From Brachybacterium paraconglomeratum (GTDB lineage Bacteria; Actinomycetota; Actinomycetes; Actinomycetales; Dermabacteraceae), in NCBI RefSeq assembly GCF_003994255.1, contig NZ_ML133857.1, forward strand, positions 1 to 64,000: 64,000 nt of DNA, written 5' to 3'. Shown here one piece after another: positions 1 to 64,000 of the stretch. The notes beneath the pieces were generated by a model. The model had not been told where the DNA came from. It was given only the letters and a program-made list of their open reading frames with translations, and ran no database searches. Numbering within the stretch: the stretch's first letter is position 1; the number at the start of each line of letters is the position of its first letter. Position numbers and translations under genes: made by a program.

Positions 1-115
1 CAACGGCCGGCTCGAGCACCTCCGCGGCTCCGCACTGGGCTTCCGCAACCTCGTCCACTACATCGCTCGCAGCCTCCTCGAAGCCGGCGGCTTCAGACCC
101 CTCCTACACCCTTAA
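1..115 (+). pseudogene. C-terminal end of an ISL3-type transposase (cut by window edge)
   Basis: Reading from base 2, the frame gives NGRLEHLRGSALGFRN and continues to a TAA at 113-115, 37 codons in all. The NGRLEHLRG...ALGFRNL pattern matches the C-terminus I know from actinobacterial ISL3-family DDE transposases. The rest lies outside the window, so I cannot tell whether the transposase is intact. The DNA just downstream reads, on the minus strand, GGCTCTTCGCA from 127 inwards, which resembles the GGCTCTT... terminal repeats of ISL3 elements and would place the element's end at 127. It overlaps the 3' end of the convergent glycosyltransferase gene. Confidence 0.65.
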
Positions 116-1067
116 ATGCGAAGAGCCACTTAAGTATACCGGCGACAGGAAACGGCACGGTCGCCGCGCCCGGTTGCCAGGCGTTCTCAGGGATCCTCTC
201 GCCGGAGAGCATTCCCTGCCATGCGGCACGCAAATGGGTCTCGTCCATCTCCCCAAGGCGGCGCCAGTGCCACCCCGCTTCAGGGCTCAATTGAGTCGCG
301 GCGAGTGCCCGTGATCCGTGCTCCACCTTGGCCCGGAACTGCTCGAAGCTGCGCCAGGGGAGATGGACGATGCCGAGTCCAGGCACGATGTCTCCGGGGC
401 GCATCACACGGTGATTCCCCATGCCGATCACCGTTCCTCGCATTGGGCGGAAGGCCATCTTTGGGTCGTGGTGGGCCGTCGGATCCAGCCGCCACGCCCC
501 GTCCTGAAGAGGATCGGGAAAGGCATTCACGAGCTCAGCGAGGACGATGGGCGCTGCGGTGCCGCGGAGCACGTCGGCGACGGAGCCGCCCTGCCCCATC
601 CAGCGCTCGTCGGCGTCGAAGGGCAGAACCCATGAGGCACCCGCTCGCCGTGCGGCATCGGCGAGGACTGTCATCTTCGCGGACTGCTCGAACGCCGTCC
701 AGGAGTCGTGACCGACGATTAACGGGAGATCTCGCGCGGCGGAGGCGAGAACGTCCCGCGTGGCATCGGTCGAGCCGTTGTCCACGCAGAGCACGCGGTC
801 CACGCCCTGTGATGCCAGCTGAGTGACCGTGCCCTCCAGGACGTCAGCCTCGTTCCGGACCATGGCGATGCCCCAGATCTCGCCCCGCCCCGCGGTCGGC
901 AGTGGGGGAAGAGTGATCCCCGTCGCTGCACGTCGCAGTGCATCACGACGGCGAACTCGGAAGGTGACGGCATCGGAGGCTGCAGCAGCGCTTCGGCGAG
1001 CGACGAAGAGACGATGCTTGGCGGCTCGTGCGGTCGCCAGTGGATCGAATGACGGCAGCGCGCTCAT
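93..1067 (-). CDS. GT2-family glycosyltransferase, 3' end replaced by IS sequence
   Basis: A 324-residue protein of the GT-A fold. Residues 65-100 carry the nucleotide-sugar binding start (MVRNEADVLEGTV, then VDNGSTD), and DADE at 151-154 is the metal-binding DxD-type motif. It resembles the 'glycosyltransferase family 2' proteins that act on the cytoplasmic face during polysaccharide assembly. It is the last gene of a minus-strand run and overlaps the GT11 gene by an ATGA. The final eleven residues and the stop codon are read from DNA that belongs to the ISL3-type element ending at about 127, so the native C-terminus is probably lost. Whether the enzyme still works is unknown. Donor and acceptor sugars cannot be read from sequence. 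Confidence 0.85.
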   Translation of the reverse strand: MSALPSFDPLATARAAKHRLFVARRSAAAASDAVTFRVRRRDALRRAATGITLPPLPTAGRGEIWGIAMVRNEADVLEGTVTQLASQGVDRVLCVDNGSTDATRDVLASAARDLPLIVGHDSWTAFEQSAKMTVLADAARRAGASWVLPFDADERWMGQGGSVADVLRGTAAPIVLAELVNAFPDPLQDGAWRLDPTAHHDPKMAFRPMRGTVIGMGNHRVMRPGDIVPGLGIVHLPWRSFEQFRAKVEHGSRALAATQLSPEAGWHWRRLGEMDETHLRAAWQGMLSGERIPENAWQPGAATVPFPVAGILKWLFAFKGVGGV

Positions 1068-1924
1068 CCGGTTGCTCCTCGGCGCGGTGAGTATTCGGTG
1101 CGGGGCCAGGACGGGTCGAACATCGGGGCGATGGGGTTGCCATCCGGTGCGATCTCGTGATGGGACGGCGCGATCGCAAGATGCTCGTCGTCGAACGAGG
1201 AGGCCAGGTGGCTACCCCAGTAGGAGAACGTCGAGTTCGCGAGGACCAGTGTGGTGGCTGAGGACAGGGCGGCGAGATCGTCGAACGGCGAGGATCTGCC
1301 CTCCAGTGTCCGGATGTCGCCGAGCGCAGGTGTGAGCTCCCGACGGCACCAGTCGACGTCGTCGGAGACGACCAGGACGTCGTCGACAGGGCGACCGGCC
1401 TGTCGCGCGAGCTCGACTGCACCGGCGACGTGGCTGTGGATGTCCAGGCCGAATCGTGCGAAGAACTCGGGCACCTCGTAGTAGTCGCCACGGCGCACGT
1501 TCACGACAAGAGTCTCTGGATCGATCTGAGCTCGGATACGTGACCGTCGTTCACGGAAGGCGTCGCTGCTGTCCACGAGCGCCAGGCAGAAGTTCCGGTT
1601 CTGCGAGCGATCGAAGTCGTGGTCGAAGAAGAAGCGGGTCGCGAACCGTCGGCGATCGAGGATCGAGACGTCCTTCTGGTCGATCGTGAGGTCCCTGAGG
1701 AGCGGGAACTCCTCGATCCAGTCGGGCATGGTGGCGGAGCGCAGCACGGCGGCACGTCGTCCGGCGCGTTTTTCCTGATGGGCCCACTGCCAGAGGTACA
1801 GGTTGTTCCCGCCTCGGATGCCGTCCGACGATCCCTGTACGGTGCGCGCCCCGGGGCGTTCGCGCACGATGTCCAACAGGCGCCGTGCCGCGCTCTCCGC
1901 CGCAGACCTGATCATCGGTTGCAC
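1064..1924 (-). CDS. GT11-family (alpha-1,2-fucosyltransferase-like) glycosyltransferase
   Basis: A 286-residue protein with the GT11 motifs in order: an N-terminal GGNNLYLWQWA (38-48), equivalent to the family's GGLGNQLFQYA motif; VNVRRGDY at 141-148, the donor-binding HxRRGDY motif with N in place of H; and NSTFSYWGSHL at 230-240. GT11 enzymes transfer fucose (some family members are galactosyltransferases), so this gene suggests a deoxysugar in the polymer side chain. That sugar assignment is inference. It overlaps the downstream GT2 by 4 nt and the upstream glycosyltransferase by 13 nt, so the genes are translationally coupled. The base composition is visibly less GC-rich than the central and right parts of the window. 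Confidence 0.8.
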   Translation of the reverse strand: MQPMIRSAAESAARRLLDIVRERPGARTVQGSSDGIRGGNNLYLWQWAHQEKRAGRRAAVLRSATMPDWIEEFPLLRDLTIDQKDVSILDRRRFATRFFFDHDFDRSQNRNFCLALVDSSDAFRERRSRIRAQIDPETLVVNVRRGDYYEVPEFFARFGLDIHSHVAGAVELARQAGRPVDDVLVVSDDVDWCRRELTPALGDIRTLEGRSSPFDDLAALSSATTLVLANSTFSYWGSHLASSFDDEHLAIAPSHHEIAPDGNPIAPMFDPSWPRTEYSPRRGATG

Positions 1925-2916
1925 CCTCCCGTCTCGAGTTCGGAGAGCTCATCCTGGAATCGTGCGGACGGTGCGAGTCCGAGCGCGAGAGCGATCTCGT
2001 GGATCCTCCATCGCCAGTCCAACGTTGCACGTGCATGAGCGTGAGCCTGCCCGGGGACCAGTCGGGACCAACGGTCGACGGCCTCACGGATCTGCTTGAT
2101 TCCGTGGGAGAGGTCTGTGGGATCGATTTCGACCGTGCTGCCCGGACCGAGCGTCCGGTCAGAGGCGCGTGGCGCAACCCCGGCGACGATCGCGCCCGCA
2201 CCCAGCGCATCGGTCCAACGGCCGGTGACGTAGTCCCTGGTCGGATGTGTGTAGTCGGCAGGGCTCACGAGATTGGAGAAGGCGAGCACGAACTTGGAGC
2301 GCAGTAGGGTCGAGCGCACGTTCTGCTGATTCACTGCAGGATCCGGGTCCATGGCAGGCCGACCCTCGAACGTCAGCCCCACTGCCGCAGCGGCTTCCGC
2401 GGTGCGACGGTCGTCGTCCCAGGCGGCTGGCTGTCGCCCGATGCGGAGCAGGTCCACGGGGCGTTCGGTCGGCAGCTCGTCGATCGCGAGCGTGTCCGTG
2501 CCCCACGGTGCCCAGTGGATCTGGGTCCCCGTCGTGGACGCCCACTCGTCCTGCAGCTCGCGGTCGGTGATGAAGATGTGGTCGAAGTGGCCACGATCCC
2601 GGGCCATGCGCGAGATGCGATCGCTCCAGAACGAGTCGATGACCCAGGCGGCAGTCGTGCGATATCCGGGCAGCCAATGGCGGAGGCGGGCGGCGTAGGC
2701 GAGGTGCGCCGGGTTCGAGGCGAGGACGAGGAGCGTCCGGCGGCCCGAACGGTGCCGAGGGAGCTGGCCGAGGAGCTTTCGGGCGATCGAGACCTCGCCC
2801 TCGTCCTGCAGGGTGACGAGATTGCCCTCCAGGAGCCGTGCGGTGAGATCGGCGAGCTGATCGATGGGTCCCCAGCCGTTCCCGCCTGCTCGGATGTAGA
2901 GGATGTCGAGAGTCAT
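1912..2916 (-). CDS. CgeB-like/GT-B glycosyltransferase
   Basis: A 334-residue soluble protein. There is no signal peptide or membrane segment. The layout, a short N-terminal domain (TLDILYIRAGGNGWGP), an AAWVIDSFW segment around residue 90, an HIFITDRELQDEW segment and a C-terminal domain with GRWTDALGAGAIVAG, resembles the CgeB/'glycosyl transferases group 1' proteins of GT-B fold used in spore and capsule polysaccharides. No single catalytic motif is diagnostic, so the family call is moderate. The gene overlaps both neighbours (13 nt downstream, ATGA upstream), which places it firmly in the glycosyltransferase operon. Confidence 0.65.
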   Translation of the reverse strand: MTLDILYIRAGGNGWGPIDQLADLTARLLEGNLVTLQDEGEVSIARKLLGQLPRHRSGRRTLLVLASNPAHLAYAARLRHWLPGYRTTAAWVIDSFWSDRISRMARDRGHFDHIFITDRELQDEWASTTGTQIHWAPWGTDTLAIDELPTERPVDLLRIGRQPAAWDDDRRTAEAAAAVGLTFEGRPAMDPDPAVNQQNVRSTLLRSKFVLAFSNLVSPADYTHPTRDYVTGRWTDALGAGAIVAGVAPRASDRTLGPGSTVEIDPTDLSHGIKQIREAVDRWSRLVPGQAHAHARATLDWRWRIHEIALALGLAPSARFQDELSELETGGCNR

Positions 2917-3869
2917 CGGGCAGACACCTCCGACGTCGTCACCGTGATGGACTGCGGTGCGGGGTTACGGTGCAGGATTCGGAAAGCGAGAATGCCCTGC
3001 AGAGCCCCTACGTTGCCGCCGAGGATCTGTGCCGTGCGCAGGCGGTCGGCTCGGCTCTGTTGTCGCAGCAGATTCGGGACCTGGCGCGCGATCTGGATGA
3101 GCGAGTACTTGAGGCTCGGCCCGGTCATGCTGCTCGAGCGATAGCGGGTCCACAGGAGGATCCGTGCGTAGTGCTGGATGCGTTGTTGGCGGAAGAGTGC
3201 CCTCGGCGCGTGCTTGAGTCGGTAATGCACAACAGCTCGGGGACGCGTGACCACCTCGGTCCCTGACAGCTGCGCGCGCCACGCGAAGTCTGTCTCCTCT
3301 GCCCCGCCTGGATAGGAGGGGTCCATGCCGTCGAGCGCGAGATAGCGGTCGCGCCGGATGGCGAAGTTCCCGCCTGGGGCGGTGGGCAGGTAGCCGGCGT
3401 ACCCCTCTGGGGTCAGGAATTCCGGAGTGGAGGCCGGATCGGGATCCGGGGCGATGCTGTACGCCGCGAGGACATCCGTGTCGTTGAACCGCTCATGGTG
3501 CAGGGCACCGGCGGAGATGACATCAGCTCCGGCCAGGAGCGGTGCCGAGAGCTCGCGCACCCAATGCGCATCGACGAGGTCATCCGCATCGCAGAACAGC
3601 AGGACGGAACCGCGTGCGGCGGCGGCGCCACAATTCCGGGCGTGACTCGCGCTCGACGGACCAGCGGCGTCGACCACGCGGAGATCAAGGGCGCCTGCGT
3701 GCGCGTTGGCGACAGCTCGGGTTCCGTCGCTGCTGTTGTTGTCGCACACCAGGACCTCGAAGTGCTCTGCGCCTTCTTGGGCGCGCAACGATTCGAGCTG
3801 CTCGCCCAGCACGTTCGCGGCATTGTGTGCGGGGATGATGACACTGAGCCGGGGCGGGGTCTCGCTCAC
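2913..3869 (-). CDS. GT2-family glycosyltransferase
   Basis: Reading from the chosen GTG start the protein is 318 residues: LSVIIPAHNAANV near residues 8-20 is the GT2 nucleotide-binding strand, DNNSSDGT at 43-50, and DADD at 94-97 is the metal site. I prefer GTG at 3867-3869 over the longer ATG at 3938 because the longer form adds 23 unconserved residues lying over the upstream gene, while GTG has a GGAGAGG ribosome site and begins 1 nt after the upstream stop codon. The DADD motif falls at the same residue as in the GT2 at 4392-5369, so these two are probably paralogues. The role is likely addition of one side-chain or backbone sugar. Confidence 0.8.
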   Translation of the reverse strand: MSETPPRLSVIIPAHNAANVLGEQLESLRAQEGAEHFEVLVCDNNSSDGTRAVANAHAGALDLRVVDAAGPSSASHARNCGAAAARGSVLLFCDADDLVDAHWVRELSAPLLAGADVISAGALHHERFNDTDVLAAYSIAPDPDPASTPEFLTPEGYAGYLPTAPGGNFAIRRDRYLALDGMDPSYPGGAEETDFAWRAQLSGTEVVTRPRAVVHYRLKHAPRALFRQQRIQHYARILLWTRYRSSSMTGPSLKYSLIQIARQVPNLLRQQSRADRLRTAQILGGNVGALQGILAFRILHRNPAPQSITVTTSEVSAR

Positions 3870-3870
3870 G

Positions 3871-4395
3871 TCAGTCCGCCTCTCCGCCCTGATCTCCAGG
3901 CTCCAGGTCGCGCAGCTTCCTGGCGGGCACTCCTGCATAGACGCTGTCGGGGAAGCAGTCGGAGGTCACCACGGCCCCGGCGCCGATGATGCTTCCGGCG
4001 CCGACGGTGATGCCCGGGAGCAGGATGGCTCCTGCTCCGATCCATGCGCCGGCGCCGACGGTGATGCCTCGGTGGGCGCCATCTGCGGCCCGTCGAGCGG
4101 ATGGGCCGATCCCGTGATTGCCGGTCACGAACATCGCTCGAGGCCCCACGGTGACGTTGGTTCCGAGCTGGATCGGGCCGGCGTCGAAATAGACCTGGTT
4201 GTTGATGAAACTGCCGGCGCCGACACGAATCGAGTTCGGGTTGCAGAAGGTGATGCCATGTCCGAGGGCTACGTCGTCGATGCCGGCGAGCCCCAGTCGA
4301 GCCAGGAGCTGAGCGCGATATCGGATGGGCACCACGGAAGACCCGGCGGTCTGGAAGAGCGCGCGCCTCACGGACCCTGCAAGCGGCATCTTCAT
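3871..4395 (-). CDS. Left-handed beta-helix (hexapeptide repeat) acetyltransferase
   Basis: A 174-residue protein built of hexapeptide repeats, from about residue 55 (IRVGAGSFINNQ) through ITVGAGAWIGAGAILLPGIT to IIGAGAVVTSD, then the SVYAGVPARKLR tail typical of the maltose/galactoside O-acetyltransferase and WcaF/WcaB group. Its active-site His is probably in GNHGIG (92-97). It most likely O- or N-acetylates a sugar of the polymer using acetyl-CoA. The start ATG at 4395 overlaps the upstream GT2 stop as ATGA. A longer frame to 4932 exists but only runs over the neighbouring gene. Confidence 0.85.
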   Translation of the reverse strand: MKMPLAGSVRRALFQTAGSSVVPIRYRAQLLARLGLAGIDDVALGHGITFCNPNSIRVGAGSFINNQVYFDAGPIQLGTNVTVGPRAMFVTGNHGIGPSARRAADGAHRGITVGAGAWIGAGAILLPGITVGAGSIIGAGAVVTSDCFPDSVYAGVPARKLRDLEPGDQGGEAD

Positions 4396-5369
4396 GCGGA
4401 CATCGTCCCCTCTGAAGGATCGTTGTGTCGGGTGGACGGCGCGGTGAGCCCGAGCCCCGGCGCCGACACGGGCGGCGTGCGCGGCCAACCGAAACGGAGC
4501 GCACCGCTCGCATTGCCGAGGGCATGGGACCACCGCATGCCGACGTCGAACGGCGAGGCCGAGCGACGGAACGGCATCAGGACCGTCGCCGCCAGGCATC
4601 GGGCGATGTCGACCGGCCACGGCGGGACGGGCGACTGAGAGGACGCTCCGTGGACGATCAGCAGTCGCCGTCGGGCCCGTGCGTCCTGGAACCCGCGGCG
4701 CATGCGCTGCTTCGCGGACCACTTCCCCCGATAGCCGATGCGGACTGCCTCCGCGACTGGGACTCGATGGCCGGTGCGCCGGGAACGGAAGGCGAGATCG
4801 TTGTCGTCGCCGTAGTGAGCGAAGCCCTGGTCGAAGCCGCGCAGCTCGAGAAGCGTCGACCGGGCCCCTCCGAAGTTTCCCGCCATCAGGACGGGGAACG
4901 GGCCGGTCTGCTTGTCCACCGGCGCAGTCCACTCCGGGGGAGAGGCGTCGAACTCCCGGCGGACCGTCTCGAGGCCGTCTGCAAAGGGCGCCTCGGCCAG
5001 CAGGATCGACTCCCCGGTCCAGAGCTCGGTGTGCTGGGACGCGAGGTATCCGTTCCTCACCCAGGTCCGTGAGACGACGTCGTCCGCATCGCAGAACTGC
5101 AGTGACTCGGCGTGAGCATGGGAGATCCCCACGTTGCGCGCATAGGAGGAGCCCTGGTGCTCGTGTGCGCGGACGATCCTCAGCTCGAAAGCGGTGGAGT
5201 GCAGGAAGTCCGCAGCGGCCTCATCGAGTCGTTGCGCGGGGTCGTTGTCCACGAGGATCACCTCGAACGGCGGCGCGTCGATCTGATCCGAGAGCGATGC
5301 CAGCTGGAGCGCGATGGTCGACTGCGCCTGGAAGCACGGGATGACCACGCTGACCGATGGACCGGTCAC
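4392..5369 (-). CDS. GT2-family glycosyltransferase, first gene of the minus-strand operon
   Basis: A 325-residue GT-A enzyme: SVVIPCFQAQ at 7-16, VDND at 40-43 and DADD at 94-97, followed by an acceptor-binding region with GFDQGFAHYGDDNDLAFR. Motif spacing equals that of the GT2 at 2913-3869. It is the promoter-proximal gene of six overlapping minus-strand genes (5369 down to 93) that together look like the side-chain assembly set of one polysaccharide. The region upstream (5370-5879) must hold the promoter; TATCGT at about 5423-5428 (minus strand) is a possible -10. Confidence 0.85.
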   Translation of the reverse strand: MTGPSVSVVIPCFQAQSTIALQLASLSDQIDAPPFEVILVDNDPAQRLDEAAADFLHSTAFELRIVRAHEHQGSSYARNVGISHAHAESLQFCDADDVVSRTWVRNGYLASQHTELWTGESILLAEAPFADGLETVRREFDASPPEWTAPVDKQTGPFPVLMAGNFGGARSTLLELRGFDQGFAHYGDDNDLAFRSRRTGHRVPVAEAVRIGYRGKWSAKQRMRRGFQDARARRRLLIVHGASSQSPVPPWPVDIARCLAATVLMPFRRSASPFDVGMRWSHALGNASGALRFGWPRTPPVSAPGLGLTAPSTRHNDPSEGTMSA

Positions 5370-5879
5370 GTCCCCTCCTCGCTCCTCATCCGGGCCCGCG
5401 CTCGGTGCGCGCGCGACGAGTCGAACGATAGCGGCAACTCACCAGCCCGGGCCGAAAGTCTCGTCGCCTCTTCTTGCCTCTCAGACCGCGATCGGGCCTC
5501 GAGTCCGGGTGCATCGCGGTCGGACGGTCGCGGATGTGACGCCACCCACCGATCGCAAGCGAGAAAAGTTCTCAGTTACCCCTCGGGGCGAGTCGCCGCG
5601 CTTCAGCGGCGATGCCGCGCGAGACGGGCGCGCGGCATCGGCAGTGAGGCGTCAGGACCAGCACAGTCACGGGGACTCCAGCCCGCCGGTCAACGCGCCT
5701 CGATGCCAACTTCGAGTTCCGCGGGACCGTGCCGAGACGGCATCCGAGAAGTCGGTCCTGAGCAGGGGCTGCGACGGCTGAGCATGGTCCCCCTAAGCCC
5801 CGTTGAAGGCGACGCCGTCGTGGATTCGTCACGCCGCTCGCACAGTGCTCAGGGGCATCGAGAGACCAGGGGATGAGAG
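5370..5879. other. Intergenic region with divergent promoters
   Basis: About 510 bases without a convincing gene separate the minus-strand glycosyltransferase operon from the plus-strand Tat-exported protein, so it should contain two divergent promoters. A small dyad GAGAA-AAG-TTCTC lies at 5571-5583. No frame has good coding character. No copy of the GGACA-type direct repeat found before other EPS units was seen here. Confidence 0.5.
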
Positions 5880-6638
5880 ATGGCCACGCCAGAGCAGGAG
5901 ATCAGGACGACGCGCCGCGCCGTCGTACGCGGTGCCGCGTGGGCGGCACCCGTCGCACTCGCGACCGTCGCCGCGCCCGCGGTCGCGGCGAGTCGGCCGC
6001 CCGCGCAGCACGAGATGGATCTCGGGATCTTCGTCTCCGCCTCGGCGTCGGCGGACACCGTCGGACGCGTCGGCTACTTCGGAGGCAACGCCGGCGGAGT
6101 CCAGACCACGGCCGACACCCCTGAGGAATCGTTCCGCAACGGAACGACCTGGGCGGAGTCCGACCTGAACTGGGTGGACGGGCGAGGGACGACCGCGACC
6201 ACCTGGAATGCCATGAACGCCGACAACGGCGAGGGCAGCTTCACCCCGGCCATCAGTCCAAGAAACGCGGCGAAGGCCTTCACCTCCACGGCTGGCATCT
6301 CGGGGACCCCGAAGTACGTCTCGCCCCTGTCCGCGAAGGGATCCCCCACCTTCAACGCGCCGACCGTCACCACCAACAGCAAGGGGCAGGTCGTGGTCAC
6401 GATGAGCTACACGTTCACCACGAACCAGGCGGTCACCGCCGGCACCGCGAAGCCGTACGCGCAGATCATCTCCCCGCACACCTTCGGGCTGTCCAAGCCC
6501 GGCCTGCTGGGCTTCCAGATCGCCGCCGACATCACCGGCACGCTCACGCCGAGCACCACGCAGCAGCCGCTCCAGCTCTCTCGTGCCCTCACGCAGCGGA
6601 CCTACCTCTCGCTCTCGGGTGCGTGGCCGCCCGGGTGA
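5880..6638 (+). CDS. Tat-exported protein of unknown function
   Basis: A 252-residue protein with a clear twin-arginine signal: TRRAVVRGAAWAAPVA at residues 11-26, a hydrophobic h-region and an AVAAS cleavage region near 36-40. The mature part is Ser/Thr/Gly-rich, has no Cys and looks beta-rich. It matches no family I recognise. The RRxVxRGAxxAAP style of signal is shared with the protein at 17524-18327, and the two may belong to one class of actinobacterial surface proteins. There is no LPXTG or C-terminal membrane anchor, so it is probably released or loosely wall-associated. An AGGGG ribosome site precedes ATG 5880. Confidence 0.75.
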   Translation: MATPEQEIRTTRRAVVRGAAWAAPVALATVAAPAVAASRPPAQHEMDLGIFVSASASADTVGRVGYFGGNAGGVQTTADTPEESFRNGTTWAESDLNWVDGRGTTATTWNAMNADNGEGSFTPAISPRNAAKAFTSTAGISGTPKYVSPLSAKGSPTFNAPTVTTNSKGQVVVTMSYTFTTNQAVTAGTAKPYAQIISPHTFGLSKPGLLGFQIAADITGTLTPSTTQQPLQLSRALTQRTYLSLSGAWPPG

Positions 6639-6654
6639 GCTCAGCGGCTCTGAT

Positions 6655-6675
6655 CACAGTTTCTGCACAACTGTG
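6655..6675. promoter_or_regulatory. Perfect 7-bp inverted repeat upstream of the phosphoglycosyltransferase gene
   Basis: CACAGTT at 6655-6661 and AACTGTG at 6669-6675 are exact reverse complements separated by 7 nt. The site sits about 190 nt upstream of the start at 6864, just after the stop of the exported-protein gene, in a stretch more AT-rich than its surroundings that also contains CATTAAAGT. It has the form of a dimeric regulator's operator. It could alternatively be a weak terminator for the preceding gene. Confidence 0.4.
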
Positions 6676-6863
6676 CTCGACTGTCGCCACCGACCATTAA
6701 AGTCGCAATCAAACGTCGCTTCGCCCGTTATCTCCCTAGGGGGCTCGAGGCGGTGGGGGTCGGGCCGAGCGGTCCGACGAGGGCTGTGAGACGGTGGCGG
6801 TGGCTGCCGATGAGCCGTGGAGGGCCATTGAACGCTGTTCCCGGGGACCTGGGAGTGGGGACC

Positions 6864-8348
6864 ATGACTGAGCTGGACGCCGAGCGGACCGCTGCGGCAC
6901 GCCGTCGAGCCGCGACGCGGTCCCAGCGCACGTCGGTGGCACAGCTGCGCCGACTGACCCTGCCGGCGATGATCGTTGCGGACGTGCTCGCGCTCGCCCT
7001 CGCGGTGGGCATCGCGTTCGCCGTCCGCCAGCTCCTCCTGCCCCCGGCCGGCGATCTTCGCGAGAACGTCGCCAGCGCCTCCCTCGTCATGGCGCTCGGC
7101 TGGCTGGCCGCGATCGCGATGCTCGGCGGGTACGACCGTCGCCAGCTCACCTCCGGCCCGCAGCTCTACCGCAACGTGCTCCACGCCTCCGGCGCCGCCT
7201 TCGGCGTCATCGGCGCGCTCGTCTACCTGCTGGACCTCGAGCTCTCACGCGCCTTCTTCATCGCCTTCTTCGTCACCGGCCCGCCGCTTCTGTTGCTGAA
7301 CCGGTTGCTGCTGCGCCGCGCCCTGGCGTCCGCCCGCGTGCGCGGGCGCTTCCGCCAGTCGCTCATCGCCGTGGGCTCCCTCGCGCACGTCGACGGGATC
7401 GCCGCGACCCTTCACCGGGAGCGATGGCTCGGCTACGACATCGTCGGCGCGGTGACCCCCGGCGGCATCGCCGACGCCTCCAAGCTCGGCATCCCCGTGC
7501 TCGGCCCGGAGCGGGAGCTTCTGCGGATCGCGGAGACCGCAGCGCCCGACATGCTCTTGTTCACCGCTGGCTCCACGGCGAGCGCGGAGGAATTCCGCCG
7601 CACCGCCTGGAAGCTCGAGCACGAGAGGATCGGCGTGATCGTGGTGCCCGCCCTCACCGAGATCTCCGCTGACCGCGTCACGATGCGCCCCGTCGCGGGC
7701 CTGCCGCTGGTGCACATGGATCTCCCCCGCGCCCGCCAGGCCCTGCGCTGGACCAAGCGTCTGTTCGACGTGGTCGTCGCCGCGCTCGTCCTCGTCGTGA
7801 TCTCCCCGCTGCTGGCCGTGATCGCGCTGCGCATCCGCGCCCACGACGGAGGACCGGTGATCTTCCGCCAGCAGCGCGTGGGGCGCGACGGGAAGCACTT
7901 CGAGTTCCTGAAGTTCCGCACGATGGTCACCGACGCCGAGGCCGTGAAGGTCGAGATGGTCGAGCGCGCCGTCCAGGACCGCGGCAACACGGTCATGTTC
8001 AAGATGAGGAACGACCCCCGCATCACCGCCCCCGGACGCTTCCTGCGCCGCTTCTCCCTCGACGAGCTGCCTCAGCTGTGGAACGTGCTGCGCGGCGACA
8101 TGAGCCTCGTCGGCCCCCGTCCCGCCCTGCCCGGCGAGGTGGAGCGCTACGACGACGACGCGAAGCGCCGCCTCCACGTGCGCCCCGGGATCACCGGTCT
8201 GTGGCAGGTCTCCGGCCGCAGCGACCTCTCCTGGGAGGACACGGTGCGGCTGGACACGTACTACGTCGACAACTGGTCCTTCACCCAGGACCTCCAGATC
8301 CTCATGCGCACGGTCAAGGCCGTGCTCGCCTCCTCGGGTGCCTACTGA
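6864..8348 (+). CDS. Polyprenyl-phosphate sugar-1-phosphate transferase (WbaP/ExoY-type) initiating EPS synthesis
   Basis: A 494-residue membrane enzyme that transfers a sugar-1-phosphate from UDP-sugar to undecaprenyl phosphate, the first step of EPS repeat-unit assembly. The N-terminal half has about four transmembrane helices and a CoA-binding/Rossmann-like central region. The C-terminal 200 residues are the bacterial sugar transferase domain: TKRLFDVVVAALVLVV, KFRTMVTDAE, LDELPQLWNVLRGDMSLVGPRP with the catalytic Asp-Glu near 398, and PGITGLWQVSGRSDLSW. I chose ATG 6864, which has a GGGAG site, over an upstream in-frame ATG at 6753. A second enzyme of this superfamily is encoded at 31950-33095. 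Confidence 0.92.
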   Translation: MTELDAERTAAARRRAATRSQRTSVAQLRRLTLPAMIVADVLALALAVGIAFAVRQLLLPPAGDLRENVASASLVMALGWLAAIAMLGGYDRRQLTSGPQLYRNVLHASGAAFGVIGALVYLLDLELSRAFFIAFFVTGPPLLLLNRLLLRRALASARVRGRFRQSLIAVGSLAHVDGIAATLHRERWLGYDIVGAVTPGGIADASKLGIPVLGPERELLRIAETAAPDMLLFTAGSTASAEEFRRTAWKLEHERIGVIVVPALTEISADRVTMRPVAGLPLVHMDLPRARQALRWTKRLFDVVVAALVLVVISPLLAVIALRIRAHDGGPVIFRQQRVGRDGKHFEFLKFRTMVTDAEAVKVEMVERAVQDRGNTVMFKMRNDPRITAPGRFLRRFSLDELPQLWNVLRGDMSLVGPRPALPGEVERYDDDAKRRLHVRPGITGLWQVSGRSDLSWEDTVRLDTYYVDNWSFTQDLQILMRTVKAVLASSGAY

Positions 8349-8350
8349 CG

Positions 8351-8962
8351 ATGGCCCGGCTCGCCCCGGAGGCGGGGGCCGCGCAGCGCACCGGCCCTGC
8401 CCTTCCCCGCCCCCTCCGCCTCCTCGCCGCGCTCGTGCTGCTGCTCTACCCGCTCGCGGCGGGCGCGCTGCTGCTGACCTCGGACGGCTGGGCCGTGAAC
8501 CGTCTGAACGTGCGGATCTGGTACGCCGTCACCGGTGCCTTGGGCCTGCGTGAGCAGGTCACCCCGGAGATGTTCGCGGCGCTCGCGAACGTGGCGCTGT
8601 TCGTGCCGTTCTTCGCGGCGCTCGCCGTGCTGGTGCCCACCTGGTGGTGGGTGGCGGCCGGCGCGGGGCTCTCGATCGCGGTCGAGCTCTACCAGGGCGA
8701 GATCGGCACGCGGGAGCAGGACCTGGTCGACATCCTCGCCAACACCGCCGGGGCCGCGCTCGGCGTCGGCCTCGGGCTGCTCGTGCGACGGTTCGCCGGG
8801 AGTCGCGCACGGAATCGCCGCACGGAGCGGCCGGCCGACGCGTCGGCCCGTCAGCCGGGACTCAGCGCCGCAGGAAGCGCCCCCAGCGCGCCCACCACTC
8901 CCGGCGCACCTCGCGCCGAGACGGGGCATGGCCCAGGCGGAGGCCCAGATGATCACGATTGA
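8351..8962 (+). CDS. VanZ-family membrane protein
   Basis: A 203-residue protein with about four to five transmembrane helices and the VanZ-type ending SIAVELYQGEIGTREQDLVDILANTAGAALGV. VanZ proteins are small membrane proteins of unclear chemistry, found in teicoplanin resistance and often beside EPS genes. It starts 2 nt after the phosphoglycosyltransferase stop, so the two are co-transcribed. The C-terminal 45 residues after the last helix are Pro/Ala/Gly-rich and disordered, and this part overlaps the tail of the convergent nucleotidyltransferase gene by about 100 nt. Confidence 0.8.
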   Translation: MARLAPEAGAAQRTGPALPRPLRLLAALVLLLYPLAAGALLLTSDGWAVNRLNVRIWYAVTGALGLREQVTPEMFAALANVALFVPFFAALAVLVPTWWWVAAGAGLSIAVELYQGEIGTREQDLVDILANTAGAALGVGLGLLVRRFAGSRARNRRTERPADASARQPGLSAAGSAPSAPTTPGAPRAETGHGPGGGPDDHD

Positions 8963-9695
8963 CCTGCAGCGCCTCGGCCAGCAGCCGCGCCTTCGCCAAC
9001 GCGCCGTCGGCGTCCCGCAGCCTCGCCCGCCACACCTCCCGCGGGGCGGCGCCGTCGTGCACCGCCTGCCACACCCGCGCCCCGGGCAGGCCCTCCACGG
9101 TCTCCGGGCGACCGATCGCGAGCGCGAGCGGCACCTGGGCACCGAGCTCGGCGGTGAGGCCCTCGATCCGCAGCCGCTCGGCATCGTCCACCTCGGTCCA
9201 GGCCACGCGCACATCGCGACGGGAGCGGCCGCTCGCATCGCGGGCGGCGTGCACCAGCAGCACCAGCCGCTGCGCGGTGAGATCCGGGACCGCGCACGCA
9301 GCGCCGCCGAGATCCACGCTCTCCCGGTGCGCCCACAGCTGCTCGAAGGTCGCCGCCGCATCCCGGTCCAGGCCCGGGAAGGCGCGGTGCAGATCGGCCG
9401 TGCCCCACACGCGATGGTGGAACGTCGCCGCATGCGCGAAGACGCTGCCGTGCTCGAAGGTGGTCACCTGCTCCCAGCCGTCGGCCTCGAGCGCGGCCAC
9501 CAGCGGCGCGACCTGCGCCGGGTCCACCAGCACGTCGCAGTCCGAGGAGCCGGCGCGGCCCTCGGCCAGCAGCGGATGCAGTGCCTCGCCCTTGAGATGC
9601 AGGATCCTCACACCCGCACCTCGGGCAATATGGTCGAGGCAGCCATGGGCCATGCGCAGACGCACCGGGACCGGCACCTGCACGGCGGATGTCAT
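8862..9695 (-). CDS. Nucleotidyltransferase-fold protein (PF14907-like)
   Basis: A 277-residue soluble protein. ILHLKGEALHPL followed by GRAGSSDCDVLVDP is the pattern of the 'uncharacterised nucleotidyltransferase' family (PF14907-like), where the D-x-D pair (SDCDV) would bind metal and nucleotide. Members are found near PqqD-like and HPr-kinase-like genes in exopolysaccharide and RiPP loci. The true substrate is unknown. The gene is divergent from manA (9817) and its 3' end overlaps the VanZ gene. I start it at ATG 9695; the frame extends upstream to 9839, but that part lies over manA and looks non-coding. There is no clear ribosome site, and TACACT lies about 12 nt upstream, so a leaderless mRNA is possible. 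Confidence 0.65.
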   Translation of the reverse strand: MTSAVQVPVPVRLRMAHGCLDHIARGAGVRILHLKGEALHPLLAEGRAGSSDCDVLVDPAQVAPLVAALEADGWEQVTTFEHGSVFAHAATFHHRVWGTADLHRAFPGLDRDAAATFEQLWAHRESVDLGGAACAVPDLTAQRLVLLVHAARDASGRSRRDVRVAWTEVDDAERLRIEGLTAELGAQVPLALAIGRPETVEGLPGARVWQAVHDGAAPREVWRARLRDADGALAKARLLAEALQVNRDHLGLRLGHAPSRREVRREWWARWGRFLRR

Positions 9696-9816
9696 GGGGG
9701 CAAGTGTAGGAGCCGCAGGCCCCTTGCCGCAGGATCGACAGCGGCGCCGACGGGCGGAAGGACGCTCGTCATGAGCGCAATAGGACGCAGGGACGAGAAG
9801 GGAAGGGGGAGCGGAC

Positions 9817-11031
9817 GTGTGGGAGCTCGATAGCCGCATCCAGCGCTACGACTGGGGATCGACCACCGCGATCCCCGAGTTCCTGGGCCGTCCCGCCGAC
9901 GGCGCCCCCTGGGCCGAGGCCTGGTACGGGGCGCATCCGCTGGCGCCCTCCACCCTCGCCACCGGGCAGGACGCCGGCGCCGGGCTCGACGCTGCGATCG
10001 CCGCGGACCCGCGCCGCATGCTCGGCGACGGCGTGGAGCGCGCCTTCGGCGCCCGCCTGCCGTACCTGCTGAAGGTCATCGCTCCCGAGAAGCCGCTGTC
10101 CCTGCAGGTCCACCCCGATCGCGAGCACGCCCAGGAGTCCTTCGCCGCGGAGACCGCGGCCGGGCTCCCGCTCGAGTCGCCGCTGCGCAACTACCGCGAC
10201 GACAACCACAAGCCCGAGATGCTGATCGCGCTGACCCGCTTCACCGCGCTGTGCGGGTTCCGCACCCCGCGCCGCGCCGCCGCGCTGCTGGAGGGGCTGG
10301 GCACCGACCTCACCGACCGGCTCCACACCCTCCTCACCCGCAGCCCCACCGCCCACGGCATGCGCGCCGCGTTCCGCACCCTGGTCTCCTCGGCGATGCG
10401 CCCGGACCCCGAGGCGGTGCAGCAGGTCGTCGAGGCATGCCGGGCACGCGCCGAGTCCGGCCACTCGCCCTCCCCGCGCATCGATCAGACCGTCGCGCTG
10501 CTGGCCGAGCATCACCCGGGCGATCCCGGTGTGGTCGCCGCGCTGCTGCTGAACCCCGTCACCCTCCGCCCCGGCGAGGCGATGTTCGTGCCCGCCGGGA
10601 CCCTGCACGCCTATCTTCACGGCGTGGGCCTGGAGATCATGGCCGCCAGCGACAACGTGCTGCGCGCGGGACTGACCCCCAAGAAGGTCGACGCCGACGA
10701 GATGCTGCAGTGCGTGAGCGTGCAGGCCGCGCCGCCGCTGCGCGTCGCGCCGGAGCGGCAGAACGCGACGTCGGTCGCCTACTACGCGCCCGTCGACGAC
10801 TTCGAGCTGTCGCTGACCACGCTCGCCGATCCGCCCGGCACCTTCCGCACCCGCCACCGCGTCCCCGGCGGCGGGCCCCGCACCCTCCTCGGCCTCGAGG
10901 GGGAGGTGCTGGTGCAGAGCGCCCTGGGCCGCCACGTGCTCACCGCCGGCAAGGCCCTGTTCGTGCCCGCCGCCGCCGGTCAGCTCCACGCCGGCGGCTC
11001 CGGCCGTTTCGTCCAGGCGAGCGTCCCGTGA
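9817..11031 (+). CDS. manA: Mannose-6-phosphate isomerase, class I
   Basis: A 404-residue cupin enzyme interconverting fructose-6-P and mannose-6-P, feeding GDP-mannose and hence mannose/fucose units of the polymer. Signature stretches: RIQRYDWGS near the N-terminus, LPYLLKVIAPEKPLSLQVHPD (Zn-binding Gln/His), DDNHKPEM (Zn ligands) and MFVPAGTLHAYLHGVGLEIMAASDNVLRAGLTPK (C-terminal active-site Arg). The start is GTG 9817 with GGGGGA upstream. Its stop overlaps the start of the PqqD-like gene (GTGA), so it leads a three-gene operon with the HPr-kinase-like protein. Confidence 0.93.
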   Translation: MWELDSRIQRYDWGSTTAIPEFLGRPADGAPWAEAWYGAHPLAPSTLATGQDAGAGLDAAIAADPRRMLGDGVERAFGARLPYLLKVIAPEKPLSLQVHPDREHAQESFAAETAAGLPLESPLRNYRDDNHKPEMLIALTRFTALCGFRTPRRAAALLEGLGTDLTDRLHTLLTRSPTAHGMRAAFRTLVSSAMRPDPEAVQQVVEACRARAESGHSPSPRIDQTVALLAEHHPGDPGVVAALLLNPVTLRPGEAMFVPAGTLHAYLHGVGLEIMAASDNVLRAGLTPKKVDADEMLQCVSVQAAPPLRVAPERQNATSVAYYAPVDDFELSLTTLADPPGTFRTRHRVPGGGPRTLLGLEGEVLVQSALGRHVLTAGKALFVPAAAGQLHAGGSGRFVQASVP

Positions 11032-11315
11032 CCCGCTACCGGCTGCGTCCCGTGGTCAGCGAGTGGGACGGGGAGGACCTGTGGGTGGGGGCGCTGCCCC
11101 ACGGCCCGATCACCCGCATCCAGGGCGCCGGCGCCCTCGTGCTCGAGCTGCTCGCCGAGGCGCCGGACCGCGCCGCGAGCCCCGCCGAGCTCGCCGACCG
11201 GCTGCGGCAGGAGGTCGAGGACGTGCCCGAGGACGCCGAGCAGATCATCACCGGCTTCCTCGCCGAGCTCGATACGGGCGGGATCCTCGAGACGATCGAG
11301 GAGGACGCCGCATGA
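11028..11315 (+). CDS. PqqD-like (RiPP recognition element fold) protein
   Basis: A 95-residue protein of the PqqD/winged-helix fold: a short beta-hairpin (VVSEWDGEDLWVGALPHGPITRI), then GAGALVLELLAEAP, SPAELADRLRQEVEDVPEDAEQIITGFLAELDTGGIL. In RiPP pathways PqqD-fold domains bind leader peptides. In exopolysaccharide loci, PqqD-like proteins of unknown role pair with HPr-kinase-like proteins. It starts at GTG 11028, overlapping the manA stop, and its stop overlaps the kinase start (ATGA). The tight coupling implies a stoichiometric partnership with the kinase. No precursor peptide gene was seen nearby. Confidence 0.75.
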   Translation: MTRYRLRPVVSEWDGEDLWVGALPHGPITRIQGAGALVLELLAEAPDRAASPAELADRLRQEVEDVPEDAEQIITGFLAELDTGGILETIEEDAA

Positions 11316-12457
11316 CCGCTGCACCCACCACCGTCGCCGCGACCCGGCTCGAGGTCGCCGGCCACAGCGTGCTGCTCAGCTTCGGGCCCGGCCTGGAGAC
11401 CGTGGCCGAGGAGATCGACGCCCTGTGGTCCCACCTGCGCGCGGCCGACGACGACGGCGCGACGCCGCAGATCCGTCTCGACTATGCGCTCGCCGGCGGC
11501 GACCTCCCCGCCGGGACCGTCCCGCTGCCGGCGCGGCTCGAGGCGAGCTACACGGTCTCCGGCCACCTCACCCGCGAGGTGATCCGCCGGCTGATCGGCA
11601 CGCGCCTGCTGCTCCACGCCGGCGCCGTCGCCCACCCCGAGCTCGGGACCCTCGTGCTGGTCGGCGCGTCCGGGGCGGGGAAGTCCACCGCCTCGTCCCT
11701 GCTGGGCCGGGCCGGCGCCTATCTCACCGACGAGCTGACGATCATCACACCTGGCAGCTTCGCGCTCACCCCGTATCCCAAGCCGGTCTCCAAGCACGAC
11801 CCGGAGCTCGGTGCGAAGCGGGATCTCGCCCTGGGCGACCTGGGGCTCCGTCCCGCCGATGAGGTGGCCGTCGCGGCGCCGGCGATGGTGCTGCTGCTCG
11901 AGCGGATCCGGGACGAGGACGAGGCGGGGGAGGGGGCCTCGGTGATGCGGGTGCCGCTGTCCGAGGCCCTGACCCGGATCGTGTCGCAGACCTCCTCGCT
12001 GTGGGAGGTGCCCGGCGGCCTCGCCGAGCTCGCCGCCCTGCTGGACTCCGTGGGCGGGGCGCTCGAGGTGCGCTACCGGGAAGCCGCCGAGCTCGAGGAG
12101 CTGCTGCGCCACCTGCCGCCGGCCGAGCACGTCGAGACGGTCGAGATCGCGCCGTGGCCCGGAGACGCGGCGGCCGGAGAGGACGCGGCGCCGGCGCCCG
12201 GCACGATCGCCGCCGCTCCGTTCCGCCAGGCGCTCGCCGTCGAGTCCGGGCTGTTCGTGCTCGGCGAGCACGGCGCGATCCACCTGCCCGGCCTCGCGGG
12301 TCTGGTCTGGGACCTGCTCGCCGACGCGGGCCCCCTCACCGTCGACCAGCTCGAGCAGCTGGTGGTCGAGGAGATCGGAGAGCACCCCGAGAGCACGGCC
12401 CTCGTCCGCGGCACGGTCGAGGAGCTCGTGGACCACGGCTGGGCCCGCCAGGGCTGA
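11312..12457 (+). CDS. HPr-kinase-like ATPase with a fused C-terminal PqqD-like domain
   Basis: A 381-residue protein. GTRLLLHAGAVAHPELGTLVLVGASGAGKST (Walker A at 118-126) is the HprK/P-type pattern, where a beta strand and His precede the P-loop, and DELTII at 140-145 looks like the following Asp strand. The HPr-kinase residues beyond this are poorly conserved. The last 80 residues (302-381: FRQALAVESGLFVLGEHGAIHLPGLAGLVWDLL, then LTVDQLEQLV) look like another PqqD-fold domain, which I infer from pattern only. With the free PqqD-like protein and the nucleotidyltransferase it matches the known but uncharacterised HprK-related/PqqD-related gene neighbourhood. The phosphorylated substrate is unknown. 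It ends immediately next to the convergent phosphatase gene. Confidence 0.75.
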   Translation: MTAAPTTVAATRLEVAGHSVLLSFGPGLETVAEEIDALWSHLRAADDDGATPQIRLDYALAGGDLPAGTVPLPARLEASYTVSGHLTREVIRRLIGTRLLLHAGAVAHPELGTLVLVGASGAGKSTASSLLGRAGAYLTDELTIITPGSFALTPYPKPVSKHDPELGAKRDLALGDLGLRPADEVAVAAPAMVLLLERIRDEDEAGEGASVMRVPLSEALTRIVSQTSSLWEVPGGLAELAALLDSVGGALEVRYREAAELEELLRHLPPAEHVETVEIAPWPGDAAAGEDAAPAPGTIAAAPFRQALAVESGLFVLGEHGAIHLPGLAGLVWDLLADAGPLTVDQLEQLVVEEIGEHPESTALVRGTVEELVDHGWARQG

Positions 12458-13027
12458 TCAGGGGGCGACGACGCCCCGGCGCAGCACCGGCACCAGCTGC
12501 TCCACCCGTTCGGTCAGCAATGCGGCTGTCCGTGTCGCCTGCGCCGCGTCCTTGCCGTAGGGATCGGGGACGTCGAGGCCGGAGGGAATCGCGCGGCGCG
12601 TCCACGCGGAGATGATTTCCTTCAGCGGAGCGTCCGGATTCTCCGACGCCATCCGAGCGAGTTCTGGAATATGCCCCATATGTCCGATGCGCCGGGCAGC
12701 GGCGGGGAATTCATCCAGGAGGTAGGCGCGCTGTCGACGCGACATCGTGAGGATCAGATCTGCTCCGAGGTCCGCGGCGGATAACTGGCGGGCGCGGAAG
12801 CCCTGCGAGTCGACGCCGCGCGCCGAGAGCTCGCCCGCCATCTGCGACTCCATCGCACTGCCCTCGAGAGCGAAGATGCCCCTGCTCAGGGTGTGGATGT
12901 CGGGCAGTCGATCGCGCAGCAGATGTTCGGCGAAGGGGGAGCGGCAGACGTTGCCGGTGCACACGAACAGGATCGAGGGCAGCTGCGGCTCCGGGCGGCG
13001 CGCGGGGGCGGGATACCTCATGTGCAC
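12458..13027 (-). CDS. Low-molecular-weight protein-tyrosine phosphatase
   Basis: A 189-residue protein with the LMW-PTP P-loop CTGNVCRS (catalytic Cys23, Arg29) and the general-acid loop VPDPYGKD near the C-terminus. Such phosphatases (Wzb/CapC type) reverse autophosphorylation of Wzc-like kinases and set polymer length. Here it is separated from the two kinases at 40260-46869 but lies next to the HPr-kinase-like gene, tail to tail with no gap. ATG 13021 is an alternative start. Upstream, on the minus strand, TAGTCT (a possible -10) and a GGGCA-TTTC-CGACA repeat at 13050-13063 suggest it shares control with other EPS units. Confidence 0.88.
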   Translation of the reverse strand: MHMRYPAPARRPEPQLPSILFVCTGNVCRSPFAEHLLRDRLPDIHTLSRGIFALEGSAMESQMAGELSARGVDSQGFRARQLSAADLGADLILTMSRRQRAYLLDEFPAAARRIGHMGHIPELARMASENPDAPLKEIISAWTRRAIPSGLDVPDPYGKDAAQATRTAALLTERVEQLVPVLRRGVVAP

Positions 13028-13170
13028 AGACTAGACACCGCAGGAGACTTGTCGGAAATGCCCGGACAGAAGCGGAGGCGCGGGAAACTCATGGAAACTT
13101 ACCCGACGGTAAAGTCATGGAGAAGTGTCGGAGGTGAAGAATGGTGACCGCCCTCCCTCCCTGTTCGCAC
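13028..13170. promoter_or_regulatory. Leader of the phosphatase gene with GGACA-type direct repeat (site 6)
   Basis: In the minus-strand direction, GGGCA-TTTC-CGACA occupies 13063-13050, about 25-35 nt upstream of the phosphatase start and before TAGTCT. The 9-bp unit spacing is the same as in five other EPS leaders. The rest of this interval is the 3' flank of the MauE-like gene and includes an imperfect dyad ACTTACC/GGTAAAGT near 13098-13115. Confidence 0.45.
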
Positions 13171-14208
13171 TCAGCCGTCGGCCGGCAGTTCCCCGCCTGC
13201 CTGCGCCTCCGCCAACTGCTCCCGGATCTCCTGCACGAACTCGATCACCGCGCTGCCGCCGTTGACGGGGCCGCCGGCGAGCTGGCCGTCGGCCCCCAGC
13301 AGCACCGCGCTCGGCGCGCTCGTGCCGCCGAGCGCGGTGCGGGCGGTGAACTGCAGATCATGCAGGGCGTACCCCGCCACGCGGTCCGTCGTCCGCTCGC
13401 GCAGCTGGTCCAGCGGGCGGGAGAACACGAACCGCACCTGCAGCGTCTGCTCCAGCTCGCCGATCCACTCCTCGGCGTGGTCCAGCACCCGTTCGCACGG
13501 CCCGCAGCCCTCGGTGACGAACACCAGCAGCGCCGCCCGCTGCGCGGTGAGCTGGGTGAGGGTGATCAGGCGGCCGTCGGGCTGCTGCAGCACCGCCGCC
13601 GGGATCGGGGAGCGCTCGTAGTCCAACAGCTCGTCCTCGTCCGCATCGGCCGCCGCAGGGGCGGGAGCGGTCGAGGCGTCGGCATCGGTCTCGGCGACGC
13701 TGCCACCGATCGTGGCGGCCGTCAGCGCGATCGCGATCAGCAGCGCTAGCCCGAGACCGATCAGCCCCATCGGCGCCTGCACCAGGAGAGTGGTCATCGC
13801 CCCGCTCGCCGCCGCGACCACGGCCAGGACGCCCAGCACGCTCAGGAGCACGTTCCGCACCAGCGTCGTGCGGGAGACGGTGGGGGAGGCGAGGGTGCCG
13901 AAGCAGGAGCAGTGCACCTGCTCCTCGAAGGTCAGCGCCCGCGCGATGATCGCCAGGTAGGTGAACATCAGGAGCGCCACCAGCCCTGCGAGAAACACCT
14001 GCAGGGGCGGCACCGGGATCCACAGCGCGAGCGCGAGGATGATCTCCGCGGCCGGGAGCGCCGAGGCGACCGAGGCGTGGAACGCCGGCAGCGGGAGGCG
14101 CAGCGAGCGCATCGCGTCCTTCGTCCCCTCGCGTGCCCCGAGCTTCGCGAGCCCGGAGATCAGCAGGGTGATCGACAGCAGGATCGGTGCCGCCAGCAGC
14201 ACAGCCAT
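13171..14208 (-). CDS. MauE/DoxX-like membrane protein with C-terminal thioredoxin-like domain
   Basis: A 345-residue protein. The N-terminal part has four to five helices with LLISGLAKL, HCSCFG (a paired-Cys motif like the MauE CGCFG) and QVHCSC on the extracytoplasmic side. After an Asp/Ala-rich linker (~180-205) comes a thioredoxin-like domain with LLVFVTEGCGPCERVL, a CGPC redox pair. The combination suggests transmembrane disulfide exchange, as in MauE/MauD of methylamine dehydrogenase maturation, but fused in one chain. I start it at ATG 14208 with GAGGAGG upstream, not at the longer ATG 14253. Its substrate is unknown. It is monocistronic here. Confidence 0.75.
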   Translation of the reverse strand: MAVLLAAPILLSITLLISGLAKLGAREGTKDAMRSLRLPLPAFHASVASALPAAEIILALALWIPVPPLQVFLAGLVALLMFTYLAIIARALTFEEQVHCSCFGTLASPTVSRTTLVRNVLLSVLGVLAVVAAASGAMTTLLVQAPMGLIGLGLALLIAIALTAATIGGSVAETDADASTAPAPAAADADEDELLDYERSPIPAAVLQQPDGRLITLTQLTAQRAALLVFVTEGCGPCERVLDHAEEWIGELEQTLQVRFVFSRPLDQLRERTTDRVAGYALHDLQFTARTALGGTSAPSAVLLGADGQLAGGPVNGGSAVIEFVQEIREQLAEAQAGGELPADG

Positions 14209-14346
14209 TCGGGGAGCCTCCTCACGTCGGCCCGGCCTTCGGGACGGCGTCACCCACTATTCTCCGATATCGAGGGCGGTCGGAGCGGGGCCGGACCAGC
14301 CTTTCGCCCACGGCGCATCGCGGCCCGTCGGCCCTACCCTGGAGCC

Positions 14347-15777
14347 ATGTCGACTGACGCTCAGCAGGCCTCCACCGTCCTCGACGACGTCCGACGGGGC
14401 GAGATCCTCGCCGACGTCGCCGCGCTGCGGGACTCCTTCGACGCCGGCACCACTCGTCCGCTCGAGGCGCGGCTCGCCCAGCTCGATGCGCTCGCCGCCG
14501 GGCTCCGCGCCGAGCGCCCCCGCCTGCTGAAGGCGCTCGAGCTGGACCTCGGCAAGTCCCGCACCGAGTCGCTGATCACCGAGCTGGGCGTCGTCTCCCA
14601 GGAGATCGCGCACATGCGGAAGAACCTCCGCGCCTGGCTGAGACCGGAGCGCTTCGGGCCCGGCCTGATGCTCGCCCCCGCCAGTGGACAGATCCGCCGT
14701 GAGCCGCTCGGGACCACGCTGATCATCGCCCCGTGGAACTACCCCGTGAACCTCGCGCTCGCCCCGCTGATCGGCGCGATCGCCGGCGGGAACACCGCGA
14801 TCCTCAAGCCCAGCGAGGTCGCGCCCGCCACCTCCGCCGCGCTCGCCCGCCTCGTGCGCACCCACCTCGACCCTGCCTGGGTGAGGGTCGTCGAGGGCGC
14901 CGTCGAGGAGACCACGCTCCTGCTCGAGCAGCGCTACGACCTGATCTTCTACACGGGCAACGGGACCGTCGGCCGGATCGTCGCCCGCGCCGCCGCCGAG
15001 CACCTCACCCCCACCGTGCTCGAGCTCGGCGGGAAGTCCCCGGTGTTCGTCGATGCGGGCATGGACCTCGAGACCGTCGCCCGCCGCATCGTGTGGGGGA
15101 AGTTCACCAACGCCGGGCAGACCTGCGTCGCCCCCGACTACCTCATGGCCGAGCGCTCCACCCTCGACGCCCTCGTGCCCCATCTGAAGGACGCCGTCGC
15201 CGCGATGTACGGGCGCGACCCCCGGCGCAGCCGCGACTACGGACGCATGGTGAACCAGAAGCACTTCGACCGCGTGCTCGCCCTGATCGACGACGACAAG
15301 GCCGTCATCGGCGGCACCTCCGCAGCCGATCGGGCCGAGCGCTACCTCCCGCCGACGATCCTCGACGGCGTGGACTGGGACGATCCGGTGATGGGGGAGG
15401 AGATCTTCGGCCCCGTTCTCCCGTTGCTCGCCGTGGACGGGCCCGACGAGGCGATCGCCCGCATCAATGGGGGTGAGAAGCCGCTGACCGCCTACGTGTT
15501 CAGTCCCCGTCCCGAGATCGAGGAGCAGTTCATCGCCGAGACCTCCTCGGGATCCCTCGCGTTCGGCCACACCCTCGCGCACCTCGCCTCGCAGACCATG
15601 CCTTTCGGCGGCGTGGGGGAGTCCGGCATAGGCAAGTACCACGGCCGCGCGAGCCTCGAGGTGTTCACCCACGCCAAGCCCGTCGTGAAGAAGCCGCTGC
15701 GCCCCGACACTCTGCGACTGGTCACCCCGCCGTATCGCGGGGCGAAGCGGGCGCTGCTGGGGCGACTGTTTCGCTGA
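14347..15777 (+). CDS. NAD(P)-dependent aldehyde dehydrogenase (class 3-like)
   Basis: A 476-residue soluble dehydrogenase that oxidises an aldehyde to the acid. Visible motifs: APWNYP (128-133) and KPSEVAP in the coenzyme site, FYTGNGTVGR, ELGGKSP with catalytic Glu226, NAGQTC with catalytic Cys260, and EEIFGPVLP near the substrate pocket. The short length without an N-terminal extension and the C-terminal GKYHG..SFEVF-like end resemble fatty-aldehyde/class 3 enzymes. A likely -10 TATTCT lies near 14258-14263 between this gene and the divergent MauE-like gene. It stands outside the EPS units and its physiological substrate is unknown. Confidence 0.92.
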   Translation: MSTDAQQASTVLDDVRRGEILADVAALRDSFDAGTTRPLEARLAQLDALAAGLRAERPRLLKALELDLGKSRTESLITELGVVSQEIAHMRKNLRAWLRPERFGPGLMLAPASGQIRREPLGTTLIIAPWNYPVNLALAPLIGAIAGGNTAILKPSEVAPATSAALARLVRTHLDPAWVRVVEGAVEETTLLLEQRYDLIFYTGNGTVGRIVARAAAEHLTPTVLELGGKSPVFVDAGMDLETVARRIVWGKFTNAGQTCVAPDYLMAERSTLDALVPHLKDAVAAMYGRDPRRSRDYGRMVNQKHFDRVLALIDDDKAVIGGTSAADRAERYLPPTILDGVDWDDPVMGEEIFGPVLPLLAVDGPDEAIARINGGEKPLTAYVFSPRPEIEEQFIAETSSGSLAFGHTLAHLASQTMPFGGVGESGIGKYHGRASLEVFTHAKPVVKKPLRPDTLRLVTPPYRGAKRALLGRLFR

Positions 15778-15960
15778 CTGCCTGGGAAAACGCCCAAAAC
15801 GACTGAACCCGGGCGTAGTGCGTCGTGCGGCGTGACACATCGGTCGAACATAGCCGCGAGACCGTTGCGCCGGCGCGAGGTTGAACCGTAGCTTGGCTAC
15901 CGTTCAGGACTTCCAATGCGCCGGCGAGCATGGGCCGCGACCGCACGCCGTGCTCTAAAG
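15778..15960. other. Intergenic flank of the IS3 insertion
   Basis: Lower-GC spacer between aldehyde dehydrogenase and the IS3-type element. It contains two AAAACG strings 9 bp apart (about 15785-15800) directly after the stop, but no promoter-proximal gene. No coding frame is convincing. Confidence 0.4.
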
Positions 15961-16012
15961 TGAATCGTCCGGGGTCTGTTGGCGGCTTTGATCTCACGGG
16001 AGGATGAGCGTC

Positions 16013-16330
16013 ATGGCAGCCCCGAGGAAGTCCCCCGATGAGCTTCGGGAGAGGGCCACGAGGATTGCTGTGGAAGCTCGACTGGATCCTGTGACGAGGT
16101 CGGGACCGTTCCGTCGCGTGGGCGAGCACCTCGGAATCCATCCGGAGACTTTGAGGAACTGGGTCGTGCAGGCCGAGATCGACGAGGGCCACCGCCCTGG
16201 GACGACGGCCAACAACGCCGATCGGCTTGCTGAGCTGGAGAAGGAAGTGCGCGAGCTTCGCCGAGCGAACGCTATCCCGCGGTCGGCTTCGGCATTTTTC
16301 GCGGCGGGCCTCGACCGCCTACCGCGTTGA
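16013..16330 (+). CDS. IS3-family transposase OrfA
   Basis: A 105-residue protein with a helix-turn-helix (FRRVGEHLGIHPETLRNWV, ~30-50) and a leucine-zipper-like end (LAELEKEVRELRRAN) leading to RSASAFFAAGLDR, the usual C-terminus of OrfA in this IS3 subgroup. It binds the element's ends. The start ATG 16013 is 9 nt from GGGAGG; ATG 16004 is too close to it. The usual -1 slippage into orfB would occur near the stop. Confidence 0.7.
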   Translation: MAAPRKSPDELRERATRIAVEARLDPVTRSGPFRRVGEHLGIHPETLRNWVVQAEIDEGHRPGTTANNADRLAELEKEVRELRRANAIPRSASAFFAAGLDRLPR

Positions 16331-17257
16331 CCGTCCAGTTCATCGAACAGTACAGGCAGGAAATCGGCGCCCGGCCGATCTGTCGCACGCTCATTGCAGC
16401 AGGCACCCCGATCGCGCCGAGCACCTCCTACGCCTTCAGGACCCTCCCCCCCCTCGACGCGGGCTATCCGTGACCGGGAGCTACTGGTCCATATCCGGCG
16501 CGTGCATGAGAGGAACTTCGGGGTCTACGCGAAGAAGATCCGCGCTCAGCTGCGCCGGGTAGGCGTCCGGTTTGCACGCTGCATCGTGGAACGGCTGGTG
16601 CGGGAGGAAAGGCTTCGCGGGATCAGGCGAAAGAAGGGTTCGCAGAACGCGCTCCCCGACGATGGCCCGAGCACTCGCCTCTACCTGGTCGAACGTGACT
16701 TCACCGAGAAGGTCGCGAACCAGCTGCGGGTCGCGGACATCACCTGCAGCCGCGCGTTCGCAGGCTGGATCTGTGCTGCGTTGGTCATCGATCTGTTCTC
16801 CCGCCGCGCGGTCGGCTGGCAGCTGTCGAAGTCGCTGCGGACCGCCCTAGCCCTGTACGCGCTAGAGATGGGGCCGTGGAGCCGCGAGTACGCAGGTCGT
16901 GACGTCTTCGGGCTCTCGCACGACAGTGACGAGGGAGTCCATCACGTCGCCACCCGTTACACCCAGCGCCTCGCCGAAGCCGGCGCAGTCGCGTCTGTGG
17001 GATCGACCGGCGACTCCTATGGCTACGCCCTGGCCGAGGTCTTCGACTCGCTGTTGAAGGCCGAGCTGGTCCGCAACTGCGGACCCTGGAGGAGCATCGA
17101 CGAGCTCGAAATCGCGACCGCTGAATACATCGACTGGTTCATCCATCGATGGCTCCACGGCGAGATCGGCATGATCCCGCCCGTCGAACTAGAGGACACC
17201 TACCTTCACTACCAGGCCGTGCCGGCGACCGCTGACGCGGCGCTTGCGAGCCTCTAA
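16321..17257 (+). pseudogene. IS3-family transposase OrfB, frameshifted
   Basis: The first segment reads FIEQYRQEIGARPICRTLIAAGTPIAPSTSY and hits TGA at 16471-16473. The continuation (IRDRELLVHIRRVHERNFGVY) is in another frame, so an indel lies in the C-run at about 16443-16452. The rest follows the rve integrase core to VPATADAALASL. Conserved spots are damaged: the stretch around the first Asp reads RVADITCS, the second SHDSDEG, and the usual YDNALAE is YGYALAE. The catalytic acidic residues survive, but the gene is broken. Confidence 0.75.
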
Positions 17258-17276
17258 CAAAACCGGGGCGATTCAC

Positions 17277-17523
17277 CCTGCATCAGCGTAGTAGTGGCGC
17301 AAGTACCTGCCGGACCGTTGGGATCCAAAGTGAAGGGGCTCAGATATTCAGGACTCTTCCTGGAGGTTCTCAGCTTCATCGTCGACTCGATCACATGTCA
17401 GGAGGCGCCGGCTCGTCACTCGTCACCCGCGGGTAACGTGCGACCGAGACCAACGATGCCCCGGGGTGCTGCGCCATCGCGCGGCCGTCGGGACATCTCT
17501 AGACCCCCAGGCCTGGAGGCGAC
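17277..17523. other. Intergenic region upstream of Tat-exported protein
   Basis: Spacer of about 250 bases between the IS3 end and the exported-protein gene. It should hold that gene's promoter; the only clear signal is CTGGAGG shortly before GTG 17524. No coding frame with good character was seen. Confidence 0.35.
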
Positions 17524-18327
17524 GTGCCACGATCCCAAAGTTCTCACTCGACGACTCGACGAAGCGTGATGCGGGGAGCTGCGCGGGCTGCGCCGATTGC
17601 CATTGCCAGCGTCTCGGCACCCGCCCTCGCCGTTTCCCCCACCTGCGCGAGCCAGGACGTGACTCTCAACTGGGGCTTCGCCCAGTATTCAGGGACTCCG
17701 TCGCTGACCTCGTCGTTCACGACCAACGTGACCTTCAATCCTAACCCGCCGAACGGAACTTATCCGAGCCTCAACTCGCCGCTCCGGGCCACGATCGTGC
17801 ACACGTACTTCGGTCAGGCGCGAGGCTCCACCCCGAACGGCACCATCTCGACCTTCAACGTCGGCGGCATCGGTCAGGTCGGCTACTACGTCCGGCAGCA
17901 GACCGGGGCGACGGGAAGTGCGACGCCCAGCGCCAACGACTATCAGACGATCCGATTCACGTTCAGCGAGAGCGTCAGCAACCTGCGCTTCTCCATCACC
18001 GACATCGACCGCGTTTGGACGACTACGACGAAAGACTTCATCGACGGCGTCTCCCTGACCAGCGGCTCGCGGTTCACTGCCACCGTCCCTAGCGGGTCCA
18101 CCGTCACGGGAGCAGGCACCGTTGCGAGCCCGTGGCGGAACAGCACCGACGGGAACAAGAGCGAGGATGAACCTGGCGGACAGATCGACATCGCCTTCAC
18201 AGGGCCGGTCGAGACGTTCACTATCCGCTACGACAACTTGGGGCGACAAGCGATCTCCAGCGGCGTGAATAATGACCAGGCAGTGTTCATCACCGGATTC
18301 CGAGCGAATCGGCCGACTCAGTGCTGA
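17524..18327 (+). CDS. Tat-exported protein of unknown function
   Basis: A 267-residue protein with a twin-arginine signal TTRRSVMRGAARAAPIA (residues 10-26) and ALAVSP cleavage region near 36-40. The mature domain is Thr/Ser-rich and beta-strand-like, with two cysteines, one near the start (SPTCAS) and one as the last residue, which could pair. GTG 17524 is preceded by TGGAGG at good spacing. The signal resembles that of the exported protein at 5880-6638 but the mature parts are not obviously similar. Both flanks are IS3 debris, and base composition is less GC-rich than the neighbours, so this segment may have arrived by transfer. Confidence 0.75.
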   Translation: MPRSQSSHSTTRRSVMRGAARAAPIAIASVSAPALAVSPTCASQDVTLNWGFAQYSGTPSLTSSFTTNVTFNPNPPNGTYPSLNSPLRATIVHTYFGQARGSTPNGTISTFNVGGIGQVGYYVRQQTGATGSATPSANDYQTIRFTFSESVSNLRFSITDIDRVWTTTTKDFIDGVSLTSGSRFTATVPSGSTVTGAGTVASPWRNSTDGNKSEDEPGGQIDIAFTGPVETFTIRYDNLGRQAISSGVNNDQAVFITGFRANRPTQC

Positions 18328-18436
18328 ACGCGCGTCCGGCAAACGCACGAGATGGGACTGCTGCACTGATAGTTGACATCCGATCTGGCTTGCATGCTGA
18401 ACGGCCTGTAGGGATGTGCGTCACGCCCGCCCCCTA

Positions 18437-18727
18437 ACCCCGAGAGTTTCGCGAGGACATCGTGGGTGTGGCCCGGTCCCGTGAGGACGGCATCACCATC
18501 GCGCAGATCGCGAAGGATTTCGGTGTCCACGAGATGACGCTCCATAGTGGATTCGCCATGCCGACATCGACGACGGCAACCGTCCGGGCAGGACCCGGCA
18601 GGAGTCGACCGAACTGCGTGATGCTCGGTAGGAGATCCGGCTGCTGGAGCAGGATAACGAGGTCCTCCGCCGCGATATCGCGAATCTGTCCCAGGCGAAG
18701 CCTCCGGGAAAAGGTTCTTCCCGCTCG
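18437..18727 (+). pseudogene. IS3-family orfA remnant
   Basis: Recognisable pieces are EFREDIVGVARSREDGITIAQ, then KDFGVHEMTLH, followed by a frameshift near 18545, an in-frame TAG at about 18629 (before EIRLLEQDNEVLRRDIANLSQ) and the end GKGSSRS. The usual ATG is replaced: a TAA precedes the EFRED segment. It cannot make a functional OrfA. Confidence 0.65.
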
Positions 18728-19485
18728 TGAGCGAGCGCGCCGCGGACTGGAACACCGTTTCGGTGTCCCTGCGGGCCCTGAAGCTCGCCCGCCAGCCCTA
18801 CTACCGCTGGCTTAAGCACTAGGTCTCCGAGGCCGAACTGGTCGGGGCCTATCGCGCCAACACTCTGTTCGACGCTCACCTGGATGATCCCGGGTACGGG
18901 TATCGCTTCCTGGCCGACGAGGCCGCCGATGCCGGCGAGGTGATGTGCGAGCGGACTGCGTGGCGGATCTGTCGAGTCAGCCGGTGGTGGTCCGTCTTCG
19001 GGAAGAAGCGCGGCAAGAACGGAAGACAACCAGGACCGCCCGTCCACGAGGACCTGGTCAAGCGTGACTTCTCCGCCGATGACGTGAACGAGCTGTGACT
19101 GACCGGCGCTCCCCCGCTGCGCGCTCGGCGCATGATCGCATCGCGAGGTGCCCCCTCCGAACACTGGACTGACGAGGGAAAGCTCTACCTCTGCGGGATC
19201 GAGGATGTGTTCTCCGGACGGATCGTGGGCCACTCGATCAGCGACCGGATGAAGGCCCGCCTCGCAGTGAACGGGCTGAACAATGCGGTATCCCGGCGTC
19301 GTGACGCTGCCGATTGCGTCGTGTACTCGAACCGAGGATCCCGGTTTCGGTCACGCAAACTCGCGCAGACGCTGAACCGTCGTCACCTTATCGAGTCGAT
19401 GGGGATAGCCGGTGCCGCTGGGGACAACGCCGCGATGGAGTCCTTCATCGCCCTGCTGCAGAAGAACGTCCTGGACCGGTACGAA
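18727..19485 (+). pseudogene. IS3-family orfB remnant, multiple lesions and truncated
   Basis: The frame starts as VSERAADWNTVSVSLRALKLARQPYYRW, is stopped by TAG at 18820-18822, continues (YRANTLFDAHLDDPGYGYRFLADEAADAG), then NELW is followed by TGA at 19096-19098 and an insertion of about 50 nt. It resumes with DEGKLYLCGIEDVFSGRIVGHSISDRMKA and stops matching after QKNVLDR. The DDE core is incomplete. Confidence 0.7.
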
Positions 19486-19789
19486 GGTTCTGGCACGCGG
19501 CGGACAGCCCGGTTCGAACAGCGGTCCGGGCCTCGGCGGGGCGCAAGGCAACGTCGCCCTCGCGGTCGGCACGGATTCCGAGACGACGCAGATCAGGCGG
19601 GCACTGGACGGAGCTGCGGGCACTGGCGTCGGCACGGGGACCGGCGGCGGTGGCATCAGAGGCTGGGGCGGCGGAGGCGGTGGCAGCTACATCAGCACCG
19701 CGGTCGCAGGGAGCACGACCGGGCACGCCAGGAACAGCTCTGCTGTCGAGGGCCAGCGCAACGCCGGCTCGATCACCATCACCTACTGA
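19486..19789 (+). pseudogene. 3' remnant of a Gly-rich (probably exported) protein gene
   Basis: After the IS3 remnant breaks off, an open frame encodes a Gly/Ser/Thr-rich stretch (GTGVGTGTGGGGIRGWGGGGG near the middle) ending GQRNAGSITITY and a TGA at 19787-19789. It has no start codon or signal of its own and looks like the C-terminus of a surface or secreted protein whose 5' part was removed by the IS insertion or deletion. The family is not identifiable. Confidence 0.5.
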
Positions 19790-20034
19790 CCGCGCGGGCC
19801 CGGCGTGTTGCCACCCGCGTCGCCACGGGCATCGGTCGCCCGCCCGACCCCCGTCGGCCGCGCGGACGACCCCACTGCGACGAACGTCGCCGTTCCCTCC
19901 TCCCTGCGGCCATGATCGGGCCTGACCAGCACGATCGGTGATGCGCAGCGAGGCTCGCGGGTCTACCGTCGGACCATGGCCCGCACGGGTCGACCGACCC
20001 TTCCCCGTGAGCAGAACCGCTCGAGGAGTACCCC

Positions 20035-21399
20035 ATGACCTATCCGCCCACCGCCGCGCAGGTGTCACCGACGCCTTCGGCCCCGAAGAAGCCGTCCCTG
20101 TTCAACGGCGCCACCACCCACGGCGTCCGCGGCCAGCGCCGGATCCGCCACCCCTGGGAGCTGCCGCTGCTGTGGGCGGGCGCGGCCGCGACCGTGCTCG
20201 GCTACCTCTCCTGGGGTGGTGCGATCGGCGGCACGATCTGGCTGTTCGCCGCCGAGGGCGAGGACGCGGTCTCCAAGGCGTGGGAGTACGCCTCGATGCT
20301 CCCGCTGGTGATTCAGCTGGTGTTCCTGCTACCGCTGCTGCCGTTTCTGATCTGGTGGATGCGCGCGATCATGTACGCCCAGCTGCGCGCGACCTCCGTG
20401 CGGATGAGCCCCACCCAGTTCCCCGAGGGCTACCGGATGGTGGCCGAGGCCGCCGCCCAATTCGGGATGCGCAACGTGCCCGACGCCTACGTGACCATGG
20501 GCAACGGCGTGATCAACGCCTTCGCCGCCGGCCACGGGTTCCGCCGCTTCGTGGTGGTGCACTCGGACCTTTTCGAGGTCGGCGGCCAGGGCCGTGACCG
20601 CGACGCGCTGAAGTTCGTGATCGGTCACGAGGTGGGCCACCTCGCCGCCGGCCACGTCTCCTACTTCCGTCTGCTGTTCACCAACCTGCTCTCCCTGGTC
20701 CCGCTCCTGGGCCCGGCCCTGTCCCGCTCGCAGGAGTACACCGCCGACAACTTCGGCTACAGCTTCGCCCCCGAGGGCTCCGCCGGCGTGATGGGGCTGC
20801 TCTCCGGCGGCAAGTACCTGGGCACCGAGGTCAACGTCCACGAGCTCGCCGACCGCGCCGCGACCGACCCGAGCTTCTTCGTGCACTGGGTCAACTGGGG
20901 CTCCTCCCACCCGATCACCACCTGGCGCGCCCACGCCCTGCGCGACCGCTCCAAGCCCGGCGCGCTGTGGATCCGCCCCAAGGGCCATCTCTTCGACTCG
21001 CCGCTGCCAGCCGGGCACCGCTGGTCCTCCCAGTACCCGAGCCCCGGCGAGGCGATCACGCTGCTCGACGCCGCCGACGGTGTCCGTCCCGCGGGATACG
21101 GCGACCAGTTCGGCCGCTTCACCCGCGTGCCCACCCCGGACCGTCCCGGGGTGCGCACCCTGCAGACCTCCGCGCCGCTGCTCAGCGACCGCACCGGCTA
21201 CGTGATCCCGGCCGGCCCCTACCGCGACGACGCGCGCCGCACCCCGCCCGGCGACGAGTCCGCGAGCCCCTTCGCCGCCCCTGAGCAGCAGGCCGCGACG
21301 GGCACCGGCTTCGGGACGGCAGGCACCGACACGACCTCGGGGCCCCGCACGGACGAGTCCGCCGCCGGGCCGGGCGACGAGGATCCCTCCCAGTCCTGA
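20035..21399 (+). CDS. M48-family membrane zinc metalloprotease (HtpX-like)
   Basis: A 454-residue protein with two hydrophobic segments in the N-terminal third (about 43-72 and 88-110), then the protease domain: HEVGH at 198-202 with the catalytic Glu199, and SRSQEYTAD where Glu234 would be the third zinc ligand. M48 proteases of this type take part in membrane-protein quality control. The C-terminal 90 residues are Pro/Asp/Thr-rich and disordered. ATG 20035 follows GAGGAG. It is monocistronic, ending at a strong hairpin at 21415-21442. Confidence 0.85.
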   Translation: MTYPPTAAQVSPTPSAPKKPSLFNGATTHGVRGQRRIRHPWELPLLWAGAAATVLGYLSWGGAIGGTIWLFAAEGEDAVSKAWEYASMLPLVIQLVFLLPLLPFLIWWMRAIMYAQLRATSVRMSPTQFPEGYRMVAEAAAQFGMRNVPDAYVTMGNGVINAFAAGHGFRRFVVVHSDLFEVGGQGRDRDALKFVIGHEVGHLAAGHVSYFRLLFTNLLSLVPLLGPALSRSQEYTADNFGYSFAPEGSAGVMGLLSGGKYLGTEVNVHELADRAATDPSFFVHWVNWGSSHPITTWRAHALRDRSKPGALWIRPKGHLFDSPLPAGHRWSSQYPSPGEAITLLDAADGVRPAGYGDQFGRFTRVPTPDRPGVRTLQTSAPLLSDRTGYVIPAGPYRDDARRTPPGDESASPFAAPEQQAATGTGFGTAGTDTTSGPRTDESAAGPGDEDPSQS

Positions 21400-21414
21400 C
21401 CCGCACTTCCCGCA

Positions 21415-21442
21415 GCGGCCGGTCCCTCCTCGGGCCGGCCGC
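21415..21442 (+). terminator. Rho-independent-like hairpin after the M48 protease
   Basis: GCGGCCGG (21415-21422) pairs with CCGGCCGC (21435-21442), with additional inner pairing of CCC/GGG, 16 nt after the stop codon. No U-tract follows, as is common in high-GC actinobacteria. Confidence 0.55.
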
Positions 21443-21504
21443 GCCGGTGTCCCTCCGGTCACCCCACCCTCCACAAAGGTGCACTCACTGCATAAGGTGG
21501 CCGG

Positions 21505-22935
21505 GTGATCCCCCACTACAGCGCGCCGACCCCTGCGGTGCGTCGCAAGCCGCTGCTCGCCGTCCTCCTCGCACCCCTGTTCATGGCCCTGATCGCCGTG
21601 AGCGTCATCAACGTCGCCCTCACCGCGATCGGCGAGGGTCTCGAGGCGGACACCGGGTCGCTGCAGTGGGTCATCTCCGGCTACGCCCTCTCCTTCGCGA
21701 TCCTGCTGGTCCCCGCCGGACGCCTCGGCGACGCGACCGGGCGTCGGCGGATGTTCGTGATCGGCGTCGGGCTCTTCACCCTCGGCTCGCTGATGTCGGG
21801 CCTCGCCCCGAACGCCGAGATGCTCAACATCGCCCGCATCCTGCAGGGCATCGGCTCGGGCCTGCTGAACCCGCAGACCGTCGCCCTGATCCAGCAGCAC
21901 TTCCGCGGCCAGGACCGGGCGCGGGCCTTCGCGCTGCTGGCCACCACCGTCGCCGTCGCCACCGCCATCGGCCCCGTCATCGGCGGCCTGCTGATCCAGG
22001 TCCTCGGCCCGAACTGGGGCTGGCGCTGGATGTTCCTCATGAACGTCCCCATCGGGTTCGCCGCGATCATCGGCACCTTCCGCTACATCCCCGACGACCG
22101 CGCCCGCGGCAGGGAGAAGACGGACCTCGACCCCGTGGGCACCGTGCTGCTGTGCCTGGCGATCCTCGGGATCATGCTCCCGTTTCTCGAACGGGGCGCG
22201 GGCGTGCTGGTGTGGCTCTCGTTCCCGGCCGGCCTGCTGGTGCTGGGGCTGTGGTGGACCTGGGAGCGGCGCTACAAGGGCCGCGGCGCCGCCCCGATGG
22301 TGGACACCGCGATCTTCGCCAACAAGGCGTTCCGCAACGGCATCCTCATCGTCTCGGTGTACTTCCTCGGCGCGACCAGCGTGTGGATCATCGTGCCGCT
22401 GTTCCTGCAGATGCACCTCCACCACACCGCCTTCGAGGCGTCCCTGCTGGGGCTGCCCTCCTCGATCGCCGCCGCGATCAGCTCCCAGATCGCCGGCCGC
22501 TACGTGCTCACCCTGGGCCGGCGCATGGTGATCGCCGGATTCGGCGTCGCGTTCCTGGGCCTGCTGGGAACGACGCTGCTGGCCGGCTTCGTGGAGTCCG
22601 GCGCGGTCGCGTTCTGGTGGCTCGCCGCACCGCTGATGCTGATGGGCCTGAGCCAGGGCATGACCATCTCCCCGAACCAGACCCTCACCCTGAACTCCGT
22701 GGACCCCCGCTTCGGCGGCGTCGCCGGCGGCATCCTCCAGCTCGGCCAGCGCCTCGGCGCCGCGATCGGCACCGCGATGATCCCCGGCATCATCTTCTCC
22801 CTCACCGACGGCGGCACCGCCTGGCTCGAAGCGTTCACGATCGCGCTGGTGATCATCATGGCGCTGACCCTCGCCGCGGTGGGCGTCAGCTTCGCCGACC
22901 GCGCCCGCGAGAAGGAGGCGCCCGGGGCGCTGTGA
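21505..22935 (+). CDS. MFS drug exporter, DHA2 (14-TM) family
   Basis: A 476-residue integral membrane protein with about 14 hydrophobic segments. Family features: FMALIAVSVINVALTAIGEGL in TM1, GRLGDATGRRRMFVIG as the MFS loop 2-3 motif A, and GPVIGGLLIQVLGPNWGWRWMFLMNVPIG as motif C of antiporters. These proteins export drugs or metabolites using the proton gradient; the substrate is unknown. The GTG start at 21505 is just downstream of CATAAG, a likely -10, leaving a very short leader. No regulator gene is adjacent. Confidence 0.88.
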   Translation: MIPHYSAPTPAVRRKPLLAVLLAPLFMALIAVSVINVALTAIGEGLEADTGSLQWVISGYALSFAILLVPAGRLGDATGRRRMFVIGVGLFTLGSLMSGLAPNAEMLNIARILQGIGSGLLNPQTVALIQQHFRGQDRARAFALLATTVAVATAIGPVIGGLLIQVLGPNWGWRWMFLMNVPIGFAAIIGTFRYIPDDRARGREKTDLDPVGTVLLCLAILGIMLPFLERGAGVLVWLSFPAGLLVLGLWWTWERRYKGRGAAPMVDTAIFANKAFRNGILIVSVYFLGATSVWIIVPLFLQMHLHHTAFEASLLGLPSSIAAAISSQIAGRYVLTLGRRMVIAGFGVAFLGLLGTTLLAGFVESGAVAFWWLAAPLMLMGLSQGMTISPNQTLTLNSVDPRFGGVAGGILQLGQRLGAAIGTAMIPGIIFSLTDGGTAWLEAFTIALVIIMALTLAAVGVSFADRAREKEAPGAL

Positions 22936-22944
22936 GCCCCGGGC

Positions 22945-23223
22945 ATGCATCGCACCTCGGGCCGACCATCCGCGCCCGCAGCCCACGCTCGTCGCCGCCG
23001 AGAACGCGGCGGTGCCGAAGGGCTCGGCATCATCACCCTGCGCGCGCTGCCCGGGCCCTACGAGATCGAGACCCCGCGCCGCGATGGGCGTCTGGACCCG
23101 GTCCCCGCCCGGATGAACGTGCTGCCGCTGCTGAGCCACTGGACTCCGGTGCCACTTCTGGCCGGCTACGCCACGGGCGCCCAGGATCGCGATGGCGAGC
23201 TCGTGACCACGCCGAACGCGTGA
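22945..23223 (+). pseudogene. Possible 3' remnant of an unidentified gene
   Basis: Within 364 bases between the exporter and the next gene, an open frame has a convincing protein-like second half: GLGIITLRALPGPYEIETPR, then MNVLPLLSHWTPVPLLAGYA, ending TTPNA. The first half is Arg/Ala-rich and looks out of frame; a better reading there (TLVAAENAAVPKG) is in a neighbouring frame, suggesting a frameshift near 23018. I do not recognise the protein. It may be a small real gene, or the decayed end of one. Confidence 0.3.
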
Positions 23224-23299
23224 AACGGCAGGGCAGCGCCTCCGGATGGACGGCACCGGGATACCCTCTCCCGAGGCATAGACGCGAACAGGGGGCGCA

Positions 23300-24484
23300 G
23301 TGGGGCGCAGCAGCCGGCGGGGGAGCGGACGGGATCAGCGGGCGACCGGGCGCGTCATCGCCGGGGGATGGGACGGGGCTGAAGAGCGGCCCCTGTCGGG
23401 CCCAAGCCCGTCGGCCGAACTCCCGGCGGCCGGAGTGCCGCCGACTCCCGCCGCCGCGGGGCCCTCTCCCGCGCCGCACCGCCGCCGGCGCTGGTGGCTG
23501 CTCGGCGGGATCGCCGCGCTGCTCGCCCTCGTGCTGGTGCTGCCGCAGGTGCTGGTGGGGGAGCGATCGCCGGAGACCGAGGCGCGCAGCTTCGTCCAGG
23601 CGATCCTCGACGCCGACACCGACACCGTGCGCGAGCACATGGTCGAGCCCGAGGACGGGGTGCTCGACGTCGCCCTCACCGACCAGGTGGTGCTGGCCGC
23701 CGAGGAGCGCGTGGACCGGTTCACGATCGAGGAGACGACCGTCGACGGCGATACCGCCCAGGTCAGGGCCACGCTCCAGCTCGGCCGGCGCACCCAGGAG
23801 ACGACCCTTCATCTCACCCGGCACCGCGAGGGGGCGCTGCGCCGCCCCGTGTGGGAGCTGGAGCCCGTGGAGCTGCCGGTGATGCGGGTCTCCGTGCCCG
23901 TCAGCGCCCCCGCGGTGCTGATCAACGGGGTCGAGGTCCCGCTGTCGGACGAGGCCCGGGCCGACCAGGCCTTCGGGCTCGTCGAGGTGCACCTGGTGGT
24001 GCTGCCCGGCGTGTATCAGGTCAGCGCCCCCGAGGGCGGGGAGGCGGTCACCCCGACCACGGTCCGCTCGACCATCCCGCCCGTGCTCGGGCCCTGGCTG
24101 AACTCGCTCATCGAGATCGGCTACGACCTCACCGACACCGGCAAGGAGCAGTTCAGCACCTACCTGATCGACACGGCGCTGCTCGAGTGCGTGCGCAGCA
24201 CCCAGCCGCGCCCCGAGAACTGCCCCTTCGGCGCTTCGGAGGAGGTCACCGGCGAGGGCGCCTGGCAGATCCTCACCCCGCCGCAGATCCACGTCGCGGG
24301 CGGGGCGGTGGGCTACTACGACGCCTACGGATACGGCGGCCTGGCCGAGTTCACCGTGACCGCCGAGGACGGGGGCACCACCGTGCACCGCGTGCCGATC
24401 GAGGAAGCCGCGATCGGGATGATGGACCGGGACGGCCGTTTCTACGGCACCTGGTTCGGGAACCAGGAGACCACCTACTACTGA
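23300..24484 (+). CDS. Membrane-anchored protein of unknown function
   Basis: A 394-residue protein: a disordered Pro/Ala/Gly-rich cytoplasmic N-terminus (1-60), RRRRWWLLGG leading into one transmembrane helix (about 65-84), and a large extracytoplasmic part. Residues 90-165 (ETEARSFVQAILDADTDTVREHM) resemble the NTF2-like DUF4878/lumazine-binding type of domain seen in secreted actinobacterial proteins, but the remainder is unassigned. Two Cys (CVRSTQPRPENCPF) are close enough to form a disulfide. GTG 23300 follows GGGGG. It is convergent with the DHA2 exporter, with only 19 nt between. Confidence 0.6.
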   Translation: MGRSSRRGSGRDQRATGRVIAGGWDGAEERPLSGPSPSAELPAAGVPPTPAAAGPSPAPHRRRRWWLLGGIAALLALVLVLPQVLVGERSPETEARSFVQAILDADTDTVREHMVEPEDGVLDVALTDQVVLAAEERVDRFTIEETTVDGDTAQVRATLQLGRRTQETTLHLTRHREGALRRPVWELEPVELPVMRVSVPVSAPAVLINGVEVPLSDEARADQAFGLVEVHLVVLPGVYQVSAPEGGEAVTPTTVRSTIPPVLGPWLNSLIEIGYDLTDTGKEQFSTYLIDTALLECVRSTQPRPENCPFGASEEVTGEGAWQILTPPQIHVAGGAVGYYDAYGYGGLAEFTVTAEDGGTTVHRVPIEEAAIGMMDRDGRFYGTWFGNQETTYY

Positions 24485-24503
24485 GGTGCCCGGCCGCGAC
24501 GGC

Positions 24504-26042
24504 TCAGGTCGGGGCGGCCGTCTCCTCGGGCTCGGCCGGTCCGGCCTCGACGGGACGGTCCCCGGCGTCGGCCGGATTGCGGCGGATGAACAGTGCGATC
24601 GCCACGGTGACCAGCCCCAGCACCGCCGAGATCGTGAACGCCGCCGAGGTGCCCGCGGAGATCCCCGCGAGCTCCGTGGCACCGCCCGCGGTGGTGCCCG
24701 CCGCGACCCGCGCCATCACCGAGACCATCAGCGCGGCACCGGCCGCGCCCGCGACCTGCTGCACCGTGCCCACGATGGCCGAGCCGTGCGGGTACAGCCG
24801 CCGCGGCAGCGAGCCCATCGCCGTGGTCATCAGCGGCGTGAACACGAACGCGAGGCCCAGCGACATCACCACGTGGCCCACCACGATCAGCCACGCCTGC
24901 TCCGGCACGCGGGACATGATCCCGATGCCCACCACCACGGCGGCGAGGCCCGGCAGCAGCAGCGGCCGCGGGCCGACCCGGTCGAACAGCCGCCCGACGA
25001 ACGGGGCGAGCAGACCCATCGCGAGACCGCCCGGCAGCATCATCAGCCCCACCGACAGCGTGGACAGCTCCAGCACCCGCTGCAGGAAGATCGGCAGCAG
25101 CACCACCACTCCGAACATCGAGCCCATCATCACCACCATCAGCCCGACGGCGACGGCGAAGTTGCGGCTTGCGAAAGTGCGCAGGTCCAGCAGCGCCCGC
25201 TCGTGGCGCTGCAGCCGCAGCTGGCGCAGCACGAACAGCGCCAACGCCACCACGCCCACCGCGAGCGCCACCAGCGCCGCCACGGGCGGGCCCGACGGAG
25301 CCTCCGCCGCGCCGCCGTGACCGCCGCCGCTGATCCCGGTCAGCCCGTAGACCAGCGGCCCGAAGCCCACCGCGGACAGCAGCACCGAGAGCGCATCGGC
25401 CGGCTTCGGATCCGCCTCCGAGACGTTCTCGATGCGGCGCAGTCCGATCGCCAGCGCCGCCACCGCGATCGGCAGCACCAGCACGAACAGGAACCGCCAC
25501 GGCGCGAAGGAGAGGATCAGGCCCGACAGCGTGGGGCCGAGCGCCGGCGCGACCGAGATGACGATCGAGATGTTGCCCATCACCTGGCCGTGCCGCGAGG
25601 GCGGCACCAGGTTCATCACCGTGGTCATCAGCAGCGGCATCATGATCGCCGTGCCCGAGGCCTGCACGATCCGACCCAGCAGCAGCGGCAGGAACGCGGG
25701 GGAGACCGCGCAGATCAGCGTGCCGGCCGTGAAGGTCGTCATCGCGATCGCGAACACCTGCCGGGTGGAGAAGCGCCCCATCAGGAAGCCGGTGATCGGG
25801 ATGACCACGGCCATGGTGAGCATGAACCCCGTCGTGAGCCACTGCGCGGTGGTCTCGGCCAGATCGAGGTCGTCCATGATCGGCGGCAGCGCGACCGACA
25901 GGATCGTCTCGTTCAGGATCACCACGAAAGCGCTGATCAGGAGCAGGACGATGACGCTGCGATCGCGCGGGGAGAGCGCGGCGGAGGAGGGCGCGGCAGG
26001 GGCGGGGGAGCGGGTCACCGAGGGAGTGTAGGCACGGGGCAT
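24504..26042 (-). CDS. MFS drug exporter, DHA2 (14-TM) family
   Basis: A 512-residue membrane protein with 14 predicted segments. FVVILNETILSVALPPI in TM1, GFLMGRFSTRQVF as motif A and APALGPTLSGLILSFAPWRFLFVLVLPIA as motif C mark the EmrB/QacA-type exporters. It is a homologue of, but not closely related to, the exporter at 21505. I took ATG 26042; GTG 26018, with TACACT 7-12 nt before it, could serve a leaderless message and would shorten the protein by eight residues. The frame upstream of 26042 (to 26423) is not coding. Confidence 0.85.
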   Translation of the reverse strand: MPRAYTPSVTRSPAPAAPSSAALSPRDRSVIVLLLISAFVVILNETILSVALPPIMDDLDLAETTAQWLTTGFMLTMAVVIPITGFLMGRFSTRQVFAIAMTTFTAGTLICAVSPAFLPLLLGRIVQASGTAIMMPLLMTTVMNLVPPSRHGQVMGNISIVISVAPALGPTLSGLILSFAPWRFLFVLVLPIAVAALAIGLRRIENVSEADPKPADALSVLLSAVGFGPLVYGLTGISGGGHGGAAEAPSGPPVAALVALAVGVVALALFVLRQLRLQRHERALLDLRTFASRNFAVAVGLMVVMMGSMFGVVVLLPIFLQRVLELSTLSVGLMMLPGGLAMGLLAPFVGRLFDRVGPRPLLLPGLAAVVVGIGIMSRVPEQAWLIVVGHVVMSLGLAFVFTPLMTTAMGSLPRRLYPHGSAIVGTVQQVAGAAGAALMVSVMARVAAGTTAGGATELAGISAGTSAAFTISAVLGLVTVAIALFIRRNPADAGDRPVEAGPAEPEETAAPT

Positions 26043-26179
26043 CCGGGCGGGACAGAGAATTCCGGGTGCATCACAGCGGCGTGCGATGTCCGACGTCCGC
26101 GCGGTGCCGTCTGTCCGGGTCCGACGGATCCCGGGGCGGGAACGACAGCGCTGTATTTCCTCGATAAACACAGCGACGT

Positions 26180-27155
<976 letters not shown>

Positions 27156-27169
27156 TCCCGCTCCCGACG

Positions 27170-27214
27170 CGCGGCCGCCTCGCCCCCGACGGCCCTGGGG
27201 GAGGGGCGGCCGCG
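27170..27214 (+). terminator. Hairpin after the Rpf-like gene
   Basis: CGCGGCCGCC (27170-27179) is an exact reverse complement of GGCGGCCGCG (27205-27214), 14 nt downstream of the stop codon. The loop is long (25 nt) and itself GC-rich. Confidence 0.5.
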
Positions 27215-27280
27215 TGCGGTGCGTCCGAGCGCGGAGGGCGTCCGGCGCCCGTCCGTCATTGAGAACCCCCGCGACGCCGC

Positions 27281-27471
27281 GCTATGGTGTGTCCGAAATG
27301 GGCGAAATGCCCGGAGGGTAGTGACAGCGGGGCGCACGCGAGACGACGCCCCGGGATGGGGGCCTCGGCCGTGTCTTCCGCCAGCGACACCAGGAACGAC
27401 GAGGGGATGGCCGTGCTGCCGCGCCCGGGCGTCACCGCCCGCGCAGCCGCCCGCCACGAGGGGGAGGCTCG
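27281..27471 (+). promoter_or_regulatory. EPS promoter with three-unit direct repeat (site 1)
   Basis: TATGGT (27283-27288) is a plausible -10. Directly after it, 27290-27312 reads TGTCC-GAAA-TGGGC followed by GAAA-TGCCC, three 5-mers at an exact 9-bp period; on the opposite strand this is GGGCA-TTTC-GCCCA then TTTC-GGACA. The position over the probable transcription start suggests an operator. The start codon of the FemAB-like gene is about 160 nt further on, leaving a long leader without a recognised structure. Confidence 0.5.
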
Positions 27472-28569
27472 ATGAACGGCGAGGGGAGGGTCCTCGACCC
27501 GGCCGACCGGGACGACCTCGCGACCTGGCGCCGGCTGTGGGAGGAGAGCACGCACCAGCTCCCCTTCGCGCACCCCGGCGTCGCCGGCCCCCTGGGGGAG
27601 GGCGCGGGTCGCCTGCTGGCGGTGACGATGCAGTGGCAGGACTCCTCGGTCCTCTACCCGCTGATCCTGCGCGATGCACCGGGCGGCCTCCGCGACGTCG
27701 TCTCCCCCTACGGCTACGGCGGCCCGCTCGTCAGCGGAGACGCCCCGGTCGACGAGCTCGCCGCGCAGTTCTGGGCCTACTTCGAGGACTGGGCGCGCGA
27801 ACAGCGGGTGGTCAGCGAGTTCGCGCGCCTGTCGCTCTTCGACGACGTCCTGCCGCACCCCGGGCGCCTCCGGGGGCGGAACCCGAACCTCGTGCGCGAG
27901 ATCGAGCCCGACCGCGAGGCGCTGTGGGCCGCGAGCTCCTCGAAGGTCCGCCAGAACGCCCGTCGGGCGCTCCGGGCCGACCTCACGGTGCGCTTCGTGG
28001 AGGACGCCTCGATGATCGAGGACTTCCACTCCGTCTACACCGGGACGATGGAGCGCCTGGACAGCGCCTCCTGGTACCGCTTCGACGTCCCCTTCTTCTC
28101 CGCGCTCCACGACGGGGTGCCGGATCGGCTGCTCTACGTCGCCGCCGAGCGCGATGGACGCCCGATCTCCATCGACCTCATGCTGCTGGGCAGGGACACC
28201 GCCTACTACTTCCTCGGCGGCACGGAGATGGAGGCCTCCCGGGACCGGCCCAACGACCTGGTCAAGATGAGCGTCATGGAATGGCTCTCCGACCACGGCT
28301 ATCGCTGGTACGTCCTCGGCGGAGGGCTGACCTCCGGCGACGGGCTCGAGAGGTACAAGCGCGGCTTCGCCCCGAAGGGCGAGCGGATGTTCCGCACCGC
28401 GGAGCGGGTCCTGGACGCCCGCCTCTACGACCGACTCGTCGCAGAGCGCCGCGCCGAGGCGGCCGACGCCCGGCGCGCCTTCGACGAGGAGTCCGCCTTC
28501 TTCCCCCTCTACCGGGCACCGCTGGGGGAGCCGCTCGACCTCCTCGAGGCGGCCGGCGCGACCTCCTGA
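27472..28569 (+). CDS. FemAB/BioF2-type GNAT-fold transferase (1 of 4)
   Basis: A 365-residue soluble protein with the tandem-GNAT architecture of the FemAB/'BioF2-like acetyltransferase' superfamily: SPYGYGGPLVSG near 80, SKVRQNARRALRADL near 160, and the C-terminal signature DGLERYKRGFAPKGERMFRT. Family members move an amino acid from aminoacyl-tRNA onto lipid II peptides, or acyl groups onto sugars and peptides. It closely parallels the protein at 33092-34321 (shared YGGPL, NA/RRxxRKAL and xxYKRGFxxxG motifs). In this locus a role in decorating the polysaccharide is as likely as a wall cross-bridge role. ATG 27472 has GGGGGAGG upstream. Confidence 0.7.
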   Translation: MNGEGRVLDPADRDDLATWRRLWEESTHQLPFAHPGVAGPLGEGAGRLLAVTMQWQDSSVLYPLILRDAPGGLRDVVSPYGYGGPLVSGDAPVDELAAQFWAYFEDWAREQRVVSEFARLSLFDDVLPHPGRLRGRNPNLVREIEPDREALWAASSSKVRQNARRALRADLTVRFVEDASMIEDFHSVYTGTMERLDSASWYRFDVPFFSALHDGVPDRLLYVAAERDGRPISIDLMLLGRDTAYYFLGGTEMEASRDRPNDLVKMSVMEWLSDHGYRWYVLGGGLTSGDGLERYKRGFAPKGERMFRTAERVLDARLYDRLVAERRAEAADARRAFDEESAFFPLYRAPLGEPLDLLEAAGATS

Positions 28570-28619
28570 TCCCCCGCCGGTCGGGACCGCTGCGGCGTCC
28601 CGGTCGGCGAGCCGTCCCC

Positions 28620-28655
28620 GAAGGCCTCGGGCGCAGCGTCGCGCCCGGGGCCTTC
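28620..28655 (+). terminator. Terminator hairpin after the first FemAB-like gene
   Basis: A 15-bp stem: GAAGGCCTCGGGCGC (28620-28634) pairs with GCGCCCGGGGCCTTC (28641-28655) with a single G-U, loop AGCGTC. It separates the single-gene unit at 27472 from the operon beginning at 28816. Confidence 0.65.
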
Positions 28656-28726
28656 GTCGTGCCCTGCTCGGCGGGCGCGACCGGGATCCGTCGCGGATGC
28701 GGCTTCACAACCCCCCAAAAGTGACG

Positions 28727-28815
28727 TATGGTGCGAATCGTCTTAAGGCGGGCAAAACGGACATTCGCGACTCTGTCGCGGGGCCGCGGTCCGCAACGCC
28801 GATCGAGGGGGACCC
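28727..28815 (+). promoter_or_regulatory. EPS operon promoter with direct repeat (site 2)
   Basis: TATGGT at 28727-28732 is a candidate -10. GGGCA-AAAC-GGACA lies at 28750-28763, and a third, weaker unit (TTCG-CGACT) continues to 28772. The arrangement, a TATGGT followed by GGACA-type repeats, parallels site 1, although here the repeats are in the opposite orientation. The start codon GTG 28816 follows about 45 nt later. Confidence 0.5.
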
Positions 28816-30786
28816 GTGTCCATCATCTCTCTGCACTCCGTCCTGCGTGCTTCGTCGACCCGCCGACGCGGCGCCGTCGGCGAGGGCGAGCTCTCCGCCG
28901 AAGCGGCGCAGGGCTCGCTCCACGGCCGCGACCTCCTCCTCGCACCGCCGCTGCTCATCGGCGTGGACGCGGTGATGTGGTTCGTCGGCCTGTGGGCCGC
29001 CTCCGCCCTGCGGCTGGAGACTCTCTCCTTCTCCTTCGGCCTCTCCCTCGACGGGACCGGCACGCCGGTGCTCGGCCTGCTCGTGCTCACCGCGATCGCC
29101 GTGACCGTCTACACGCTCCTCGCCCGCGCCGTGCGCCTGCACCAGGGCCGCCACCTCGTGGGCAGCTTCGACGAGATGGCGCCGCTGGCCGGAGTCGTGC
29201 TCGCCACCGCGTTCGTGATCACCGCCGCCAACGCGCTGTGGCCGGCGCAGCTGCTGCCGAGGACCGCCACGGTCATCGCCGCGCCGCTGGTGATCCTCGC
29301 CGTCGCGGCCGCGCGCTACCTGGTGCGCCTGGCCGAGCTGCGCGCCCTGCGCACCCGGCGCGAGACCGAGCCCTCCCGCGCGCTGATCGTCGGCGCCGGC
29401 GACGTCGGCCGCGCACTGGCCGACTCGATGATGCGCGACCCCTCGTCGACGTGGGAGCCCGTCGGCTTCCTCGACGACGACCCGCGCAAGCGCCACCTGC
29501 GCCACGGCGGCGTGAGCGTCGCAGGCACCACCGACCAGCTCCGCCCCGCCCTCGAGCGCACCGGCGCGGACGTCCTGGTCATCGCTACCACCCACATCTC
29601 CGCCGAGACGATCGGCACCCTCACCGCCGCCGCCACCGAGCTCGAGCTGCCGGTGAGGATCGTCCCGCCGCTCGGCGAGATGATCGACGGGGTCCACCAC
29701 GCCGACCTGCGCGAGATCCAGCCCGCCGACCTCCTCGGCCGCCGCCCCGTCACCACCGACCTCTCCACCATCTCCGAGATGCTGCACGGGAAGACCGTGC
29801 TGGTCACCGGGGCCGGCGGCTCCATCGGCTCCGAGCTGTGCCGCCAGATCGCCGACTTCGACCCCGCCGAGCTGGTGATGCTCGACCGCGACGAGTCGGC
29901 CCTGCACGCGCTGCTGCTGAGCATGAGCGGCACCGCCGACCTCGGCGACGACAACATGGAGCTCGCCGACATCCGCGACGCCGAGCGCCTCGACGCCGTG
30001 TTCGGCCGCCACAAGCCCGACGTCGTCTTCCACGCCGCCGCGCTCAAGCACGTCAACATGCTCGAGAAGTCGCCCGACGAGGCCTTCAAGACCAACGTGC
30101 TCGGCACCCACAACGTGCTCGAGGCCGCACACCGCCACGGCGTGGAGCACTTCGTCAACATCTCCACCGACAAGGCGGCCGACCCGCACAACGTGCTCGG
30201 CTACTCCAAGCGCATCGCCGAGGGGCTCACCGCCCACAAGGGCCGCACCGCCGGCCACGGCACCTGGCTCAGCGTCCGCTTCGGCAACGTGCTCGCCACC
30301 CGCGGCTCCGTGATCCACACCTTCATCGCCCAGATCGAGCGCGGCGGCCCCGTCACCGTCACCGATCCCGATGTCACCCGCTACTTCATGACGGTCTCCG
30401 AGGCGGTGCAGCTGGTCCTCCAGGCCGCGGTCGTGGGGGAGAGCGGCAAGGCCCTCGTGCTCGACATGGGAGAGCCCGTCCCGATCGTGCAGCTCGCCCA
30501 GCAGCTCATCGACGCCTCCCGCAAGGACGTGGAGATCGCCTTCACGGGCCTGCGCCCCGGCGAGAAGCTCCACGAGGACCTCTTCGCCCCCGGCGAGGAC
30601 TCCGTGGTGACCTCCCACACGCTGATCCGCGGGGTGCCGGTCGTCCCGGTCGCCTCCGACGAGCTGCCCGACCTCCGCTCGCTGCACAGCGACGCGCAGG
30701 TCCTCGACGTCCTGACCACCGTGTGCGAGGCGATGGAGGCCACCCGGCCCGCCGCCGCCCGCGCCCCGATCGCAGTGGGGTTCTGA
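28816..30786 (+). CDS. Membrane-bound NDP-sugar 4,6-dehydratase (CapD/WbpM/PglF-type)
   Basis: A 656-residue protein: about four N-terminal membrane helices (45-170), a first Rossmann domain (ALIVGAGDVGRAL near 195) and a C-terminal short-chain-dehydrogenase domain with VLVTGAGGSIGSE near 328-338, STDKAADPHNVLGYSKRIAE near 455 and RFGNVLATRGSVI. Such enzymes convert UDP-GlcNAc to the UDP-4-keto-6-deoxy sugar. With the adjacent aminotransferase and phosphoglycosyltransferase it fits a bacillosamine/4-amino-4,6-dideoxy-sugar route. GTG 28816 has GAGGGGG upstream and is the first gene of the operon. Confidence 0.9.
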   Translation: MSIISLHSVLRASSTRRRGAVGEGELSAEAAQGSLHGRDLLLAPPLLIGVDAVMWFVGLWAASALRLETLSFSFGLSLDGTGTPVLGLLVLTAIAVTVYTLLARAVRLHQGRHLVGSFDEMAPLAGVVLATAFVITAANALWPAQLLPRTATVIAAPLVILAVAAARYLVRLAELRALRTRRETEPSRALIVGAGDVGRALADSMMRDPSSTWEPVGFLDDDPRKRHLRHGGVSVAGTTDQLRPALERTGADVLVIATTHISAETIGTLTAAATELELPVRIVPPLGEMIDGVHHADLREIQPADLLGRRPVTTDLSTISEMLHGKTVLVTGAGGSIGSELCRQIADFDPAELVMLDRDESALHALLLSMSGTADLGDDNMELADIRDAERLDAVFGRHKPDVVFHAAALKHVNMLEKSPDEAFKTNVLGTHNVLEAAHRHGVEHFVNISTDKAADPHNVLGYSKRIAEGLTAHKGRTAGHGTWLSVRFGNVLATRGSVIHTFIAQIERGGPVTVTDPDVTRYFMTVSEAVQLVLQAAVVGESGKALVLDMGEPVPIVQLAQQLIDASRKDVEIAFTGLRPGEKLHEDLFAPGEDSVVTSHTLIRGVPVVPVASDELPDLRSLHSDAQVLDVLTTVCEAMEATRPAAARAPIAVGF

Positions 30787-30789
30787 ACC

Positions 30790-31953
30790 ATGGCACGCAT
30801 CCTCATGTCCGGTCCCGACGTCACCGTGCTCGAGCGCACGGCCGTCGCCGACGCCTTCGACTCCGGCTGGATCGCGCCGCTCGGCCCCGCCGTCGACGCC
30901 TTCGAGACCGCCATGGCGCAGCGGATCGGCAGGCGCCACGCCGTCGCCCTCGCCTCCGGTACCAGCGCCCTCCACCTGGGGCTGCTGGCCTGGGGCGTCG
31001 GCCCCGGCGACGTGGTCCCCACCTCGACGATGACCTTCGCGGCGACCGCCAACGCGATCAGCTACACCGGCGCGACCCCGTACTTCGTCGACTCCGACCC
31101 GGCGACCGGGCAGATGGACCCGGGCCTGCTCGCCCAGGTCCTCGAGGAGCTGGCCGAGGAGGGCGTCTCCGTCCCCGCCGTCGTGCCCGTGGACCTCCTG
31201 GGCCGCAGCGCGGACCACACCCGCATCGTCGAGATCGCCCACCGCGCCGGCGCGAAGGTGCTGGTGGACTCCGCCGAATCGCTTGGCGCCCACCACGCCG
31301 GGCTGCCCGCCGGCAAGCACGGCGACGCCGCGATCTTCTCCTTCAACGGCAACAAGATCATGACCACCTCCGGCGGCGGCATGTACCTCACCGACGACGA
31401 GGACGCCGCCTGTCGCGTGCGCCATCTCGCCACCCAGGCGCGGGAGCCCGCGGTCCACTACGAGCACCGCGACATCGGCTTCAACTACCGCCTCTCGAAC
31501 CTGCTGGCCGCGATGGGGAACGCCCAGCTGCGCCGGCTCGACGAGATGATCGCCCGCCGCCGCGCCCGTCGCGAGGCCTACGCCAGGATCGTCGAGGACG
31601 TGCCCGGCGTGGAGGTCTTCCAGCGCGACGGCGACGAGCAGGACAACTGCTGGCTCACCGCGCTCGTCGTCGACCCGGAGGTCGCCGGGGTCGACGCCGC
31701 CTCCCTCAGCGCCGCCCTCACCGAGGCCGGGATCGAGAGCCGCCCGCTGTGGAAGCCGATGCACCTCCAGCCCGTCTTCGCGGGGATCCCCGCCGCGGTC
31801 AACGGCGCCTCCGAGCGACTGTTCCGCACGGGCCTGACCCTGCCCAGCGGCTCCGCCCTCACCGAGGCGGAGTGCGAGACCATCGACCTGACGCTCCGCG
31901 CGGCCCTCGACCGACGCGCGGTCTCCGCACCGTTGACGGAGGCAGCGACATGA
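30790..31953 (+). CDS. DegT/DnrJ/EryC1/StrS-family sugar aminotransferase (PglE-like)
   Basis: A 387-residue PLP enzyme. ALASGTSALHLGLLAWGVGPGD near 54-74 anchors phosphate, DSAESLGAHH at 160-169 has the PLP-binding Asp, and FSFNGNKIMTTSGGGM gives Lys189 as the Schiff-base lysine. These enzymes install a 4-amino group on the keto-sugar made by the upstream dehydratase. It starts 3 nt after that gene and overlaps the downstream phosphoglycosyltransferase (ATGA). The three consecutive steps suggest a UDP-4-amino-4,6-dideoxy-GlcNAc precursor; that product is inference. Confidence 0.9.
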   Translation: MARILMSGPDVTVLERTAVADAFDSGWIAPLGPAVDAFETAMAQRIGRRHAVALASGTSALHLGLLAWGVGPGDVVPTSTMTFAATANAISYTGATPYFVDSDPATGQMDPGLLAQVLEELAEEGVSVPAVVPVDLLGRSADHTRIVEIAHRAGAKVLVDSAESLGAHHAGLPAGKHGDAAIFSFNGNKIMTTSGGGMYLTDDEDAACRVRHLATQAREPAVHYEHRDIGFNYRLSNLLAAMGNAQLRRLDEMIARRRARREAYARIVEDVPGVEVFQRDGDEQDNCWLTALVVDPEVAGVDAASLSAALTEAGIESRPLWKPMHLQPVFAGIPAAVNGASERLFRTGLTLPSGSALTEAECETIDLTLRAALDRRAVSAPLTEAAT

Positions 31954-33095
31954 CGCAGTCCGGCGCACCGGGACGAGGGCGCCGGGCCCGCGCGATCGTG
32001 GGCCCGATCCAGCACCTCACCCCGATCCGTCTTTCCCCGGCGCAGCAGACCTATCTGCGCCGGCGCCGACGAGCCGATGCGGTCCTCGCGGGGCTCGGGC
32101 TCGCGGTCTCCGCACTTCCCATGCTCGTGATCTCCGCCGGCGTGATGGCGACGATGGGCAGGCCGGTCCTGTTCACCCAGGAGCGCGTCACGCAGGACGG
32201 GCGCATCTTCCGCCTGCGGAAGTTCCGCTCCATGCGCGCCGTCGCCCCCGACGGCTCCGACGACGACGCCGCCCGCCTCGTCCCCTTCGGGAGGCTGCTG
32301 CGCGAGACCAGCCTCGACGAGCTGCCCAGCCTGTTCAACGTTTTGCGCGGCGACATGAGCCTGGTCGGTCCGCGCCCGCTGACCACCGACTACATCGGCC
32401 GCTTCAGCGCCGAGCAGTTCGCCCGGCACACGGTCCCCGCGGGGCTCACCGGGTACTCGCAGGTGCACGGTCGCAACTCCCTGGCCTGGGACGACCGGCT
32501 CACGATGGACCAGGAGTACGTGCGCCGCATCGGCTCCGACCTCGACCTGCGGATCCTGATCGACACCGTCATCGCGGTGCTGCGCCGCGACGGCGTGACC
32601 GACGAGGGCGGGGTGTCCATGGCGGACTTCCCCGGCCCCCAGTCCACCACCGACCTCGAGCTGCATGGCCCCGAGGACGACGGCACCTGGGTCTGCCGCG
32701 ACCGTGAGGAACGCATCGTCCTCGAGGGCACCGCCGCTCTCCTGGAGCCGGGGCTCGTCGAGCTGACGATCCGACTCGGCCCGGGCGCGGAGGGGGCCGC
32801 GGACACCCTCCTGGACGAGGCGCTGCTGCTGCTGGCCAGCAGGCTGCGCGTCGTGCACGAGGCCGAATGGGCCTGCCTCGCCCCCGGCGAGGAGCCCGCC
32901 CCCGAGCTCGCCGCCTCCCTCGCCCGCAACGGCTACGCCGCCCCCGGCGCCGCCGTCCGCCACCCCACCGCCGATCTGCCGCCCACGACGGTCCCCGACG
33001 GCACGCCCGCCCTGATCGCCTTCCTCGGCCTGCCCGAGGAGGGCTTCGCACGCCCCCTTCAGCCGGTGAGAGATTCTGAGGAGAGGACTTCATGA
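31950..33095 (+). CDS. PglC-like phosphoglycosyltransferase fused to an extra C-terminal domain
   Basis: A 381-residue protein. Residues about 38-215 are the small monotopic sugar-transferase domain: one re-entrant hydrophobic helix (VLAGLGLAVSALPMLVIS), KFRSMRAV, the catalytic LDELPSLFNVLRGDMSLVGPRPL and GLTGYSQVHGRN. After MADFPGPQ there are about 165 further residues (DLELHGPEDDGTWVCR, then LDEALLLLASRLRVVHEAEW) that the family normally lacks and that resemble a divergent acyltransferase (GNAT-like) domain. Neisseria PglB likewise joins a phosphoglycosyltransferase to an acetyltransferase, though of another fold. The fused part may N-acylate the 4-amino sugar; its fold is not certain. Confidence 0.8.
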   Translation: MTQSGAPGRGRRARAIVGPIQHLTPIRLSPAQQTYLRRRRRADAVLAGLGLAVSALPMLVISAGVMATMGRPVLFTQERVTQDGRIFRLRKFRSMRAVAPDGSDDDAARLVPFGRLLRETSLDELPSLFNVLRGDMSLVGPRPLTTDYIGRFSAEQFARHTVPAGLTGYSQVHGRNSLAWDDRLTMDQEYVRRIGSDLDLRILIDTVIAVLRRDGVTDEGGVSMADFPGPQSTTDLELHGPEDDGTWVCRDREERIVLEGTAALLEPGLVELTIRLGPGAEGAADTLLDEALLLLASRLRVVHEAEWACLAPGEEPAPELAASLARNGYAAPGAAVRHPTADLPPTTVPDGTPALIAFLGLPEEGFARPLQPVRDSEERTS

Positions 33096-34321
33096 GCATG
33101 CTGTCGATCAGCCCGGCCGGTGCGCACCGCGCCCACGGCGCCGATGCCGCACCCCGGGAGCAGGGGACCCTCCCGGCCCCGCAGGACGTCTCCTTCGCCG
33201 TGCTCGACGGCGCCGACCCCGAGGAGCGCCGCCGCTGGACCGAGGCCTGGCAGCGCGCCGGTCAGCGCGACCTGTTCACCCATCCCGACTTCGTCGAGGC
33301 CGAGGCGCGGGACGGCGAGCAGCCGATGTGCGCCGTGATGGCCTTCCCGGACGGCACCGAGATCTACTACGCCTTCATCGTCCGCCCCATCACCCACGAC
33401 GCGGCCGGGAACGTGCTGGACGAGGAGCTGCGCGACCTCTACACCCCGCTCGTCTACGGCGGGCCGCTCTCCGCCGGTGCCTCCCCGGCGCAGCTCGACG
33501 AGTTCTGGGCGGCGCTGCGCGAATGGGCGCACGAGCAGGGGATCGTCAGCGAGATCATCCGCTTCACCCCCGTCGAGCGCCACCGCCTGCCCTATCCCGG
33601 CACGCTGCGCGAGCAGGCCCCGCACATCGTCGTGGACCTCGACGGATTCAGCGAGGAGGACGTCATCGCGGCGCTCCGCAAGAGCGTCCGACGCGGCTAC
33701 CGCAAGGCGCTCGAGGGCGGGATGACCCTGCGCGTGGTGCGCGACGAGTCCGGCATCGAGGACTTCCTGCCGATCCATGCCGAGACCATGCACCGCCGCG
33801 AGGCCCAGCAGAGGTTCCACATCGGCGAGGACTTCCTGCGCACGATCCATCGCGCCGTCCCCGGCCAGGTCGCGTACGTCTTCGCCGATGAGGACGGCGT
33901 CCCGCAGTCGGCCGAGATGGTGATCCTGCGCGACGACTCCAGCGTCGCCTACATCGCAGGGACCCTCACCGAGGCCCTCCGCGGGAACGCGACCACCCTC
34001 GCCGCCGTCGGCGCGCTGCTCGTCGCGCGCGAGGCCGGCAGCCGCGAGCACGTCCTGACCGGCGGGATCACCAATACGGCCGACGACAGCCTGCTGCACT
34101 TCAAGCGCGGCTTCACCCGCGACGGCGACCGCGCCTACTTCACCGGCGAGCAAGTCTTCCTGCCCGAGGCCTACGAGCGACTCTGCGCCCCCGCCCAGGA
34201 GCGCCGCGCCGAGAGCACCTTCTTCCCCTTCTACCGTTCCGCCCCGCCCCGGACCGACGGACCTGCGGGCCCCGGGCCGAGCGAGGAATCACCTGGAGAT
34301 CGAACGGACGATCGACGATGA
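33092..34321 (+). CDS. FemAB/BioF2-type GNAT-fold transferase (2 of 4)
   Basis: A 409-residue soluble protein with the same layout as the one at 27472: WTEAWQRAGQRDLFTHPDFVEAEA, VYGGPLSAG, ALRKSVRRGYRKALEGG, then DDSLLHFKRGFTRDGDRAYF. It overlaps the preceding phosphoglycosyltransferase (ATGA) and the following FemAB gene (ATGA), so translation is coupled along the operon. The N-terminal 30 residues are poorly conserved and the end (after FFPFYRSAP) is disordered. Whether the donor is aminoacyl-tRNA or acyl-CoA cannot be told from sequence. Confidence 0.7.
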   Translation: MSMLSISPAGAHRAHGADAAPREQGTLPAPQDVSFAVLDGADPEERRRWTEAWQRAGQRDLFTHPDFVEAEARDGEQPMCAVMAFPDGTEIYYAFIVRPITHDAAGNVLDEELRDLYTPLVYGGPLSAGASPAQLDEFWAALREWAHEQGIVSEIIRFTPVERHRLPYPGTLREQAPHIVVDLDGFSEEDVIAALRKSVRRGYRKALEGGMTLRVVRDESGIEDFLPIHAETMHRREAQQRFHIGEDFLRTIHRAVPGQVAYVFADEDGVPQSAEMVILRDDSSVAYIAGTLTEALRGNATTLAAVGALLVAREAGSREHVLTGGITNTADDSLLHFKRGFTRDGDRAYFTGEQVFLPEAYERLCAPAQERRAESTFFPFYRSAPPRTDGPAGPGPSEESPGDRTDDRR

Positions 34322-35529
34322 GCAGCGCGGTGCAGACCGACCCCCGACAGCGCCAGGACACGCATGCGGGCTTCGATGTCCGCACCGAGTACTCCGTGAG
34401 AAGGATCGACGAGCGCACGTTCTCCGCACATCTGCACCGCTCCTCCTCCGGCAATTTCCAGCAGACCCCGCACTGGGTTCGCGCGAGGGAGACCGACTGG
34501 GACTCGGAGCTGCTGGGCGTCAGCGACCGCGACGGGGATCTCGTCGGGATCGCCGCGGTGCGGCTGCGGGCACTCCCCGTGGGGCCGTGGAAGCTCGCCT
34601 ACATCAACCAGGGCCCCGTCATGGACTGGGAGGACGGCGATGTCGCCGGGATCCTCGGGGCTCTCGTCGCGCACCTGCGCAACGCCAAGACGTTCGCCAT
34701 CCGGATCGTGCCCCCGCTCACCGTCCACCGCTGGGACCCGGAGCCGATCCGAGCCGCGATCCAGGACGAGGCCCACCTGGCGCTGTCCCAGCTGCCGCCC
34801 GACGAGATCGACGAGACGGGCCGGCGCACCATGATCGCCCTCGACCAGCTCGGCTGGATCCGCCAGGACCAGGAGAAGGTCGAGGACGCCCAGTCCGTCT
34901 ACAACGTCTGGGTGCCGCTCGACGCGGTGGAGGAATCGGAGATCCGGGGCCTCGCCAGCGGCTCCTTCCGACGCAACGTCCGCGGCGCCGAGCGCAAGGG
35001 CGTCGAGATCGTCGAGGCCACCAAGGCGGACCTGCCCGAGGTGAAGCGGCTCTACGACGACACCTCCGCCAAGCACGGGTTCGCGACCTTCTCCCTCGAG
35101 TTCCTCGAGTCGATGTGGGACTCCTTCACGGACGAGTTCCCCGGGAAGTTCCACGTCCTGCTCGCCGTGCACGAGGGGGACGTCCTCTCCGTGATGGGCA
35201 CCGTGCAGACGGGCCGACGGGCGCAGGCGGTGCTCATCGCCAACAGCGATGAGAAGCGCCAGCTCAAGGCCTCGAACCTGGCCTACGACGCCGCTCTGCA
35301 CCGTGCGTACGCCGACGGCGCCGTGCTCTACGACCTCGGCGGCGTCGGCGGCTCGCTCGACGCGGAGACCGCCGACGCCGGCCTGCTGCGCTACAAGGCC
35401 TCGGCCGGCGGCGTGACCTACGAGTATCTCGGCACCTGGGACCTGCCGCTGAACCCCGTTCTGTACCGGGCGTTCACGACCCTGCTGCCCCTGTACGGCC
35501 GGCTGCGCGCCTGGAGGTCGGAGTGGTGA
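34318..35529 (+). CDS. FemAB/FemX-type peptidyltransferase-like protein (3 of 4)
   Basis: A 403-residue protein close to the FemX/MurM (lipid II:glycine glycyltransferase) family: GNFQQTPHWVRARETDWDSELLGV, YINQGPVMDWED, SFRRNVRGAERKGVEIVEAT, HGFATFSLEFLESMW, then YDLGGVGGSLDAETADAGLLRYKASAGG. The pattern RNVRxAERKGVE and the C-terminal FK/YK-xxxGG motif mark FemAB domains. Known members add amino acids from charged tRNA to lipid II at the inner membrane face. It is translationally coupled to its neighbours and clearly a paralogue of the following gene. Confidence 0.8.
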   Translation: MSSAVQTDPRQRQDTHAGFDVRTEYSVRRIDERTFSAHLHRSSSGNFQQTPHWVRARETDWDSELLGVSDRDGDLVGIAAVRLRALPVGPWKLAYINQGPVMDWEDGDVAGILGALVAHLRNAKTFAIRIVPPLTVHRWDPEPIRAAIQDEAHLALSQLPPDEIDETGRRTMIALDQLGWIRQDQEKVEDAQSVYNVWVPLDAVEESEIRGLASGSFRRNVRGAERKGVEIVEATKADLPEVKRLYDDTSAKHGFATFSLEFLESMWDSFTDEFPGKFHVLLAVHEGDVLSVMGTVQTGRRAQAVLIANSDEKRQLKASNLAYDAALHRAYADGAVLYDLGGVGGSLDAETADAGLLRYKASAGGVTYEYLGTWDLPLNPVLYRAFTTLLPLYGRLRAWRSEW

Positions 35530-36782
35530 CGCTGAGCGACGCGCGGGACCGGACCAGGCACCCGCGCGGCTCGGCCGGACGCAGGCGCGACCTCGCCCCG
35601 CATCCCCGCACCACGGTGCGCGGCATCGACGAGGACGCCTACTGGGAGTACCTGGGCTCGTCCGCCCATGCCGGCTACCAGCAGAGCCCGCAGTGGGGGA
35701 GGGCCCGCAGCGGGGACTGGGACCCGGAGCTCGTGGGCTGGTACGACGCCGACGACCGCCTGGTCGGGGTGGCGCTGCTGCGCAGCCGCTCCCTGCCGGT
35801 GGTCCGTCGCCGCTTCGCGATGATGGCGCAGGGACCGGTGATCGACTGGGAGCACGGCGACCTGCCGGATCTCCTCGCCGCCCTCGAGGCGTACGCGAGA
35901 GGGCACGGGATCTTCGCGCTGGTCGTCGTCCCCTCCCTGGCGCTGCGGGTCTGGGGGCCGACCGGGGTCAAGGCCGCCCTCGCCGATCCCGAGGTGACCA
36001 AGTGGTCCCAGGTGACCTCCGATCGCGAGGACCCCGTCGGCCACCGGGCCGTCCAGGCCCTCGCCGCCGCGGGATGGCACCGCCTGCCGCAGGACGGGAT
36101 GCTCGACGCCAGCCAGCCGCTGTTCACCTTCTGGATCCCGCTGGGCGGGCGCACCAAGGAGGAGGTGCTGGCCGGCATGACCCGCGCCTGGCGGAAGAAC
36201 ATCCGCAAGGCCGAGCGGGAGGACGTGGTGGTCATCGACGGGACGCGCGAGGACCTCCCCACGGTCCAGCGCCTCTACGCGGAGACCGCCGCGCGGCAGG
36301 GGTTCTCTGTACAGCCGCTGGAGTACTTCGAGTCGATGTGGGACGCGCTCGCCGGCGACCAGCCCGGCACCTTCCACCTCCACCTCGCCCTCCACGAGGG
36401 GGACGTCCTGGCCGCCAACGGCACCGCCCGCGCCGGAGGCCACGCCCAGGGCGTCTTCGCCGCGCGTGGCGACCTGCGGCGACAGCTCAAGGCGGCCAAC
36501 GCGCTCTACGCCGAGATCATCCACGGCGCGATCGCGGAGGGCGCCGACCAGCTCGACATCGGCGGCGTCGCGGAGACGCTCGAGGCCGACGGCCCCGAGG
36601 CCGGTCTGCTCGTCTTCAAGGCGGACATGGGCGGAGAGGTGCGCGAGGGCATCGGCGGCTGGGAGCTGGTCCTCTCGCCGCTGCTCCACGCAGGCTTCAC
36701 GCGGCTGCTCCCGCTCTACGGACGCATCCGGCACCTCGCCGACGCCGGGCTGCGGCGTCCGATGCGGCGCTCGAGGTCGTGA
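35523..36782 (+). CDS. FemAB/FemX-type peptidyltransferase-like protein (4 of 4)
   Basis: A 419-residue paralogue of the preceding protein: SAHAGYQQSPQWGRARSGDWDPELVGW, MMAQGPVIDWEHGD, AWRKNIRKAEREDVVVI, ARQGFSVQPLEYFESMW, then DIGGVAETLEADGPEAGLLVFKADMGG. GTG 35523 and GTG 35526 are both possible starts; the second overlaps the upstream stop as GTGA. It is the last gene of the operon that starts at 28816. A pair of FemX-like enzymes commonly builds successive residues of a bridge, so these two may act in sequence. Confidence 0.8.
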   Translation: MVTLSDARDRTRHPRGSAGRRRDLAPHPRTTVRGIDEDAYWEYLGSSAHAGYQQSPQWGRARSGDWDPELVGWYDADDRLVGVALLRSRSLPVVRRRFAMMAQGPVIDWEHGDLPDLLAALEAYARGHGIFALVVVPSLALRVWGPTGVKAALADPEVTKWSQVTSDREDPVGHRAVQALAAAGWHRLPQDGMLDASQPLFTFWIPLGGRTKEEVLAGMTRAWRKNIRKAEREDVVVIDGTREDLPTVQRLYAETAARQGFSVQPLEYFESMWDALAGDQPGTFHLHLALHEGDVLAANGTARAGGHAQGVFAARGDLRRQLKAANALYAEIIHGAIAEGADQLDIGGVAETLEADGPEAGLLVFKADMGGEVREGIGGWELVLSPLLHAGFTRLLPLYGRIRHLADAGLRRPMRRSRS

Positions 36783-36799
36783 GGCGCTTCCGCCTGTCG

Positions 36800-36915
36800 G
36801 CGCCATCACCTAGAGTAGGATCCACCCCAATGGGACAAAACGGACATCGCGGCACGCGGTGCCGAGGCGGTCGCCCTGCGCCCCGCCGGCGTCCCTCGTG
36901 ACAAGGAGGCCCGTC
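36800..36915 (+). promoter_or_regulatory. EPS promoter with exact GGACA direct repeat (site 3)
   Basis: TAGAGT/TAGGAT at 36811-36821 are candidate -10 boxes. GGACA-AAAC-GGACA occupies 36833-36846, the cleanest copy of the repeat, about 70 nt before the start codon. AAGGAGG at 36903-36909 is the ribosome site of the next gene. Confidence 0.5.
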
Positions 36916-38034
36916 GTGACGGGAAGTGCAGATCTCGGAACCGCCGCGGCTCCCGAGCGGCGTGCGGACGTCGCAGCGCCCGTCGTCGGGCTGCTGACGT
37001 CCATCGGGGGGACGCTCGACGCCTTCTTCCTCGAGATCACCGAGCGGTGGCGCGAGCAGGGAGCCGTGGTCGAGAGCGCCGCCGGGTCCCTCGCCGAGAC
37101 CTTCGCGGAGGCGACGGTCCTGCCCTCGATCACCCGCAGGCCCTCCCCGCGCAACTGGCGCGCCCGGGCGGAGCTGCGCGAGTGGGTGCGCGGCAGGGGC
37201 ATCGACGTGGTCATCACCAACACCGCGACCGCCTCCATGCTCGTGCGCGCCGCCGGGGTGGGCGTGCCGGTCGTCTACTTCTGCCACGGCCTGCACTGGA
37301 ACGGCGACCGCCTCGCCGACCTGCCCTTCCGAGCGATCGAGCGCGCGCTCGTGCACCGCACCGACGGGATCGTCTGCATCAACTCCGCCGACCAGGACTG
37401 GTTCGACCGGCACGCGACCCGCATCCCGCGCCTGCGCCTCCTGGGCGGCGTCGGCCTGGACACCGAGCGCTTCGTGCGCCGTGCCCCGATGCCCTGGCGC
37501 GAGGGGGAGGAGCCGCTTCGCCTGGTGTGGTGCGGGGAGTTCTCGGAGCGGAAGAACCCCGCCGCCGCCGTCCGGCTCGCGCACGTGCTGCGCGACCGCG
37601 GCGTGGACGTCGTCCTGGACATGCTCGGCGAGGGCGAGCTCTTCGACGACCCGAGCTCCCGCAGCGACGTCGAGGGGCTCGTGATCCGCCACGGCGTCGC
37701 CGACCCGGTCCCGCACTTCGAGCGCTCCCACGTGCTCGTGCAGACCTCCCGCTGGGAGGGCCTGCCGCGCGTGGGCCTCGAGGCGATCGCGATCGGCCTG
37801 CCCGTCGTCGGCTTCGACGTCAAGGGCGTGCGCGACCTGCCCGCCGTGCAGCTCGCCCCCGAGGACGACGTCGAGGCGCTCGCCGACCGCGTGCTCGGCG
37901 CCGCCCGCGGCGAGGGCCCCGCCCTGCCGGAGGCGTCCACCCTCTCCTACGTCCATGCCGCGGACACCCTGCTGGAGTTCGCGCGCTCGACGATCAGCGG
38001 CGAGTACCCGCACGGGACGAGGTACGCGCTGTGA
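36916..38034 (+). CDS. GT4-family glycosyltransferase
   Basis: A 372-residue GT-B enzyme. The N-terminal domain has GLLTSIGGTLDAFFLEI and VVYFCHGLHWNG. The C-terminal donor domain has PLRLVWCGEFSERKNPAAAVRLA and SRWEGLPRVGLEAIAIGLPVVGFDVKGVRD, the EX7E-type motif of GT4 retaining transferases. It presumably adds one sugar to the lipid-linked repeat unit. I use GTG 36916, which has a perfect AAGGAGG at 6 nt, rather than the in-frame start at 36859. It is followed after 55 nt by the polymerase gene in the same unit. Confidence 0.88.
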   Translation: MTGSADLGTAAAPERRADVAAPVVGLLTSIGGTLDAFFLEITERWREQGAVVESAAGSLAETFAEATVLPSITRRPSPRNWRARAELREWVRGRGIDVVITNTATASMLVRAAGVGVPVVYFCHGLHWNGDRLADLPFRAIERALVHRTDGIVCINSADQDWFDRHATRIPRLRLLGGVGLDTERFVRRAPMPWREGEEPLRLVWCGEFSERKNPAAAVRLAHVLRDRGVDVVLDMLGEGELFDDPSSRSDVEGLVIRHGVADPVPHFERSHVLVQTSRWEGLPRVGLEAIAIGLPVVGFDVKGVRDLPAVQLAPEDDVEALADRVLGAARGEGPALPEASTLSYVHAADTLLEFARSTISGEYPHGTRYAL

Positions 38035-38089
38035 GCCATCCGCCCGCCGCACGGGGAGCCGCGGGCCTCGGGAACGGGGGAGGGACCCG

Positions 38090-39382
38090 ATGACGCCGTA
38101 CTTCATCCTGCTCGTGGTCGTGACGGCGCTCGCCGCGCTCAGCTTCCGGGTCGCCCTGAAGAACCCGCGCGAGACGCCCTCGACGGAGGCGGCCGACGCC
38201 CCGGCCCGGACGGGCGGCATGAGGACCCCCGGCATGAGGACAGCCGGCGCGAGGGCGACGGGGACGAAGAGCCTCTCCGCGTCCCGCTACCGTCCCCGCT
38301 CCGGCGGCCTCGGCCTTGCGACGAGGACGGCGAGCTCGACCAGGTACCGCGCCCGGTCCGCCGGCGCGATCGTCACCGAGGAGGAGACCGCCCGGGCCGC
38401 ACGGCGATGGACGGTCTTCGACGCCGCGGCCGTCACCGTGCTCATCGCGTTCTCCGGGCTCCGCTACGACGTGGGCACCGACTACCCGACCTACGAGCTG
38501 GTCTTCAACAGCATGAACCCTGACGACTGGGCGAGCGACTTCGCCGAGTCCACGCAGGAGGTCGGGTACACGCTCCTGATGCTGGTGATCAAGACGTTCA
38601 CGGAGGACCCGAAGGCGCTGTTCTGGGTCGCGGCGGTCCTGACCGTGCTGCCCGTCTATCTCGGGATCAAGCGGCTGTCCATGGATCCGGGCTTCGCCGT
38701 CGCGCTCTTCGTCGCCTTCGAGTACACCTCGTCCTTCAACGCGCTGCGCCAGTACATCGCCGTCGCGCTCCTCTTCCTCGCCTGGACCTACCTGGGCAGG
38801 AAGAACGTCGTGTTCTGGGTGCTCGCGATCATCGCCCTCAGCTTCCACATGACGGCGATCCTCGCGATCGTCGTGATGCTGGTGGTGCGCCGCTGGCGGC
38901 CCACCGTCCAGACCACGCTGTTCTTCCTCGGAGGCGCGCTGGTGGCCGCGGCAGGCGTGCGGGCCGCGCCCTTCCTCGTCTCCTTCCTCGAGGTGCTCAA
39001 CCCGCGCTACGGGGACTACCTCGACTCGGGGCAGACGGGCATCGGCTCGTACCTGTCGATCTTCGCCTACCTGGCGCTGATGATCCTGGTCGTGTTCGTC
39101 GGCAGTCGGAAGGCGCCGCTGACCCGCCTGGAGTCGCAGCTCGCCGTGCTGGTCCTCGCCGGCGTGGCCCTGATGATCGTGGGGACCCAGGCGATCGTGC
39201 TCAGCCGACTGTCGGGCTACTTCGGGATCTTCGCGATCCTGCTCGTGCCCAACCGCATCGCGAAGATGCAGGACCGCACGCTGATCACCCTGCTGGTCCT
39301 CCTGGCCGCCGTCGCCTACTACGCCCTGGGTGTCCAGAACTACGGCGAGGTCATCCCGTACCGCACCTACCTCGGGCAGTGA
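38090..39382 (+). CDS. EpsG/Wzy-like polysaccharide polymerase
   Basis: A 430-residue membrane protein with about ten helices. SGLRYDVGTDYPTYELVF (~125-142) is the EpsG-family signature, and SFNALRQYIAVALLFLAW and LSFHMTAILAI follow as in that family. It should polymerise flipped repeat units outside the membrane. Between the first helix (ending ~25) and the second (~115) there is an unusual 85-residue cytoplasmic insert, rich in Arg/Thr/Ser/Gly with short repeats (GGMRTPGMRTAGARATG). ATG 38090 is preceded by GGGGGAGGG. Confidence 0.82.
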   Translation: MTPYFILLVVVTALAALSFRVALKNPRETPSTEAADAPARTGGMRTPGMRTAGARATGTKSLSASRYRPRSGGLGLATRTASSTRYRARSAGAIVTEEETARAARRWTVFDAAAVTVLIAFSGLRYDVGTDYPTYELVFNSMNPDDWASDFAESTQEVGYTLLMLVIKTFTEDPKALFWVAAVLTVLPVYLGIKRLSMDPGFAVALFVAFEYTSSFNALRQYIAVALLFLAWTYLGRKNVVFWVLAIIALSFHMTAILAIVVMLVVRRWRPTVQTTLFFLGGALVAAAGVRAAPFLVSFLEVLNPRYGDYLDSGQTGIGSYLSIFAYLALMILVVFVGSRKAPLTRLESQLAVLVLAGVALMIVGTQAIVLSRLSGYFGIFAILLVPNRIAKMQDRTLITLLVLLAAVAYYALGVQNYGEVIPYRTYLGQ

Positions 39383-39443
39383 CGGGCGCCGGCCCCGAGA
39401 GGGGCGACGGGCGCTGCCGACGAGCAGCGACGGGGCGCCGTCG

Positions 39444-39581
39444 CCGACGGACCGACGGACCGAGCGGCAGCCTGACGGACCGACGGACCGAGCGGCAGCC
39501 TGACGGACCGGCGGACCGAGCGGCAGCCTGACGGGCCGGCGGACCGAGGGACCGAGCGGCAGCCTGACGGGCCGGCGGCGG
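39444..39581. repeat. Four tandem copies of a 28-bp minisatellite
   Basis: A 28-bp unit beginning GCGGCAGCCTGACGG starts at 39464 and recurs at 39492, 39520 and 39556. The third interval is 36 bp because of an extra 8-bp GAGGGACC-type insertion. Copies differ by one or two substitutions (GACC to GGCC). The array sits between the convergent polymerase and phosphatase genes, within an otherwise empty 305-base spacer. No gene product is expected from it, and a role as a terminator or slippage-prone filler is equally possible. Confidence 0.8.
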
Positions 39582-39687
39582 GACGGAGCAGCGGCTCCAC
39601 GTGCCGACGGACTGACGAGGGGGCATGCGCCTGAACGGCGCACGCCCCCTCGTCCCCTCGCCCACCGGGCGGAGAGCGACGCTGCTC

Positions 39688-40263
39688 TCAGCTCGGCAGG
39701 GGCTCCTCGAGGCTTCGACCGATCGCGCGGGCCGAGGTGTCCACCGCGGCGGCGATCATGCCGAAGCTCTTCACGTATCCCGCCGGCGGGCCGCCGTAGG
39801 GATCGGCGATGTCCATCTCCGCCCGGGACGCGTTCGCGAGCCGTCGGAGAGGGGCGCAGGCGCGGACCAGATCGGCGAGCGAGTCGTGGACCTCGTCGTC
39901 GCCGAGCAGCTCGGTGATCCGCGCGAACTCGAGCATCGTGAAGGTGCGGCGCACCGCGCGGGGCGAGAGCGCGGTGACCGAGGCGCGCTGCCTCGTGCTC
40001 ATCGTGAGGATGAGATCAGCGGCCTCGACCGCCTCGAGGGTGAGCTGTGTGCCCCTGCCGCGCAGCTCCTCGCCGGTGGACTCCAGCACCGTGCTGATCG
40101 CCTCCGGGACCGGACGGCGCCCCACCACGGCGTGCGTTCCTGCGCTGCTGACGGCGATGCGCCGAGGAGCAAGGCGATGGCGCAGCAGCCCCTCGCCCAC
40201 GGGGGAGCGGCAGATGTTCCCCGTGCAGACGACGAGGATCGAATCGATCGAATCGGTCGTCAT
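39688..40263 (-). CDS. Low-molecular-weight protein-tyrosine phosphatase (Wzb-like)
   Basis: A 191-residue phosphatase: VVCTGNICRSPVGEGLL gives catalytic Cys13 and Arg19, and MDIADPYGGP near residue 160 is the general-acid Asp loop. It overlaps the stop of the Wzc-like kinase (ATGA), so kinase and phosphatase are made together, the classic Wzb/Wzc pair controlling EPS polymerisation and export. It is a second copy relative to 12458-13027, and the sequences are clearly different. Confidence 0.9.
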   Translation of the reverse strand: MTTDSIDSILVVCTGNICRSPVGEGLLRHRLAPRRIAVSSAGTHAVVGRRPVPEAISTVLESTGEELRGRGTQLTLEAVEAADLILTMSTRQRASVTALSPRAVRRTFTMLEFARITELLGDDEVHDSLADLVRACAPLRRLANASRAEMDIADPYGGPPAGYVKSFGMIAAAVDTSARAIGRSLEEPLPS

Positions 40264-42020
40264 GCGGACCTGGCCCCCTGTCGACCTGCGCCGCCGGAGA
40301 CGGTCAGGGTGGGGCCGTCGGCCGGGACGTCGGCCTCGTGGGTGCCACCGGAGGAGCGTTCGGCGTCGGCCGGCCCGGTGCCGTCGGGGCGCGTGGCCTC
40401 GGGACGGCGCACCGCACGGCGCCGCGGCGCGGCGGGGCGGCCGCCGTGCATGGCGGTCGGGCGTGCGGCCCGGGCGGCCGGCAGGGCCTCCGGACGGTCG
40501 CCGGTGGCCTCCTCGGCCTCCAGCGCCTCCTCGTGCCGGTGCTCGGACGATGCCGACCTCGAGGGTCGGGCGTCCTCGGGCCACGCCTCCGCGGGACGAT
40601 CCTCGGCGGGCACCACGCTCACCGCGGGCTCGGAGGACTCCTCGTCGGGGAGGTAGGTGTAGACGTCGCGGACGTCCCGCGGTGCGTTGTTCACGACCAC
40701 GCCGAGCACTCGGGCGTCGACGGAGTCCATCTTCGCGAGCGCCTCGCCGAGCTGCTGCTTCTTGACCCGGTCACTCTGCGCGACGACCAGCGATCCGTCG
40801 ACGAAGCGGGAGAGCGCCACGGCATCGGTCACGGCGAGCAGGGGAGCGGTGTCGACCACCACGTAGTCGTACGCCTCGGACGCCGCCTCCAGCAGCGAGC
40901 GCATCGCCTCGCTGCCCAGCAGCTCGCTGGGGTTCGGGGGGATGGGGCCCGAGGTGAGGACGTCCAGGCCCGCCGTCTCCAGCGGCTGGGTGACGTCGTC
41001 GAGCTCGACATCGCCGATCAGCACGGTGGTGAGGCCGACGGTCCGCTCGAGGCCGAGCTCCGTGGCGAGGGAGGGACGGCGCAGGTCGGCGTCGACCAGG
41101 AGCACACGATCCCCGGCCTGGGCGAGCACCTGGGCGAGGTTGATCGCAGTGCTCGACTTGCCCTCGCCGGAGAGCGAGGAGGTCACCAGGAGGGTGTTCA
41201 TCCTGTCGGCGGTGAGCATGAAGTGGAGATTGGTGCGCAGCTCGCGATAGGCCTCCGCCTGCACGCTGCTGGGCTTCTGCGCGGCGATCAGCGCGACGTT
41301 CTGCGAGGAGTGCACCGAGGGGATCGATCCGATCACCGGAAGGTCGTACAGGGCCTCGATGTCGGCGGGGCGACGCACCCGGTTGTCCAGGAAGTCTCGC
41401 ACCACGGCCGCCGCCAGCCCGGCGAGCAGCGCGAGCAGCACGCCGAGCGCGAGGTCACGGGGGATGTTCGGCGACGCGGGGGAGCTCGGCGTCGCGGCGG
41501 CGGAGATCACGGTGAGCTCGACGGTCGAGGGGACGGCCTCGAAGCCGTCCTCGGTGGTCCCCGTCGCGGCCGCCTCCTGAGTCGGCGCCTCGAGGGTCGA
41601 GACCTGCGTGCGCAGGCTCTCCGAGGTGGCGTTCGCGATGGCAGAGGCGACCTGCGGGTCCACCGAGGAGGCCGTGATGTCGATGATCAGCGTGTCCTCG
41701 GGGATCCGGGTGCTGATGCGATCGGCGAGCTGGTCGGCGGTGAGATCCAGCCCGAGCTCCTCGATCACCGGGTCGAGCACGATCGGCGTCTTCGCGAGGT
41801 CGGCGTAGGTGATGATCTGCTGGCTGGCGAAGTTCACGCCGCTGCTGCGCTCGGAGACCGAGCCGCCCGCCTCGGTCTGCACGAACACTCGGTTCGTGGC
41901 GGTGTAGGTCGGGGTGCGCGTGAGCGTCAGAGTGCTGACGACCGCCAGCACGATCACGGCCGCGATGGCGGCTGTGCTCCACCGCTCCTTCAGGATCGTC
42001 AGGTACTGCTGCAGCTCCAC
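40260..42020 (-). CDS. Wzz/Wzc-type polysaccharide co-polymerase and tyrosine autokinase (copy 1)
   Basis: A 586-residue membrane protein: Wzz domain with two helices (about 17-37 and 190-210) bracketing an extracellular loop, then a cytoplasmic BY-kinase domain with SLSGEGKSSTAINLA (Walker A, about 280-290), VLLVDADLRRP (Walker A') and YDYVVVDTAP (Walker B). It regulates chain length through autophosphorylation. The 140-residue tail after VYTYLPDEE is Arg/Ala/Pro/Glu-rich and lacks the usual cluster of tyrosines, leaving only the Y-T-Y pair. The start is GTG 42020 with AGGGGA upstream. The phosphatase gene follows with an ATGA overlap. Confidence 0.9.
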   Translation of the reverse strand: MELQQYLTILKERWSTAAIAAVIVLAVVSTLTLTRTPTYTATNRVFVQTEAGGSVSERSSGVNFASQQIITYADLAKTPIVLDPVIEELGLDLTADQLADRISTRIPEDTLIIDITASSVDPQVASAIANATSESLRTQVSTLEAPTQEAAATGTTEDGFEAVPSTVELTVISAAATPSSPASPNIPRDLALGVLLALLAGLAAAVVRDFLDNRVRRPADIEALYDLPVIGSIPSVHSSQNVALIAAQKPSSVQAEAYRELRTNLHFMLTADRMNTLLVTSSLSGEGKSSTAINLAQVLAQAGDRVLLVDADLRRPSLATELGLERTVGLTTVLIGDVELDDVTQPLETAGLDVLTSGPIPPNPSELLGSEAMRSLLEAASEAYDYVVVDTAPLLAVTDAVALSRFVDGSLVVAQSDRVKKQQLGEALAKMDSVDARVLGVVVNNAPRDVRDVYTYLPDEESSEPAVSVVPAEDRPAEAWPEDARPSRSASSEHRHEEALEAEEATGDRPEALPAARAARPTAMHGGRPAAPRRRAVRRPEATRPDGTGPADAERSSGGTHEADVPADGPTLTVSGGAGRQGARSA

Positions 42021-42120
42021 GGGAGTCCCCTCGTCCGAATCGATGTGCTCGGGTGGCTGGGGGTGCGCACCGGCGCGGCCGGCTCGGCTCGCCTCCCGGT
42101 GGAGCCCCTCGCCCCGAGAC

Positions 42121-42179
42121 CGAATCTACCCCAGAATGCCCCGATATGGGTAGGTTCGTCCGGAATGTCCGATTCAGGA
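42121..42179. promoter_or_regulatory. Promoter region of kinase copy 1 with direct repeat (site 4)
   Basis: On the plus strand CGTCC-GGAA-TGTCC is at 42157-42170, continuing GATT-CAGGA; on the minus strand this is GGACA-TTCC-GGACG. TAGATT (minus strand, 42129-42124) is a possible -10 for the kinase gene, 100 nt upstream of its start. TAGGTT on the plus strand at 42151-42156 directly abuts the repeat, as TATGGT does in site 1, and could give an antisense start. The repeat touches the stop codon of the upstream GT2 gene. Confidence 0.45.
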
Positions 42180-43064
42180 CGATCGAGGGCGGCGAGGGCC
42201 GGCGAGTCGGCCGGGGAGGTCCCGCACGGCACGCAGCGCCAGGCGCCGGGCGATCCGGGCGACCATGATCACCTCCGCGGCGAGGAACTGCGGCAGGGAG
42301 AGCACGCCGTCGCGCCGCAGCAGCACGAAGGTGCGCTGCTCGCCGGCGATCATCTTCCAGATCCTGCTGGACAGGCCGCTCGTGCCGAAGGGGTCCTTGT
42401 GGAAGTACGCCAGCGGAACGGGCACCGAGAGGACGTCGCCGAGGGCGGCGACCCGGATCCACAGCTCGTAGTCCTCGGCGTAGAACCGCCCGGGGGTGAA
42501 GCGGACCGGGAGGTCGCGGCGCAGGAGCACGGAGGAGGTGGTGTGCGGGTTGCTGACGATGTGGTGGCCCATGCCGAGACGCACCGGCGCCGGCACGCGC
42601 GCTGGCAGCGGGGCGGGGGAGGGGTCGTCCTCGGAGAGCACCAGGGAATGCGTGCTGGCCATCAGGGTGGCGGGCGTGAGCGCGCGCGCCTGCAGCTCGA
42701 GGCGTCGTGGATGCCAGGAGTCGTCGCTGTCCAGGAACGCGATCCACTCGCCGTGCGCCGCCTCCCAGCCGCGGTTCCTGGCCGCCGCGGGACCCTGGTT
42801 CCGCTCCTGCTCCAGCACCCGCACCCGGAACGGGAACGTCTCCTCCTCCAGGCCGCGCAGCATCTCGCGCTCCTCGGGTGCCGAGCAGTCGTCGACGACG
42901 ACCACCTCGAGCGGGAGCAGCGTCTGCGCCGCGATCGATGCCAGGGCGCGCCCGATCGTGTCGGTGCTGTTGAAGTGCGGGATCACCACGCTCACGGAGA
43001 GCTCGGGGACGGGCTGCTCCTCGCCCTGTCGACGGGTCTCGGGGTGCGGATCAGTGAGGGACAT
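42174..43064 (-). CDS. GT2-family glycosyltransferase
   Basis: A 296-residue GT-A enzyme: SVSVVIPHFNSTDTIGRAL at 23-41, VVVVDDCSAPEE at 54-65 and DSDDSWHPR with the metal-binding Asp residues at 112-115. The end (RRLALRAVRDLPGRL) has a short amphipathic basic helix that may touch the membrane. The start ATG 43064 overlaps the flippase stop by 14 nt. It is the last gene of the minus-strand unit starting at the second kinase (46869). Confidence 0.85.
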   Translation of the reverse strand: MSLTDPHPETRRQGEEQPVPELSVSVVIPHFNSTDTIGRALASIAAQTLLPLEVVVVDDCSAPEEREMLRGLEEETFPFRVRVLEQERNQGPAAARNRGWEAAHGEWIAFLDSDDSWHPRRLELQARALTPATLMASTHSLVLSEDDPSPAPLPARVPAPVRLGMGHHIVSNPHTTSSVLLRRDLPVRFTPGRFYAEDYELWIRVAALGDVLSVPVPLAYFHKDPFGTSGLSSRIWKMIAGEQRTFVLLRRDGVLSLPQFLAAEVIMVARIARRLALRAVRDLPGRLAGPRRPRSS

Positions 43065-44325
43065 CGGAGACCACCCTTCGCGGGGTCAGCAGGAGTCGTG
43101 CCGTGACGAAGCGGACGAGATAGGCGCCGGTCATGGAGAGGATCCCCACCAGGACCCACTGCGTGGTGCCGATCATCGTGGCGAGCGCGAGCGGGAGGGC
43201 CGCGCCCACCAGGGTCGCGATCGTGGTGAGGAGCTGGCTGCGGTACCAGTTCAGGACCAGCAGCACGGTGGAGTTGAGATAGCCGAGGATGCACAGCGCC
43301 GCGGTCGCACCGAAGGCGAGCAGCTCCAGCGGGCTCGCCCCGAAGGCATCGCCGTAGACCAGGCGCAGGAACGGATCGCCGAGGAGCACGACGGTCACGA
43401 CCGCGGGGACGGCGACCGTCCCCAGGAGCAGGGTGTGGCGCCCCATCGAGCGCAGCAGCGAGGCGGCCCCCTCGTCGGCGAGATGGCGGCGGTAGGTGGT
43501 GATCAGGATCGTCTGCGCGCTGGCGCCGAGGAGGTTCGCGGCGACGATCAGATAGGCGGCGGCCGTGAAGCGGCCGACCTCCGGCGCGCTCGTGTGCGCC
43601 CCGAGGAACCACACCGGGATCGAGGCGACCAGGCTCATCAGCCCGGTCGAGGCCGTGATGGGCAGGGCGGCGGCCAGCAGGCGGCGCACCCCGATCTCCT
43701 CCTCGGCCTCGAGCGAGGCCCGGCTCGGACGCGAGAGGGCGAGGGCGACCAGGCCCATCGTCAGCGAGACGCCGCCCACGCACGCCAGGAGCACCCCGGT
43801 GGGCGCCGACAGCCAGGCGGCGACGGAGATCGCGGCGACAGTGGCGACCGCGCCGACGCTGGTGAGCGCGCCGAGCGCCGTGAAGCGCCCCTGGCGCTGG
43901 AGGCGGGCGAGGGCCAGCTCGGACAGGCCGTCCGCCACCTTCATCACCGCCATGCCGAGGAAGATCCCCCAGTAGGGCGCCGCGATCAGGCAGTACACCG
44001 CCAGGAGCGCGAAGGCGAGGGCGAGCCCGCCCACCCGCCAGCGCAGGAACGTCCCCCAGCGCGGGGAGCCGGCCAGGGAGACGTAGACGTTGCGCAGCCC
44101 CAGCCCCAGGAAGATGAACAGCGGGGTGGCGCCGGCCAGGACCACGGAGTACTCGCCGAGGCCCGCGGCGCCGTAGGTCGCCGCGATCAACCAGACGATG
44201 AACCAGTGGGAGACCCCGCTGCCGATCGTCCCGCCCAGGACGAGCAGGAAGCTCCCGGCGCGGGCGAAAAGGCCGGGTGAGCGGCCGGGCGGGGCCTCGG
44301 CGGGGGCGGTGCGCGTCTCAGGCAT
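43051..44325 (-). CDS. Wzx-type polysaccharide flippase
   Basis: A 424-residue protein with about 12-14 hydrophobic helices of the MATE/MVF-like flippase fold (SFLLVLGGTIGSGVSHWFIVWLIAATYGAAGLGEYS at the start is typical of Wzx). It should move lipid-linked repeat units across the membrane. I start it at ATG 44325, 8 nt inside the upstream pyruvyltransferase gene; the frame is open to 44466 but that portion is Arg/Ser-rich read-through over the neighbour. Wzx, Wzy (38090), Wzc and phosphoglycosyltransferases together define a Wzx/Wzy-dependent pathway. Confidence 0.82.
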   Translation of the reverse strand: MPETRTAPAEAPPGRSPGLFARAGSFLLVLGGTIGSGVSHWFIVWLIAATYGAAGLGEYSVVLAGATPLFIFLGLGLRNVYVSLAGSPRWGTFLRWRVGGLALAFALLAVYCLIAAPYWGIFLGMAVMKVADGLSELALARLQRQGRFTALGALTSVGAVATVAAISVAAWLSAPTGVLLACVGGVSLTMGLVALALSRPSRASLEAEEEIGVRRLLAAALPITASTGLMSLVASIPVWFLGAHTSAPEVGRFTAAAYLIVAANLLGASAQTILITTYRRHLADEGAASLLRSMGRHTLLLGTVAVPAVVTVVLLGDPFLRLVYGDAFGASPLELLAFGATAALCILGYLNSTVLLVLNWYRSQLLTTIATLVGAALPLALATMIGTTQWVLVGILSMTGAYLVRFVTARLLLTPRRVVSDVPH

Positions 44326-45385
44326 GGGCCATCTGCCCCAGGTAGATGCGCTCAGCGTGGCGGATGTACTCCTCCGGGGCCCGCACCGGGGACCTCTCGG
44401 GGGAGAGCGCCGCCTCGAGCGCCTCGGAGAGGTCCGGCGCGTCCACCGGGACGCAGACGGCCGCATCGCCGGAGACGTCCTCGACGAACGCGCGGCACTT
44501 GGCGTGGTGGTCGAGCATCAGGAACCTCCCGCCGGAGAGATAGGCGACGATCGCCCCGTGCAGGCGCTGGCTCAGCACCAGGGAGGCCGAGCCGAGCGCC
44601 GCCAGGGTGCCCTCGAGGCCGATCTCGAGGAAGCTGCTCGTCGTGCACTCGACGCCCTGATCGCGCAGCGCCGCGGCGAGCGCGCGGACCAGCTGCTCGT
44701 CCCCGTTGCGGGGGTGGCCGTTCAGCGCCAGGATCCGCACCGGAGCGGGCAGCCCGCGCAGCCGCATGGCGCGGCGCGCCTGGAGCACCTGCTCGGCGAG
44801 CAGCTCCACGTCGGCGTCGGCGGCCGCGGAGGGGCACACCACCAGCCCGGAGCGCTCGTCGTCGGCCGCCCGGGTGATCAGCGGGCTGAGCGCGGCGAGG
44901 TCCCCGCCCTGCTCGATGCCCGCCGGCGGGCCGGCGACCGGCTCGGGCAGGAGGGGGAGGTCCTCCTGGAGGAGGGTCCAGGAGTCGTCCCGGACCACGA
45001 TCCGCTCGAACTCGCCGAGGTACTGCCTCACGTCCTGCCGCGCCTGCTCGTCGGCGAACGGGCCCACCGAGACGCCGAGCGCCTGCACACGGGCGGGGCG
45101 GAGCCGTCGGCGCAGCGCGTCGACCCCGGACACGTCGGTGAACACGGAGCCGCCGCAGTACGCGAGCACGTCCGCGCGGCGCAGGATCCGCAGGGAGTGT
45201 GCGGCGCGGACGAGCGCGCCCAGGGGGCCCGCGGTCGCATGGCGGCCGAGGTCCCTGCTGGTCAGGGCCAGGATCTCGGAGGAGCCCGGCCACAGCTCCT
45301 CCCGACGCCGACGGACGGTGTCGAGGAACAGCTGGTCACCGAAGTTCCCCCAGCCGAAATAGCCGACGACGGCGATGGTCTTCAC
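44318..45385 (-). CDS. Polysaccharide pyruvyltransferase
   Basis: A 355-residue enzyme of the CsaB/WcaK group that forms ketal-linked pyruvate on a sugar using phosphoenolpyruvate. Motifs: VVGYFGWGNFGDQLFLDT near the N-terminus, YCGGSVFTDVSG, RDDSW, and LSQRLHGAIVAYLSGG with the catalytic His/Arg region. The modification adds negative charge to the polymer and is common for capsules and wall polymers. The gene overlaps the kinase gene stop (4 nt) upstream and the flippase start downstream. Confidence 0.9.
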   Translation of the reverse strand: MKTIAVVGYFGWGNFGDQLFLDTVRRRREELWPGSSEILALTSRDLGRHATAGPLGALVRAAHSLRILRRADVLAYCGGSVFTDVSGVDALRRRLRPARVQALGVSVGPFADEQARQDVRQYLGEFERIVVRDDSWTLLQEDLPLLPEPVAGPPAGIEQGGDLAALSPLITRAADDERSGLVVCPSAAADADVELLAEQVLQARRAMRLRGLPAPVRILALNGHPRNGDEQLVRALAAALRDQGVECTTSSFLEIGLEGTLAALGSASLVLSQRLHGAIVAYLSGGRFLMLDHHAKCRAFVEDVSGDAAVCVPVDAPDLSEALEAALSPERSPVRAPEEYIRHAERIYLGQMAHA

Positions 45386-46869
45386 GCTTCACTCCTTGTG
45401 GTGGAGGCATTCCGGGCGCTCCCGGAGCTCGTGCCCTGCAGGTCGGTCCCCAGCGGGACGGTGCGTCGGCGCCGCCCGGTGCGGGGCCCCGCACCGGCCG
45501 CCACGGCGTGTTCGGGGACGGCGGCGGCCGCCTGCGGGGGCAGCTCGTAGTAGGTCTCCAGGTCGCCGCGCTGGACGCGGTTCAGGACGATCCCCAGAGC
45601 GTCCGCGTCGACGAGCTGAAGCTTCCGCAGGGCCATCGAGAGCTGGACGCTGCGGACCCTGCCGCTGCCGGCGACCAGGAGCGTCCCGGACACCTGCTGG
45701 GCGAGGGTCGTGCTGTCGCTGAGCGCGAGGACGGGCGGGGTGTCGATCAGCACGATGTCGTAGCGGTCCGCGGCGTCGCGCAGCAGCGTCGTCATCCGGA
45801 AGCTGTCCAGGAGCGCGCCGGGGTTCTGCGGGCGGGGGCCGCCGGCGAGGACGGAGAGGCCCTCGAGCGCCGTGGGCTGGACGAGCGCCGTCCAGGCCGC
45901 CCCGCCCCGCAGCGCGGTGCTGAGCCCGTCGCGATGGCCGAGCCCGAGGCCGTGGTCCGTCCACGTGCCGCGCAGGTCCGCATCGATCAGCAGGGTCCGG
46001 TGCCCCTCGCGGGCGAGGGTGGAGGCGAGGTCGAGCGCGGTGCTGGTCGCGCCCTCGCCGTGCACGGCGGAGGTCACCAGCAGGGTGCGCAGCTCGGTGC
46101 CGAGCCCGAGGTGGCGCAGCGTCGTGCGCAGCCCGCGGAGCGCCTCCGCGCGTCGGCCCTGCGGGGCGACGTCCTCCAGCGGCAGGAACGGCGGCTCCCC
46201 GGCGCGGGCCTCGGGGATCGAGGCGAGCAGCGGGCGCTCGGTGAGCGCGGTGAGGTCCTGGGCGTCCCGCACCCGGTCGTCGAAGGTGCCGCGTACGAGC
46301 GCGGCCGCGATCCCGGCCGCGATCGCGGCGAGCAGGGCGAGGCCGAGCAGGAGCGGCAGGTCGGGGCGTGCGGGGTGCTCCGGGGGGAGCGCCGGCGCGA
46401 CGGTCGTCAGGTGGATCGGGGAGGGCCCCGAGGCGGACTCGAGCCCGGACACCTCGGTCCTCAGGCTCGCCGCGACGAGGTTCGCGATGCGCGCCGCCTG
46501 CTCCGGGTCCGTGTCCTCCGCAGAGATGGTGAGCAGGAGGGAGTCCTCGGGGATCTGGACCGTGAGCACGGAGGCGAGCGAGTCCGCGTCGGTCTGCAGA
46601 TCGAGGGACTCGATGACGGGGTCGAGCACGAGCGGGGAGGTGGCGAGATCGGCGTAGGTGGTGATCCGCTGCACCGCGTAGTCGGAGGCCTCCGTGCGGT
46701 CGAACACGTCGCCGGACGCCCCGGTGCGCACGAACACGCTCGAGGAGGCCTGGTAGACAGGGGTCTGGACCCAGATGGCCGCGGCGGCGGCCGCGAGCAC
46801 GAGCAGCGAGGCCAGCAGCGCGGTGCGCCATCTCTCCTGCACGAGCGCGAAGCAGCGCTGAATCGTCAT
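45382..46869 (-). CDS. Wzz/Wzc-type co-polymerase and tyrosine autokinase (copy 2)
   Basis: A 495-residue protein paralogous to copy 1: MTIQRCFALVQERWRTALLASLLVL, a matching extracellular loop (VFVRTGASGDVFDRTEASDYAVQRITTYADLATSPLVLDPVI) and a kinase domain with VTSAVHGEGATSTALDLAS as the Walker A region, TLLIDADLRG and YDIVLIDTPP. In its Walker A the usual Lys position reads HGEGATST, so the essential GEGKS lysine is replaced by Ala. It may therefore be a catalytically weak or dead partner of copy 1. The tail after ETYYELPP is short and holds only one Tyr pair. Confidence 0.85.
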   Translation of the reverse strand: MTIQRCFALVQERWRTALLASLLVLAAAAAAIWVQTPVYQASSSVFVRTGASGDVFDRTEASDYAVQRITTYADLATSPLVLDPVIESLDLQTDADSLASVLTVQIPEDSLLLTISAEDTDPEQAARIANLVAASLRTEVSGLESASGPSPIHLTTVAPALPPEHPARPDLPLLLGLALLAAIAAGIAAALVRGTFDDRVRDAQDLTALTERPLLASIPEARAGEPPFLPLEDVAPQGRRAEALRGLRTTLRHLGLGTELRTLLVTSAVHGEGATSTALDLASTLAREGHRTLLIDADLRGTWTDHGLGLGHRDGLSTALRGGAAWTALVQPTALEGLSVLAGGPRPQNPGALLDSFRMTTLLRDAADRYDIVLIDTPPVLALSDSTTLAQQVSGTLLVAGSGRVRSVQLSMALRKLQLVDADALGIVLNRVQRGDLETYYELPPQAAAAVPEHAVAAGAGPRTGRRRRTVPLGTDLQGTSSGSARNASTTRSEA

Positions 46870-47049
46870 GGGTCTCCCCGCTCCCGGTGCGCGGTCGGGC
46901 GAGGATCCCCCTGGCCCAAACTGCTCAAATCGGACATACTGGTCACGTTCAATCTAGCCCATCCCGCCGTGGATGAGTAGATCGGGCGGACCACTGATGC
47001 AGGAGGGGCTCCTCGAGCCCCGGCATCGCCGAGCCCGAGAGAGGTCACT
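46870..47049. promoter_or_regulatory. Divergent EPS promoter region with direct repeat (site 5)
   Basis: On the plus strand GCTCA-AATC-GGACA lies at 46923-46936 and continues TACT-GGTCA to 46945, three units with 9-bp period. In the minus direction TAGATT (46956-46951) precedes the repeat as a -10 would, about 80 nt from the kinase start. The plus-strand ligase-like gene begins at 47050 after GAGAGG. The repeat could thus control both genes. Confidence 0.5.
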
Positions 47050-48189
47050 GTGCAGAGAACCGTGATGAAGGAGCATGCCGAGAAGAGCTCCCGGCTCCCC
47101 CCGGCGGAGACGTTCGTCCTCATCGCGGCCGCGGCATGGACGGTGTACGTCGCTCTGACGTGCTTCCGGCTCGAGGGCGGTGCCGCCGAGGTGCTCGCGA
47201 CGTCCTGGCCGTATCTCGCCTTCGCCCCGATGCTCGTGGCGGGGGCGGTGCTGGGCCATGTCGCGAAGCGGGGGGTGCTGCCCCTGGTGGTGTCGCTCCT
47301 CGTAGTCGCTCCTGCGTTGGTGCTGCTGCTGGGCGCGCCCTCCTACGTGAACGCCCTCGCCGCGGCGGGGGTCCAGCTCGCGGCGCTCGGCGCGCTGATC
47401 CTCGAGGGCAGCGCGGGCGCCGGGGTGCGGGGCCTGCGCGGGGCGCCGATGGTGCGGACCCGGGACCCCGGCGACGTCGCCCTCGGGGGATGGGACCGCG
47501 CGCAGATCGCCTGGCGCCGACAGCTCGTCCAGGTGATCGGGGCCTGCATCGCCGTGCTCGGCGTCGTGCTCGCGACCAACGCCAAGGCGGGCCTCGCCAC
47601 CCTCGCGGTGGTCCTGCTGGCCGCCGCGCTCGCCGCCTGGGGGCGCCTGCACCTCTCCCGCCGCACGATCGTCGGCCTCGGCCTGGGCGCCGTCGGTCTC
47701 GCCGCGCTGCTCGTGGTGGTGCTCGGAGTCGTCAGCCGCTGGCCCTCCTGGATGACCGGACCCCAGTCGCTGAGCAGCGCGCGGCATGCGCTGTGGCGGG
47801 ACGCGCTGACCCTGTTCGCGCAGCACCCGGTCCTCGGGGGCGGGCCCGGCGCGTTCTCCGACTGGTCGGACATCGCGGAGTACAACCCGCTGCTGTACGC
47901 CGCCCACTCCTCGGTCCTCCAGGTCGCCTCGGAGCTCGGCGCGGTGGGCGTGTTCCTCTTCGGGGCGATGCTGGCCGCCGGTATGAACCTGGCCGCCCAG
48001 CGGGGGCGGGGTCGAGCGCTGATCGGCGTCGCCGCGTGGAGCGCCCTGGCGGTCCACTCGATGATCGACCACCTCTACGAGTTCCCGATGGTGGTGCTTC
48101 TGGCCGGGATCGTGATCGGCTGGGCGGGGGCGCGTCCCGTCCGCCGCGCCGGGACTCCGCCCGGTCCCGAACCTCGGCCCGGCCGCTGA
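47050..48189 (+). CDS. O-antigen ligase (WaaL/Wzy_C)-like membrane protein
   Basis: A 379-residue protein with about ten helices. The diagnostic part is WRDALTLFAQHPVLGGGPGAFSDWSDIAEYNPLLYAAHSSVLQVASELGAVGVFLFG, matching the periplasmic-loop GxGPGxF...HS/N...ELG pattern of Wzy_C-type ligases and polymerases. In a Gram-positive such a protein may polymerise the glycan or attach it to another carrier. GTG 47050 has a GAGAGG site. It is shorter than typical ligases, since the N-terminal half holds only four or five helices. Confidence 0.75.
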   Translation: MQRTVMKEHAEKSSRLPPAETFVLIAAAAWTVYVALTCFRLEGGAAEVLATSWPYLAFAPMLVAGAVLGHVAKRGVLPLVVSLLVVAPALVLLLGAPSYVNALAAAGVQLAALGALILEGSAGAGVRGLRGAPMVRTRDPGDVALGGWDRAQIAWRRQLVQVIGACIAVLGVVLATNAKAGLATLAVVLLAAALAAWGRLHLSRRTIVGLGLGAVGLAALLVVVLGVVSRWPSWMTGPQSLSSARHALWRDALTLFAQHPVLGGGPGAFSDWSDIAEYNPLLYAAHSSVLQVASELGAVGVFLFGAMLAAGMNLAAQRGRGRALIGVAAWSALAVHSMIDHLYEFPMVVLLAGIVIGWAGARPVRRAGTPPGPEPRPGR

Positions 48190-48220
48190 CGAGCCCCGCG
48201 GCCTCTGGCACCCTGGCCCC

Positions 48221-49156
48221 ATGACCTCCCTTCCCGCCGGCCTCCCCGCCGACAGCCACGTCCACAGCGAGTTCTCCTGGGACACCGGCGGCCCGGACTC
48301 CGCCGCGCGCGGCACCATGCGCGCGACCTGCGCGCGGGCCGTCGAGATCGGGCTGCCCGCGCTGTTCTTCACCGAGCACCTCGACCTCGAGGACGCCTGG
48401 TTCACGGACCTCGAGGACTTCGCCGACCATGAGCGGCACCTGGTGGGGGAGGACGGCGTGGTCGCGGTGCCGCGCTTCGACGTCGACGGCTATCTCGAGG
48501 AGATCGACCGCTGCCGCGCCGACTTCCCGCAGCTGCGGATCGGCACCGGTCTCGAGTTCGGCCAGCCGGGCCTGCGGCTCGACGCCGCCCGCGCCCAGCT
48601 CGACCTCTCCGCCTTCGACCGCATCATCGGCTCCCTCCACACGGTCCCGCTCGAGCGTCCGTCGGCCGACGGGGAGACCGCCGGCGAGGAGCAGTCCGCC
48701 GACGGGGCGCGGACCCCGCGCCCGGAGCACCGCGCCGAGCCGAACACGCTGTTCCGTCGGCAACCCGCCCTCGAGGTGATCCGCGACTATCTCGCCGAGG
48801 TGCCCGCGCAGGTCGCCGGCGAGGGACCGCACGAGGTCGTCACCCATCTCGACTACGCGGTGCGCTACTGGCCCGAGGAGGTCGAGGGCCCCTTCGACCC
48901 GCGCCCGCTCGAGGAGGAGCTCCGGGGCGCGATGCGCGCGATCGCCGCGAGCGGACGCGCGCTCGAGATCAACACCCGCCGTCTGCGCCCCTGGATCCCG
49001 CAGTGGTGGGCGGAGGAGGGCGGGGAGGCGATCAGCTTCGGCAGCGACTCCCACACCCCGCTCGCCCTCGCCGCGAACTTCCCCGAGGCGATGGCGCTGG
49101 CGGACTGGGCGGGCTTCCACCCAGGGCGCGACCCACGCGAGCTCTGGCGGCGCTGA
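48221..49156 (+). CDS. PHP-domain phosphoesterase, histidinol-phosphatase (HisJ)-like
   Basis: A 311-residue protein with the PHP metal motifs in order: DSHVHSEFSWD (11-21), FFTEHLDLED (~49), EFGQP, IGSLHTVPL, HLDYAVRYW and FGSDSHTPLALA. Family members hydrolyse histidinol phosphate or related phosphoesters with a trinuclear metal site. It is not beside other his genes, so its substrate may differ. ATG 48221 has no clear ribosome site. A small hairpin (CCCCGG/CCGGGG at 49157-49176) follows the stop. Confidence 0.78.
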   Translation: MTSLPAGLPADSHVHSEFSWDTGGPDSAARGTMRATCARAVEIGLPALFFTEHLDLEDAWFTDLEDFADHERHLVGEDGVVAVPRFDVDGYLEEIDRCRADFPQLRIGTGLEFGQPGLRLDAARAQLDLSAFDRIIGSLHTVPLERPSADGETAGEEQSADGARTPRPEHRAEPNTLFRRQPALEVIRDYLAEVPAQVAGEGPHEVVTHLDYAVRYWPEEVEGPFDPRPLEEELRGAMRAIAASGRALEINTRRLRPWIPQWWAEEGGEAISFGSDSHTPLALAANFPEAMALADWAGFHPGRDPRELWRR

Positions 49157-49408
49157 CCCCGGGGGCAGTGCCGGGGCCGCTGGGACCGTCGTGACCTCGA
49201 AGGTTGCTGACCTCGATGCGACCGCGGCCCGTCGCGGTCGCCGTCGCGGCGGACCGTCGCTGGCTTCGCCCTCTCCGACTCGCACCGTATCCTCGTCGCG
49301 TCGGTCCACACCCCGGACCGTCGGCCGTCCCGCCGCGGGCCCCACCCCCGTCCCGCCCGATCGACGTGCCACGCACAGCTCCCGCGCGGAGCAGGACGAG
49401 GAGGTCTG
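49157..49408. other. Intergenic leader of tdh
   Basis: About 250 bases hold a likely -10 TATCCT (about 49289-49294) and GAGGAGG just before ATG 49409. GTGACCTCGAAGG near 49191 resembles half of the palindromic repeat found around kbl, but the partner arm is missing. No gene is supported. Confidence 0.4.
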
Positions 49409-50476
49409 ATGCGCGCACTGCGCAAGGTCGCGCCCGGCGCGGGCCTGGAATGGACGAGGGTCGACGAGCCCGACTGCGGCCCCTGGGACGTGAAGGTGCG
49501 CGTGCTGCGCACCGGGATCTGCGGCACCGACCTGCACATCCTCGCCTGGGACTCGTCCGCGGAGGCGATGTGCGACACCGTCCCCTTCACCCCCGGCCAC
49601 GAGTTCTACGGCGAGATCGTCGAGGTCGGCTCCCAGGTCGACGACGTGCGCGTCGGCGACCGCGTCTCCGGCGAGGGGCACGTGGTGTGCGGGACCTGCC
49701 GCAACTGCCGCGCCGGACGGCGCCAGATGTGCAATCGCGTCCGCTCCGTCGGCGTGCAGCGCGAGGGCGCCTTCGCCGAGTACGTCACCGTCCCGCACGA
49801 GAACGTGTGGGTCCACGAGCACGAGGGCGGGCAGGAGCTGATCAGCCCCGAACTCGGCGCCGCCTTCGACCCGCTGGGCAACGCCGTCCACACCGCACTG
49901 AAGTTCCCGCTGGTGGGCGAGGACGTGCTGATCACCGGCGCCGGCCCGATCGGCCAGATGGCCGCGGCCGTGGCCCGCCACGCCGGCGCCCGCTACATCA
50001 CCATCACCGACATCTCCCCGGAGCGCCTCGCGATGGCGGAGGACTGCGGCGCCGACGTCGTCCTGGACGTCTCCACCACCCGCGTGCTCGACGCCCAGCG
50101 GCAGCTCGGCATGCGCGAGGGCTTCGACGTGGGCCTGGAGATCACCGGCCAGGCCCGCGCCCTGCAGGAGATGATCGAGAACATGAACCACGGCGGGAAG
50201 ATCGCGCTGCTGGGCCTGCCCTCGCGGCAGTTCGAGATCGACTGGACCGCGGTCGTCACCCGCATGCTCACCCTCCAGGGCATCTACGGCCGCGAGATGT
50301 ACGAGACCTGGAACGCGATGTCCGCGATGCTCTCCACCTCCCGCACCCTGCGCAGCGCCATCGAGCGCACCATCACCCACGTGCTGCCCGCCGCGGACTG
50401 GGAGGACGGCTTCGCCCTCGCCCGCGAGGGGAAGGCCGGCAAGGTGCTCCTGGACTGGAGCGACGTCGCCGACTGA
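49409..50476 (+). CDS. tdh: L-threonine 3-dehydrogenase
   Basis: A 355-residue zinc-dependent medium-chain dehydrogenase oxidising threonine to 2-amino-3-ketobutyrate with NAD. Visible: RTGICGTDLHILAWD (catalytic-zinc Cys), GHEFYGEIVEVG, the structural-zinc lobe CGTCRNCRAGRRQMC, GAGPIGQMAAAVARHAGA for NAD binding, and MRALRKVAPGAGLEW as the usual start. The downstream gene encodes the second enzyme of the pathway, kbl. GAGGAGG precedes ATG. A short hairpin, GGCCGG-TCG-CCGGCC at 50481-50495, follows. Confidence 0.93.
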   Translation: MRALRKVAPGAGLEWTRVDEPDCGPWDVKVRVLRTGICGTDLHILAWDSSAEAMCDTVPFTPGHEFYGEIVEVGSQVDDVRVGDRVSGEGHVVCGTCRNCRAGRRQMCNRVRSVGVQREGAFAEYVTVPHENVWVHEHEGGQELISPELGAAFDPLGNAVHTALKFPLVGEDVLITGAGPIGQMAAAVARHAGARYITITDISPERLAMAEDCGADVVLDVSTTRVLDAQRQLGMREGFDVGLEITGQARALQEMIENMNHGGKIALLGLPSRQFEIDWTAVVTRMLTLQGIYGREMYETWNAMSAMLSTSRTLRSAIERTITHVLPAADWEDGFALAREGKAGKVLLDWSDVAD

Positions 50477-50572
50477 CCTCGGCCGGTCGCCGGCCCTGCA
50501 GCCCCGGCGTCGGCCCTGCAACCCCCGCGCCGGCCCATGCCTACGTCGCCCCCCACCCCGTCGCACAATTCG

Positions 50573-50630
50573 GCGCTCCCTGCGTGACCTCGACTCCCAT
50601 ACGCCGCTGAGGTCACGCACAGGACGCAGA
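50573..50630. repeat. Large palindromic repeat, copy 1 (between tdh and kbl)
   Basis: GCGTGACCTC (50582-50591) pairs exactly with GAGGTCACGC (50609-50618) around a 17-nt loop; the outer arms (GCGCTCCC and GGACGCAG) pair less well. Sequence and flanks match copy 2 at 51988-52046, down to the trailing GCAGAA..ATGC. It looks like a REP/BIME-type dispersed palindrome. Confidence 0.75.
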
Positions 50631-50694
50631 ACTATGCACCCCCACCCCCGCGACCTCACCCCAGCCCCGCTCCCGACCCCAAGGACCCACACCC

Positions 50695-51912
50695 ATGTAC
50701 AGCGACCTCAAAGACCAGCTGACCGCCGAGCTCGACGAGATCGAGCAGGCCGGCACCTTCAAGCACGAGCGCGTCATCTCCACAGCGCAGTCCGGCCGCA
50801 TCACCGCCGGTCCCGTCGGCCGCGACGGCGCCGAGGTGCTGAACTTCTGCGCCAACAACTACCTGGGACTCGCCGACGACGAGCGACTCGTCGCCTCCGC
50901 CAAGCGCGCCCTGGACGAGCGCGGCTTCGGCATGGCCTCGGTGCGCTTCATCTGCGGCACCCAGGACCTCCATCTCGAGCTCGAGCAGGCGCTGTCCGCC
51001 TTCCTCCGCACCGAGGACACGATCCTGTTCTCCTCCTGCTTCGACGCGAACGGCGCCGTCTTCGAGCCGCTGTTCGGCAAGGAGGACGCGATCATCTCCG
51101 ACGCCCTGAACCACGCCTCCCTCATCGACGGGATCCGCCTGTCCAAGGCCGCCCGCTTCCGCTACGCCAACGCCGACCTCGACGACCTGCGCACCCAGCT
51201 CGAGGCCGCCGCCGCGCTGCACGACGGCAGGGGCGCGAGGCGCACCGTCATCGTCACCGACGGGGTGTTCTCGATGGACGGCTACCTCGCCCCGCTGCCC
51301 GGCATCTGCGACCTCGCCGACGAGTTCGGCGCGCTGGTCATGGTCGACGACTCGCACGCCGTCGGCTTCATGGGCGCCACCGGCGCCGGCACCCCCGAGC
51401 ACTTCGGCGTCTCCGACCGCGTGGACATCTACACGGGTACCTTCGGCAAGGCGCTCGGCGGCGCGAGCGGCGGCTACGTCTCCGGCAGGCGCGAGATCGT
51501 CGCGATGCTGCGCCAGAAGGGCCGCCCGTACCTGTTCTCCAACTCGCTGGCCCCCTCGATCACCGCTGCGACGCTCACCGCGCTGCAGCTCGTCGAGGGC
51601 AGCGCCGAGCTGCGCGCGACCCTGTTCCGCAACGCCGAGCTCTTCCGCGCCCGGATGGGCGAGGAGGGCTTCGAGCTGCTCGACGGCGAGCACGCGATCG
51701 TGCCGGTCATGTTCGGGGACGCCGCGCTCGCCGCCCGGATCGCCGACGCGATGCTCGACCAGGGCGTGTACGTCACCGCGTTCTCCTACCCGGTGGTGCC
51801 GAAGGGGCAGGCGCGCATCCGCGTGCAGCTCTCCGCCGCGCACACCGAGGAAGACATCGAGGCGGCCGTGCGCGCCTTCGTCGCCGCCCGCGAGGCCGTG
51901 CAGGCCGGCTGA
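50695..51912 (+). CDS. kbl: Glycine C-acetyltransferase (2-amino-3-ketobutyrate CoA ligase)
   Basis: A 405-residue PLP enzyme that cleaves 2-amino-3-ketobutyrate with CoA into glycine and acetyl-CoA. [49 protein letters not shown] and [16 protein letters not shown] with the Schiff-base Lys are the alpha-oxoamine synthase signatures. It acts directly after tdh in threonine degradation. Two copies of a long palindrome flank the gene, so tdh and kbl expression may be uncoupled. Confidence 0.95.
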
Positions 51913-51930
51913 CGGCGGCAGGCCGGCGGC

Positions 51931-51949
51931 CCCGAACCGGCGGTTCGGG
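51931..51949 (+). terminator. Terminator hairpin after kbl
   Basis: CCCGAACC (51931-51938) and GGTTCGGG (51942-51949) form a perfect 8-bp stem with a 3-nt loop, 18 nt after the stop. Confidence 0.6.
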
Positions 51950-51987
51950 CTCGGCCGCGGACGTCCGGCCGGGTGGGCCGAATGAAA

Positions 51988-52046
51988 CTGCGCTCCCTTC
52001 GTGACCTCAGCCCGTATATGGCGTTGAGGTCACGCAGGGAGCGCAG
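51988..52046. repeat. Large palindromic repeat, copy 2 (between convergent kbl and MATE genes)
   Basis: A 22-nt left arm (51988-52009, ending CGTGACCTCA) and right arm (52025-52046, starting TGAGGTCACG) are complementary at 21 of 22 positions around a 15-nt loop containing GTATAT. It shares arms and flanks with copy 1. It lies between two convergent genes, where it would work as a bidirectional terminator. Confidence 0.8.
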
Positions 52047-52078
52047 AATCATGCGCGGCCCGGAGGGGTGGCGTCTCG

Positions 52079-53584
52079 TCACCCCAGCCGCATCCAGTCG
52101 TCCGTCCGCACGCGCAGGCCGAGGCTGATCGCGCGCAGCACCATGAAGAAGAAGTTGCAGGCCAGCCACAGCAGCGCGAGCCCCAGCGGGCCGCCCGGCG
52201 CCCACAGCGCCACCGCGACCGCGCCGGGCAGGACCAGCACCGCGATGAGCGAGCCGACCTTCGCCAGGTAGGGCGCGTCCCCGGCGCCCATCAGCACCCC
52301 GTCGAGCACGAACACGTAGCCGGCGATCGGCTGGGTGATCACCAGCACCCACAGCGCCGCGCGCAGGCTCTCCTGCACAGCGACATCGGGCGTGAACAGC
52401 TCGGGCACCACGTAGCTGGCCGCCAGCAGCAGCACCGCGACGACCGCGCCGCCGCCCACGCCCCACACCATCAGCCGCCGCGTCACGGCGTGGACGGTGC
52501 GCGGGTCGGAGGCGCCGAGATACCGCCCGGTCAGGGCCTGGCCGGCGATCGCGAGGGAGTCCAGCGCCAGGGACAGCACCGTGAACACCGTGGTGGTGAG
52601 CTGGTGCGCGGCCAGCTGCACGTCCCCGAGCCCGGTGGCGACCACGGTCGAGGCGATCACCACCACCCGCAGCGACAGGGTGCGCACGAACATCGGCACG
52701 GCGTCCCGGCCCACGGCGACGAGGTTCGCCGGCTGCAGCCCCAGCCCGATCCCCTCGCGCCGGGCGCGACGGACGATCGCCGCCAGCAGCACCAGCGCCA
52801 TGCCCCACTGGGCGATCACCGTGCCGATCGCGGAGCCGGCGATGCCGAGGTCCAGCCCGAAGATCAGCAGCGCGTTCAGCGGGATGTTCACGATCGCGCC
52901 GCCGACGGCGACCGCCAGCGGCAGCGTCGCGTCCTGCAGTCCGCGCACCAGACCCGTCGCGGCCTGCACGGCGAGCATGGCGGGCAGGCCGAGGGCGCTG
53001 ATGCGCAGGTAGATCGTCGCCTCGGCGAGCACCTCGGGGGAGGGGCCGAACAGGGCCAGCAGCGCCTCTCCGGCCACCAGCAGCACGAGCGCTGCGGCGG
53101 CGCCGACGAGCAGGGCGAGCCAGCAGGCGTCGATCCCGCGGGAGATCGCCTCGCGGCGTCGGCCGGCGCCGAAGGAGCGGGCGACCGCGGCGGTGGTGGA
53201 GTATGCGAGGAACACGGCCAGGCCCACGACGGTGGTGAGCACGGTCGAGGCGAGGCCCAGGCCCGCGAGCGAGGTCGTCGAGACGCGGGCGATGAACGCG
53301 GAGTCGGCCAGGACGAACAGCGGCTCGGCCACGAGCGCGCCGAGGCTCGGGATCGCCAGGCGCAGGATGTCGCGGTCGACGGTGCACCGCGCCCGCTCCT
53401 CGTGCGGCTCGGCGATCGGCGCTTCCCGCGGCTCGACCGTCGGCTCCTCGCGGTCGCCGCCCGTCCGCTCCTCGCGGTCTCCGGCCGTCGGCCCCGAGAG
53501 TCCGCCGTCCCTCAGCTCGTCGGGCTCGTCGGGAGAAGAGGAAGGGGTGGGCACCCCACCATTGTGCGACGAGCACCCGACCAT
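52079..53584 (-). CDS. MATE-family efflux transporter (DinF/NorM-like)
   Basis: A 501-residue protein with about 12 helices: AIPSLGALVAEPLFVLADSAFIARVSTTSLAGLGLAS is the typical MATE TM1-2 region and AIAGQALTGRYLGASD the repeat in the second half. It exports cationic drugs or metabolites by Na+/H+ antiport. Residues before RDILRLAIPS (about 70) are charged and disordered. I took ATG 53584; GTG 53554 is an alternative. It diverges from the RND gene with about 140 bases between. Confidence 0.85.
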   Translation of the reverse strand: MVGCSSHNGGVPTPSSSPDEPDELRDGGLSGPTAGDREERTGGDREEPTVEPREAPIAEPHEERARCTVDRDILRLAIPSLGALVAEPLFVLADSAFIARVSTTSLAGLGLASTVLTTVVGLAVFLAYSTTAAVARSFGAGRRREAISRGIDACWLALLVGAAAALVLLVAGEALLALFGPSPEVLAEATIYLRISALGLPAMLAVQAATGLVRGLQDATLPLAVAVGGAIVNIPLNALLIFGLDLGIAGSAIGTVIAQWGMALVLLAAIVRRARREGIGLGLQPANLVAVGRDAVPMFVRTLSLRVVVIASTVVATGLGDVQLAAHQLTTTVFTVLSLALDSLAIAGQALTGRYLGASDPRTVHAVTRRLMVWGVGGGAVVAVLLLAASYVVPELFTPDVAVQESLRAALWVLVITQPIAGYVFVLDGVLMGAGDAPYLAKVGSLIAVLVLPGAVAVALWAPGGPLGLALLWLACNFFFMVLRAISLGLRVRTDDWMRLG

Positions 53585-53723
53585 CGTCGGTGCCGGGGTC
53601 ACAGGTGCACATGAGACAGTTCCTGCGGAGCACTCCGCCCTGCGCCCCCGGCGCGGCGACGGGGCCCACGCCCCGCCGGTCGGCGGGACCCACCCCCGTC
53701 GGACCGCCTTCCCGAGGAGCAGG

Positions 53724-56700
53724 ATGAATCGCCTCGCCCGCCTGAGCCTGAACAACAGGTCCTTCATCGCCCTGGTGTGCATCGCCGTGTCGATCATCGG
53801 CGCGTTCATCATGACCACCATGCGCCAGGAGCTGATCCCCTCGGTCTCCCTGCCGCAGATCCAGGTGATGACCACCGCACCCGGATCCTCGTCCGAGCAG
53901 GTCAGGGACCGGATCACGAGCCCCGTCGAGCAGTCGCTGCAGGGGCTGGAGAACGTCGAGGCCACCTCCTCGACCTCCCAGGCGGGGCTGTCGATGGTCA
54001 CCGTCGAGCTCACCTACGGCACCGACGTGGCCCGCTCCTCGAACCAGGTCGACGCGGCGCTGAGCCGCATCGAGGAGCAGCTCCCCTCGGACGCGGACCC
54101 GCAGGTCATCTCCGGCGGCACCAGCGACCTGCCCGCCGTGGTGCTGTCGGTCTCCTCCCGCCTGGACCCCTCCGACCTCGCCTCCCGCCTGGACGCCTCG
54201 GTGACCCCCGAGCTCGAGCGCATCGGCGGGGTCTCCTCCGTCGCGGTGATCGGCGCGCCCGAGCAGATCGTGCGCATCACCCCGGACGAGGCCGCGCTCG
54301 CCGAGAACGGCCTGACCGAGGACGACATCTCCACCGCCCTGGACGCGAGCGGCCTGTCCCTGCCCGGTGGCTCCGTCACCGACGGGGACCGCACGATGGA
54401 CGTCGTGCTCGGGCAGAGCCTCGACAGCCTCGAGAGCCTCGAGGGGATCGTGCTGATGCCGTCCGACGGCGCCTCCGGCTCCGGCGGCGACGACGCGCAG
54501 GGCGCCGGCCAGCAGGGCGCCGACGGTCAGGCCGCGGGCGGCCAGCAGGGCGCCGACCAGCAGGGCGCGCAGGGGGCCGACGGGCAGCAGACCCAGCCCG
54601 GCACCGCCCCGGGCGAGCCCGCCGAGCCGGTCACCCTCGGCGAGGTCGCCACCGTCGAGCAGACCACCCAGGACCCCACCTCCGTCTCGCGCACCAACGG
54701 CCGCGAGTCGCTCGTGGTGATGGTGACCGCGACCGTCGACGGCAACGTCGTGGACATCTCCGGGGACGTCGAGAGCGTCCTGGACGACACCCTCGCGGGC
54801 GTCGGCGGCGACGCCCAGGCCGACGTCGTCTTCGACCAGGCCCCCTTCATCCAGGAGTCGATCCTGGCGCTGGCCGAGGAGGGCCTGCTGGGCCTGCTCT
54901 TCGCCGTCGGCGTGATCCTGCTGTTCCTGCGCCGGGTGCGGCCCACCGTGGTCACCGCGATCTCGATCCCGACCTCGCTGCTGATCGCGTTCATCGGCAT
55001 GTACGTCACCGGGTACACGCTGAACATGCTGACCCTGGCGGCGCTGACGATCTCCATCGGCCGCGTGGTGGACGACTCGATCGTGGTGATCGAGAACATC
55101 ATGCGCCACCTCGCCTACGGCAAGACCAAGCGCCGCGCGATCCTCGACGCGGTCGGCGAGGTCGCCGGCGCAATCACCGCCTCCACCCTCGCCACCGTCG
55201 TGGTGTTCCTGCCGATCGCCGTGGTCGCGGGCATGGCCGGGGAGCTGTTCCGGCCCTTCGCCCTCACCGTCGGCATCGCGATGCTGTCCTCACTGCTGGT
55301 GGCGCTGACGATCGTGCCGGTGCTCGCATACTGGTTCCTGAAGCCCCCGAAGGGCCACGAGGACATCGACCCCGACGACGCGGCGCAGGTCGCGGCGATC
55401 CGCGAGGACGCCGAGGCGAAGGAGGAGGGCACCTGGCTGCACCGCCTCTACGCCCCCGTGCTGCGGGCGACGCTGGACACGCTGCCCCGCCGCCTGCTCA
55501 CCCTCGGCGGCGCGGTGATCGTGCTGATCGGCACCGTGCTGCTGATCCCGCTGGTCAACGTCAGCTTCCTGGGCGACACGGGGCAGAACATCGCCTCGAT
55601 CACCCAGACCCTCCCGGCCGGCACCAACCTCCAGCAGGCCTCCGACAAGGCGGCCGAGTCGGAGGACGCGCTGCTGGAGATCGACGGGGTCGAGACCGTG
55701 CAGACCACCATCGGCGGCGGCCAGTTCGGAATGGGCGGCGGCGGCGGCGAGAACGAGGTCAGCTTCTCCATCACCACCGATGCCGACGCGGACCAGGAGG
55801 CGCTGAGCGACGAGATGGTCGCGGCGCTCGAGGCCCTGCCCGAGCCCGGCGAGGTCGAGGCGGCCGACGTCGCCTCGCCCACCGGCTCGAACTCGGTGGA
55901 CATCATGATCACCGGCCCCACCGCGGAGGACCGTCAGGCCGCGAACGACGCGATCCTGGCCGAGCTCGACCCGGTGCCCGAGGGCGTCTCCGAGGTCGCC
56001 ACGGACCTCGAGGGCGACCAGCCGACGGCCGTGGTGACCGTGGACCGTGAGGCCGCGGCGCGGATGGGGCTGACCGAGGAGGCCGTGGTCGGCCTGGTCG
56101 CCCAGCAGATGTTCCCCGGGGCGATCGGCACGATCACCCTCGAGGACGACGAGCTGGACATCTACGTCGAGGGCGGCGAGAGCGTGGACACCTTCGCGCA
56201 GCTGCAGGACCTCGAGCTGATGGGCTCGATCCCGCTGACGGACGTCGCCTCGGTCGACGAGGAGCTCTCCCGCCCCTCCATCTCGACCCAGGACGGGCTC
56301 GAGACGGTGACCGTCTCGGTGACGCCGGCCGGTGAGGACGTGGGTATCGCGACCCGCGCCGCGAACGACGCGATCGCCGCGGCGGACCTGCCCGAGGGCG
56401 TCGAGGCGACCGTGGGCGGCACCGCCGCGGACATCGACGAGACCTTCGGACAGCTCGGCATCGCCATGGTCGCCGCGATCCTGCTGGTGTACGTGCTGCT
56501 GGTGTGGATCTTCAAGTCCCTGATCCAGCCGCTGATCCTGCTGGTCTCGATCCCCTTCGCGGCGATCGGCTCGCTGGGCCTGCTGGTCATCACCCGCGTG
56601 CCGCTGGGGCTGCCCTCGATGATCGGCCTGCTGATGCTGGTGGGCATCGTGGTCACCAACGCGATCGTGCTGATCGACCTGGTCAACCAGTACCGACGCC

Positions 56701-57290
56701 ACGGGATGGCTCTGGACGAGGCGCTGCACCTCGGCGCCTCCAAGCGTCTGCGCCCGATCCTGATGACCGCGGCGGCGACGATCTTCGCGCTGATCCCGAT
56801 GGCGCTGGGGATCACCGGCAACGGCGGGTTCATCGCCCAGCCGCTGGCCGTGGTGGTCATCGGCGGTCTGATCTCCTCGACACTGCTCACCCTCGTGATC
56901 GTGCCGGTGCTGTACCGGATGGCGGAGGGCCCGGGGGAGCGGCGCCGGCTGAAGGAGGAGGCCCGGATCGCGGAGCGCCGGGGCGGCCGCTCCCGCCGTG
57001 CGGAGGCCGAGCGGCGCGAGGCCGAGGGCGACGCGCCGGTGGACCACCTCGCCGAGAGCGAGACCGTCGGCGGAGCCGCGACGGGCGGCGACGCCTCCGC
57101 CGCACACGGCCGTCGCGCGACGAGCCGTCGTGCGACGCCCACCGAGCAGCAGCGGGACCTCGCCCAGCGGCGTCCCGACCTGCGCGGGAGCTCCGCCACC
57201 GGGGCCGACGGCCGGGGTGGCGGGGGCCGGTCGATCAAGGAGCGCGGCGGGATCGTCGGGATCGTGAAGCGGCGCCTCGGCCGCGACTGA
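53724..57290 (+). CDS. RND-family efflux permease (HAE1/SwrC-like)
   Basis: A 1188-residue transporter in the AcrB/CzcA layout: TM1 (LNNRSFIALVCIAVSIIGAFIM), two large extracytoplasmic domains, and helix bundles with SIGRVVDDSIVVIENI (TM4-region acidic pair for proton relay) and GIVVTNAIVLIDLVNQYRR. Residues about 255-300 form a Gly/Gln/Ala/Asp-rich low-complexity insert in the first extracellular domain (repeats of QQGADGQ type). The C-terminal 110 residues are charged and disordered. No membrane-fusion-protein or outer-membrane gene is adjacent, as in Bacillus SwrC. ATG 53724 has CGAGGAG upstream. Confidence 0.9.
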   Translation: MNRLARLSLNNRSFIALVCIAVSIIGAFIMTTMRQELIPSVSLPQIQVMTTAPGSSSEQVRDRITSPVEQSLQGLENVEATSSTSQAGLSMVTVELTYGTDVARSSNQVDAALSRIEEQLPSDADPQVISGGTSDLPAVVLSVSSRLDPSDLASRLDASVTPELERIGGVSSVAVIGAPEQIVRITPDEAALAENGLTEDDISTALDASGLSLPGGSVTDGDRTMDVVLGQSLDSLESLEGIVLMPSDGASGSGGDDAQGAGQQGADGQAAGGQQGADQQGAQGADGQQTQPGTAPGEPAEPVTLGEVATVEQTTQDPTSVSRTNGRESLVVMVTATVDGNVVDISGDVESVLDDTLAGVGGDAQADVVFDQAPFIQESILALAEEGLLGLLFAVGVILLFLRRVRPTVVTAISIPTSLLIAFIGMYVTGYTLNMLTLAALTISIGRVVDDSIVVIENIMRHLAYGKTKRRAILDAVGEVAGAITASTLATVVVFLPIAVVAGMAGELFRPFALTVGIAMLSSLLVALTIVPVLAYWFLKPPKGHEDIDPDDAAQVAAIREDAEAKEEGTWLHRLYAPVLRATLDTLPRRLLTLGGAVIVLIGTVLLIPLVNVSFLGDTGQNIASITQTLPAGTNLQQASDKAAESEDALLEIDGVETVQTTIGGGQFGMGGGGGENEVSFSITTDADADQEALSDEMVAALEALPEPGEVEAADVASPTGSNSVDIMITGPTAEDRQAANDAILAELDPVPEGVSEVATDLEGDQPTAVVTVDREAAARMGLTEEAVVGLVAQQMFPGAIGTITLEDDELDIYVEGGESVDTFAQLQDLELMGSIPLTDVASVDEELSRPSISTQDGLETVTVSVTPAGEDVGIATRAANDAIAAADLPEGVEATVGGTAADIDETFGQLGIAMVAAILLVYVLLVWIFKSLIQPLILLVSIPFAAIGSLGLLVITRVPLGLPSMIGLLMLVGIVVTNAIVLIDLVNQYRRHGMALDEALHLGASKRLRPILMTAAATIFALIPMALGITGNGGFIAQPLAVVVIGGLISSTLLTLVIVPVLYRMAEGPGERRRLKEEARIAERRGGRSRRAEAERREAEGDAPVDHLAESETVGGAATGGDASAAHGRRATSRRATPTEQQRDLAQRRPDLRGSSATGADGRGGGGRSIKERGGIVGIVKRRLGRD

Positions 57291-57309
57291 TCCACGGGGC
57301 GGACCCACG

Positions 57310-57343
57310 AGGGGCCGGGCGACCAACGCGTCGCCCGGCCCCT
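57310..57343 (+). terminator. Strong terminator hairpin after the RND gene
   Basis: AGGGGCCGGGCGAC (57310-57323) and GTCGCCCGGCCCCT (57330-57343) form a perfect 14-bp stem with loop CAACGC, followed by TCCC. It sits 20 nt after the stop codon. Confidence 0.8.
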
Positions 57344-57453
57344 TCCCGTCCGGCCCGCTCTGCCCGGCGCGGTCCGCCCCGGCGCGGTCCGGCCGCTGCC
57401 TGCCTGTCCCTTCCCACCGTCCCGCCGGCCTCGTCGGTCCGGGATGGTCAGGT

Positions 57454-57511
57454 GATGGCGCATGTCGTACCTCTATGCCGTTATTGGCATAGTGGTGCGG
57501 TATACGCCATC
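57454..57511. promoter_or_regulatory. Coaxial extended dyad upstream of the histidine kinase gene
   Basis: CTATGCC (57473-57479) and GGCATAG (57486-57492) are perfect arms around GTTATT. GATGGCG (57454-57460) and CGCCATC (57505-57511) form an outer pair with exactly the same centre (57482.5). GTACC/GGTGC between them matches at four of five. The AT-rich centre and the location about 70-130 nt before ATG 57582 suggest an operator for a dimeric or tetrameric regulator, perhaps the cognate response regulator. Confidence 0.5.
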
Positions 57512-57581
57512 GGTCGACCATGGCCCTGCGCCGTCCCGCTCCGGGACCGGGTGGGAATCGGAGCACGAGCGGGAGGAGCAC

Positions 57582-59360
57582 ATGGTGGCCGACGAGACCC
57601 GCCCCAGCGGCCCCCGCACCTCGCCCCGCCCTGACGCAGAGTCTCGCCCCGGCACGGGACCTCGGCCCGGCACCGAACCCCGGTCCGGCGCCTCCGCCCG
57701 CCCCCGCTCCTCGCGCCGCTCCGGCACCACGCGCCGTCCCCGCACCTCGCGCGGCTCCTCGCGTCCCCGCATCCGGCGCAGTCCCCGCCGCTGGACGGTC
57801 CGCACCCGCGTCCTGTCCACCCTCCTCGCCTTCATCGCCGGCGGCCTCGCCGTCACGGGGGTGCTCACCTTCGCCGCGCAGTTCCGGGCCCTGGACCAGC
57901 GGGTCGAGGCCGAGCTGTGGCAGGAGCACAGCGAGCTGTCCCTGATCGCGAACTCCACCGACGCGGAGGGCGAGACGATCCACACCACGGTCGACAGCGT
58001 GCTGGTCAACGCCACCGACTCCGCCGCTCCCTCCGACCACGAGTCGGTGATCGCCCTGATCGACGGGGAGCCGCGCTACCAGCCCCGCCAGCAGGACTTC
58101 GCGCTGCTGCCCGAGCCGCCCGAGGACGCCTCGCACGCGGACGCCGCCGCGGTCACGGCCGAGTCCGAGATGGTTCTGGCCGAGATCCTCGACGCGCAGG
58201 TGCCGGACAGGACGGTGATCGTGCCGATGGAAGCCCACGGCCGGGACCTGCGCGTGCTGATCGCGTCGGTCTCGGTGGCCGGCGACGAGCAGCAGGGCGT
58301 GTTCGTGGTCGCCAACGACATCGGCGCGCAGCGACGCGAGCTGTGGCAGAGCGTGGCGCTGTTCTCGGGGATGTCCGTGCTGGTGCTGCTGCTGGCCGGC
58401 TGGGTGGGCTATGTCGTCACCGGGCGTCTGCTGCGGCCGCTGGTGGACCTTCGCGGTGCGACCGAGCAGGTCACGGTCACGGATCTCGAGCACCGGGTGC
58501 AGGTCCCGGACGGCGGGGACGACATCTCCGCGCTCGCCCAGAACTTCAACCGCATGCTCGAGCGGATCCAGGAGGGCTTCGCCGAGCAGCGCCGCTTCAT
58601 GAGCGACGTCGGCCACGAGCTGCGCACCCCGCTCACCATCGTGCGCGGCACGCTGGAGACCACCGACGTGCAGGATCCCGACGACGTCGTCGAGTCGCAT
58701 CAGATCGCGATGGAGGAGCTGGACCGGATGGGCCGCGTGGTCGGGGACCTCTCCGAGCTCGCCGCCTCCAGCCGCCCCGACTACGTGAAGCTCCGCCCGG
58801 TGGACCTCGCCTCCTTCGCCCGCTCCGCCTTCGCCCGCATCGAGCACATCGGGGAGCGGGAGTGGATCCTCGAGGGCACGGCCGACGTGGTCGCCGAGGC
58901 CGACGAGCAGCGCCTCACCCAGGCGGTCGTGCAGCTCGCCGCGAACGCGGTGCGCTACAGCGACGACGGGAGCCGGATCTGGTTCGGCGTGGACCAGGTG
59001 CTCGGGCCCGAGGGGCCGGAGATCCACGTCAGCGTGCGCGACGAGGGCGTGGGCATCGACGAGGAGGACCAGCAGCGCGTCTTCGAGCGCTTCGCCCGGG
59101 CCGAGGGCGCGCGCGGCGCCGGCTCCGGGCTGGGCCTGCCGATCGTGCAGGCGATCGCGGAGGGCCACGCCGGGGCGGTGCGGCTGCTCTCCCAGCTCGG
59201 CAGGGGATCGACCTTCACGATCGTGTTCCCGCAGTTCAGCGCCGAGGCCCCCAGGGCTGTCGGCGAGGGTGCGGAGCCCGGGAGCGGTCATACTGGGACG
59301 CGGGCGACGTACCGCTCCGACGACGAGACCGACGAGCCACCCCGGAGGGAGCAGGGATGA
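57582..59360 (+). CDS. Two-component sensor histidine kinase
   Basis: A 592-residue membrane kinase: an 75-residue Arg/Pro-rich cytoplasmic N-terminus, TM1 near 80-103, an extracellular sensing region (~104-260), TM2 near 265-287, a HAMP domain, H-box SDVGHELRTPLTIV with His345, N-box QLAANAVRYSDDGS, and G-boxes DEGVGI and GSGLGLPIV. I use ATG 57582 with GGGAGGAG upstream instead of the in-frame ATG 57462, which lies inside the dyad region. The unusually basic N-terminus is odd. The stop overlaps the response regulator start (ATGA). Confidence 0.92.
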   Translation: MVADETRPSGPRTSPRPDAESRPGTGPRPGTEPRSGASARPRSSRRSGTTRRPRTSRGSSRPRIRRSPRRWTVRTRVLSTLLAFIAGGLAVTGVLTFAAQFRALDQRVEAELWQEHSELSLIANSTDAEGETIHTTVDSVLVNATDSAAPSDHESVIALIDGEPRYQPRQQDFALLPEPPEDASHADAAAVTAESEMVLAEILDAQVPDRTVIVPMEAHGRDLRVLIASVSVAGDEQQGVFVVANDIGAQRRELWQSVALFSGMSVLVLLLAGWVGYVVTGRLLRPLVDLRGATEQVTVTDLEHRVQVPDGGDDISALAQNFNRMLERIQEGFAEQRRFMSDVGHELRTPLTIVRGTLETTDVQDPDDVVESHQIAMEELDRMGRVVGDLSELAASSRPDYVKLRPVDLASFARSAFARIEHIGEREWILEGTADVVAEADEQRLTQAVVQLAANAVRYSDDGSRIWFGVDQVLGPEGPEIHVSVRDEGVGIDEEDQQRVFERFARAEGARGAGSGLGLPIVQAIAEGHAGAVRLLSQLGRGSTFTIVFPQFSAEAPRAVGEGAEPGSGHTGTRATYRSDDETDEPPRREQG

Positions 59361-60046
59361 GGATCCTCATCGCCGAGGACGAGGCGCGGATCGCGCGCTT
59401 CATGGAGCGGGGCCTGAAGGCCAACGGCTACGCGACCACCGTGGTGGAGGACGGCATCGCCGCGCTGGACCTCGCCTCCGGAGGGGAGTTCGACCTGCTG
59501 ATCCTCGACGTGGGCCTGCCGCGCATGGACGGCTTCCAGGTGCTGAAGGCGCTGCGCGACATGGACGTGCAGATCCCGATCCTGATGGTCACCGCCCGCA
59601 CCGGCGTGGAGGACACGGTGCAGGGGCTCGAGAGCGGCGCGAACGACTACATCGCCAAGCCCTTCCGCTTCGAGGAGCTGCTGGCGCGGGTGAAGCTGCG
59701 CGCCCGGGAGGCGACCGCCGGCGCCGGCGCCGTCAGCGCCGACGTGCTCACCCTCGGGGACCTGTCCCTGGACCTGCGCAGCCGTATCGCCAAGTGCACC
59801 GTCGACGGCGCCCCGCGCGAGGTGGAGCTGTCCTCGCGCGAGTTCACCATGGCTCGCGTGTTCCTGGAGAACCCGAACCAGGTCCTCACCCGGGACCTGC
59901 TGCTGTCGAAGGTGTGGGGCTACGACTACGACGGCGCCTCGAACGTGGTGGACGTGTACGTCGGCTACCTGCGCGGCAAGCTCGGCCCGCCCCGCCTGGT
60001 GACCGTGCGCGGAGCGGGCTACAAGATGGTCGACCCCGCCGCCTGA
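59357..60046 (+). CDS. OmpR-family response regulator
   Basis: A 229-residue regulator: receiver domain with EDEA at 7-10, phosphoacceptor Asp51 in LLILDVGLPRMDGF, and Lys101 in YIAKPF; then a winged-helix DNA-binding domain (VELSSREFTMARVFLENPNQVLTRDLLL, SNVVDVYVGYLRGKL, VRGAGYKM). It pairs with the kinase immediately upstream. Plausible targets are the dyad at 57454-57511 and the repeats at 60238-60277 before the exported acidic protein. Confidence 0.93.
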   Translation: MRILIAEDEARIARFMERGLKANGYATTVVEDGIAALDLASGGEFDLLILDVGLPRMDGFQVLKALRDMDVQIPILMVTARTGVEDTVQGLESGANDYIAKPFRFEELLARVKLRAREATAGAGAVSADVLTLGDLSLDLRSRIAKCTVDGAPREVELSSREFTMARVFLENPNQVLTRDLLLSKVWGYDYDGASNVVDVYVGYLRGKLGPPRLVTVRGAGYKMVDPAA

Positions 60047-60237
60047 GCGCCCCCGCCGCCTGAGCGCCCCCGCCGGCCGAGCCCTCGCGGGTCGAAGCCC
60101 CGTCGGCCGCGCCCCCGCAGACCGCACCCGTTCTCCGGCCGCGCCTCTCCGGCCGCGTCCGCGGTCCGGCCGCGCCTCTCGCCGGCCGCCCCCCTCGACG
60201 GCGCGTCGCCGCAGGCCACGGCCCACGGAGTGGGTTC

Positions 60238-60277
60238 ATGAGAGTCCTCTCATCGACCCTTCACAGGGGTCTCATCG
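60238..60277 (+). promoter_or_regulatory. Palindrome and 22-bp-spaced direct repeat before the acidic exported protein
   Basis: ATGAGAG-TC-CTCTCAT (60238-60253) is a perfect 7-bp-arm palindrome. TCTCATCG occurs at 60248-60255 and again at 60270-60277, spaced 22 bp, two helical turns, a format used by OmpR-type regulators. The response regulator gene ends about 190 nt upstream. The AT-rich patch stands out in a very GC-rich spacer. Confidence 0.5.
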
Positions 60278-60298
60278 CGTGCTGGGAGCCTCGCCGAC

Positions 60299-60910
60299 AT
60301 GAAGGCTCTTCGCACCACCGGGATCATCGTGTCCGTCGCGCTCGCCGCGGCCGCGCTCGCCGTGCTGCCCTCGGTCGAGGAGGAGGGCCCGCAGGAGCGG
60401 GCCGGGATCACGATCGGCGACGCCTCCGATGCCGGCGGCGACGCACGCGCCGGCGGTGGCGCCGGCGGGGAGGAGCCCCGCTCCGCCGACGGGACCGACC
60501 CGGCCGCCGCGGGCGCGGATCCGTCGGCCGACGGCGCCGCCGTGGCGCTGCCGCGCCCGAGCGCGACCGAGCAGCCCGTGGGCGGGATCCACTCCGACAC
60601 CGGCATCGGCGCGATCGAGTCCGAGCCCTCGCCCGAACCCGCCCCGGCGCCCGCTCCGGCCCCGGCGCCCGCCGCCCCGGCCGACGGGAACCCCTCGACC
60701 GGCGGCTCGTCCTCCGGCGGCTCCTCGTCGGGCGGGTCCTCCTCGGAGGGCTCGAGGCCCGCGCCCGCGAAGCCCGCACCGGCGCCTCCGCAGCGTCCCT
60801 CCGGCGTCTGCGAGTGGGACGACGGCGAGCTCGAGTGCGACGACGACGGCGGCGACGATGATGACGAGGATGATGATGACGATGACGATGACGGCGAGGA
60901 CGACGACTGA
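60299..60910 (+). CDS. Exported low-complexity protein with poly-Asp C-terminus
   Basis: A 203-residue protein with a signal peptide (IIVSVALAAAALAVLPSV, ~8-25). The mature part is Gly/Ala/Asp-rich, then PEPAPAPAPAP repeats, Ser/Gly repeats (GGSSSGGSSS), a short two-Cys segment (GVCEWDDGELECDDD) and an extremely acidic tail of Asp and Glu to the end. No domain is recognised. The tail could bind Ca2+ or act as a polyanionic spacer in the wall. It is probably controlled by the adjacent two-component system. Confidence 0.65.
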   Translation: MKALRTTGIIVSVALAAAALAVLPSVEEEGPQERAGITIGDASDAGGDARAGGGAGGEEPRSADGTDPAAAGADPSADGAAVALPRPSATEQPVGGIHSDTGIGAIESEPSPEPAPAPAPAPAPAAPADGNPSTGGSSSGGSSSGGSSSEGSRPAPAKPAPAPPQRPSGVCEWDDGELECDDDGGDDDDEDDDDDDDDGEDDD

Positions 60911-60977
60911 CCCGGGCCGGCGCCGCCCCACGGCGGACGGCTGAGCCCGCCCCACAGGCGCAGTCCCCGCACAGATC

Positions 60978-61009
60978 GAGCCCGGACGGCAATGGCGCCG
61001 TCCGGGCTC
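60978..61009. terminator. Bidirectional terminator hairpin
   Basis: GAGCCCGGACGGC (60978-60990) pairs perfectly with GCCGTCCGGGCTC (60997-61009), loop AATGGC, between the convergent acidic-protein and ABC-transporter genes. Confidence 0.75.
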
Positions 61010-61044
61010 TCTCCTGCGGTGGCCTCGGGGTTCTCGTCGTCCCC

Positions 61045-62772
61045 TCAGTCGTCGTCCTCGCCGTCGGGGCGGCCGCCCACCGTCTCGTGCTGCGGCATCG
61101 TCCCTGCCTGCAGGGCGTGCAGCCGGTGCTCCCGCGCGCCCAGCAGCTGCGCGAGCTGCCCGGAGCCGGCCATCACCACCACGCCCGGATAGGAGCTCAG
61201 CACCCGGTCCAGCATGCGCCGGCCGTCGTCGTCGAGGTCGCCCTCGAGGCCGTCGATCAGCAGCAGCGGCGGGGTGCCGTACATCGCGCGGGCGAGTGCG
61301 AGACGGGCCCGGTCCGAGCGGTCCAGCGGCTCGCCGCCGCGGCGCAGCGGGGTGCGACCCACGCGGGGGAGGGAGTCGACGTCCAGCCCCACCAGGTCCA
61401 GCATCTCCTGGTCGTGGGCGGCGTCGAGGTCGGGGCGTCGGTAGTGCAGCGCCCGGCCCACGGTGCCGCGCTCGAACACGGTGCCGGAGGCGGCATGGCC
61501 CACCAGGCGCCGCACCCGCTTCGGGCCGAGAGCACGCAGGTTCTGCCCGTCGACCCACACCGAGTCCGGCGCGGCGAGCTCGGGGCCGGGGGAGAGCTCC
61601 AGCACCCGGCGCAGCAGCTCCTGCGGGGAGCGCGGGTCCTCGGAGACCAGGCGCACCCGGTCCCGGGGCCCGGCCACGAGCGGGGAGTCGCCCGCGGTGA
61701 GACCTGGCAGGTGCAGGTGCACCGGCGCGTCCCCGGACCCGACCGGATGCGGCGCCTGGACCTCGGCGGAGAGCCGGCGGCGCTCCTCGGCACGGCGGCG
61801 GCGCTGCTCGGCACCGGCCAGCGCCGGGCCCAGCACCATGCGGGCCGCGAGGTGGGTCTGGCGGTACTCGACGATCCTCCCGATCTCCAGCACCGGCGAG
61901 GAGGCGATCCCGGCGACGGCCATCGCCGCCATGGTCACGCCCGGGGACTGGCCCAGGTAGATCCCGGCCGCGGCCACCAGCAGGGTGGTCAGCGTCGAGG
62001 CGACCACGCCGCCGGCGCGGAGGGTGCCGACGGTCTCGGCCCGGTCCACCGCGATCTCCACCAGGTTCCCGGAGGCCTCGCGCAGGTTGCGCAGCTCCCG
62101 CTTCGACCCGCCCGCGGCGAGGATCCCCTCGGAGGCGGTGACGGTGTCGGCGATGCGAGAGGCGAGGCGGCCGCGGGTTCGGCGCATGCGGCGGGTCTTG
62201 ATCAGCGCGGTCCGCGCCCACACCAGCAGGCACAGCCCGAGCACCACCAGTGGCATCGCCATCGCGAGAGCGAGCAGCGGATGCAGCACGACGAGGGTGC
62301 CGAGGCTGCCCAGGATCAGCGGCACCCCGACCGTCAGCGGGGCGATGCCCTGGGTGACCCAGTTGCGCACCCCGGAGAGGTCGTTGGTGGTGCGGGCGAC
62401 GGTCACGCCGAGCGAGGTCGAGTGCCCGGGGGTGAGCGCATCGCCCAGCAGGGTCAGTCGCAGCTGGTGGACGTAGTCCTGGCCGAGCTTCTCGGCGAGC
62501 ACGCGCTGGTGCACGGTAAGCGCCCCGATCGCCAGCGCGGTCAGCACCAGCAGCAGCAGGGCCCGCAGCAGGATCGGGGACATGCCCGCCGGTGCGCCCT
62601 GCATGGTCACCAGCGCCCAGGCGGACAGCGCGCCGAGAGCCGCCTGCCCGAACCCCAGCAGCACCAGCCCGGCGAGCCACAGCCGGCGCCGTCCCCGCAT
62701 CAGCGGGGGCAGCGGGGGAGGGTTCTTCAGCAGGCCGTTCGCCTGCAGCTCCGGCTCGCGGTCACGACGCAT
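61045..62772 (-). CDS. ABC exporter-like fusion with degenerate nucleotide-binding domain
   Basis: A 575-residue half-transporter layout: six hydrophobic helices in residues 33-300 with the ABC_membrane pattern (GVTVARTTNDLSGVRNWV), then an ATPase-like domain 345-560. Its nucleotide motifs are wrecked. The Walker A position reads LVSEDPRSPQELL (376-387) with no GxxGxGKS/T. The signature region is RRGGEPLDRSDRARLALARA (478-495). Walker B is LLLIDG (503-508), with Gly for the catalytic Glu. It cannot hydrolyse ATP alone, so it may pair with an active half-transporter encoded beyond the window, or do another job. It overlaps the upstream P-loop gene by 11 nt. Confidence 0.8.
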   Translation of the reverse strand: MRRDREPELQANGLLKNPPPLPPLMRGRRRLWLAGLVLLGFGQAALGALSAWALVTMQGAPAGMSPILLRALLLLVLTALAIGALTVHQRVLAEKLGQDYVHQLRLTLLGDALTPGHSTSLGVTVARTTNDLSGVRNWVTQGIAPLTVGVPLILGSLGTLVVLHPLLALAMAMPLVVLGLCLLVWARTALIKTRRMRRTRGRLASRIADTVTASEGILAAGGSKRELRNLREASGNLVEIAVDRAETVGTLRAGGVVASTLTTLLVAAAGIYLGQSPGVTMAAMAVAGIASSPVLEIGRIVEYRQTHLAARMVLGPALAGAEQRRRRAEERRRLSAEVQAPHPVGSGDAPVHLHLPGLTAGDSPLVAGPRDRVRLVSEDPRSPQELLRRVLELSPGPELAAPDSVWVDGQNLRALGPKRVRRLVGHAASGTVFERGTVGRALHYRRPDLDAAHDQEMLDLVGLDVDSLPRVGRTPLRRGGEPLDRSDRARLALARAMYGTPPLLLIDGLEGDLDDDGRRMLDRVLSSYPGVVVMAGSGQLAQLLGAREHRLHALQAGTMPQHETVGGRPDGEDDD

Positions 62773-63919
62773 CGGCGAGGCGCTCCTTCAGCAGGTCCTC
62801 GACCAGACCGCGCGCCACCTCCGCCTCGGTGAGGTCGAAGGTGCCGGCCACGGGCACGTCCAGGGCGCGGCGCGCCTCCGCGGTCGCGAGCGGCGAGCTG
62901 GTCACCACGCCGGAGACGACCGACGGGGTCCGGCCCAGGTCCGCGAGCGCCGCGACGCCGCCGACGGCACCGAGCGCGTCGCCGGCCGCGAACACGACCC
63001 GGTCCACGACCGCTCCGACCTCGGGGTCGGCGAGCAGGCGCGCGGTCTCGCCCTGGTAGACGCCGTCGGCGATCTCCAGCAGCACCACGTCGGGACGGGC
63101 GGCGCCGCCGGCGAGCTCGTCGGCCATCGACAGGAACAGGTCGCGCACCTCCTCGACGTCGACCTGGAAGGTGGAGGAGTAGCCGAAGTCGGTGAAGTCC
63201 AGGACGCGGTGCGCGCCCGCGTCGAGGAAGAGGTTGTAGTCGTTGCCCGCGCCGGTGCCGGTCGCCTTCCCGGCGGCCACGCGCAGCCCGGCCGCGGCGA
63301 GGCCGTGCGCGAGATGGGCCAGCACCGTCGACTTCCCGGAGTTCATCGAGGTGCCGAGCACGGCGATCACGGGGACGTGATGGGCGGGACGGTCGGTGCG
63401 CGCGGTGATCGAGCGCAGCACCTGGTGGGGGGCGGTGCGGGTGAGGGTGAGGGGGCCGTGCTCGTCGCGGATCACGCCGATCGGCTCGATCTCTGTGGGG
63501 GAGCCGACGCCGGAGTGCTGCTCGAGCACACGGGAGGCCAGACCGCCGGCGGCCGCGAGATGGGCGGGGCCGAGGTCCGCGGGGACCATCGCGAGGAACT
63601 GGTCGGCGGCGTAGCGGCTGCCGTAGGCGACGACGATCTCGTCGCCGGGGAAGAGGATCTGGCGGCGGGAGACGGGGCTCTCCAGACGCTTGTGGTGGCC
63701 GACCTTCGTCACCCGGGCGAGCAGCACCTCGCCGGGCTGCGGGACGTGCTCGCCGGTGATCAGCTCGACCTCGCGGGCGCGGCGCAGGTGGGCGCCGACG
63801 GTGCGGGTGGAGAAGGCGTGCTTGGCGCGCTCGATGCGGGAGCGCACGTCCTGCGGCGCCCTTGCGGAGCTCGTGGCGGTGAGCGGCGCGGCGGTGGTCT
63901 CGGGGTGCAGGATCGTCAT
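62762..63919 (-). CDS. P-loop NTPase of unknown function
   Basis: A 385-residue soluble protein. Residues 30-165 form an N-terminal domain (LITGEHVPQPGEVLLARVTKVGHHKRLE, ILFPGDEIVVAYGSRYAADQF) of unknown fold, probably beta-rich. Residues 185-385 form a P-loop domain with VIAVLGTSMNSGKSTVL (Walker A 189-198) and DVVLLEIADGVYQGET (Walker B-like). The MNSGKST type of loop is typical of DUF1611/MobB/cobyrinate-synthetase-like P-loop proteins. Its partner is the degenerate ABC-like protein made from the same mRNA. The start ATG 63919 has an AGGAGCCCC-type site upstream (plus strand GGGGCTCCT). Confidence 0.6.
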   Translation of the reverse strand: MTILHPETTAAPLTATSSARAPQDVRSRIERAKHAFSTRTVGAHLRRAREVELITGEHVPQPGEVLLARVTKVGHHKRLESPVSRRQILFPGDEIVVAYGSRYAADQFLAMVPADLGPAHLAAAGGLASRVLEQHSGVGSPTEIEPIGVIRDEHGPLTLTRTAPHQVLRSITARTDRPAHHVPVIAVLGTSMNSGKSTVLAHLAHGLAAAGLRVAAGKATGTGAGNDYNLFLDAGAHRVLDFTDFGYSSTFQVDVEEVRDLFLSMADELAGGAARPDVVLLEIADGVYQGETARLLADPEVGAVVDRVVFAAGDALGAVGGVAALADLGRTPSVVSGVVTSSPLATAEARRALDVPVAGTFDLTEAEVARGLVEDLLKERLADAS

Positions 63920-64000
63920 CTCGGGGCTCCTCGGTGGGTGGGTCCGTGGCGGACCCTGGAGCGGGCCTGCCGTACGAGGAGCAGTGAACCGGCGGCGGAT

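Follow-up and report, generated by a model that had tools for sequence, protein, structure and literature searches.

Nine-base-pair direct repeats at polysaccharide genes of Brachybacterium as predicted operators of BldC

BldC has been studied mainly in spore-forming relatives of the bacterium considered here. The bldC gene has been described as one of the two bld genes with the widest distribution, and it occurs also in simple actinobacteria; for its role there a 2013 review offers conjecture only, namely entry into stationary phase (PMC4255298). In Streptomyces, BldC is a MerR-like winged helix-turn-helix (wHTH) protein of 68 residues whose protomers line up head-to-tail on the crystal site 5'-CAATTCGGACAATTCGGACA-3', one per 9 bp (PMC5859096). 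The optimised site has a strand reading TGTCCGAATTGTCCGAATTG, the natural 22-mer reads TGTGTCCGAATTGCTCGGATTG, and bldC is among the protein's own targets. A Streptomyces study compared how much of the surface enzyme GlxA is present in different bld mutants, that of bldC among them. In the literature surveyed, of which the coverage was partial, we found no report of BldC controlling polysaccharide gene clusters.

The sites described below resemble the Streptomyces BldC operators at whiI and smeA-sffA (PMC5859096, PMC6428758) in their 9-bp head-to-tail repeats of variable unit number, in an AT-rich step followed by CGGAC, with a near-identical core at whiI, and in that a BldC ortholog is encoded in the Brachybacterium genome as well. 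They are unlike them in the adjoining genes, which are polysaccharide and envelope genes, and in placement: the S. coelicolor whiI footprint lies at -50 to -80, whereas many Brachybacterium arrays lie just 3' of a -10-like hexamer. Recombination directionality factors of the Xis/RdfS type (PMC11963761) share the feature of an oligomeric winged HTH on DNA, but differ in their role, the excision of mobile elements. We propose that six elements in the window, the 64-kb stretch of Brachybacterium paraconglomeratum DNA analysed here, are very probably operators of the MerR-like BldC. An operator with its regulator is of a known kind; what would be new is a BldC regulon, in a simple actinobacterium, that comprises genes for polysaccharide and the envelope.

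Repeats in the leaders of polysaccharide genes

An earlier note had described GGACA-related repeats at a 9-bp period in six leaders of the window, and all six were found with exactly the sequence given. Read on the other strand, they consist of head-to-tail 9-bp units with the consensus TGTCCGWWW-TGYCC; seen in the GGACA direction, most sites have core units of the form WWW-CGGAC, which fits the BldC rule AATTXXXX(C). Site 1 (13050..13063, +; TGTCGGAAATGCCC, two 9-bp units) lies 5' of its likely target, a gene for a low-molecular-weight (LMW) protein phosphatase (12458..13027, -; Pfam LMWPc). Site 2 (27290..27312, +; TGTCCGAAA-TGGGCGAAA-TGCCC) has three units, as claimed, and probably serves the gene of a FemAB/GNAT-like protein (27472..28569, +). 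Site 3 (28750..28763, -; TGTCCGTTTTGCCC) precedes a likely target encoding a Polysacc_synt_2 nucleotide-sugar dehydratase (28816..30786, +), a protein with matches in Brachybacterium sp. EE-P12 and a distant one in Nocardioides. Site 4 (36833..36846, -; TGTCCGTTTTGTCC) stands before a GT4/Wzy unit (36859-39382, +), in which the GT4 glycosyltransferase gene (36859..38034, +), the likely target, is followed by an EpsG-family gene (37955-39382), whose protein gave no match in a named relative. Site 5 (42157..42170, +; CGTCCGGAATGTCC), the weakest of the six, is found 5' of a Wzz/BY-kinase gene (40260..42020, -), again the likely target. Site 6 (46914..46945, -; TGACCAGTA-TGTCCGATT-TGAGCAGTT-TGGGC) holds about four units and exceeds the 46923-46945 noted earlier; it lies between a divergent pair, a Wzz/BY-kinase gene (45382..46869, -) as likely target and a Wzy_C family gene (47050..48189, +) as possible second one. 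Counted by eye, the units per site vary from two to about five. That EPS-type genes lie 3' of all six sites was borne out by Pfam.

The window matrix was built from eight 14-mers of the six sites, all of which lie outside called genes. On both strands of the window these eight rank top, a self-inclusive result; when one site at a time was left out, with the remaining sites kept in the list, the ranks were 7, 7, 15, 5, 3, 9, 12 and 7. A matrix from 27 relatives-only sites ranks sites 1 to 6 at 4, 5, 1, 2, 12 and 3 among 127,974 positions, a test that is not fully independent because the window matrix had found those 27 sites. The exact sequence TGYCCGWWWTGYCC has two copies in the 3.78-Mb genome, both inside the window (reversed control, 0); with up to two mismatches the same genome has 170 matches versus 83 in the reversed control, and two one-mismatch intergenic sites lie 5' of TetR-DUF3107 and YhhN, genes without an envelope link. 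The earlier note had found no repeat at the IS, exporter, threonine and two-component genes. The leaders listed for these genes score 4.7 at most, but a match of 13.1 within the frame of an IS integrase gene (16564-16577) outscores site 5. The window also holds a histidine kinase gene at 57462-59360.

Enrichment and conservation in the genus

In the 36 genus genomes there are 37 copies of the exact consensus, versus 4 of the reversed control. In 22 genomes outside the genus the figures are 7 and 4, i.e. no enrichment, yet 12 of these 22 have a BldC match. The window matrix gives 60 matches in the relatives' EPS regions, which were partly picked by matches, versus 3 with the reversed matrix. 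Sites 3 and 4 are conserved in orthologous leaders, the former in two relatives and the latter as an identical 17-base block in EE-P12, where the leader has otherwise diverged. Position -1, which lies outside the search matrix, is A in 25 of the 27 relatives' sites, though in only three of the six window sites. Extra units are found at offsets that keep to the 9-bp register, namely +18 (z 5.4), +27 (4.0) and -9 (3.7), and off-register offsets exceed z 2 too (-8, z 4.1; +20, 2.6; and offsets adjoining the core).

It is scarcely credible that all this is a chance pattern selected from many short matches. Such a reading can draw on site 5, whose score of 11.6 is inside the range of the reversed window (maximum 12.4), on the frequency of two-mismatch matches in coding DNA, and on the 12 of 22 exact-match loci returned for the genus that a rough ORF caller places in coding DNA. 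Several of the sites called coding are leaders, for example those at rmlA-like genes, because the caller over-extends 5' ends. The enrichment in the genus and in the relatives' EPS regions, the block retained at site 4 and the A at position -1 argue against chance, which the tests run already disfavour for sites 1-4 and 6.

The model R1 has 18 matches at E<0.1, in 12 of the 36 genus genomes, and none in the 22 genomes outside the genus. Fourteen of the 18 are training sites, and the four untrained ones lie 5' of an rmlA-like gene, a priming transferase gene, an NlpC/P60 gene and bldC. We do not take every R1 match as a target: at least three are in called coding DNA (G005, G001, G026:C11), and those of G016, G025 and G029 were set aside since they adjoin a GAACGAGTGTTCG-like sequence, presumably resembling an SOS box. 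Over the genus, the genes 3' of sites encode priming sugar transferases, RmlA-like proteins, dehydratases, GT4 enzymes and Wzz/BY-kinases, as well as peptidoglycan hydrolases (NlpC/P60) and L,D-transpeptidases, and some sites lie 5' of unrelated genes. It is likely that the targets reach beyond EPS to the NlpC/P60 and L,D-transpeptidase genes. For the conserved four-unit arrays, metF was rejected as candidate target in favour of a divergent CTP_transf_like gene, on whose side the array is directly adjoined by TAGTCT-like hexamers. A few good matches do fall in coding DNA or unrelated leaders.

The predicted regulator

The suggestion that one EPS regulator acts on the direct repeats is favoured by the matches in relatives (60 versus 3), by the conservation of sites 3 and 4 and by a geometry that fits a known 9-bp-repeat regulator. 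A regulator encoded inside the EPS cluster was rejected, since Pfam finds no DNA-binding regulator among 40 window proteins, the HTH of the IS integrase excepted. The genome encodes one BldC ortholog of 75 residues (C1:543298-543522, -), which scores 103.8 bits against NCBIfam HTH_BldC (cut-off 77) and matches PDB 6ama (E 1.2e-21) and 6amk (E 1.1e-20). The genus orthologs share the HTH_BldC family and the base-contact and wing residues with the BldC of these structures, and are about ten residues longer N-terminally than the Streptomyces protein. Among the 30 compared by residue, out of 33 found in the genus, F21, K26, T27, T29, R30, W31, L43, G44, H46, R47 and R48 are invariant, so that the residues for binding (R30, H46) and for head-to-tail contact (L43, G44, W31, F21) are intact in all 30. 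At position 16, 23 orthologs have E and 7 have Q. Of the residues in Streptomyces BldC, R22 is replaced by H in 23 orthologs and kept in 7, and K33 is replaced by Q in 29 of the 30.

With a 33-site Brachybacterium matrix, the natural BldC site at whiI reaches a score of 17.9, a value matched at 0 of 799,974 reversed control positions; smeA, the second published BldC site, is scored poorly by the same matrix (4.4; control fraction 1.6e-4). An untrained strong site lies 128 bp 5' of the bldC ATG in one relative. Over the 23 of 30 bldC loci that were readable, leader scores reach 20.1 in G020, 11.9-13.3 in G016, G025 and G029 and 9.3 in G026, and the leader of this genome's own bldC has no site (score 0.2). 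In favour of BldC, G008 has lost bldC beside a retained neighbour gene and has no R1 match at E<=1; against it, R1 matches at this threshold are also absent from 10 of the 33 bldC-bearing genus genomes. In G024, which has strong sites, bldC was not found and the usual neighbour gene is absent too, which fits, but does not prove, an assembly gap. Co-presence of bldC and R1 over the genus (23/33 with bldC versus 1/3 without) was dropped as an uninformative test.

It is possible, if unlikely, that the repeats are bound not by BldC but by another protein, such as a response regulator or a further small wHTH protein of Xis/MerR-like type. The genome has six HTH_17 matches above cut-off, direct-repeat binding is known for some response regulators (PMC5859096), and G024 has sites with no bldC detected. 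However, a single locus of the genome exceeds the cut-off of the BldC model; of three HTH_17 proteins run against NCBIfam, the two besides BldC fall to an excisionase-like model, and one of them carries a Mop domain; and a further HTH_17 protein adjoins a frame that by eye resembles a phage integrase. The close match to BldC's own published site, and the fact that one of the four strong untrained matches lies at bldC, likewise argue for BldC.

Promoter geometry and predicted function

The earlier note had placed a -10 element directly before the repeat at sites 1, 3 and 5, which does not hold: the hexamer is downstream at sites 1 and 5, and 17 nt off at site 3. At site 1, TAGTCT (13028-13033, -), below the hexamer cut-off used, is followed by the phosphatase ATG at 13021; if the promoter is leaderless, as we infer, the repeat would occupy roughly the stretch from -29 to -42. 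At site 5, TAGATT (42123-42128, -) lies 28 nt downstream of the repeat. Site 2 begins almost directly 3' of the -10-like TATGGT at 27283-27288, and at site 3 TATGGT (28727-28732, +) ends 17 nt ahead of the repeat; the -10-like hexamers at sites 4 and 6 are TAGAGT (36811-36816, +) and TAGATT (46951-46956, -). A rule by which the strong unit is always distal to the -10 fails at sites 2 and 6.

Because sites 3 and 4 and many of the relatives' sites lie downstream of a -10-like hexamer, they are probably transcribed, and the repeat could in principle work at the RNA level, with GGACA recurring in the leader at 9-nt intervals and being bound by protein or read as structure. We consider this very improbable: the repeat faces its gene in either direction, and in several cases it stands 5' of the -10-like hexamer, as in the TGTCC-sense rows of G002, G004 and G021 and the CTP_transf_like leaders of L191 and L200.

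If BldC is the regulator, each 9-bp unit TGTCCGWWW would take up one protomer, all in head-to-tail order, in a filament that would start at a strong two-unit core and spread over weaker adjoining units, so as to form arrays that adjoin or overlap EPS operon promoters. Arrays 3' of the -10, as at sites 3 and 4 and in many relatives, would block transcription start or escape, and those over the -35 region or upstream might repress or activate. Arrays of differing length on both sides of the -10 would offer a natural series on how filament length and place relate to repression or activation.

A tentative scenario, less likely than not, is that the older actinobacterial role of BldC is control of the surface of the cell, with its proteins, its matrix polysaccharide and the hydrolases of the wall, that Streptomyces recruited it into sporulation, and that in one Brachybacterium clade (BldC H22) operators were strengthened and spread through EPS loci during rearrangement. 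Since the tag at six polysaccharide-gene control regions closely matches the BldC site, our analysis suggests that in a simple bacterium the outer coat is under BldC control, and the sites provide a concrete candidate BldC regulon for testing in a simple actinobacterium.

The shared repeat in the window and in the genome

The six leaders share a direct repeat with the consensus TGTCCGWWW-TGYCC, read on the strand opposite to that used in the earlier note. It lies at 13050-13063, 27290-27312, 28750-28763, 36833-36846, 42157-42170 and 46914-46945 (sites 1 to 6), with three units at site 2 and about four at site 6, in a 64-kb window of 71.9% GC that forms the start of contig C7 in the 3.78-Mb genome. 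The claim that six EPS leaders have this repeat in common is upheld, and by Pfam all six sites do precede EPS-type genes: an LMW phosphatase, a FemAB-like gene, a Polysacc_synt_2 dehydratase, a GT4 gene accompanied by one of the EpsG family, and a pair of Wzz/BY-kinases. The second kinase of this pair is divergent from Wzy_C. Eight window 14-mers rank first with their own, self-inclusive matrix; with a matrix built from 27 sites of relatives only, sites 1 to 6 rank 4, 5, 1, 2, 12 and 3 of 127,974. Site 5 is marginal taken alone, and is outscored by a good single match (13.1, CGTCCGGTTTGCAC) at 16564-16577(+), within an IS integrase gene frame. IS-type integrase (rve) genes adjoin the EPS genes at 16394-17257(+) and 19132-19941(+). 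Between the DegT and FemAB genes, 31954-33095(+) has no plus-strand gene called; an open plus frame there, ending at 33095, may hold a further gene.

The exact sequence TGYCCGWWWTGYCC occurs at two places in the genome, both inside the window. Nine places carry one mismatch, and four of these are intergenic: site 1, plus one leader each of an NlpC/P60, a TetR and a YhhN gene. Exact matches number 37 in the 36 genomes of the genus, which we take to be Brachybacterium, against 4 for reversed controls, and 7 against 4 in 22 genomes outside it. Rough ORF calling places 17 of 28 new exact-match loci in coding sequence and 11 between genes; among the 22 genus loci the split is 12 to 10, and among the six outside it is 5 to 1. 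For at least four of the genus loci assigned to coding sequence (L079, L083, L088, L093) the ORF seems to have been called too long and the site to lie in a leader; others are true coding matches. In 400 kb of the relatives' EPS regions the window matrix gave 60 matches of at least 12.5 and the reversed matrix 3, which is not an unbiased rate because these regions were picked for BY-kinase or motif matches. Of the 60 matches, 26 fell in the 49 kb called intergenic and 34 in the 351 kb called coding.

Conservation and the 9-bp register

Sites 3 and 4 are kept in leaders of relatives. In Brachybacterium sp. EE-P12, the nearest named relative found to share this EPS locus and taken by us to be G027, the site 4 leader has diverged and the longest identical run is GGACAAAACGGACATCG, of 17 bases; the next-longest are two of 7 bases, one being the -10-like CTAGAGT. 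The site 3 leader is common to this genome, EE-P12 and the genus genome G032, where the frame that follows has a CoA_binding_3 match only and no dehydratase domain match. At L193:3484-4071 in G026, a site-3-like leader precedes a frame that by eye opens like the dehydratase and later diverges, which suggests a disrupted gene. A further EE-P12 site, scoring 13.8, stands roughly 0.16 kb ahead of the BY-kinase match; that match is rearranged relative to the window, and rough ORF calling placed the site inside a reading frame.

Extra units follow the 9-bp register beyond the core: taking the 95th percentile of flank scores off the register as the threshold, 11, 9 and 6 of 33 sites pass it at +18, +27 and +36, and 10 of 33 at -9. 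Off the register, offset -8 reaches the level of -9, and +20 is also above z 2. Position -1 lies outside the matrix; 25 of the relatives' 27 sites have A there, against 3 of the 6 window sites.

Neighbouring genes, promoters and a wider search

Many genes beside the relatives' sites have Pfam matches to envelope-type families: Bac_transf priming transferases (G002, G007, G014, G015, G018, G021, G024), Polysacc_synt_2 (G004, G014, G019; G027 by synteny), GT4 (G004; G027 by synteny), GT2 (G002, G007), Wzy_C next to BY-kinase (G004, G014), CTP_transf_like (G002, G015, G021, G024), NlpC/P60 with PG-binding domains (this genome, G027) and YkuD L,D-transpeptidases (G015, G027). NTP_transferase genes with an MRGIILAG start, which we take to be rmlA-like, follow in G013, G021 and G024 by Pfam and in G002 by sequence only; at a ManC-like gene in G026 the site match overlaps a likely start codon. 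Non-envelope neighbours are a methylenetetrahydrofolate reductase adjoining CTP_transf_like arrays, a pyridoxal-dependent decarboxylase and an ATP-grasp gene (G020), a solute-binding protein (G028), an ABC ATPase (G024), a mechanosensitive channel (G007) and a helicase (G010), and a few neighbours lack any Pfam match. Four-unit 9-bp arrays precede a small CTP_transf_like gene at L103:12405, L106:5752, L191:5817 and L200:315, and a candidate one at L102:12846; those of L102, L103 and L106 adjoin methylenetetrahydrofolate reductase, and a TAGTCT-like hexamer abuts the array. The motif at G000:C6:23236-23249 (L015:1501-1514) lies in the long leader of this genome's NlpC/P60 peptidoglycan hydrolase gene, with related repeats near L015:1567-1592, and the G027 counterpart also has a site (L195:3482). 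Twin-arginine-like N-termini appear similar by eye in window genes 5880-6638(+) and 17524-18327(+), L190:2569-3303 and L198:2689-3549, the last three without a Pfam match when scanned; two such genes, in G020 and G018, have strong leader sites, and the window pair has none (best leader scores -1.4 and 0.5).

Among 40 site-gene rows, many show no hexamer over the cut-off. Twelve GGACA-sense rows have a -10-like hexamer upstream. Its offset from the core is around -22 in seven of these rows, around -32 in two and around -41 in one, and the other two have -9 and -7; the first three values are about 9 bp apart, which fits arrays that fill one unit at a time as far as the promoter. Elsewhere the site precedes the hexamer and reads in the TGTCC sense. 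Streptomyces BldC is described as both repressor and activator in PMC6428758, and our guess is that arrays downstream of the hexamer repress.

A sequence-only model (R1) trained on 33 sites found four places in this genome at E<=10, namely sites 3, 4 and 6 and then the NlpC/P60 leader, missing sites 1, 2 and 5 although they were in the training set. At E<=1 it gave 52 matches in 24 of the 36 genus genomes, 27 of them training sites, and 9 in the 22 outside genomes; at E<0.1, 18 in 12 genus genomes and none outside. Four of the 25 untrained matches at E<=1 have a BY-kinase match no more than 50 kb away (binomial P 0.004, assuming a uniform 100 kb in every 3.7 Mb and with the 50-kb limit chosen after the matches were seen). 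The four untrained matches at E<0.1 precede the rmlA-like gene (G024), Bac_transf (G018), NlpC/P60 (G027) and bldC (G020), the last 128 bp from the bldC ATG. Matches L173:1502 (G016), L180:1507 (G029) and L181:1501 (G025) adjoin a GAACGAGTGTTCG-like sequence, which looks like an SOS box, and are probably unrelated to BldC.

BldC as the candidate regulator

The reading of one regulator acting on direct repeats is right in kind. In Schumacher et al. (PMC5859096), BldC was solved on 5'-CAATTCGGACAATTCGGACA-3', head-to-tail with one protomer per 9 bp, a four-repeat site is described, and one strand of the optimised site is TGTCCGAATTGTCCGAATTG. Scored with our matrix, published BldC sites give 17.9 (natural whiI) and 4.4 (smeA repeats). 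The ortholog of this genome, 75 aa long, scores over the NCBIfam HTH_BldC cut-off and has structural matches to 6ama and 6amk. Orthologs occur in 33 of 36 genus genomes, with no match over the family cut-off in G006, G008 and G024. G008 keeps the neighbouring hydrolase, lacks bldC and has no R1 match; G024 has sites and lacks both genes, possibly through a gap in its 520-contig assembly.

Of 30 genus orthologs (L125-L154), 23 have H at position 22 and 7 have R, and position 16 is Q in seven genomes other than those with R22; in Streptomyces BldC these two positions form a dimer contact. H22 is found in all 11 strong-match genomes having bldC, which may only reflect descent. With 23 of 30 loci readable by the search pattern used, bldC leaders score 20.1 in G020, 13.3 in G016, 11.9 in G025 and G029, 9.3 in G026 and 7.9 in G033, and 0.2 in this genome. 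Naming BldC would recast the earlier note's unnamed regulator as a known type of operator with a new candidate regulon.
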